This document shows positions 1-24,392 of a stretch of DNA of 24,392 nt, piece by piece (position 1 is the first letter of the stretch; each line of letters begins with the position of its first letter). Under the pieces are notes generated by a model, which worked only from the letters and a program-made list of their open reading frames with translations, did not search any database and was not told the origin of the DNA. Source of the DNA: a virus; IMG/VR virus record IMGVR_UViG_3300031722_000166, positions 1 through 24,392 of that record; one strand, 5' to 3'. The translations under genes and the position numbers were made by a program.

Positions 1-567
1 AACCGGGGTAATCGCCCCAGCGCTGCTTGCCGCCGCGGCGGCGCTATCCGCTGCGTCCGATGCTGCAATAGCTGCGGTACTAGCCGCCGCAGTCGCTGTG
101 CTAGCCGCCGCAGTGGATAAAGTCGCTGCTGATGATATAGCGGAGATAAGCTCATCAGGCGTCGCGCTGCTTGAAATACCTACCTTAACCGCGCGGCCAA
201 CTTGCTCTTTGACTTGCTGCACGAGAATAGTTAAGCGATCCAGCGCAGCGTTCAGTACCTTTGGGTAAAAACCCCCTTGGTTCGTCAAATCAAGCGATTG
301 CAGTTCTTCGATAGCGCTCGTAGCGGTAAGCAGATAGCCGATTCCCAGCGGTGCAGGAAGCGTCACTGCCCCGCCGGGTGTCGCGTCTTGATCTACGTTA
401 AGCGCGACGGTGTAGCCCGTTGTTAGTGTTGATTCAATACCCGCAGGATCCGTCTTGACGACGACGACATCGCTTTCCGCAAAAACTTTAAATGTGAAGG
501 GGAATGACGCCGTGACACCGTTGCCGGAGAAGGGGCCAGCCTTGCGGCTCGTTGAACTGATCGTCAT
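1..567 (-). CDS. Tail fibre protein, N-terminal part (cut by window edge)
   Basis: The visible 189 codons are the start of a tail fibre protein; the rest lies beyond the left edge. It begins MTISSTSRKAGPFSGNG and runs through FPFTFKVF, a GYTVALN-type strand, LTNQGGFYPKVLNAALDRLT and VGRAVKV. This is the particle-attachment domain that many podovirus fibres share with T7 gp17-like proteins, recognised here from memory. After about residue 130 the protein becomes an Ala/Ser/Thr-rich linker (about 135-185), the usual transition to a shaft. The ATG at 567 is preceded by AAGGAG with 7-base spacing. A recurrent 12-base element lies in the 60-base gap upstream, so this gene may have its own transcription start. 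The receptor-binding part is not visible, so host range cannot be inferred. Confidence 0.9.
   Translation of the reverse strand, partial: MTISSTSRKAGPFSGNGVTASFPFTFKVFAESDVVVVKTDPAGIESTLTTGYTVALNVDQDATPGGAVTLPAPLGIGYLLTATSAIEELQSLDLTNQGGFYPKVLNAALDRLTILVQQVKEQVGRAVKVGISSSATPDELISAISSAATLSTAAASTATAAASTAAIAASDAADSAAAAASSAGAITPV
80..114. repeat. Short direct repeat in the Ala/Ser linker of the tail fibre
   Basis: The 14-mer CTAGCCGCCGCAGT occurs at 80-93 and again at 101-114, a period of 21 bases or seven codons. It encodes repeated Ala-Ala-Ser-Thr units of the fibre linker. The period is a multiple of three, so copy change would alter linker length without breaking the frame. Most likely this is ordinary low-complexity linker sequence. 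Confidence 0.7.
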
Positions 568-615
568 GCAGGCACTCCTTGGTAATTGCTCGAAGGCTAT
601 CGCCAAGGATCCCTG

Positions 616-627
616 CTACGCGCACCC
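616..627 (-). promoter_or_regulatory. Recurrent 12-base element, copy 1 (upstream of tail fibre)
   Basis: Read on the minus strand this is GGGTGCGCGTAG. It directly abuts the TAA stop of the 2054-residue gene (628-630) and starts 60 bases upstream of the tail fibre ATG. The same 11-base core occurs at 9715-9726, 15093-15104 and 18940-18951, always in gaps between genes and always in this orientation. Role as promoter or operator is inferred. Confidence 0.55.
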
Positions 628-3600
628 TTACCGCTTCTTCTGGAATCCGAACACCGGAGCAAGCGGGTTGCTCGTCTCACCATCGGCGAGGGCCTTTACG
701 CCGGTGATCGTGCGGTTGATTTGCGCGCTCGGCAGACCCAGCGCGCTGCCCGCTACGTTGACGAGCGCCTTGCGCAGCGCGTCGTCAAATTCGCCCTGGT
801 GGATCTGCTTCGTTGCAGTTCCCGCGTCGGTGACGAGCCGCAGTCCTGCTGGCCCGGTATAGTCGCGTCCGAAGTCGTTCGCGCCGGCGATTGTCTTGCC
901 CGCTTCGGAGAATTCCCGAACGACGACCATCAGCCCCATCAGATAATCGATCTGGTTGGCCGCAAGTTTCCGTGCCAGCTTCTCGGGATCGTCGTCTCCC
1001 GAATCGCCGGGGGTTAGCGCGTTTTTCAGGAAGTAGCCGAGCACCGGTGGGACGATGTATAGCATCAGGTAATCGCTCGCGAGTTTGGCCTTCTTGGACG
1101 GTGTGTCGGCCACCATCGTCTGCGCGACGCCGAGATTTAGTGCTGTATTCATAAACGAGTAAAACACCGTAAAGAGCTTTTGCGCCGGCCCGCCGCGCTC
1201 CATCGCCGAGAGGTCTTTCGTCTGGCCGCCGCCTTGCGCGTCAATCACCGCCTGGTCGGCGAGGCTGATGGCGCGCTCTTCGTCGTTTCCTTCGGCGATG
1301 GCTTTCTCGTAGGCGCCGTGCCAGGTCGGCACATCGACGATCTGCTGGCAGCGCATCATCAAGGCGTAGGCGTATTGCCCGATCGCTTCCTTGATTGGCG
1401 TTTCGCCCTGCACCTTGTTGCGCAACTCGTTCAGTTCTCGGAAGCGCGTGCGCGCGCGGTTTTCCATGAAACTCGATTTGTCGTTGGTTTCGCGCGTCGC
1501 TTCCAACGGGTGTGCGAGGTATTTGGCAATGCCGCGCCCGATCCACGGTAGGCCGACGCGTACGATCGATTGCGTGAGGCCGAGTGGCTGCATCGCCGCG
1601 CTCATTACGTTGAAGCCAAGGCCAGAAATGCTGACGCCCTGGCGCAAGCGCGAGAGCGCTTGATCGACTGCGGCATCGCTGCCCTTGTCGCCTTCCGCAA
1701 TGTCCTGCGACCAGGTCTTAAATTGCTGCTTCACTTCGGGGCCATAGATGCTGCGGATCGCGCCGTCGATCGTCTTCGAGCGCAGCAGGCGATTCGTATC
1801 GATCAGCCACTCGTGCCAGGCGAGATCGTGGATCACGTCATTGACGCCTGAGTAGAGTCCCGACAGCGTATAGAGCAGCGGCCGGCCTTGCACCTCCTCG
1901 GCGCGCGACTTGGTGAAGCTGCGCCGCGTGGTAGCCGTAGTGTATGCGCCTTGCAGCTGCCGCTTCGCGCCTTCCGCATCAGCGTGTTCCTCGGCGCGCT
2001 GGCTCGCCGCCGGGTCATACTTAATCGGGTAATAGCCGCCGCGTAGGCCGAGCGCCGCCGAGATGGCCGAACCGGGCGTCACCCAATCCGGCTCCTTACC
2101 GTAGATGCGCTTTTGCTTCGCGGCGATCGCTGGCCGGTAGGTTTCAAAATGATCCCATACTGCCTGCACTGCTGCTTTTTCCACGGGCGTCAGCGATTGC
2201 AGCACGGGCAATATCTGCGCTTCCGTCCAGCCTTCGCCGCCGAGCAGTCGTTGCAAGTTGCCCTCGTTGCCGACGTTGAGCGCCAGCGCAATGCGCGCTT
2301 CGCGGTTCAGGCTGCGGCGGATGCTCGGAAAGAACTGCCCGCTGCCGCCCATCTTGCCGAGCGCGAACACGGGCGCCATGATCTTCGAGAGTGCCGCGGT
2401 CGCCTCGGCGCGCATCGTCGTTTCCACGTCGCCGCGCTCATTGGCCACGCGCACGAAGTATTCCCACATTGGCCCGCCGTCCTTCCCGCCGTCCATCACG
2501 CGCGCCCAGGTCGCGGCTTTGATATGTGAGGCCCAGAAGCGTTTGAGGCCCTGCACTGCGCGGCCCATGTTCGTCGTCGGCGTGCGCGTGTTCGCTTCAC
2601 GATCCTGCCCGTGCCGGGCAATGCTCTCGACAATCTCGTCGCGCACCGCTTCATAGGCGCGATTGTCCTTCGCCGTCAGCAGCTTGTGCTTCAAGCGGCC
2701 AAGGTGTTCGATCTGCTTGACGGTATCGACAACGCCACGGAATTCCTCAACGGTTAGATCCTTGTAGGACTTGCGGAACGCTTCATTGAGCAAGTCGGCC
2801 GGGATCTCGGGTTCGAGGCCCTGATCGCGCTGCGCATCAACCCACGCGGCGAGCGCTGTCATCTTGTCGACGCGCACGTTGCTCTTCTGTCGCAGGTCAA
2901 AGCGCGAGAGCAGGGCGTCGATCTGTTCAACGTATTCGGCGTCGAGGCCTTTGTTCGCGCCGTCGAACTTCTTGAGGTAGCGCAGCGCCTTCTCGACTTC
3001 ATCTTGCGCGTCGTAGGCGGCGCGCGTCGCATAATTGTTGATCAGCTGATTGCGCTTCTCGGCACCGGCAGTTTCAATATCACCCGCTTGACTTGCCTTT
3101 GCTGCCGCTCTACTGGCGCGCACTTCGGCGTTCGCGTACTGGCCGGGTTTGATCGCACGCACTTTGAGCCGGGCGACCATCGCGCTCGCGAACTCCTTTG
3201 CTGCACTGGCGAGGATCTTTGGCTTGCCGGTGGCTTTAGCTATGGCATTGGCTTCCGTCGCTACCATGCGCGCGCGCGCATCGTTGTGGATAGCCGCATC
3301 GGCTGCTTTCTCAATCTCGCGCTGGCTCGACAGGTCGCCATACTGTTCGAGCATGCGCTGATCGGTCAGGCCCTCGATCGCGTCGTTCGGCTTGTCGGCC
3401 GTTGCAAGCGTGCGCAGGAGTTCGTCGCCTGAGCTGAAGCCGAACATGCCGGCGACCAGATCCGGGTGCAGGGCATCGCGCTTGACCATGCGCAACGCAT
3501 CGAGGCGCGCGGCGACTTCGGGTGGTAGATCCATGGCTTCGACGCTGGCACGATCGAGGCGGCCGTGCGCCATTTGCCGAATACCGTCGAACTCGACAAC

Positions 3601-6600
3601 GCTCTCAGCCGTGTCTTTATCCCTTCCCGTCAGGTATTCCCACGCCTGATATATCGGCTGGCTCATGATCTCTCGCTTGGCGTCCATGCGTACTTCCGCA
3701 CGTCGCGCATCCGATTCCTTCTGCAGCTTCTTTATCATCCGGCCGCGCGCGTTGTGCAGCCATTGCATATCACGCAGCCCGCGCGCCTGCAGTTCCTCGA
3801 TCGCCCTATTTGTCGCATCGACGCCGAGCGATTGGTAGGTGGCAAAGTCCTCGGGCGTCATGCCAGCCTGATCGGCGCGCTCGAAGAGCGGCACCATGCT
3901 GCGCCCTTGTTCGGCAAGCTGGATCTGCTCGGTGGTCGCCAGCATGCGGTCGAAGACGCCGCGCACTTCGTCGTTCAGTTCGACGTTAAGGTTCTTGAGG
4001 TCACGATAGACGTTCAACAGCCAGGCGCGGAATCGCTGGAATACGCCGTGCAGTTCAATGCTTGGTGCCTTGCCCTCGAACAGGTAGGACTCGAAACCAC
4101 GGGCAAATTGCTCGTGATATCCGCGCTTTTCCTCGAAGCTGAGATTATTCCACTCGGTGAGACCCTTGACGCCGAACCAGGCGAGTAGCGCGTTGTGATC
4201 GTCGAGGATCTGCTGCTCGCCGGCCGACAGCAGATCGGCACCGTGGATCTCGGCATCCTGCGCCAGGGTATTCGCGAGATCCGTCTGCACTTCAAGGAAG
4301 AAATGCCCCGATTCGTGCAGGAAGGTCGAAAGGTCGGCGTTCTTGAGCAGGGCGATCGTGTTCGTCGCCGGATTGAAGCTGCCGCGTGTGCCGCCCTTAT
4401 CCTGAAAGAAGATTGCGGTGCCGTAGTCGCCAAGGGCACCGAGCGCGCCGGTTGCGCGCGACCAGTAAAGGCCGGCGTAATCTTCGCCGCGCCACTCGCG
4501 GACGCGCGCATGCACGTCGGCGAGCAGCGGCATGACTTGCTGAATCGGTAGGTTACCGCCGGTCGCCGCGGTTAATGCAGTCCATCCCGCAGTTTCCTGC
4601 CCGCCAGCTTTCGCCTTCTCGGCCCAGCCGCGCTTCTGAAATTCTTGAAAGATCGGCTCGTCGAGCGTTGGGCCATTGACCGACAGTTCGCCGTCGGGCA
4701 TGACGGTGAAGGTGAGCGCCGGTTCGGCCAGCAGGCCGGCCTCGATCTGCTCTTTACCGTAAATCTTTATCTTGAGGGTTCCGCCCGGGTTGTAAAACTC
4801 GTCGGGCGCGAGGATGTCAGCGGTTACGCGGTAGCCTGAGAAGTGCCCCAAGGGGCTGTCAACTTCGCGAGTTCTTTCTGCTTGTCCGTCGAGTTGAGTG
4901 GTGATTGCTTCGGACGTTGCGCGTATTCTTTTAAGTAGCCGGGTTGAACGGGGATAACGGTTTCCCGCAGGTGCATCGGATAGGAATTTAGCCTCGGCAT
5001 CATTGATCTCCTGCTCCGACTGTTGCGGAGCCTTAATGTTGATTGTATCCGCTTCGTTGAATTGCGCAAGCAGATCCTCAGGGGTTTGCCGCGTTGCCTG
5101 GTCGAATTGCGCCCCGTTCGCGCGCTCGGCGATCACGCGCAGGGTATGCGCCTTGAAGAACTCCATCGGCGTCATACCGAGCTTGGCTGCCATAACGGAA
5201 GCGAAAGCCTTATGCAGCAAGGCGTCTGTGCGATTAACCGATTCGGTGAAACGCCCGGCCTTTTGCAGTTCGCCGAATACCGCATCCTCGACTTCCTGTG
5301 CTGACGCCTTCCACGCTTCGTCGGCCGACTGTTCGCCAAGAACTCGATCAACTTCTGCCTGCAGCGCGGGCGCTTTCTCCTGCATGTAGGTCTGCGCCTC
5401 GGCCCGGGTGAAGCCTTCGGGGTCGAATTTCAAATGGTCGACAAGCTCGGGCGCGATCGTTGTTGGCGCGATGTTCGCCGCGTACTCGCCGATCGGGATG
5501 CGCACGTCACCGCCAGTGTCGAGCGCTGCCTGAAACTGCTCGGCAACCGTGGGAGAGAGCGCGGCAACTTGCTCGGCGAGGCCAGACTGCTGCAAGGTCT
5601 GTGCGCTGATAAACACAGCATCGGGCGCCGGGCCGTTGTCGGCGACCGCCTTCACGTGCTGCTCGAAGGTTTCCGCGTCGCGCGCGAGCACCTTGCTTGC
5701 AGCCGCCGTTTCATTGATCTTGGCTAGCAGGTCGGCCGTCTGGTTCGCCGTTTCAACTTTGATGTCGTTGCGCGTGGCGACGATCTCGACGCCCTTCATC
5801 AGTGCGACTTGTCCGCCGCCGCCGAATGCCGTAGCAAGGGCCGTTTGCACCGCAGCACCGGGGCGCGCTTTAAGGTAATCGCCGATCGTCTTTTCGGGGT
5901 TGAGCGTCGCCCACTCGTTGAGGTCCTGCAAGTGCGTCGCGATCTGCTCGCCGCCTTGCTCCTTGATCATGTACCCGCCGGCTTTTTTGAGGAAACCGCC
6001 GGGTTTTAGGAGGCTGAATAGCGCTGGCATACCGATCATCTCAGTGCCGGCTTCGATCACGCCTTGCGACGCGCCAAAGGCCAGCGCCTGTGGCACGGGC
6101 ACACTCTTGTCGCGCGCCTCGCCGTAGGCGCTACCACCAGTCGATGCGCCCATACCGGCTAGCATCGGCATCATACTGCCGCCGCTGGCGAGCGCAGCGG
6201 GGAGGAGAATTGCGTTAAGGCCGAGCGACTGCATGCCTGAATACCAGGATGATTCGATCAACCCCTCGGCTTTGGGCATCAAGCTGTCCGCCGTCGCGCG
6301 CGACACGCCACCCATGCGTGCGAAATAATCTGCGATCGGCTTTCTGCCCAGCACCTCGGGGATAAATGTTTCTGCGCCGGCACGCGCAATGCCCCACATA
6401 CCTTCGTTGAACTTGGGCACCGCCGACGCGATAGCCCTGCCGGTGCCAACTTCGAACTTGCCGAGCGAGTAGAGCAGATCCTCGACGCCGGTTAGGTTGC
6501 CGACGTCATCGTGCGCGATCTTTGCCTTATCGACATTGGCAAGCAGAACGGCGGTTACCGGGCTCGTGCGCGCCAGGTTGTCGAAGTTGATCTCGCCCAT

Positions 6601-6792
6601 CGCGCTTTGCTTCTTCATTTCGTCGGGCTGTGCGAAGACCGTATCGATCGGCACGCCGGTGCGCCTGGCGACGCGCTGCGCTTCGGCGTAGGCGTCGGGG
6701 TTGGTATCGGCGGCGACAGAAAACCCGACGCGGGCGGACTGCGCGGCGTCGGGTTGCGAGCTGGCTGCTACGGCGGCGTCGAATTCATTCAT
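628..6792 (-). CDS. Giant internal virion (polyvalent, LPD38-like) protein with HExxH metallopeptidase motif
   Basis: This 2054-residue protein is the largest product here. A short N-terminal region is followed by Gly/Ala-rich hydrophobic segments at about 187-262, then long helical, charged stretches. Residues 826-830 are HESGH within LHESGHFFLE, the HExxH signature of zinc-dependent peptidases. The C-terminal third (about 1400-1900) resembles the LPD38 type of phage polyvalent protein, including FYSFMNTALN near residue 1877. A hydrophobic segment follows at about 1910-1930, and the protein ends in a basic tail. Podovirus proteins of this kind are carried in the capsid and ejected with the DNA. 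Its ATG overlaps the stop of the transglycosylase gene by 4 bases, indicating translational coupling. The domain names are from memory. The peptidase activity is inferred from the motif alone; ejection is inferred from position, size and the membrane-seeking segments. Confidence 0.85.
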   Translation of the reverse strand: MNEFDAAVAASSQPDAAQSARVGFSVAADTNPDAYAEAQRVARRTGVPIDTVFAQPDEMKKQSAMGEINFDNLARTSPVTAVLLANVDKAKIAHDDVGNLTGVEDLLYSLGKFEVGTGRAIASAVPKFNEGMWGIARAGAETFIPEVLGRKPIADYFARMGGVSRATADSLMPKAEGLIESSWYSGMQSLGLNAILLPAALASGGSMMPMLAGMGASTGGSAYGEARDKSVPVPQALAFGASQGVIEAGTEMIGMPALFSLLKPGGFLKKAGGYMIKEQGGEQIATHLQDLNEWATLNPEKTIGDYLKARPGAAVQTALATAFGGGGQVALMKGVEIVATRNDIKVETANQTADLLAKINETAAASKVLARDAETFEQHVKAVADNGPAPDAVFISAQTLQQSGLAEQVAALSPTVAEQFQAALDTGGDVRIPIGEYAANIAPTTIAPELVDHLKFDPEGFTRAEAQTYMQEKAPALQAEVDRVLGEQSADEAWKASAQEVEDAVFGELQKAGRFTESVNRTDALLHKAFASVMAAKLGMTPMEFFKAHTLRVIAERANGAQFDQATRQTPEDLLAQFNEADTINIKAPQQSEQEINDAEAKFLSDAPAGNRYPRSTRLLKRIRATSEAITTQLDGQAERTREVDSPLGHFSGYRVTADILAPDEFYNPGGTLKIKIYGKEQIEAGLLAEPALTFTVMPDGELSVNGPTLDEPIFQEFQKRGWAEKAKAGGQETAGWTALTAATGGNLPIQQVMPLLADVHARVREWRGEDYAGLYWSRATGALGALGDYGTAIFFQDKGGTRGSFNPATNTIALLKNADLSTFLHESGHFFLEVQTDLANTLAQDAEIHGADLLSAGEQQILDDHNALLAWFGVKGLTEWNNLSFEEKRGYHEQFARGFESYLFEGKAPSIELHGVFQRFRAWLLNVYRDLKNLNVELNDEVRGVFDRMLATTEQIQLAEQGRSMVPLFERADQAGMTPEDFATYQSLGVDATNRAIEELQARGLRDMQWLHNARGRMIKKLQKESDARRAEVRMDAKREIMSQPIYQAWEYLTGRDKDTAESVVEFDGIRQMAHGRLDRASVEAMDLPPEVAARLDALRMVKRDALHPDLVAGMFGFSSGDELLRTLATADKPNDAIEGLTDQRMLEQYGDLSSQREIEKAADAAIHNDARARMVATEANAIAKATGKPKILASAAKEFASAMVARLKVRAIKPGQYANAEVRASRAAAKASQAGDIETAGAEKRNQLINNYATRAAYDAQDEVEKALRYLKKFDGANKGLDAEYVEQIDALLSRFDLRQKSNVRVDKMTALAAWVDAQRDQGLEPEIPADLLNEAFRKSYKDLTVEEFRGVVDTVKQIEHLGRLKHKLLTAKDNRAYEAVRDEIVESIARHGQDREANTRTPTTNMGRAVQGLKRFWASHIKAATWARVMDGGKDGGPMWEYFVRVANERGDVETTMRAEATAALSKIMAPVFALGKMGGSGQFFPSIRRSLNREARIALALNVGNEGNLQRLLGGEGWTEAQILPVLQSLTPVEKAAVQAVWDHFETYRPAIAAKQKRIYGKEPDWVTPGSAISAALGLRGGYYPIKYDPAASQRAEEHADAEGAKRQLQGAYTTATTRRSFTKSRAEEVQGRPLLYTLSGLYSGVNDVIHDLAWHEWLIDTNRLLRSKTIDGAIRSIYGPEVKQQFKTWSQDIAEGDKGSDAAVDQALSRLRQGVSISGLGFNVMSAAMQPLGLTQSIVRVGLPWIGRGIAKYLAHPLEATRETNDKSSFMENRARTRFRELNELRNKVQGETPIKEAIGQYAYALMMRCQQIVDVPTWHGAYEKAIAEGNDEERAISLADQAVIDAQGGGQTKDLSAMERGGPAQKLFTVFYSFMNTALNLGVAQTMVADTPSKKAKLASDYLMLYIVPPVLGYFLKNALTPGDSGDDDPEKLARKLAANQIDYLMGLMVVVREFSEAGKTIAGANDFGRDYTGPAGLRLVTDAGTATKQIHQGEFDDALRKALVNVAGSALGLPSAQINRTITGVKALADGETSNPLAPVFGFQKKR

Positions 6793-9008
6793 TTTTTGGC
6801 GACCTTCAAAGACCAGTAGGCGTTAAGCAGCTGTGCGTCGGTTGGGCTATCGTTGCCCATGCGTTTAAACGCGGCCTTTATGCCGTCTTTGGCATCGCTC
6901 GGAATGTCGCCTATTTTCATGGCCAGCATCGGGCCGCTCGAGTTGGAGAACCAACCGCGGAATTCAGTGTTCTTGGCGAAGAGCGCGTCGATGTGCGCCG
7001 ATACTTCAGTGTCGCTGAATTTCTTACCGGCTTCGCGCTGCGCTGCCATGAAGTATTGATCGACGAAACGCCGGATGCCGCCAATACGCGCGGCGTCGGC
7101 GCCGCCGTCATCCTTCGGCGTCGGGTCGATTTGCATCATGCGCAGGCGCCCGTCGAGCGTCTGCTTTATCGCCGACGTGTTCAGCTCGCCCGGCCCATTG
7201 CTGCCCGGCACGGCGCCCGTCATCTTGGCGCGCTCGTTCGAGAAGTGCTTGAAGTCGCCCTCGTTTAACTCGCGGCGCAGTGCATAGAACTGCGCATCGG
7301 AGTAGCGCGCCAGCTGCTCGGGGTGCGCCGTCAGTGAGTTGTAGAGGTAGAGGCTTGTTGTGTCATCGCCCTTGGCGATCTTCTGCGCGAAGCCGATCAC
7401 GTTGTCGATCTCCTTCGGCGGGATCGCGCCGCGAACGCTGGCCGGCAGGTCCGAGTAGCGTCCACCGTTCTCGACGACAGCGCGCATCGCCGTGGCGACA
7501 CTTTCCTCCTCCTTCTGTTTGATGGCCTTCGTCTGTTCCTCAAAGCGCCGGCTAGCTTCCTCGCGCGCGATGGCGTAGCGCTTTGGATTGTTTGCGAGGC
7601 GCGGATCGGCGCGCAGCTGATCGTCAATTTCGGCGAAAGTAGGGCGCGCGTTTGTGCCTTGCCCTGCCTCGAAAGCCTTGGCGTTCTTGGCAACGTAGTC
7701 GCGCGTTTCCTGCGGCAGAAAATCCATATAGGTCTTCATGCTGATAACGGGATCGTTTGCCGCGAGCTTATTGTTTTTTTCAGCCTTCTTGATCGCTTCC
7801 TGCAGGCGCCCCGGACCGGCGTTGTAGGCCGCCATCGCCTTCGTCAGATCGCCGCCGTTGTCCTGCAGCTGCTTCTGGAAATAGGCCATGCCAAGGGCTT
7901 TGTTATAGTCGGCGTCGTTTTTGTACCGATCTTCGTCGTAGGGCATGCCGGCGAGCTTAGCCGCCTCCTTCGCCGTTTCGGGCATAACCTGCGCGATGCC
8001 TATCGCTCCCTTCGGACTCGTCAGTGGCACGCCACTCTTGTCGAACTGTTTGCCCCCCGATTCGGTGCCGATCATGACGTTGAACGCGCGCTCAGCGTCA
8101 CCGGTCTGGATGCGCGGCGCCATCGTGCGCATCACATCGCCGGCGACCGTTACGCCAAGGCGCATATTAACTTCGCCATCGAGCTTGCCCTTGACGCGCA
8201 AAATATCGTCGGCGTCCATCTGCCCGATGTTCTTCTGAAAATAGGCGTCGGCGTAATCAACCTTGCCCTGCTCGAGCGCGCCGCCGATCGCGAGGACGTG
8301 CGCATTACTCAGCACCTTGCGCGCCTCGACGTCGGACTGCTCGGCTGAGAGGCCCATTAGGCGGCCCTTCTGGCGCACCGCAGCGAGGATACGATCGCCA
8401 GCGTCGTCGAGCTTACTGCGTCCCGTTTGTGGATCAACTTCGATATTGCCACTCGCGCCCATCAACGCGATTTCGCGCTGCGCTGTCGAGACGGTCCCGT
8501 CGTAGGTGCTGACCTGGTATGTCTTGAACTCGTCGCTCAGGTGCTTCGTCGTCGTGCCGTAAAGCTGTGCGCGCATTGAGGCGACTTGCTGCTGGAACAT
8601 CTTGCGCTGCTGGTCGTTGCCCAGCGACTCGCCCATCTTGGATGTCGTTTGTTCGAACTTCTCGACGTATTCGCTCGGCAGATCCTTACCGCTCTCGCGG
8701 TTGAGGGCGCCCCACCCCTTCTGGTTGAGCGCTCCGGTATCTTTGTTGTAGAGCAGATCGAACATGTGCTCTTTGGCCTGGTTACTGGCATCGATCACGC
8801 GCAGCTGATTGGCCTCGTTCTGCATGTCGATCGCGATACGCGAACCGGCTTCGCCCGCCGACTGCATGACGCCGCCCATCTGCGCCGCCTGCTGTGCCGG
8901 GATGCCGCCGATATTAGACGTGTCGGGCGCGTCGATCGTGCTGACGCGCGCGCCGGGGAGACTGTTCGCGCCGACTTGCAGCGCGTCGTAGGTCGGAACA
9001 CGAGCCAT
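6789..9008 (-). CDS. Internal virion protein with lytic transglycosylase (SLT) domain
   Basis: The protein has 739 residues. Its N-terminal half (about 1-300) is helical and Gln-rich, beginning MARVPTYDALQVGANS. A soluble lytic transglycosylase domain lies at about 300-420: IGTESGGKQF carries the likely catalytic glutamate E316, followed by GAIGIAQVMPETA and MAAYNAGPGRL, the standard SLT motifs. The domain cleaves peptidoglycan glycan strands. In podoviruses it is carried on a capsid-internal protein, as in T7 gp16, and opens a local path for DNA entry. The remaining 320 residues are helical with no recognised domain. AAGG lies about 10 bases upstream of the ATG. The gene follows the small internal virion gene by 4 bases and overlaps the giant ejection protein gene by 4 bases, so the three are probably co-translated. 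Confidence 0.92.
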   Translation of the reverse strand: MARVPTYDALQVGANSLPGARVSTIDAPDTSNIGGIPAQQAAQMGGVMQSAGEAGSRIAIDMQNEANQLRVIDASNQAKEHMFDLLYNKDTGALNQKGWGALNRESGKDLPSEYVEKFEQTTSKMGESLGNDQQRKMFQQQVASMRAQLYGTTTKHLSDEFKTYQVSTYDGTVSTAQREIALMGASGNIEVDPQTGRSKLDDAGDRILAAVRQKGRLMGLSAEQSDVEARKVLSNAHVLAIGGALEQGKVDYADAYFQKNIGQMDADDILRVKGKLDGEVNMRLGVTVAGDVMRTMAPRIQTGDAERAFNVMIGTESGGKQFDKSGVPLTSPKGAIGIAQVMPETAKEAAKLAGMPYDEDRYKNDADYNKALGMAYFQKQLQDNGGDLTKAMAAYNAGPGRLQEAIKKAEKNNKLAANDPVISMKTYMDFLPQETRDYVAKNAKAFEAGQGTNARPTFAEIDDQLRADPRLANNPKRYAIAREEASRRFEEQTKAIKQKEEESVATAMRAVVENGGRYSDLPASVRGAIPPKEIDNVIGFAQKIAKGDDTTSLYLYNSLTAHPEQLARYSDAQFYALRRELNEGDFKHFSNERAKMTGAVPGSNGPGELNTSAIKQTLDGRLRMMQIDPTPKDDGGADAARIGGIRRFVDQYFMAAQREAGKKFSDTEVSAHIDALFAKNTEFRGWFSNSSGPMLAMKIGDIPSDAKDGIKAAFKRMGNDSPTDAQLLNAYWSLKVAKK

Positions 9009-9012
9009 AGGG

Positions 9013-9672
9013 TTAGAACCTTATTCCGTTGCCGAGATCGCTCGATGCGTAACCCGGCGTAGTGTTTGCGCCAATCGCGCCCGTGCTCGGTGTGTTGTTG
9101 ACCGCGCCGGCCTTGTCCATCATGTACCAGGACTGCGCGACCTTGCCGGCGCCGCTGAGTAGCGACGTGCCAGCAGCCGACAAGGGCGAAATACCATCAG
9201 CGGTTGCGTTCTTAATCAGCGCCGAATTGCTGGCGCTCACCGACTCGTTTCTCGCATTCAATGCCTGAATTTTGTAGCCCCAGGCGCTGCGCACTGCATT
9301 CGCGGTGATCTGGTTGCTGTCGATCTCCTTCATGATGTCGGTCGAGGCTTGCACCTCCGCTGCATTACCTACGCCGAGGTCTATGCCATTGGCGGCCATA
9401 CTAGCGCGCTGACTCGACTTCATCATGCCGGCCTTCATCGTCAGTCGGCCGACTTCTTTCTGGCCCGACATCAGCGTTGATTGCGCGCCTAGTTCGGCGA
9501 TCCGTGCGTTTGTGTCGGCTATTCGCGCGTTTGTGTCGGCCATCTCCGATTGAAACTTAAGAGACGACTTCTGTGCGCTGGCTGAAAAGAAGCTGCCGAT
9601 GATTGACGACAGCGCGCCAGCTCCTTGCATGTAGAGCGAACCAGCCGCTGCGGACGATGGATCAAATGCCAT
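9013..9672 (-). CDS. Small internal virion protein (T7 gp14-like role)
   Basis: The protein has 219 residues. It starts with a Gly/Ala/Ser-rich hydrophobic stretch (about 8-32, ALSSIIGSFFSASAQ), then a helical coiled-coil-like part (about 36-130) containing a tandem ADTNARI ADTNARI repeat at 45-58. A Gly/Ser-rich tail follows. Small proteins of this make-up sit between the tail tube gene and the transglycosylase gene in many podoviruses and act as the membrane-associated ejection protein. That role is inferred from position and composition, as sequence similarity to T7 gp14 is not evident by eye. The start is well supported by AAGGAG with 7-base spacing. A copy of the recurrent 12-base element lies just upstream, at 9715-9726. 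Confidence 0.8.
   Translation of the reverse strand: MAFDPSSAAAGSLYMQGAGALSSIIGSFFSASAQKSSLKFQSEMADTNARIADTNARIAELGAQSTLMSGQKEVGRLTMKAGMMKSSQRASMAANGIDLGVGNAAEVQASTDIMKEIDSNQITANAVRSAWGYKIQALNARNESVSASNSALIKNATADGISPLSAAGTSLLSGAGKVAQSWYMMDKAGAVNNTPSTGAIGANTTPGYASSDLGNGIRF
9499..9540. repeat. Tandem 21-base repeat in the small internal virion gene
   Basis: Two adjacent 21-base units at 9499-9519 and 9520-9540 differ at three positions and encode ADTNARI twice. Because the unit is seven codons it fits a heptad in a coiled coil. It looks like a recent in-frame duplication. Confidence 0.8.
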
Positions 9673-9714
9673 GTGCTAACTCCTTCGGCTAGAACGTATC
9701 TCGCCGTCCGCGCT

Positions 9715-9726
9715 CTACGCGCACCC
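9715..9726 (-). promoter_or_regulatory. Recurrent 12-base element, copy 2 (upstream of ejection genes)
   Basis: On the minus strand this reads GGGTGCGCGTAG, one base after the TAA stop of the gp12-like gene and 54 bases before the ATG of the small internal virion gene. It lies in the only real gap between the tail tube and ejection genes. It could give the three ejection genes their own promoter; this is inferred from recurrence and placement. Confidence 0.55.
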
Positions 9727-9727
9727 G

Positions 9728-11770
9728 TTACGCCAGCGCGACTTCGGCAGTAAGCGAAACGAGCGTCAAGGGCAGCGGGTCTGATTGCCTGACAAATAGT
9801 TGTCCGCTGGCGCCCCAAGACGGCGCCAGATCGATTTCTATCTCGTCGGTCTTCAAGGCGGGAGGCGCGCCGTAATTCTCGGTCGTGCGCTGTTTGGCCT
9901 CGGTCAGGTGCGCCGCATCGGGTCCGGCGAAGATTCCCGATGATTTGAAGACGCGCAGCCAGAGCTTATTGACATTCTTCATGTGGCCCTGTGCAAAGCT
10001 GCCGTCGCGCAACTGCATCGACACGGGCAGCGTCTGCACATCTGCCTCGATCGGCAGGCCGACATGCGCGATGCTCGCCTCTTGGTCGAGCGTGATCTGC
10101 CCGCCGGTTACGACGCGCGGCGGATGCACAGCACCATCAGCCAGGATGCTTACCGTCTTTCCCTCGAGGTGCGACAGGCCGGAGATAGTCATCGTCGGCG
10201 CGCCGTTGTACGTCAGGCCGCAATCGACAAAGAAGGCGTCGGCAGGATTGACGAACTGGCGCGAGTGCTGCCGCTCGATGTATCGCTTGCTCGCACCGTT
10301 TATCGTGCGCTGGATGACGGCATACAGCACATCCTCAGCGCCTTCTGCGACAACAGTGCAGGACTCGAAAACCCCTGCGGTGTCGTGTTGGTGCCAGGCG
10401 CCGATTTGCTGCTCTGGCACGTAGGTTATGCCGAGCAGCTTGCCGCTCGTGCTAACGAACCATGCGAGCGGTGTCGGCGCCTTGGCGTAGCACATGTCGG
10501 CGATGTCGTAGGTATCGAAAAGGTGCGAGGCGCGCAGCGAAAGGTCGCCCGTCACGAAGCCGTTCGCCTGCCAGTTATAGGCCAATTCACGAACATGGCC
10601 GCCGCGCGCCGAGCCATAGAGCAGCGTGTTGTTGACAATTATCGGCTGCACGTTGCTCGCGCCAATATACGATTGTGGCTTGACTGAGATCGTGCTCGGG
10701 GTTATTGCGTCGCTGTTGATCGATGTGACGCGCCACTCGGCAGCGCTCGTCAGGATCAGCAATTGCGACAGCGGCACGATATGGCGAATCGTGTTCGCCT
10801 CGCGCGCAGCGACGCGGAAGCTGATGCGGTCATCGTCACGGATAGGCAGCGAGTAGGACATCGATGATTCGGTGCCGCTGCGCGTTGCCCAAAAGTTGGC
10901 CGGCTTATTTAGGGTGCCGGCGAAGGTGCGGCGCTGCTCGAAGTAAGAAACTGCCGCTGGGTAATCCCCCGCAGCGGCGAAGACGGTTTCGTAGATCGGC
11001 GGCACTTTCGACAGATCCGGTTCGATGTTGTCGTCCTTGATAGACAAACCGCTCGTCTGCCCGATATAGCCGTAAAGCCCCCCTTGCAGTTTATAGACGC
11101 TGTAGCGCACGGCACCGGTCACAGCGGCCCAGGCGATTGTGTTGTAATTGCCCGTCGTGAAAACATTGCCCGTGCAGGTCGCTGCTGCTGACGCCGCAGA
11201 TTCGGATACTTCGTCCGAAGCGATTGAAGTAACGACATAGGAATAGGCAAGCGTGCCGGCGCCGGTGGGGGTCGCAGTCGGCGCCGTCGGTGCAGCAATC
11301 GGGGATGCAAACGAAACCGTCGTCAGCGTCCAATTCGTCGCCCCGATCCGGCGCAACTCGCGCGGCGCATAGCTCGGGTGCGTAAGCGTCAGCACGTCGG
11401 CCGACTGCACGTAGTGGATGTCAAACAGATCCGCTTCGGCATAGGGATTGGTGATCTCGTATGGCACGCCCCCACTGAGCAGTGTTGCGCCCAGCGTGTG
11501 AAAACGAATATATCCAGCGCCGAGTTCGATTACCATTGTTTGCGTCGTCGAATAGGTGAAGGGGATCAGGCGCGTTTTCTTTGTCGAATCCTTGACCTCG
11601 CGTACGAACTCAAACCCTGCGCGATTCTCTGCAGGGCCTTGCGGCGTCGGGATGAAGTTGCGACATAGCGCGAGGCCGCTTTGGTACTTGGCATCGTCAA
11701 AGCGCCCGAACATAAGCGGCGAGACTTCTCCCCCGCCAAAAGACTTTTGCGGCAGCTTGACGTTTGCCAT
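9728..11770 (-). CDS. Tail tubular protein B-like (T7 gp12-like) tail protein
   Basis: The protein has 680 residues. The N-terminus, MANVKLPQKSFGGGEVSPLMFGRFDDAKY, followed by GLALCRNFIPTPQGPAENRAGF and then IPFTYSTTQTMVIELGAGYIRF, is the common start of the large podovirus nozzle or tail tubular B protein family. An Ig/fibronectin-like insertion with APTAPTATPTG and YSVYKLQGG lies at about 170-250. The remainder is beta-rich and includes ERQHSRQF. This protein forms the distal tube of the short tail through which DNA leaves. Its ATG overlaps the stop of the adaptor gene by one base (TGATG), so the two are probably translated together, as expected for adjacent rings of the same tail. Family assignment is confident; the insertion is a by-eye call. 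Confidence 0.9.
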   Translation of the reverse strand: MANVKLPQKSFGGGEVSPLMFGRFDDAKYQSGLALCRNFIPTPQGPAENRAGFEFVREVKDSTKKTRLIPFTYSTTQTMVIELGAGYIRFHTLGATLLSGGVPYEITNPYAEADLFDIHYVQSADVLTLTHPSYAPRELRRIGATNWTLTTVSFASPIAAPTAPTATPTGAGTLAYSYVVTSIASDEVSESAASAAATCTGNVFTTGNYNTIAWAAVTGAVRYSVYKLQGGLYGYIGQTSGLSIKDDNIEPDLSKVPPIYETVFAAAGDYPAAVSYFEQRRTFAGTLNKPANFWATRSGTESSMSYSLPIRDDDRISFRVAAREANTIRHIVPLSQLLILTSAAEWRVTSINSDAITPSTISVKPQSYIGASNVQPIIVNNTLLYGSARGGHVRELAYNWQANGFVTGDLSLRASHLFDTYDIADMCYAKAPTPLAWFVSTSGKLLGITYVPEQQIGAWHQHDTAGVFESCTVVAEGAEDVLYAVIQRTINGASKRYIERQHSRQFVNPADAFFVDCGLTYNGAPTMTISGLSHLEGKTVSILADGAVHPPRVVTGGQITLDQEASIAHVGLPIEADVQTLPVSMQLRDGSFAQGHMKNVNKLWLRVFKSSGIFAGPDAAHLTEAKQRTTENYGAPPALKTDEIEIDLAPSWGASGQLFVRQSDPLPLTLVSLTAEVALA

Positions 11771-12372
11771 CAGCGCCCCCCGATCCAGCCAGGTGTGTGA
11801 TCAGGCCGCACCTTGCGCTGGTTGGCGTCCGATGTGCTGGCCTTGCCAAAGACAATGAGGAACATCTGATAGCATGACTTCGCCATTGCCGCGCCGGCGT
11901 CGCCTTTATAAATCGGCCCGGCGAGGTAGGACGCCAGCAGCCAGGATAGGGCTTCGAGCGCCAGCGGCGACCAGCGTGTTAGATCAGTGACAAGCATGAT
12001 GAAGCGCGCGACGGCAGTTTCCTGATCAGTCAGAATGATGTTCGACGTATCGCCCGCCTCGATCTCATAGGGCTGGGTCTCGTCGTCGCTGTTTGCGCCG
12101 TAGGGTAGAACAGCCAGCATCTTGAGCGATCCGGCCGGTGCGGCATACGCGAACTCCCAGCCGAACGAATCCTCGGCCGTCGCGGCGAGCGCCTTGCGCT
12201 TTGTCGCGAAGCCCCACGCGTGCATTTCGAGCAGGACGTTGCGCGCGACGCTATAAAAGCGGGCGCAATGCTCAGCCTGCGCCGACCCTTCGGGCGGGTC
12301 TATACTCGCGACGGTTGCGCTGTCCCCGAGGTGGGCGAGCGCAAGATTGCAAATGTCGACTTCGGATGCCAT
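11770..12372 (-). CDS. Head-tail adaptor / tail tubular protein A-like (T7 gp11-like)
   Basis: The protein has 200 residues. It begins MASEVDICNLALAHLGDS, the characteristic opening of podovirus adaptor proteins. It continues with AEHCARFYSVARNVLLEMHAWGFATKRKAL, aromatic strands around WEFAYAAP, and a helical C-terminal half containing ALEALSWLLASYLAGPI. The adaptor ring binds below the portal and carries the tail tube. The ATG at 12372 has AAGGGG five bases upstream. The gene begins 14 bases after the T-tract of an intrinsic terminator, so its transcription depends on read-through or on a start not recognised here. It overlaps the gp12-like gene by one base. Confidence 0.92.
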   Translation of the reverse strand: MASEVDICNLALAHLGDSATVASIDPPEGSAQAEHCARFYSVARNVLLEMHAWGFATKRKALAATAEDSFGWEFAYAAPAGSLKMLAVLPYGANSDDETQPYEIEAGDTSNIILTDQETAVARFIMLVTDLTRWSPLALEALSWLLASYLAGPIYKGDAGAAMAKSCYQMFLIVFGKASTSDANQRKVRPDHTPGWIGGR

Positions 12373-12385
12373 GGCGACCCCTTAG

Positions 12386-12410
12386 AAAAACGGGGGCGCA
12401 AAGGCCCCCG
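12386..12410 (-). terminator. Intrinsic terminator between capsid and tail blocks
   Basis: On the minus strand CGGGGGC, a 6-base loop and GCCCCCG form a perfect 7-bp GC stem followed by TTTTT. It lies 24 bases after the stop of the 60-residue gene and 14 bases before the adaptor ATG. It probably cuts transcription of tail genes relative to capsid genes. No copy of the recurrent 12-base element is present between it and the adaptor gene. Confidence 0.88.
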
Positions 12411-12434
12411 CGATTGCAGCAACGGCGTGCAGCC

Positions 12435-12617
12435 TTAAACGATGGGTTCGTCTTTCTCTTTCTCTTTCTTCGGCTTGACCTCGATCAGGTCGTCGCTCAG
12501 GCGCATAGGTTTGCCACCAGGACCGGGCGGAAAAGTCGTCTCGAATTCCGTGTCGGCTTCAACCGTACGGCATTCGTGCGAAAGCCAGCGCTTCGTCTTC
12601 GTGAAATATTTCGGCAT
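12435..12617 (-). CDS. Small charged phage protein (60 aa), function unknown
   Basis: The protein has 60 residues and begins MPKYFTKTKRWLSHECRTVEADTEFETTFPP. A Pro/Gly turn (PPGPGGKP) and an acidic/basic tail with a KPKKEKEKDE run follow. The tail is encoded by three copies of the hexamer TCTTTC on the plus strand (12451-12468). The start has a strong AAGGAG with 7-base spacing and the gene sits 11 bases after the cement protein gene, so I judge it real despite its size. It is the last gene before a terminator and belongs to the capsid block by position. Small proteins of this shape occur at this locus in related podoviruses, but I do not recognise a function. A minor head or head-tail joining role is possible. 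Confidence 0.75.
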   Translation of the reverse strand: MPKYFTKTKRWLSHECRTVEADTEFETTFPPGPGGKPMRLSDDLIEVKPKKEKEKDEPIV

Positions 12618-12628
12618 GCTGTTGCTCC

Positions 12629-13081
12629 TTAAGCGACGGTGAAGCCAGACGGGTAGTTCTTACCGACATGAACGTCGGAGTCGACAATCGCGACGCTGAA
12701 TTTGCCAGCGGTGAGCGGGCCCGTTGCGACCGTAAATTGCAAGCCGAGGTAGCGCTGGCCAATAGGCTGCGCCAACAGTACCGCTGCCGGAATTGGGACA
12801 ACAATTGGCTTGCGGCCAATCGTCAGTTCCGTCTTGGCGAGCGGTTCAGTCGCACCGATAACCGTTGGCGTGCCGAGGTTGGCCGCTGCGGAGCTGATCA
12901 CCTGAAAGTCAACGGTGGCGGCGCCAGCGGCGGTCGCCGCTTCGTCGACAGTGATGGCAACGAGCAGATCCTTACCGGCGCCTATATCGCGAGCCTGCGA
13001 TAGATCGAGCGTGTTGGTGGAAACCGCCGTGGTGGTGACGGCTTGCGCCGTAGCGAGTTGCAAGAGTGCATCGGTCATCAT
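12629..13081 (-). CDS. Capsid cement protein, Bbp16-like
   Basis: The protein has 150 residues, beginning MMTDALLQLATAQAVTTTAVS and continuing with TLDLSQARDIGAGKDLLVAITVDEA, VDFQVISSAA, IPAAVLLAQPIGQRYLGLQF and a DVHVGKNYPSGF-type ending. It is beta-rich and lacks charge clusters. This matches the Bbp16 family of phage BPP-1, whose product was shown by cryo-EM to be a jellyroll cement protein on the outside of the capsid. The gene lies directly downstream of the major capsid gene, as in BPP-1. AAGGAA precedes the first of two adjacent ATG codons by 9 bases, so the first ATG is used here. Family assignment is by eye and fairly secure. Confidence 0.87.
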   Translation of the reverse strand: MMTDALLQLATAQAVTTTAVSTNTLDLSQARDIGAGKDLLVAITVDEAATAAGAATVDFQVISSAAANLGTPTVIGATEPLAKTELTIGRKPIVVPIPAAVLLAQPIGQRYLGLQFTVATGPLTAGKFSVAIVDSDVHVGKNYPSGFTVA

Positions 13082-13101
13082 GATTGATGGTTCCTTTCGA
13101 A

Positions 13102-14121
13102 TTAGGACACAAGGGTTTCAGCGATGCCGAGCTGATCGACGCCGCGTACGGGGATGCCCATGAACTCGAGCTGCTTGATGTTCTGGCCGAATTGCGTGAG
13201 CGCATCCTTGATGCCAAGGGCGCTCGAGGACTTTTCCAGCGCCTGGATCATCAAGCCCTCCTGGATAGAGCGGTTTGTGTAAAACGCGGCACGGCCCATG
13301 CGGAAGTTCGGAACACGAGCAATGGCGCGCATCATCAACTTGATCAGGTTGGTCGCCGCAGTGGGGGCCTGCGTACCGGTGACGCCGATCCAGTCGCTGA
13401 TGTCGACGTTCGCGATACGGACCACGTAGCGCCAGTCCTTGACTACCAGGCCGCCGTCCCACTGAAACAGCGAACGCGCAGCTTGGTAGTAGTTGCCATT
13501 CGCATCTTGTACGGACTCTTCGCCAAGATCGCGCGTCGAGAGGCCGGCCTTTGACCCTTTCGGGAACGGGCAGAAGACGGTCTGTTCGCCCCACACAACT
13601 AGATAAACGGAGGCATTGTCCGAACTCGCGCCGCCAGCGAGAATGACGTTGCCTCCGTTACCGGCCGTGGTCGAGCTGTAGCGCGTAGCGAGGCCCGAGA
13701 AGGTCTTGAGATCGGTGCCGACATTGCCATTGAAGATCTTGCCCGTCATTTCTTGGCCCATGGCCTCAATAAACGGAGTTTCTTCCGAGAGGCGGAAAGC
13801 CGCTGAATTGCCATTAAGCTGCAGCAGCTTGGCGTCAATGTGCGAGCGCGCTTCGAGCATCGCGCACGGCTCGGTGACTTGTGCCGTGGTGCTCTTACTG
13901 CCCGGTACGCCGGCATTGTATTGGCGCCAATAAACGGCTGGCAGACCCGTTCGGATCGTTACGACGTGACTCGTGGTTTGGTTTGCTTCGACGCAAACAA
14001 TATCTTCGAGAACGTCGTTTTGCTGAGAGAGCAATTCGGCAATCGGGTCGATCTTGCCATCGGGCGAGAGGCGCTTGCTGTAGTCAGCGAGGGTGAGCTG
14101 GCCTGCATTTAAAGTTGCCAT
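13102..14121 (-). CDS. Major capsid protein (BPP-1 / N4-gp56-like)
   Basis: The protein has 339 residues. It begins MATLNAGQLTLADYSKRLSPDGKI and contains IDPIAELLSQQNDVLEDIVCVEAN, RTGLPAVYWRQYNAGVPGSKS, SRSHID-like and ETPFIEAMGQEMTGKIFNG stretches, with an aspartate/asparagine-rich C-terminal part. These are hallmarks of the BPP-1-type major capsid protein, which has a rearranged HK97 fold. The ATG is preceded by AAAGGAG with 7-base spacing, one of the strongest ribosome binding sites in the window, as expected for the most abundant virion protein. Scaffold lies directly upstream and cement protein directly downstream. No prohead protease gene is evident nearby. Confidence 0.95.
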   Translation of the reverse strand: MATLNAGQLTLADYSKRLSPDGKIDPIAELLSQQNDVLEDIVCVEANQTTSHVVTIRTGLPAVYWRQYNAGVPGSKSTTAQVTEPCAMLEARSHIDAKLLQLNGNSAAFRLSEETPFIEAMGQEMTGKIFNGNVGTDLKTFSGLATRYSSTTAGNGGNVILAGGASSDNASVYLVVWGEQTVFCPFPKGSKAGLSTRDLGEESVQDANGNYYQAARSLFQWDGGLVVKDWRYVVRIANVDISDWIGVTGTQAPTAATNLIKLMMRAIARVPNFRMGRAAFYTNRSIQEGLMIQALEKSSSALGIKDALTQFGQNIKQLEFMGIPVRGVDQLGIAETLVS

Positions 14122-14133
14122 GGTGGTGCTCCT

Positions 14134-14760
14134 TTACGGATTCATATTTGGGTACATACGTTGCGCCACGGTCGGCGGAGTTGCCCCGCTGGCAGTGCGC
14201 CCGGGCGTGAAGCTGTCTTCACTGATTGCTTTGCCGGCCCGGTAGAACATCCGAATGACTTCGGGATGATTGCCAAGGCCGGTTTGGTCGAGCAGCGCCC
14301 GCAGTTCAGGAGACGCGAATGCATCACGGGCTTTGAAAGCGACGGCAAGGTTTTCCTGCAGCTTGTCGCCGCCGAATTCTTTGTCCGTCTTAGAGTCGCT
14401 CTCCCATTGCGCCGTCGCTTGCGCAACCACTTCGGCTTGATGCGCGGCAATTGCCGGTTGCATCTTGTCGAGGAGTTTTTGCGCTTTGTCCTGCGGTAGA
14501 TCCAGCTCTTTCGCCACTTCGGAATAGGCGCCCACGACTGATGCGTCGAGCGTTACCCCTTCGGGTGCGACGAACTCGTACTTCTCAGGCGCGCCTGTTG
14601 GGGCCGCCGTGGTTTCGGTGCTTGTCGTATCCGCAGCGATTTCAGTGCTGGTTGCTGCAGTTTGGCTGGCCGTATCCGCAGCAGTAGCGGTCGTGCTTGC
14701 CGTGGTCGACGTGGCGCTGTCAGTGGTATTGGTCGCGTCAGTCTGGTTTTCGGTTGTCAT
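14134..14760 (-). CDS. Capsid scaffolding protein
   Basis: The protein has 208 residues. Residues 1 to about 55 are almost entirely Thr, Ser, Ala and Asp (TTENQTDATNTTDSATSTT and similar). Residues 60-208 are helical and acidic, including KYEFVAPEGVTLDASVV and an EVAKELDLPQDKAQKLLDKM segment. Acidic, helical proteins immediately upstream of the capsid gene are scaffolds that guide procapsid assembly and then leave. No serine protease motif is visible, so a fused protease is unlikely. The start overlaps the Bbp19-like gene by 23 bases and has AGAGG upstream. The low-complexity N-terminus is unusual in its length and Thr content. Confidence 0.87.
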   Translation of the reverse strand: MTTENQTDATNTTDSATSTTASTTATAADTASQTAATSTEIAADTTSTETTAAPTGAPEKYEFVAPEGVTLDASVVGAYSEVAKELDLPQDKAQKLLDKMQPAIAAHQAEVVAQATAQWESDSKTDKEFGGDKLQENLAVAFKARDAFASPELRALLDQTGLGNHPEVIRMFYRAGKAISEDSFTPGRTASGATPPTVAQRMYPNMNP

Positions 14761-15064
14761 GTAGCGCCTCTTTGAGCATCACGGAATACAACTCAGGGCA
14801 GAGCGTGTGGATCTTTTCCAGAGTCTTGAACCCTTCGGTCTTTTGCCCGTCCGCGAACGCCATGCTCATCGCGTTGGTGTTGAACGAAGGATGAAAAACC
14901 CGGGCGCGCTCCAGAAGACGCCAAACAATGCGGCGCCCCCGCTTACTGCCCATGAGCCACTTGAAATCCGACTCGTCGGTATCGCGAGCGAGCTTCTGGC
15001 GCTGCGCTGTTTCTGCACGCACTTGCTCTTGGCTCGTCAGATCGTCGGTGTCGTTCGTGTTCAT
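14738..15064 (-). CDS. Bbp19-like phage protein
   Basis: The protein has 108 residues. After a charged N-terminus (1-32) comes DFKWLMGSKRGRRIVWRLLERARVF, then FNTNAMSMAFADGQKTEGFKTLEKIH and CPELYSVMLKEAL, the conserved core of the family named after BPP-1 gene Bbp19. The molecular role is not established; position upstream of scaffold and capsid suggests a part in head assembly. The start region is odd. No Shine-Dalgarno sequence is visible, and a 7-bp hairpin ends one base-step before the ATG. The first 40 bases of leader closely match the leader of the acetyltransferase gene 3.8 kb away. A strong terminator lies just upstream, so this gene must begin a new transcript or depend on read-through. 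Confidence 0.87.
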   Translation of the reverse strand: MNTNDTDDLTSQEQVRAETAQRQKLARDTDESDFKWLMGSKRGRRIVWRLLERARVFHPSFNTNAMSMAFADGQKTEGFKTLEKIHTLCPELYSVMLKEALHDNRKPD

Positions 15065-15083
15065 GCCCGCAATCTATGCGGGC
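15065..15083 (-). promoter_or_regulatory. Hairpin abutting the Bbp19-like start codon
   Basis: On the minus strand GCCCGCA, loop TAGAT and TGCGGGC form a perfect 7-bp stem whose last base directly precedes the ATG at 15064. It occupies the place where a ribosome binding site should be. A 23-base block covering most of it and the first codons (15059-15081) is repeated exactly at 18906-18928 before the acetyltransferase gene. Translational control is inferred. Confidence 0.6.
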
Positions 15084-15092
15084 GCAAAACAG

Positions 15093-15104
15093 GTACGCGC
15101 ACCC
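15093..15104 (-). promoter_or_regulatory. Recurrent 12-base element, copy 3 (start of capsid block)
   Basis: On the minus strand this reads GGGTGCGCGTAC and starts 40 bases before the Bbp19-like ATG. It follows the T-tract of the terminator at 15106-15131 almost at once. A terminator followed by this element and then a gene start is the best positional argument that the element begins transcription. The inner bases GTGCGCGTAC form an imperfect dyad, so binding of a dimeric regulator is an alternative. Confidence 0.6.
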
Positions 15105-15105
15105 C

Positions 15106-15131
15106 AAAAGAAAAGCCGCCCGAAGGCGGCT
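15106..15131 (-). terminator. Intrinsic terminator after head decoration gene
   Basis: On the minus strand AGCCGCC, loop TTCG and GGCGGCT form a perfect 7-bp stem with a stable tetraloop, followed by TTTTCTTTT. It starts about 22 bases after the stop of the head decoration gene. It separates the portal block from the capsid block. Confidence 0.92.
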
Positions 15132-15152
15132 CACGCTGCGCTACTCTTGCGG

Positions 15153-15632
15153 CTAATTTACGACGTGGAAATCGAACGGCGTGATACCCGTTGCAGCGGC
15201 GTTACCAGTGACTGTAAAGGTGCCCGCGCCGGGGGTTACGCGTACCGATGTCAGTGTCGCGTCGCTGCCGCCAAGCTGCACGAAGACCGAACTCGCCGCC
15301 GTGACAAGTGAGTTCGTGACAACGACCGAAGCACCAGCTGCCGCGAACGCGGCGCGGCCGCGCATACCGTTGCTCGTACCGTTGCCAGGTGTGCCGCTGA
15401 TGTCGGTATTCAGCGACGATTGCAGGTTGGTCGTCTTAACCGTGCTCGGCGTCGTCGCGCCAATCGGCGTGCCGTTGATCGCACCGCCGGTGATCGCGAC
15501 AGCGCCGGCGTTATACGCGGATCCGCCGACAGGCAGCAGGTATTCCTTACCGTCTTTACCAAGCATTCCGACCAGGGCGCCACTCGCACGGTCGTAAAGC
15601 CCAGCGGCAGGCTGGATGTTGTAATCACTCAT
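15153..15632 (-). CDS. Head decoration / head fibre-like structural protein
   Basis: The protein has 159 residues. An open frame continues upstream to 15926, but ATG 15632 is chosen because it has AAAGGAG with 6-base spacing and because the upstream extension overlaps the staple-like gene in another frame. The N-terminus, MSDYNIQPAAGLYDRASGALVGM, with GKDGKEYLLPVGG, is a motif often seen at the base of phage head or tail fibres. A Gly/Ser/Thr-rich middle (GTPIGATTPSTVKTTNLQSS) is followed by a compact beta-rich domain (about 95-159) ending FDFHVVN. The layout of anchor, spacer and terminal domain suggests a protein displayed on the head surface. It is the last gene before the terminator. Function is inferred; a minor tail component is the main alternative. 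Confidence 0.7.
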   Translation of the reverse strand: MSDYNIQPAAGLYDRASGALVGMLGKDGKEYLLPVGGSAYNAGAVAITGGAINGTPIGATTPSTVKTTNLQSSLNTDISGTPGNGTSNGMRGRAAFAAAGASVVVTNSLVTAASSVFVQLGGSDATLTSVRVTPGAGTFTVTGNAAATGITPFDFHVVN

Positions 15633-15643
15633 GGTCTGCTCCT

Positions 15644-15979
15644 TTAGGGCTTCATCTTGCTGTTCGAATACATAGCTTGCAGGCGCGTCGCGCTTGTTGG
15701 CAGGTTTAAGTCGAGATCGGTAATCTGCAAACTGGCATTCGATTCGGTGCCGTCCTGCTCTTTGCGAATGCCAATGCTCGTGACCTCGGCTTGCGCCGTG
15801 ATCGTCAGGATCTGCCCGACGGTCAGACTGTCTGCGCTGATGCCGAGCTTCTGTAGATCCTCGTCGCAGAGGCTGATCTGCAAGCCGTATGGGTAGAGCG
15901 AGTCGTCGCAGCCAACTGCGCAACAATCCCCGTCCGCCTTCGTCTTGTCGGGCAAGCGCTTCATCGATACAAGTGCCAT
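15644..15979 (-). CDS. Capsid staple-like protein
   Basis: The protein has 111 residues from the chosen start. Two in-frame ATGs exist, at 15985 and 15979. AAAAAGGAG lies only one base before the first but 7 bases before the second, so the second is preferred. The sequence has MALVSMKRLPDK, a Cys-containing turn (CCAVGC), YPYGLQISLCDEDLQKLG, VGQILTITAQAEVTSIG and LQITDLDL. This pattern is shared by small podovirus proteins that databases label capsid staple protein, placed between portal and capsid genes. The N-terminal segment would thread onto the capsid, while the beta-rich part would sit outside; this is known for relatives and inferred here. It is 14 bases downstream of portal. Confidence 0.72.
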   Translation of the reverse strand: MALVSMKRLPDKTKADGDCCAVGCDDSLYPYGLQISLCDEDLQKLGISADSLTVGQILTITAQAEVTSIGIRKEQDGTESNASLQITDLDLNLPTSATRLQAMYSNSKMKP

Positions 15980-15993
15980 GGCCATGCTCCTTT

Positions 15994-17661
15994 TTAGCTG
16001 TAACCGCTGAACGCGCGGGTCGCGTCAGTCAGCGCACTTTGCTTGCTGGTGTCTATGCCGCCTAGGTTCTTTGCCGTCTGCGACGCCTGCGCTGCTTGCT
16101 CCTGCTGCGCCATCGCCTGCTGTGCTTCAGCGCGCTGCTTACGGATAAGCACGACCTTGTCACTCGGAACAATCAATTCGGGATCGACACCAAGCATGTC
16201 GGCATACGTGTCGGCCCACTTGTCAGCATCGAATTTATCGAGCACTTCAGGCTTGGCACCGGCTATAGCGCCTAGGTTATTGACGAAACGATCGATGCCA
16301 TTGGTCGCGACCGCGCGCTGCGCCTGTGCCAGCATGCTGACGAATTCGACGTTGAGCTCACGGCCTTGCAATTCTTCTGGCGCGGACGGAACGATGCCCG
16401 CCTCCACCATGCGCGCGAAGGTCATTTCAATCTTCGGCGACAGGATCTCGTTATGCAGGCGCTCAAGCACCGGGCCGATCATCAAGAGCTTTTCTTCGTG
16501 CCGCTCGGCGACTTCGGTCGCCGTCAGGCCGTTCTTGTCGGCGCTGCTGATCATCAGGAACATGTCAGTGTAGAAAGCGCCGCGTATGCGTTCGCGCACG
16601 TCGCGGATGTCTTCGAGCAGATGCGACAGGTCGAGATTTACTTCGAATGCCATACGAATGCCGCCGCTTTGACCGACCTGATCGACGTATGAGACACCGC
16701 CAGGCAGCAGATCGATGTCGTGTCCTTTGGCCGAACTTGGCGCTTGTACGGGCGGCTTTGTCTTGTAGTCGATGCCCTGGGCCTTGCGCAGCTGCTCATG
16801 TTGCAGCTGCTTGATGTCGCCGAGCGCTTCCATGCCCGGCGAATTGCCGTAGATGTCGCCGCCCGACACGGCCCAGCGCGGGCAGAGCGCGACGAACTCC
16901 TTGAAGCCCGAGTCGCGCAGTAAGTTATCGTTGTCGCCACCTTGCTCGAAATAGGCCGACTGCCATGCCATGTTCTTCGCATCGCGCTTCGTTACATCGC
17001 GGTCGGCGCGCGGCTCTATGGCCTGGCTGACCGGCACCCAAGCATCGAGCTGCCCGCGCATGTACATCGCGCGCACTGTGCGGCTTACCTTGTAGATGCC
17101 AAAGTCGCGCACCATCGCCGCGACGCTCATTTCGTACTCGCGATAAAGCGTATTGACGACGCCGCGGTGGTCGGTCGCTATGCAGTATTCACCGGCTGTT
17201 AGCGGGTAGTGCCTGATCACGTCCTGAAAGTCGGGCAGGATGATTGTCGCTGCCGTACCGAAGGCGCCTAGTTCCTCGTAGATCGAGTGCAGCGACCCGT
17301 ACGAATTGGACTTCGTGAAGACCATCTGCATCAGGCGCGTAACCTCGGCTAGCCATACCTTGACTGCGCCGGATTCGTCGAGCTTGGGGTCGGATGTCGT
17401 CAGGCGAAACCAAGGGCGCGCCGGCGAGGTGGCGCCCGACATCAGACCGGCGCCGAGCGTGCGTAGCGCACGTGTGCCTGTGCTGTCGTAAATTTTGTTG
17501 TGTCGACGTGCACCGCGGTTGCGATCGCTGACGAAGAAACGCCCCGAGCGGGGCAGGATGTTGTCACTGATCTCCCGCCAGTGAGATACCCAGCTTGCCC
17601 GCTCCGAGACGAGACTGCCCATGCGGGCCGTGAGCAATTGCCGGCGGGTGTAATCCGCCAT
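15994..17661 (-). CDS. Portal protein (T7-like head-tail connector)
   Basis: The protein has 555 residues. The N-terminal helix (1-50, RASWVSHWREISDNILPRSGRF) is followed by SGATSPARPWFRL at 75-87, the signature of podovirus portals. Further motifs are LGAFGTAATIILPD, EYCIATDHRGVVNTLYREYEMS and a late GLTATEVAERHEEKLLMIGPV segment forming the wing and crown. The C-terminal 55 residues are Gln/Ala-rich and probably coiled. Twelve copies form the ring at one capsid vertex, through which terminase packs DNA and to which the adaptor binds. The ATG lies one base after the stop of the 111-residue gene. No good Shine-Dalgarno sequence is visible, so translation is probably coupled. The length is typical for the family. 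Confidence 0.97.
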   Translation of the reverse strand: MADYTRRQLLTARMGSLVSERASWVSHWREISDNILPRSGRFFVSDRNRGARRHNKIYDSTGTRALRTLGAGLMSGATSPARPWFRLTTSDPKLDESGAVKVWLAEVTRLMQMVFTKSNSYGSLHSIYEELGAFGTAATIILPDFQDVIRHYPLTAGEYCIATDHRGVVNTLYREYEMSVAAMVRDFGIYKVSRTVRAMYMRGQLDAWVPVSQAIEPRADRDVTKRDAKNMAWQSAYFEQGGDNDNLLRDSGFKEFVALCPRWAVSGGDIYGNSPGMEALGDIKQLQHEQLRKAQGIDYKTKPPVQAPSSAKGHDIDLLPGGVSYVDQVGQSGGIRMAFEVNLDLSHLLEDIRDVRERIRGAFYTDMFLMISSADKNGLTATEVAERHEEKLLMIGPVLERLHNEILSPKIEMTFARMVEAGIVPSAPEELQGRELNVEFVSMLAQAQRAVATNGIDRFVNNLGAIAGAKPEVLDKFDADKWADTYADMLGVDPELIVPSDKVVLIRKQRAEAQQAMAQQEQAAQASQTAKNLGGIDTSKQSALTDATRAFSGYS

Positions 17662-17662
17662 G

Positions 17663-17998
17663 CTAGCCGCCGAGCAACGTGGTCTTGCCCAGCGCTAGCG
17701 CGTTCGGATCGACGCCTTGCGCGCCCGTCAGCATCGTGCCTGACACACCAGACTTTCCAGCCTGTGCTGCGGCATCGAGCAGCGCCATTGTATCAGGCTG
17801 CTTCTGGTTGGCCTTGTTCATGTCCTGATCGGCCTGCGCTGCCGCTTGGTCGGCCTGCGAGGCCGCTTTGTTGGCTGCCTCTTTCGCTTGGTTTTGTGAG
17901 GCGGTTTGTGCCTTCTTGGCGTCTGCGCCGTTTTTGGCTGATATTGCCACGCTTGCAACTGCAGCGACGGCCATGACGATAGCGGTTGCTCCTGACAT
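17663..17998 (-). CDS. Small Ala-rich phage protein with N-terminal membrane segment
   Basis: The protein has 111 residues. Residues 4-20 (ATAIVMAVAAVASVAIS) form one hydrophobic helix. They are followed by a helical Ala/Gln/Lys/Asp-rich stretch (about 22-65) and a Gly-rich C-terminus ending ALALGKTTLLGG. Similar small proteins occur between terminase and portal genes in podoviruses, and their C-terminal GKTTLLG-type ending is familiar, but I know no established function. A minor virion or ejection-associated protein is possible. GGGGAG lies 5 bases before the ATG and overlaps the stop of the cupin-like gene. The gene joins directly to portal, so they belong to one transcript. Confidence 0.75.
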   Translation of the reverse strand: MSGATAIVMAVAAVASVAISAKNGADAKKAQTASQNQAKEAANKAASQADQAAAQADQDMNKANQKQPDTMALLDAAAQAGKSGVSGTMLTGAQGVDPNALALGKTTLLGG

Positions 17999-18000
17999 AG

Positions 18001-18465
18001 CTACTCCCCTGTCACGACGACAATGTCGTCTTCGGTTTGCGCGCGAGAAAGCAGCAAATGCCCCTCGTCGGTGAATTCGGATTCGGCTTGCTCGACGGTC
18101 AGCGCATCGGTCTTGAAGCTCATCGTCAGATAGGTGTCGGCGTGCGCGCGAAAGGCCTGCTTGCGGCCCGCACTGGCGGGGATGAGGTGATAGCCCTGCA
18201 GGTGGATGTCATCGCCGCCTGTGAAGATCGTCACGTCGCCGCTGATGGAGAGGGTTGTTGCGATCTTGATCAGCGCGCCAGTTAGGATGGCCCCAGCGGG
18301 GATGCGGATCGTCCGCGAGTAGATGCCACCATGGAAAAGATGCGCGGTGCGCGTCGGCACTTGGGGTAACTGGCGCAGCCTGGCCTCGCCTAAGCGGACC
18401 AGGTCAAGCACGTCCTTTGCCATAGCGGGCAGGTGCGGCGCGGCCGTGACGAGCGCGGCGGTCAT
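18001..18465 (-). CDS. Cupin-like phage structural protein, function unknown
   Basis: The protein has 154 residues. After a helical start (1-40) the sequence is beta-rich: HLFHGGIYSRTIRIPAGAI, ALIKIATTLSISGDVTIFTG, YHLIPASAGRKQAFRAHADT and LTMSFKTD. Alternating strands with a Pro-Ala-Gly turn resemble a double-stranded beta helix (cupin). A single His-rich metal site is not clearly conserved, so enzymatic activity cannot be claimed. Comparable proteins are found upstream of portal in several podoviruses. The ATG is preceded by CGGAGG at 5 bases and overlaps the acetyltransferase stop by 4 bases (ATGA), so the two products are made in linked amounts and may work together. Confidence 0.72.
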   Translation of the reverse strand: MTAALVTAAPHLPAMAKDVLDLVRLGEARLRQLPQVPTRTAHLFHGGIYSRTIRIPAGAILTGALIKIATTLSISGDVTIFTGGDDIHLQGYHLIPASAGRKQAFRAHADTYLTMSFKTDALTVEQAESEFTDEGHLLLSRAQTEDDIVVVTGE

Positions 18466-18911
18466 GTGAGCCTCCGAAAGAAGACGCTGTTCGTCTGCCG
18501 ATAGGGCTGGCGCGACATGACGTATTCGAGCTTGCTGCCGGCGGGCGCTGTGACAAACAGGCCTTCAGCCCCGAGCGGGGCCGCAAGCGCTTCGGCTTCA
18601 CGCAGCAGGGCTAGGCCCGCGCCGCTTTGGCGACGCGCGCTCGCAACGAAAAACGATTCGGTTGTCGCGATGCGCTTGCCGTAGTGCGGCAGCGTCGAGA
18701 CGACGAAAAGGAGAAAGCCGATCAGCGTGTCGCCCTGGTAGGCCGCGGCGGTATGCAGCGCGCCACTCGCTTCCATCGCCCGGTAAAGGTCAAGCTGCGC
18801 CTCGGCTTCGCCCAGGCCGGCAATAGCCGACTCGGCGCCGTACTCTGCAAGCAGTGCGGCGAGATTGGGCGCGCGTTCGATGTCCGCGACAGTGCAGGGC
18901 GAAATGTTCAT
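18462..18911 (-). CDS. GNAT-family N-acetyltransferase
   Basis: The protein has 149 residues. GDTLIGFLLF (60-69) and TESFFVASARRQSGAGLAL (84-102) are the central GNAT strands and the acetyl-CoA pyrophosphate loop, with the R/Q-x-x-G-x-G pattern at about 94-99. LLREAEALAAPLGAEGLFVTAPAG and YRQTNSVFFRRL complete the fold. The substrate is unknown. Such genes recur in this position in BPP-1-like phages, where they may modify a phage or host protein. The start is odd: no Shine-Dalgarno sequence is seen and a hairpin lies directly before the ATG. The leader copies that of the Bbp19-like gene. The gene begins a new minus-strand segment after the plus-strand lipoprotein gene. Confidence 0.88.
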   Translation of the reverse strand: MNISPCTVADIERAPNLAALLAEYGAESAIAGLGEAEAQLDLYRAMEASGALHTAAAYQGDTLIGFLLFVVSTLPHYGKRIATTESFFVASARRQSGAGLALLREAEALAAPLGAEGLFVTAPAGSKLEYVMSRQPYRQTNSVFFRRLT

Positions 18912-18931
18912 GCCCGCAATCTATGCGCGGG
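18912..18931 (-). promoter_or_regulatory. Hairpin abutting the acetyltransferase start codon
   Basis: On the minus strand CCCGC and GCGGG pair around a 9-base loop, ending one base before the ATG at 18911. A 23-base block covering the loop, one arm and the first codons is identical to that before the Bbp19-like gene. The stem here is shorter (5 bp against 7 bp) because of one changed base next to the block. Confidence 0.5.
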
Positions 18932-18934
18932 TAT

Positions 18935-18963
18935 TTCTAGTACGCGCACCCTGAGGCTATACT
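18935..18963 (+). promoter_or_regulatory. Possible sigma70-type promoter of the lipoprotein gene
   Basis: TATACT at 18958-18963 matches five of six bases of the -10 consensus. A 17-base spacer puts the -35 at TTCTAG (18935-18940), which is a poor match. The lipoprotein ATG lies 27 bases downstream of the -10. The gene needs its own promoter because all neighbours are on the other strand. The spacer contains copy 4 of the recurrent element. Confidence 0.4.
18940..18951 (-). promoter_or_regulatory. Recurrent 12-base element, copy 4 (upstream of acetyltransferase)
   Basis: On the minus strand this reads GGGTGCGCGTAC and starts exactly 40 bases before the acetyltransferase ATG, the same distance as for the Bbp19-like gene. 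The minus strand is non-coding across the adjacent lipoprotein gene, so a fresh transcription start here would be useful. The element also sits inside the spacer of a possible plus-strand promoter. Confidence 0.58.
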
Positions 18964-18989
18964 GAGCGCTTCAACGCAAGGAGACGATC

Positions 18990-19214
18990 ATGAAAACAAT
19001 CGCATTGGTCACCACTGTCGTGCTGCTCACTGGCTGCGCTTCAGCGAATAGTTACTCGCGCATCGCGGTGCTGCAGAATCCCGAGAGCAAGCAGACTGTC
19101 GAGTGCAGATTCCCCGAGGTAGCGTCTGTTCGCATGAGCAGCCACATCGATACCTGCGTTGCCACCTACGAAAAGGCTGGCTATAAGCTCGTCGCCGACT
19201 CGGCGCGGCCCTAA
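18990..19214 (+). CDS. Small phage lipoprotein on the opposite strand
   Basis: The protein has 74 residues. Residues 1-15 are a signal peptide (MKTIALVTTVVLLTG) ending in lipobox L-T-G-C with Cys16 as the lipidation site. The +2 residue is Ala, so outer-membrane sorting is expected in Gram-negative cells. The mature part has NPESKQTVECR, two cysteines at 39 and 56 that could form a disulfide, and AGYKLVADS. Small lipoproteins with this NP-x-TVEC and AGY pattern are common in proteobacteria and their phages. AAGGAG lies 6 bases before the ATG. It is the only plus-strand gene, and its end overlaps the terminase end by 4 bases. It looks like an independently expressed moron. A role in blocking superinfection, as for the T5 lipoprotein, is possible but not shown. 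Confidence 0.85.
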   Translation: MKTIALVTTVVLLTGCASANSYSRIAVLQNPESKQTVECRFPEVASVRMSSHIDTCVATYEKAGYKLVADSARP

Positions 19215-20788
19215 GCGTAAGGGTCGTGCTCGCGCTTCTTGCGCCCGCCGCCCATCGCCGCAACGGTTCGACGCTTCGGCGTGTCAATCAACGCCAGGAC
19301 GTAGGCGCTGCCAAAGTCAGGCGAGCGGCCGATCTTCTCGATGATCTCGTCGCGGCTTGCGACGTAGATCGTTGATCCTGTCAGGCGCCACGTTGGGGCG
19401 CAGAGATCGGCCAGCAGACGCGGATCTGGCGGCAGCGCAATCCCCGTGTTTGCCGTCGGGTCGAGCGCTTCGCGGAACTGCCACCAGAGTTGCGAGCGCT
19501 GGTTCTTGAAGCGCAGCCGGCCTGACTTGTCTGTCGCAGTCGGCGCTTCCGAGACATTTACGCCTACGACCTGCTGCTCGGCATCGCGCAAGAAGTCGTA
19601 GGGCGATGACCCGACGCCAATCACGTCGATGTGCATCACCGCCTCGTCGCGGCGCGCGGCGATCGCAAGGCCAGCAACGGTCGGGCCGTCTGGCGTTGCT
19701 TTGCCCGGGTAGGTCAGCGGCTCATCGAACCACATGCCATGCCGACGTGCGAGAATCGTCTGGTCCTTGCCACCACGCGCCACGTCGACGCCGAGCGAAT
19801 CCATCGGCGCAAGCTTATCTGGCTTCTTCCAGCGCGCCTGCGCAGCTTCGACCCATGCGGTCGGGATGACTTGCATCGCGTCGTCCTCGACGCCAGCGGC
19901 GAAGTCGCCATTGAGCATTTGGCTGCGCAGAGGTTCGGGCAATGCTTGAAGTTGTGCCATGTATCCAGTCCCCAGGAGGTGCGGATTGTCGGTGATGCGC
20001 GACGGAATGAAGGTGCGCGAGAGTGGCGTGATGATCTCTACGGCGCTGTAATCCTTCGCATCGAACTCGTAGCAGGGCTCGCCGTCGACTAGCACAAAAG
20101 GTCGGCCGTCTTTTACCCACAAGTCGCGCCCATTTGGGCTGTGGCCATCGGCAGGGAGTGACGCGGCATAGCGCAGCTCGCCCGGCTTCGCGGGGTTTGG
20201 GAACTTGCGATCAAGCCAGGGCGCGAAGAACGCGATCACCCAGCGTCCCTCAGCACTCTGCGGCGGGTTGAACGTGAATAGCGCCTGACAGTGCTGGCCA
20301 GAGATCGTCGTGCGCAGCCAGCCGAGGAGGAAGCGCACCTGGCTCGCGAGGAAGTTCGTTGCCTCGTCGAACACGAGCAGATCATGCGGCCGTCCTTGGA
20401 ACTTTTTCTCATCGCCCGCATTGGGCACGGCGCCAAGCTCAATCTGCATGTTGGGCAAGCGCCAGATATTGTCCTTGCCGTTGAAGCCATCGCGCGTGCC
20501 GAGCAAATCCTCGAGACGGTCTATGATGCCGGTTAGCTCAGTACCTACGCGCCGCAGGATCATCGTCTTGCGGTGCTGCGTCAGCGACTTGCCGCAGGCA
20601 AGATCCGTCTTGCCCCCGCCTGCCGCTCCGCCATAGCCGATGATGTCGGCCTTCGAGTTATAGGCCATTAGTTGCGGCCCGGGGAGTGGCCGCCAAACAG
20701 CCTTGTCTGCTTGCAATATCGCGTAGAGCTCGGTTTTCTCGGCTTCCGTGAGGTAAGGCAGCAGGCCTTGAATGTCTGATGCGTCCAT
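19211..20788 (-). CDS. terL: Terminase large subunit
   Basis: The protein has 525 residues. The ATPase domain has Walker A GGAAGGGKT (53-61) and Walker B LLVFDEA (137-143) with the catalytic glutamate E142, followed by a TFNPP coupling motif. The RuvC-like nuclease domain has LGVDVARGGKDQT with an acidic residue near 335, MHIDVIGVG with D near 388, and PDFGSAYVLA with D near 491. The enzyme pumps DNA into the procapsid through the portal and cuts the concatemer. All motifs are intact. The ATG lies 4 bases after the small-subunit stop with no close Shine-Dalgarno sequence, so translation is probably coupled. The last bases overlap the convergent lipoprotein gene. Confidence 0.97.
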   Translation of the reverse strand: MDASDIQGLLPYLTEAEKTELYAILQADKAVWRPLPGPQLMAYNSKADIIGYGGAAGGGKTDLACGKSLTQHRKTMILRRVGTELTGIIDRLEDLLGTRDGFNGKDNIWRLPNMQIELGAVPNAGDEKKFQGRPHDLLVFDEATNFLASQVRFLLGWLRTTISGQHCQALFTFNPPQSAEGRWVIAFFAPWLDRKFPNPAKPGELRYAASLPADGHSPNGRDLWVKDGRPFVLVDGEPCYEFDAKDYSAVEIITPLSRTFIPSRITDNPHLLGTGYMAQLQALPEPLRSQMLNGDFAAGVEDDAMQVIPTAWVEAAQARWKKPDKLAPMDSLGVDVARGGKDQTILARRHGMWFDEPLTYPGKATPDGPTVAGLAIAARRDEAVMHIDVIGVGSSPYDFLRDAEQQVVGVNVSEAPTATDKSGRLRFKNQRSQLWWQFREALDPTANTGIALPPDPRLLADLCAPTWRLTGSTIYVASRDEIIEKIGRSPDFGSAYVLALIDTPKRRTVAAMGGGRKKREHDPYA

Positions 20789-20792
20789 CGCG

Positions 20793-21311
20793 CTAGACGA
20801 GGTCGGCGCCCGGGTTGTTCTCCTCGGCGTCCTTACGCGCCTGCGCCGTGGCGAGGATCGCGGCGAGCTTCGCCGCTACGGCCGAATCGCTCTGCGGCGC
20901 CAGCGTGCCGTCAGGGTTCGACAACTCGAGCGCCTGGCGCTCTCCGTACTTGGCTGGCGCCCACTTCGCAAGGAGCTTAAGCCGAGTATCTGCGCGCAGC
21001 CGAGAGCGTTGCACGCACTCGCCATTTACCATCCAGCCGATATTATCGCCGTCTTTGTTGGTTCGCTCCATCCAGTCGTTTTGCCCATCGTCGACGACGT
21101 TGAGCAGATCCTCCGCAATCGCATCGAAGCCTAGTTCCCGCGCATGCGCGATGCGTGTGGCAAAATCTTTATCTTCGTTGATCCAGTCATAAACCGTGCG
21201 CCACGCTGGCATGTGCTCGTCGCGGCAGATTGCGCGCAAAGTCTCACCGTTTGCTATACGTGCGCAAATCTCGTCAAGAACTTCAGCAGTGCGAATTGAA
21301 AGGCGTCCCAT
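20793..21311 (-). CDS. terS: Terminase small subunit (Sf6-like type)
   Basis: The protein has 172 residues starting MGRLSIRTAEVLDEICARIANGETL. The N-terminal helix-turn-helix (about 8-45, ETLRAICRDEHMPAWRTVYDWI) recognises the packaging site. The middle (about 50-125) is the helical oligomerisation region (ARELGFDAIAEDLL, RSRLRADTRLKLLAKWAPAKYGER). The C-terminal tail, Ala/Glu-rich, would contact the large subunit. The frame is open up to 21548, but the extension overlaps another gene and lacks family resemblance. ATG 21311 lies one base after that gene's stop. A near-copy of the recurrent 12-base element is 42 bases upstream. The adjacent hexamer cluster (21624-21733) could be its DNA target. 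Confidence 0.93.
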   Translation of the reverse strand: MGRLSIRTAEVLDEICARIANGETLRAICRDEHMPAWRTVYDWINEDKDFATRIAHARELGFDAIAEDLLNVVDDGQNDWMERTNKDGDNIGWMVNGECVQRSRLRADTRLKLLAKWAPAKYGERQALELSNPDGTLAPQSDSAVAAKLAAILATAQARKDAEENNPGADLV

Positions 21312-21312
21312 G

Positions 21313-21570
21313 TCAGGAATTCTCGCCCAGTGCTTCGTCCGGTACGCGCACCACGCGAAACGCCACCACGGTGCCGCAGCGCCGACGTCCTGCGCAAATG
21401 TCCCGAACGCTTCGCCGACTGATCTCGAAGACTTGCGACAAGCGCGTATACCCCCAGCCTTCTTCCCGCAGTTCAAGCAATCGATCAACGTCATGATTGC
21501 TGAGTTTTGCGTGCGGATGATCTTCGCCGATACGCAACCCATTTTCACCGATAGCTACGATTTTTTGCAC
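21313..21570 (-). CDS. Small helix-turn-helix (resolvase-like) DNA-binding protein
   Basis: The protein has 85 residues. Residues 23-64 contain LSNHDVDRLLELREEGWGYTRLSQVFEISRRSVRDICAGRRR, which reads as a resolvase or Hin-type helix-turn-helix with a basic end. Small proteins of this type are common directly before terminase genes in podoviruses. The start is GTG at 21570, chosen because AAGGAGAG lies 5 bases upstream; no ATG is available nearby. It could be a transcription regulator of the late genes or an accessory packaging protein. It is the first recognisable protein after the hexamer cluster, so it may bind there. Function is inferred from the motif and location. Confidence 0.8.
   Translation of the reverse strand: MQKIVAIGENGLRIGEDHPHAKLSNHDVDRLLELREEGWGYTRLSQVFEISRRSVRDICAGRRRCGTVVAFRVVRVPDEALGENS
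21342..21353 (-). promoter_or_regulatory. Near-copy of the recurrent 12-base element, before terminase
   Basis: On the minus strand this reads TGGTGCGCGTAC, one mismatch from copies 3 and 4. It starts 42 bases before the terminase small subunit ATG, close to the 40-base spacing of those copies. Unlike the others it lies inside a coding region, where it encodes part of VVRVP, so chance is a real possibility. Confidence 0.3.
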
Positions 21571-21760
21571 GTTGTCTCTCCTTGCAAAAATTTACGAGTT
21601 AAATGAAATTCGGAGTCAATCAACTGCAACCTGCAACTTCCCCTAAAGGGAGAAGTTGCAAAGTTGCAGCTACTTGTTGATTTTTGCGGAATGCAACAAT
21701 TGCAACTTGTTGCATAAAGTTGCCTTTGTTGCACCGTGCGTGTAATTTCTTGCGCGTTCA
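21571..21760 (-). other. Low-GC intergenic stretch between replication and packaging genes
   Basis: This stretch of about 190 bases is visibly richer in A and T than its surroundings. It holds the GTTGCA cluster and inverted repeat listed separately, and the strong ribosome binding site of the helix-turn-helix gene at its end. A weak promoter candidate on the minus strand is TTGACT (21612-21617) with TAAATT about 19 bases on. A 68-codon frame (21761-21555) crosses it, starting at an ATG fused to the primase-helicase stop. I consider that frame doubtful because its Cys-rich reading follows from the hexamers. Confidence 0.6.
21624..21733. repeat. Cluster of GTTGCA/TGCAAC hexamers with large inverted repeat
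   Basis: Perfect hexamers occur at 21625-21630, 21632-21637, 21655-21660, 21663-21668, 21692-21697, 21701-21706, 21709-21714 and 21728-21733, and GTTGCC at 21719-21724. The first four lie in an inverted repeat (21624-21644 pairing with 21647-21669, with small bulges), flanked further out by ATCAAC (21619-21624) and GTTGAT (21676-21681). Spacings between close neighbours are 7-10 bases. The structure could be an operator array, a replication origin or a terminase recognition site. Confidence 0.75.
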
Positions 21761-23758
21761 TCAGAGTATTTCCAGACAATCGTTTTCTGCAAAGTAGGGG
21801 GCATCGTCCCCTTCGCAGAGTGCCAAAAGCGCTTTTTTAGCCTTCTGGCGACGCGTATCTCGACCGTCAGGCTTGTCCATTTTCTTGATGACTTCATCCA
21901 AAACGAACTTTATTTCTATTCCCGCGTTCTGGAATTGCGCCATTTCATTGACGACCTCGACGACTAGCTTTTCGACCTTACCGAGTACGCGACCCTTAGC
22001 CGCTTTTTGAATAGTTTCGGCTTCTTCTACGATGCATGAGGTGATCGCGTCACCGTCCTCGTCTAAGCCGAGCAGCACGGGCGTCAGCTTGAAGCCAAAC
22101 TCCTGGCCGTCCTCGGCGTCCTTCTGCTTGCTGACACGCAGCTGGCGCTGATCTTTATCGCGAGTAACCTCGATCTCCGCATCGGCGGCCGCCCGAAGCC
22201 CTGACCAGCCGCGCGCGCCCTTGCTTGCGTCCTTGCCCGAGTGATGTACTAGCAGGATTGGGGCGCGCGTCGCGCGGTGAATGCCCTTGCAATGCTTGAG
22301 CGCCAGGCCAACGTCCTCCCCGGCGTTTTCATTGGCGCCAGGCATCACCTGGGCGAAGGTGTCGACAATGATTAGATACGCGCCGCCTGAAGCGATTATT
22401 GATTTGGCGATGTCGATCGCTTCGTCCTTCTGCATCAGATTTGGGCTCGCGTGGATCACGCCGAAAGGCAGGACGTTTATGTCTAGGCCGTGGTGCTCGC
22501 CATAAGCCTTCAGGCGCAGCCGGAAGCCCGCAGCGCCTTCCGCAGCGATATAGATAACGCGGCCCTGCTTAACCTTCTTGCCGCGCCACTCTCGGCCCTG
22601 CGCGATTGCCATGGCCATGTCAAGTGCCATGAATGACTTCCCACTGCCTGACTCGCCGTACAGCACGATGAGTTCGCCGTAGGGGATAACGCCTTTGATC
22701 AGCCAAGACGCTGGCGGGTGGTTCGTGAATTCAGCGATCGACAGAACTGGGAACCGCATCGGCGTGGTCGTCGCCGGAATTACAGCATCGGACTCGCTCG
22801 TCAGATCCTCAAAGTCGTCGGATAGGATGCCCAGTTCCGCACGATATTCATCGTCCTGCCGGTCGGCACAGTGCGCGTGCAGGCAATGAAAGTGCCCCCG
22901 TTCAAAGCCGCCAGTATGAGCGGGAAAGTAAGTAGTAGCCGAATCGGAAGACTCACCCGTGTGCTCGTCCTCAAACGGGCAAGTAATGTGCAAGCGCCCA
23001 TCGCGCTCCTCCTTGATGACGAAGCCCTCGCGGTACAGGTGCTGCGCCGTGGGGTCCTGGTGAATGGCTTCGGCCAGTGCCTTCGCCTTGGTTGGCGCGC
23101 TGGCTTCGCTGGGCGCCTCGATCGCGAATTGATCGACGAGCGCCTGCCAGAGGGTTTCAAACTGCTGCGCCGTGAGCAATGGGAAGTCAAACGGCAGACC
23201 TCCGGCCCACTCGTAGCGCGCACCGCTCGTGTGTGTGCCGCAGGCAATGAACTGCTGACCACCGGCAAGAAATTCGACGATGCCGTGCGCTGCCTTGAAG
23301 CTGCGCTTGAAGAACTCACCCGGCATTTCGAAGGCAAGCAGGAACTTGCTGGCGTTGCCGCGCATGCGCTTTGGCAGGTTGATGCCGAGCGTCTGGAAGA
23401 TCGTCTTTTCGATCGCGTCGGCAAGAGTTGCGTCGGAAATATCGACGTCAATCGCACGCACCGTGCGTGTCTGCAGGCAGATGCCAAAGTCGCGTTGCTT
23501 CGCCCAGGCCTCGACGTTCGCCATCGTGCTCTGGCGCTTTGTCCAGTCGGCTATACCAACCGCGTGCCCGCTGCCGTTGTACCAGGACGGTGTTTTGCCA
23601 AGGCCTTTCATGCTCGACTCGGGCGAGATCATTGCCTTGAGATTAGAAACTACGGGTAAAAGATCTGCTGTCAGGCCGAGTAGCAGTGAGAAATGATCCC
23701 ACTCGGCGGATGTCGCGCCAGCCCGGGCGCTGTCAATGGGTATGATATTGGCCATCAC
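21761..23758 (-). CDS. Primase-polymerase / RepA-like DNA helicase fusion
   Basis: The protein has about 665 residues. The N-terminal part (about 55-190) resembles an archaeo-eukaryotic-type primase-polymerase, with acidic D104-x-D106 in RAIDVDIS and GQQFIACGTHTSG. A zinc-binding-like segment follows: CPFEDEH and later FHCLHAHC. The C-terminal part is a RecA-fold helicase of the RepA type: Walker A GESGSGKS at 368-375, Walker B LIIVDTF with D466, then LLVHHSGKDASKGARGWSG. It would prime and unwind phage DNA. AGGAGAG lies before GTG 23758 and ATG 23755; either may start, and GTG gives a 4-base overlap with the methyltransferase. The C-terminal 100 residues are helical and unrecognised. Confidence 0.88.
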   Translation of the reverse strand: MMANIIPIDSARAGATSAEWDHFSLLLGLTADLLPVVSNLKAMISPESSMKGLGKTPSWYNGSGHAVGIADWTKRQSTMANVEAWAKQRDFGICLQTRTVRAIDVDISDATLADAIEKTIFQTLGINLPKRMRGNASKFLLAFEMPGEFFKRSFKAAHGIVEFLAGGQQFIACGTHTSGARYEWAGGLPFDFPLLTAQQFETLWQALVDQFAIEAPSEASAPTKAKALAEAIHQDPTAQHLYREGFVIKEERDGRLHITCPFEDEHTGESSDSATTYFPAHTGGFERGHFHCLHAHCADRQDDEYRAELGILSDDFEDLTSESDAVIPATTTPMRFPVLSIAEFTNHPPASWLIKGVIPYGELIVLYGESGSGKSFMALDMAMAIAQGREWRGKKVKQGRVIYIAAEGAAGFRLRLKAYGEHHGLDINVLPFGVIHASPNLMQKDEAIDIAKSIIASGGAYLIIVDTFAQVMPGANENAGEDVGLALKHCKGIHRATRAPILLVHHSGKDASKGARGWSGLRAAADAEIEVTRDKDQRQLRVSKQKDAEDGQEFGFKLTPVLLGLDEDGDAITSCIVEEAETIQKAAKGRVLGKVEKLVVEVVNEMAQFQNAGIEIKFVLDEVIKKMDKPDGRDTRRQKAKKALLALCEGDDAPYFAENDCLEIL

Positions 23759-24392
23759 GCTGCTCTCCTGATAGCCATTTCACTGAGGTTCGCCAGGACC
23801 AGCGCAGCGGCCAGCGGCGGGCAGACTGAATTGCCGCACATTCGCACCTGGGAACTCTTGGTCAGCGTCAGGCCTTGCGCTGGGTTATCGCCGATGATGT
23901 AGTTGTCAGGAAAGCCCTGGGCCTTGAACAGTTCGCGTGGCGCCAGCATGCGCAGGCCGATGTCTGCGATCTCGTATTCCTCGCCGCCGACGGTGACCAA
24001 GCCATAGCGGTCCTTGGTGGTGACCGTGTGCAACGGTTCCTCGAGGCGCGGATCCTGATCAGTGCCGTAATACTTCACCAGGAAGGCGCGAACCTCGGCA
24101 AAATGCTCCGCGCCGCCGGTGATCGTGTGAAGCGGTTCGCGGTGATCCTGGCCGACGCAGTTATTGCGCAGCTTGATCATGTTGCTGGTGACAATTCCGG
24201 CGGTGGCGCCATTGGCTGTGATGGTGTTGATCGGCTGTTTGATGTCTCGTATTCCGTGGCTGAAGCGCTTGGTTCCGTCCTTGCCTTCACCGTGCCCCAT
24301 GTGGATCAGATTTGCAGTGACCAGGCTGTTGTGATCAACGCTGGTGACGGTCGGCGCTGGGTCGTCGAGCGGCGCACCGACGCCGCCGGTGT
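23755..24392 (-). CDS. C5 cytosine DNA methyltransferase, C-terminal part (cut by window edge)
   Basis: The visible part has about 211 codons, reading past the ATG at 24300 to the right edge without a stop; the catalytic N-terminal domain is outside. The target-recognition region has four related units, PAPTVT, PINTIT, PLHTIT and PLHTVT, beginning at 24360, 24234, 24135 and 24036. The C-terminal part has LRMLAPRELFKAQGFPDNY and GNSVCPPLAAAL, the late motifs (IX and X) of 5-methylcytosine enzymes. Phages use such enzymes to evade host restriction. ATG 24300 is an internal Met, not the start. The gene overlaps the primase-helicase gene by 4 bases, so both belong to the same early or middle transcript. 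Confidence 0.92.
   Translation of the reverse strand, partial: TGGVGAPLDDPAPTVTSVDHNSLVTANLIHMGHGEGKDGTKRFSHGIRDIKQPINTITANGATAGIVTSNMIKLRNNCVGQDHREPLHTITGGAEHFAEVRAFLVKYYGTDQDPRLEEPLHTVTTKDRYGLVTVGGEEYEIADIGLRMLAPRELFKAQGFPDNYIIGDNPAQGLTLTKSSQVRMCGNSVCPPLAAALVLANLSEMAIRRAA

Follow-up and report, generated by a model that had tools for sequence, protein, structure and literature searches.

Candidate late promoters of BPP-1-like phages carry a phage-specific box in place of the −35 element, and the box covaries with a small helix-turn-helix protein

In the late region of a BPP-1-like phage, an 11-bp box occupies the place of the −35 element at four promoter-like sites, and we propose that it is read by a small helix-turn-helix (HTH) protein encoded just upstream of the small terminase gene terS. 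Judged from sequence comparisons, this protein is very probably the late activator, which would bind at −35 and recruit the host sigma70 polymerase. The proposal is carried by the anatomy of the promoters, their conservation and strand bias, the association of the HTH gene with the boxes, the covariation of the two and the out-of-sample prediction of boxes, all of them features of the sequences themselves. A phage activator at a sigma70 promoter lacking a −35 element is already known as a type; the new part would be the probable identity of the activator and a two-residue code. No paper on the late promoters of BPP-1-like phages was found in the open-access literature, and the available parts of PMC3240598 and PMC11053796 make no mention of late promoters in this group.

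Results

Boxes and −10 elements in the late region

The window, that is, the whole stretch of viral DNA analysed here (24,392 nt), encodes a large terminase (TerL) 64–69% identical to those of BPP-1, zth2-2 and DC33, which marks it as a late region, read on the minus strand, of a BPP-1-like podovirus. A preliminary description of this DNA had reported an element recurring on the coding strand 40–60 nt ahead of start codons. Four exact copies of the 11-mer GGGTGCGCGTA and a fifth copy with one mismatch, TGGTGCGCGTA, were indeed located there (Table 1), and, measured from its 5′ end, the box precedes the ATG by 60, 54, 40, 40 and 42 nt at sites 1 to 5; the near-copy lies ahead of terS, as had been stated. 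Copy 1 directly abuts a stop codon, but copy 2, of which the same had been said, is one base away from its own. The intrinsic terminator described directly ahead of copy 3 was recovered as a predicted stem.

In all four exact copies, a spacer of precisely 17 nt separates the box from a downstream TAnnnT, a sigma70-type −10 hexamer, the boxes of the window having been located without using the −10 as a search criterion. The box thus stands where a −35 element would be. Fourfold or higher repetition of an 11-mer on a single strand is in itself unremarkable for DNA this rich in GC and occurred in 53 of 300 dinucleotide shuffles. In 500 such shuffles, the maximum number of identical same-strand 11-mers each followed by N17-TAnnnT was one (490 shuffles) or two (10 shuffles), compared to four in the window. 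When three mismatches were allowed, the window gave seven matches: the four sites, two on the plus strand and one on the minus strand with a spacer of 18 nt. The three-mismatch scan also gave additional single matches in the loci L006, L007, L008 and L009.

Table 1. Positions of the candidate promoter elements and neighbouring genes in the window.
Feature	Position	Strand	Remark
Box 1, GGGTGCGCGTA	617..627	−	candidate promoter of tail (bbp9-like) gene, ATG at 567
−10 of promoter 1, TAGCCT	594..599	−	17-nt spacer
Box 2	9716..9726	−	candidate promoter of internal virion protein gene 9013–9672
−10 of promoter 2, TACGTT	9693..9698	−	
Box 3	15094..15104	−	candidate promoter of Bbp19-like gene 14738–15064
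−10 of promoter 3, TAGATT	15071..15076	−	6 nt ahead of ATG
Box 4	18941..18951	−	candidate promoter of GNAT acetyltransferase gene 18462–18911
−10 of promoter 4, TAGATT	18918..18923	−	6 nt ahead of ATG
Box 5, TGGTGCGCGTA	21343..21353	−	probable terS promoter; junction also occupied by a box in many relatives
Possible −10 of promoter 5, GAGAAT	21319..21324	−	18-nt spacer; 17 nt in many relatives
HTH gene, 85 aa, proposed late activator	21313..21570	−	BPP-1 Bbp27 family; residues R56, D57
terS, small terminase	20793..21311	−	ATG at 21311
terL, large terminase	19211..20788	−	64% aa identity with BPP-1
Intrinsic-terminator-like stem	15113..15132	−	directly ahead of box 3

With the ATG 6 nt past the −10 at sites 3 and 4, a transcription start at the usual distance would fall on the A of the ATG, and the mRNAs of the Bbp19-like and GNAT genes are predicted to be leaderless. 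The leaders at sites 1 and 2 carry a Shine–Dalgarno-like AGGAG. At site 5, probably a weaker member of the late promoter set, the box falls within the 3′-terminal part of the HTH gene and there encodes V-R-V; the best −10 of this site is without TA.

Promoters of the same type in related phages

DC33 carries such promoters ahead of homologues of all four window genes, and BPP-1 ahead of three of them. In the N-terminal part, the tail gene product of the window is 46% identical to BPP-1 Bbp9 and 55% to the DC33 protein. The product of gene 2 (9013–9672) is assigned by PHROG to internal virion proteins (DC33 homologue 45% identical, with a box there too), that of gene 3 to the Pfam family Phage_Bbp19 (DC33 homologue 55%) and that of gene 4 to Acetyltransf_1, with a DC33 homologue of only 31% identity. 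In BPP-1 the box is GGGTGCCCGTG, ahead of bbp24, bbp19 and bbp9; DC33 and zth2-2 have [AC]GGTACCCGTA instead, with four copies in each. Since the boxed genes of DC33 are the homologues of those in the window, the position of the promoters has been kept and the sequence of the box altered. More generally, the box was near-constant inside one phage and different between phages. TAnnnT was a requirement of the box filters, as was GT or TA within the box for two-copy clusters, and one mismatch was tolerated in a cluster, so that the −10, those bases and the within-phage constancy are partly built in.

The late strand was strongly preferred. A generic box pattern applied to 86 related loci, many of them near-duplicates, was found 51 times on the late strand and never on the other, and the reversed pattern was never found. 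A de novo search covered 186 loci with a minimum length of 8 kb and looked for pairs of 11-mers, identical or with one mismatch, that both had TAnnnT downstream at a fixed spacing. Loci with such pairs numbered 92 on the late strand versus 19 on the other at a spacer of 16, and 84 versus 26 at a spacer of 17, adjacent spacers representing one box in a shifted frame; at spacer 11 the counts were 35 versus 27, and at spacers 10 and 21–24 there was no strand difference. The cores found in this way include GTGCGC, GTGCCC, GTACCC, GTGCAC, GTACGC, GTTCGC, GTGTCC, GTAACC and GTTCAC. The phage-specific late promoter that the preliminary description had considered is therefore supported by relatives, in which a phage-specific box lies on the late strand ahead of the same genes.

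A scan of IMG/VR with GGGTGCGCGTA-N17-TAnnnT returned 91 stretches, several contigs having three or four copies; part of the single matches look like chance. The consensus of 51 distinct sites, from loci chosen by eye as likely relatives, showed an extra TC 3′ of the box, a C at −1 and an A at +1. In a set of 107 sites from 44 phages, for which the −10 was a search criterion and cannot count as discovered, the box spans −40 to −30 if the start is set 7 nt past the −10, and the spacer between box and −10 is little conserved. TTGACA at a spacing of 16–18 nt was matched at three of six positions at best in all 107 sites. The earlier statement that the copies do not resemble sigma70 promoters thus holds for the −35 and fails for the −10, which is of sigma70 type and lies 17 nt away. 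One box per promoter was seen in the window and in the aligned sites of relatives. An ATG was present 5–8 nt past the −10 in 71 of the 107 sites (39 at 6 nt, 19 at 7 nt and 13 at 8 nt), and most first genes of the late units are consequently predicted to be leaderless or nearly so.

The junction between the HTH gene and terS carries a box in many, not all, relatives, in several of them inside the last HTH codons, where it encodes V-R-V, V-P-V or V-H-V depending on the box type. This box is followed by 17 nt, then by TACCGT, TATCGT, GATACT or xxGAAT, and then by approximately 7 nt to the ATG of terS.

The HTH gene and its association with the boxes

The HTH gene has a GTG start preceded by AAGGAG and lies just upstream of terS. 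The BPP-1 member of the family is bbp27, named endonuclease in RefSeq. Of the 168 loci with at least 2.5 kb of flank, 115 had an HTH open reading frame within that distance upstream of terL. HTH-positive and HTH-negative loci were passed through one identical box filter. In a first set of 121 loci with enough flank, 58 had the HTH gene and a box cluster, 20 the HTH gene only, 43 neither and none a box only; the corresponding numbers in a later set of 36 loci were 22, 7, 7 and 0. In both sets pooled, repeated boxes were present in 80 of the 107 HTH-positive loci versus none of the 50 HTH-negative loci, an association confounded by descent as the HTH-negative loci are mostly more distant in TerL. 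The 27 HTH-positive loci without a box cluster include L009 and four Acinetobacter prophages. No alternative shared regulator stood out when upstream open reading frames were clustered in 53 HTH-negative loci, with 12 families judged by eye.

The AF2 model of the window protein predicts a three-helix HTH, with pLDDT values of 82–89 in blocks over residues 31–60 and a mean of 64. Residues 56 and 57 both fall in the third helix (52–60), the predicted recognition helix. Weak fold matches were obtained with IstA, Hin, the DNA-binding domain of Tn3 resolvase and a sigma4–DNA complex (3n97), at Z 5.8–6.5, a range in which (Z below 8) a match may show only a common arrangement. Foldseek gave no match to the model at an E-value of 0.001. 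MotA was not among the matches listed for it, an absence which carries no weight.

At the sequence level, 11 of 60 family members match Sigma70_r4_2 at E ≤ 0.01, the window protein not being one of them, and RinA, ArpU and LtrC were absent from the best 25 of the 37 Pfam families matched by the 60 members. Among the PHROG matches listed, 49 of the 60 members match PHROG 6156 (endonuclease), 42 PHROG 20467 (HNH endonuclease) and 25 PHROG 836, “late transcriptional activator”, with a best E-value of 1.5e-5. Residues 13–63 of the window protein align only to positions 176–226 of the 261-position profile of PHROG 6156.

Covariation of HTH residues and box bases

A set of 71 phages was reduced to 44 by removing redundancy at 85% HTH identity, and covariation was computed in these 44, with Z scores from 300 shuffles. 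L178, with a doubtful box (although Q,S and A,G, its residues and bases, would agree with the code), and L145, without HTH gene in the flank, were left out by hand. Box base 7 and HTH residue 57 formed the strongest of all box–residue couplings (Z 14.7), and box base 5 was coupled with residue 56 at Z 7.5. The best of 291 TerL control columns reached Z 5.0 for base 5 and 3.6 for base 7. Other control maxima for base 7 were 3.9 in TerS, 4.9 in the portal, 4.5 in the capsid, 5.0 in Bbp19, 5.1 in the tail protein, 4.2 in the primase and 4.1 in gp200. For base 5 and residue 56, Z was 6.5–7.8 in six of the seven control subsets, compared to control maxima of 3.1–6.1, and 4.9 versus 4.8 in the 20-member primase subset. 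A coupling of box base 9 with HTH residue 20 (Z 7.9) was set aside as descent, TerL columns reaching up to Z 17.6.

Base 7 changed at least 15 times on the TerL tree. In 20 path-disjoint pairs taken from the tree, base 7 and residue 57 both differed in 11 and were both the same in seven; the residue alone differed in two and the box alone in none. Residue 56 differed in eight of these pairs in which base 5 was identical, and other HTH columns outranked it. In the training counts, Asp at position 57 goes with G at base 7 (18/18), Lys with C (9/11) and Gly-Arg with A (5/5). Arg, Ala or Gly at position 56 goes with G at base 5, Gln with A, and His or Cys with T. Exceptions are L270 (AK with A), L189 (DK with A), L273 (AR with G), L281 (RK with A), L198 (RR with C), L396 (WN) and the near-training loci L348 and L440. 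From these comparisons, the part of the code that concerns base 7 may be regarded as firm and the part for base 5 as fair.

Close relatives illustrate the coupling at short distance. BPP-1 and L267 share 95% DNA identity across terL; their HTH types differ (AK versus RD), with corresponding differences between the boxes. The promoter of the Bbp19 gene lies within an aligned stretch and that of the GNAT gene within a non-aligning one. The HTH proteins of L172 and L177 have three residue differences in the compared stretch, one of them K/R at position 56. Two promoters shared by these phages differ by T/C at box base 6, not base 5, and the box at the terS junction is identical, GGGTGCCTTTA.

The specificity of the HTH protein for the box is well supported by these comparisons. 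The preliminary description had considered the box as an operator for a dimeric activator: the coupling with one phage HTH protein favours a phage activator site, but the dimer on a dyad is not supported. The dyad score over box positions 4–11 was 0.75 in the window versus a mean of 0.47 over the 44 phages, and a dyad as a family-wide property of the box was rejected, the score not being conserved.

Prediction of boxes in new loci

A first held-out set of 12 loci gave a weaker result than the later test: base 7, the one assessed by shuffling, was right at 11 of 17 sites compared to an expected fraction of 0.28 (p 0.0044), and base 5 at 14 of 19. The sites missed in L125, L319 and L321 look like chance sites, and L281 and L198 are real exceptions. 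For a second test, the rule derived from the 44 phages was fixed beforehand and boxes were sought de novo in 117 loci, 96 of them without overlap to earlier ones. Of the 16 new HTH types, 13 had a base-7 prediction and 12 a base-5 prediction, and the rule was correct in 12 and 10 of them, respectively; L414, L423 and L431 had no base-7 prediction, and L399, L423, L425 and L431 no base-5 prediction. The shuffles gave means of 4.6 (base 7) and 4.1 (base 5), and none of 5,000 reached either observed value. Outside this headline count, base 7 was right in eight of ten near-training loci (misses L348 and L440) and in three of five duplicates (misses L401 and L434). Two further cases, seen by eye and outside the counts, are SR18 (RD), with GGTGCGCATG-N17-GATACA ahead of the Bbp19-like gene, and L109 (HD), with GTTCGC at the HTH/terS junction.

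Discussion

We propose that the host RNA polymerase uses the sites as late promoters and that its sigma70 reads the −10 TAnnnT, the 11-bp box at about −40 to −30 substituting for the missing −35. The 85-aa HTH protein would bind the box, probably as a monomer, which is favoured by the asymmetry of the boxes. Two residues in the predicted recognition helix, 56 and 57, would determine box bases 5 and 7, and the bound protein may displace sigma region 4. Once made, it would recruit the polymerase to the GNAT, Bbp19-like, internal virion protein and tail genes, and terS and terL would probably also be switched on by it. The mRNAs would start at the conserved A and be leaderless or nearly so at approximately two-thirds of the sites. 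A broader idea, which we hold tentatively and find somewhat doubtful, is that the HTH protein stands in for sigma region 4 as a detachable part, giving mutually orthogonal late promoter sets with mostly leaderless first genes; specificity would be set mainly by the two adjacent residues and would shift through coordinated change of the box.

The protein might be a repressor instead, with the box as an operator over the −35 region silencing the late genes. Repressors also bind at −40 to −30, and covariation cannot separate activation from repression. However, promoters without −35 should be weak unaided, and an HTH gene upstream of terS, with a box at or inside its 3′ end in many relatives, fits a factor made just ahead of the late genes. 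Repression is, on this balance, unlikely, and less likely still is the reading of the box by another factor, such as an early-region regulator, an unknown sigma factor or the small terminase, with the HTH gene merely travelling along. TerS is a DNA binder too. However, among the columns compared in TerS, TerL, portal, capsid, Bbp19, tail protein, gp200 and primase, none matches residue 57 for base 7, and in BPP-1 and L267 the HTH type and the boxes differ together beside nearly identical terL genes.

The RefSeq name of Bbp27, and the resemblance of most family members to part of phage endonuclease families, could suggest that the boxes are nuclease or packaging sites. This is very improbable, as the family proteins have only about 80 aa, the window protein covers a small part of the PHROG 6156 profile, and the boxes precede the start codons of several genes at a fixed spacing to the −10. 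A promoter of a phage single-subunit RNA polymerase, an enzyme which the preliminary description had also brought up, would account for a repeated phage-specific element on the late strand but can practically be dismissed, since box and sigma70-type −10 are held apart by a little-conserved 17-nt spacer and no RNA polymerase is annotated among the products, many of them hypothetical, of BPP-1 with its three such promoters.

An HTH activator of this kind would provide BPP-1-like phages, a model group known for its diversity-generating retroelement, with a named candidate late regulator, and it suggests a new function for Bbp27. The rewiring of a multi-promoter regulon by phages becomes a testable question with natural variants at hand. 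A predictive residue–base code for a small HTH protein would imply a stock of natural, probably orthogonal promoter/activator pairs, and a large class of leaderless late mRNAs is predicted in proteobacterial phages.

Among known systems, T7-type promoters are continuous over approximately 20 bp and reach the start site; here, in contrast, a separate TAnnnT follows a little-conserved spacer. Mu C and P2 Ogr are small phage proteins activating late promoters of the host polymerase, of a type that binds further upstream. The predicted HTH has its three-helix arrangement in common with resolvase/Hin-type and sigma region 4 domains. By role, the closest regulators are the Ltr proteins of Gram-positive phages, the gene for which lies next to the packaging genes, on their upstream side; the HTH open reading frame is likewise upstream of and near terL. 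According to the available part of PMC13123087, an Ltr activator is needed for the packaging and structural genes, and Ltrs generally bind four imperfect repeats per target promoter. In the phages studied here there is, instead, a single −35 box at each of several late promoters, and no relation of the HTH family to Ltr was seen among the matches listed. By mechanism, the closest known case is MotA/AsiA of phage T4: in its middle promoters, as described in PMC6755090, the host polymerase uses a sigma70 −10, and the −35 gives way to a MotA box with its centre near −30. The −10 and a phage box in place of the −35 are common to both, as far as sequence can tell here. MotA binds through a double-wing domain and works with AsiA, whereas the protein proposed here is a predicted small HTH; and the T4 system serves middle genes, whereas here late genes would be served, through a box which varies between phages with a residue code.

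Box variants and the putative late activator

Two boxes lie 49 nt apart, at positions 10930 and 10979 of the scanned stretch, in one of the related phages (L262). One has the GTGCAC core, which is this phage's own type, the other has GTGCGC, and the mixed pair is possibly the remnant of a specificity switch. The HTH proteins of L161 and L440 have the recognition-helix residues RN in common, whereas their boxes are unlike (GTGCGC in L161, GTGTAC in L440). A GTGTAC box is present at the terS junction of L161. It looks as if the change of the boxes trailed behind an altered activator. In L114 and L115, the HTH ORF contains an extra segment inserted between the helices of the protein; despite this insertion, the box C[AG]GTCCGCTTA agrees with the correspondence between Asp and G at base 7.

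In L028, at approximately 10192, the stretch immediately 5' of the box resembles a further -10 region, and a tandem promoter is possible there. In the window, a small ORF lies between terL and box 4, on the strand opposite to both.

Small ORF near box 4 in the window
Feature	Position	Strand
Small ORF, lipoprotein-like start (MKTIALVTTVVLLTGCA...)	18990-19214	+

Relation to annotated phages

Limnohabitans phage DC33 (PQ492659.1) is placed in the Inoviridae in the database. This placement looks wrong for a phage that encodes TerL and whose late region is BPP-1-like. The HTH makes up nearly all of the 78 aa of BPP-1 Bbp27 (NC_005357.1, 26337-26573), which RefSeq labels an endonuclease; the label may stem from a resemblance to part of phage endonuclease families. 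Late control may be of another kind in Pseudomonas phage UFJF_PfDIW6, reached by searching with the large window protein, in which a Q-like antiterminator is annotated (NC_070881.1, 39318-39680).

Follow-up and report, generated by a model that had tools for sequence, protein, structure and literature searches.

The gene for a phage late activator usually lies at the start of the late region. P2 Ogr and lambda Q are small regulators at late-gene entry that act on several late units; lambda Q is an antiterminator, and P2 Ogr is a zinc protein that binds near -55. At the middle promoters of T4, MotA and AsiA appropriate sigma, and MotA acts at its box (PMC7403470). In leaderless genes of Deinococcus, a TANNNT hexamer 6-7 bp before the ORF was identified as the -10 element by experiment (PMC12340547), and the lambda cI transcript is a leaderless phage mRNA (PMC9031893). 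Activator boxes that replace the -35 element and leaderless mRNAs are thus already known.

We analysed a 24.4-kb IMG/VR fragment (24,392 nucleotides, hereafter the window) of a BPP-1-like podovirus, the portal protein of which is 68% identical to bbp21 of BPP-1. A preliminary description of this DNA had reported a duplicated leader before two genes and proposed that it is a translational control module, perhaps bound by a phage protein, or a mobile regulatory cassette. We confirmed that the 12-base element GGGTGCGCGTAC is present without mismatch at 15093-15104 and 18940-18951, both on the minus strand, that it begins 40 bases before an ATG, and that a 23-base block CGCATAGATTGCGGGCATGAACA is identical over both start codons. 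The first 19 bases of this block occur at these two starts only, with a chance expectation of 0.03. The proteins encoded behind the two leaders are indeed unrelated, one being Bbp19-like (PF25181) and the other a GNAT acetyltransferase (PF00583), and a purine-rich ribosome binding site is absent before either ATG.

Promoter anatomy and start codons

Judged by its sequence, the leader is a putative promoter, which consists of a 12-bp box GGGTGCNCGTACC (-40 to -28, the A of the ATG being +1) and a -10 element TAGATT (-12 to -7). All sites in the window lie on the minus strand. At the bbp19 promoter, the box (15093-15104, -40 to -29) is followed by TAGATT at 15071-15076, and the predicted +1 is the A of the ATG at 15064, so that the Bbp19-like gene (14738-15064) is predicted to be leaderless. 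An intrinsic-terminator-like hairpin at 15113-15132, which would end the upstream unit, lies just before this box, and the site thus looks like a boundary between transcription units. At the GNAT promoter, the box (18940-18951) and TAGATT (18918-18923) precede the ATG at 18911, again the predicted +1, of the bbp24 counterpart (18462-18911), also predicted to be leaderless. At both genes the A of the ATG falls exactly at the start expected from the TAGATT element. Between terL and the GNAT promoter, a small antisense ORF on the plus strand (18990-19214) encodes a lipoprotein-like sequence (MKTIALVTTVVLLTGC...) with no Pfam match; the YecR-like lipoprotein of BPP-1 (bbp28) is on the opposite strand and in a different place.

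Three further copies of the element, each before a gene on the same strand, had been overlooked. The terS promoter has the box TGGTGCGCGTAC at 21342-21353, which overlaps the 3' end of the upstream HTH gene, and a weak -10-like GAGAAT at 21319-21324; the small terminase gene (20793-21311, ATG at 21311) is predicted to be leaderless. The box GGGTGCGCGTAG is found both at the bbp12 promoter (9715-9726; -10 element TACGTT at 9693-9698; ATG at 9672) and at the tail-fibre promoter (616-627; -10 element TAGCCT at 594-599; ATG at 567). These two genes are leadered and have a Shine-Dalgarno sequence (AAGGAG at the tail-fibre gene), and their boxes, at 9726 and 627, directly follow the stop codon of the preceding gene. 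A TANNNT-like hexamer is present 16 bases after each box in the window, except that the spacer of terS is one base longer and its hexamer weak. The 12-mer by itself, with two mismatches allowed, is not significant (8 found versus 4.0 expected; 5 of 100 shuffles as high), and the significance of the sites comes from the combination of box, -10 element and position before a gene. The view of the leader as a shared regulatory module holds.

The same signal is widespread in relatives. We took 80 Bbp19 loci from IMG/VR and inspected 59 for the leader; most of these carry the signal upstream of bbp19 at an equal distance. In a logo of 23 bbp19 leaders, information is concentrated in GGGTGCNCGTACC (-40 to -28), MATAGATTGCG (-14 to -4) and C-1, and the 12-base spacer contains almost none. 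T-12, A-11, T-7 and C-1 are each present in 22 of the 23 leaders, and GTGC-N-CGTA within the box is conserved at 91-96% per position. The hexamer at -12 to -7 agrees with the TANNNT of a sigma70-type -10 element, less well at terS. When complete phages and prophages of Betaproteobacteria were scanned with a PWM, sites on the coding strand were found almost only before terS, GNAT (bbp24), bbp19, bbp12 and the fibre gene/bbp9, with 0-1.7 sites expected per genome from shuffles. In about 20 BPP-1-like phages and prophages, the promoter recurs at these five genes. BPP-1 is one of them and has four perfect boxes, all before genes (terS, bbp24, bbp19 and bbp9). The 23-base identity reflects two sites that both match the promoter consensus of the family well, and the suggestion of a mobile cassette is not borne out. 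The record of Limnohabitans phage DC33 (PQ492659, L090) is filed under Inoviridae, although this phage has the gene content of a BPP-1-like podovirus.

Two features of BPP-1 (NC_005357, L088) were noted beside its promoters. With its start annotated at 26318, bbp26 (terS) would begin upstream of the late promoter that serves it. We predict a leaderless start near 26256, by which the annotated gene appears to be about 20 codons too long. At ~6130-6187, a strong terminator-like hairpin (CCCCTGGGGAAG...CTTCCCCAGGGGTTTTT) overlaps the -10 element of the tail-fibre promoter, so that terminator and promoter seem to share sequence; the related phages G004 and G005 partly keep this hairpin.

To compare start codons, ATG distances were measured in 21 genomes from the start of the 41-base frame. 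The distance from box to ATG was 40-46 at bbp19, GNAT and terS, with 17 of the 21 bbp19 sites at exactly 41, versus 55-67 at bbp12 and the fibre gene. Since the spacing between the box and the -10 element is constant and the ATG distance varies, the invariant is box to -10 rather than box to ATG. A Shine-Dalgarno-like 4-mer was detected at only 1 of 46 bbp19, GNAT and terS starts, against 14 of 22 bbp12 and fibre starts in the same genomes. An mRNA that begins at the AUG, as the predicted start implies, would account for the absence of a ribosome binding site. From the promoter geometry, we predict that the bbp19, GNAT and terS mRNAs are leaderless; the start of terS is the least certain, because terS promoters have a weak -10 element (GAGAAT in the window).

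Box variation and the bbp27-like HTH protein

The N of the box, at -34, is not the same base in all genomes, yet 100% of site pairs within a genome agree at this position, compared with 34% after permutation of the bases between genomes, done separately for each gene class (z 12.8). Bases -40, -36, -30 and -29 are likewise coherent within genomes, whereas the central spacer and the -10 element are not. Such concerted change at unlinked promoters of one genome would follow if each genome had a single protein that reads them, and the variation of the box therefore points to a genome-specific DNA-binding protein.

The most likely candidate for this reader is the bbp27-like small HTH protein (HTH27) of 78-85 amino acids, encoded in the window at 21313-21570 on the minus strand and 46% identical to bbp27 of BPP-1. 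In box-bearing genomes its gene lies just upstream of terS, between the primase gene and terS. Among all columns of 38 distinct HTH27 proteins, residue 57 (D in the window) has the highest mutual information (MI) with base -34: K is paired with C in 13 cases and with A in one, D with G in 11 of 11, and R with A in 4 of 4. This MI was 1.37 versus 0.48 in simulations in which the base evolved along a protein tree from which the helix had been left out (n=36, limited to boxes that were read automatically), and none of 1500 simulations was as high. Residue 12 in the N-terminal arm (L in the window) covaries with base -29 equally clearly (0/1500 simulations as high), L or I occurring with C and at times T, R with A, and Y with T or A. 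The best of more than 1,500 columns from six other phage proteins reached a corrected MI of 0.62, versus 0.95 for residue 57. Together with the coherence of the box within genomes, this covariation makes it probable that the leader is bound by a phage protein, as had been supposed.

The rules were then applied to further genomes. Single-sequence searches with HTH and GNAT gave few relatives, and 30 further loci were fetched later by profile query; L205 was left out since its apparent HTH is a spurious fragment. The residue-57 rule was correct in 17 of 24 cases (permuted mean 8.4, p 0.0004) and the residue-12 rule in 27 of 30 (permuted mean 14.1, p < 0.0001), in a test that was not fully blind, as some boxes were read by eye from Bbp19 leaders and some loci are close relatives. 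The seven failures at residue 57 occurred mostly where base -35 or -32 had also changed, so that residue and base do not correspond one to one. At several HTH27 loci no site passed the threshold, in many cases because the available sequence was short or the box more diverged. Among loci L211-L244, a subgroup with H at residue 57 shows a diverged box GTATCCGTGA and often GTG starts directly after the -10 element; it forms another specificity class within this system.

An AF2 model of HTH27 showed a confident core of three helices (25-36, 41-48 and 52-59), with residue 57 in the third. Foldseek gave no match below 1e-3, but the DNA-binding domains of Hin and resolvase were among the neighbours; the Pfam, PHROGs and PDB matches were HTH/resolvase-like, and a sequence search of solved structures returned weak generic HTH matches only. 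Since Hin and resolvase domains read DNA by an arm and a recognition helix, the resemblance would fit the two-point code. If the code is true, bbp27 and the HTH27 of the window would each prefer the box of its own genome (GGTGCCCGTGCC versus GGTGCGCGTACC).

Between the primase and HTH27 genes, the window contains an AT-rich stretch (21600-21760) with repeated GCAACTT/AGTTGC motifs, and BPP-1 has inverted GAGGCAAACGAGGCAA repeats in the same place (26610-26720). This stretch is possibly a replication origin.

Proposed activation of late units and alternative readings

We consider it highly probable that these sites are phage late promoters with a box read by HTH27 and a host-type -10 element, which would activate leaderless and leadered units late in infection. 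The box (-40 to -28) would replace the -35 element, at a fixed spacing from the host-type TANNNT (-12 to -7). Transcription is predicted to begin at, or a few bases from, the A of the ATG at bbp19, GNAT and terS, the messages of which would be translated without a Shine-Dalgarno sequence; the same promoter with an ordinary leader would drive bbp12 and the tail-fibre gene. In HTH27, recognition-helix residue 57 would set the preference at base -34 and arm residue 12 that at base -29. As its gene comes after the primase gene and before terS, HTH27 probably accumulates from early transcription before the late genes are expressed, and would then switch them on by recruiting host RNA polymerase to the late units.

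The sign of this regulation bears on the first alternative, in which HTH27 reads the same box but represses or times the promoters. A protein bound to the box, which extends over the -35 region, could keep sigma from its site, and the same covariation would be expected, because covariation indicates binding and not its sign. However, no TTGACA-like hexamer was found 16-18 bp upstream of the -10 element: GCNCGT occupies -36 to -31, the box region matches TTGACA at 0-1 of 6 positions, and a sigma70 promoter scan detected none at these sites in the window. Since host sigma would find no -35 hexamer within the box, activation via HTH27 in the manner of MotA is the simplest reading. The location of the HTH27 gene, where the late region begins, is moreover typical of late activators, and BPP-1 has a separate CI/Cro pair. 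We regard repression by HTH27 as unlikely.

The original proposal was a translational operator formed by an RNA hairpin at the start codon, perhaps with a phage protein bound to it. In its favour, a Shine-Dalgarno sequence is missing at both starts, and the claim that both copies form the hairpin stands for the bbp19 copy, where GCCCGCA/UGCGGGC folds well (-26 kcal/mol for 65 nt, z -3.2). It fails for the GNAT copy, whose most stable fold is another one and does not stand out (-20.3 kcal/mol, z -1.2). The stem is not conserved either: in 23 relatives, 53.4% of the stem positions were paired versus 52.5% with shuffled columns, and 195 of 500 shuffles were as high, which is what the preliminary description had named as evidence against its proposal. 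Furthermore, the spacing between box and -10 element is kept where the ATG is 20 nt further away, often with a Shine-Dalgarno sequence; the hairpin lies upstream of the predicted transcription start; and the coherence within genomes is in the box, not in the stem. A hairpin operator is thus very improbable. What remains of translational control is that start-codon recognition would be unusual, though not through an RNA stem-loop.

A promoter for an unrecognised phage sigma factor or RNA polymerase would account for the non-canonical -35 region at every site, but it is equally hard to credit, since the annotation of BPP-1 contains no gene for either, the -10 element is of the host type TANNNT, and HTH27 residues account for the variation of the box. 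That the box is an operator at which the prophage CI/Cro repressor silences late promoters has a parallel in epsilon15, where repressor sites are annotated upstream of terS, of the portal operon and of the tailspike gene, but it is extremely unlikely, because the epsilon15 sites are an unrelated palindrome ATTACCnnnnnGGTAAT, cI/cro of BPP-1 lack the box while its only four perfect boxes precede late genes, and the box tracks HTH27 residues.

Relation to described regulators

In the literature searched, which included few subscription papers, neither these promoters nor this bbp27 were described, and we found no account of the regulator family, its recognition code, or the combination of box and leaderless start in a phage late regulon. 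The BPP-1 family is the home of diversity-generating retroelements, and the present results provide its first predicted late regulon with genes, promoters and regulator. They also offer a natural protein-DNA recognition code drawn from dozens of phage genomes, and reading the promoter corrects start codons such as that of bbp26 in BPP-1. If true, the expression of abundant late structural and packaging genes from leaderless mRNAs would be out of the ordinary, and one may ask how ribosomes come to prefer such messages at the late stage of infection.

The position of the box and its covariation with the putative reader would place these promoters with the MotA type, in which a box takes the place of the -35 element. 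Unlike MotA, HTH27 shows no MotA homology in its Pfam, PHROGs and PDB matches, and no relative of MotA or AsiA was identified here; it resembles the DNA-binding domains of Hin and resolvase instead. The box is GC-rich, lies at -40 to -28 and serves late structural genes, and several of the transcripts are predicted to be leaderless. As in the leaderless genes of Deinococcus and in lambda cI (PMC12340547, PMC9031893), the -10 element directly precedes the start codon and a Shine-Dalgarno sequence is absent; in contrast to those cases, the arrangement would here belong to a promoter with an activator box that drives packaging and structural genes of a phage, and leadered copies of the same promoter exist in the same genome.

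HTH27 is comparable to P2 Ogr and lambda Q in that it is small, is encoded at late-gene entry and would act on several late units, but no sequence relation to either was seen in the family searches. It is rather likely that HTH27 represents an undescribed class of late regulator, a stand-alone HTH of the Hin/resolvase type with a residue-base code, which would replace recognition by sigma region 4 on the host polymerase and drive packaging and capsid genes as leaderless mRNAs. With the DNA-binding domains of Hin and gamma-delta resolvase it shares a three-helix HTH with an N-terminal arm and a specificity that appears to reside in the arm and the recognition helix, whereas it is free of a recombinase catalytic domain and would be used at promoters.
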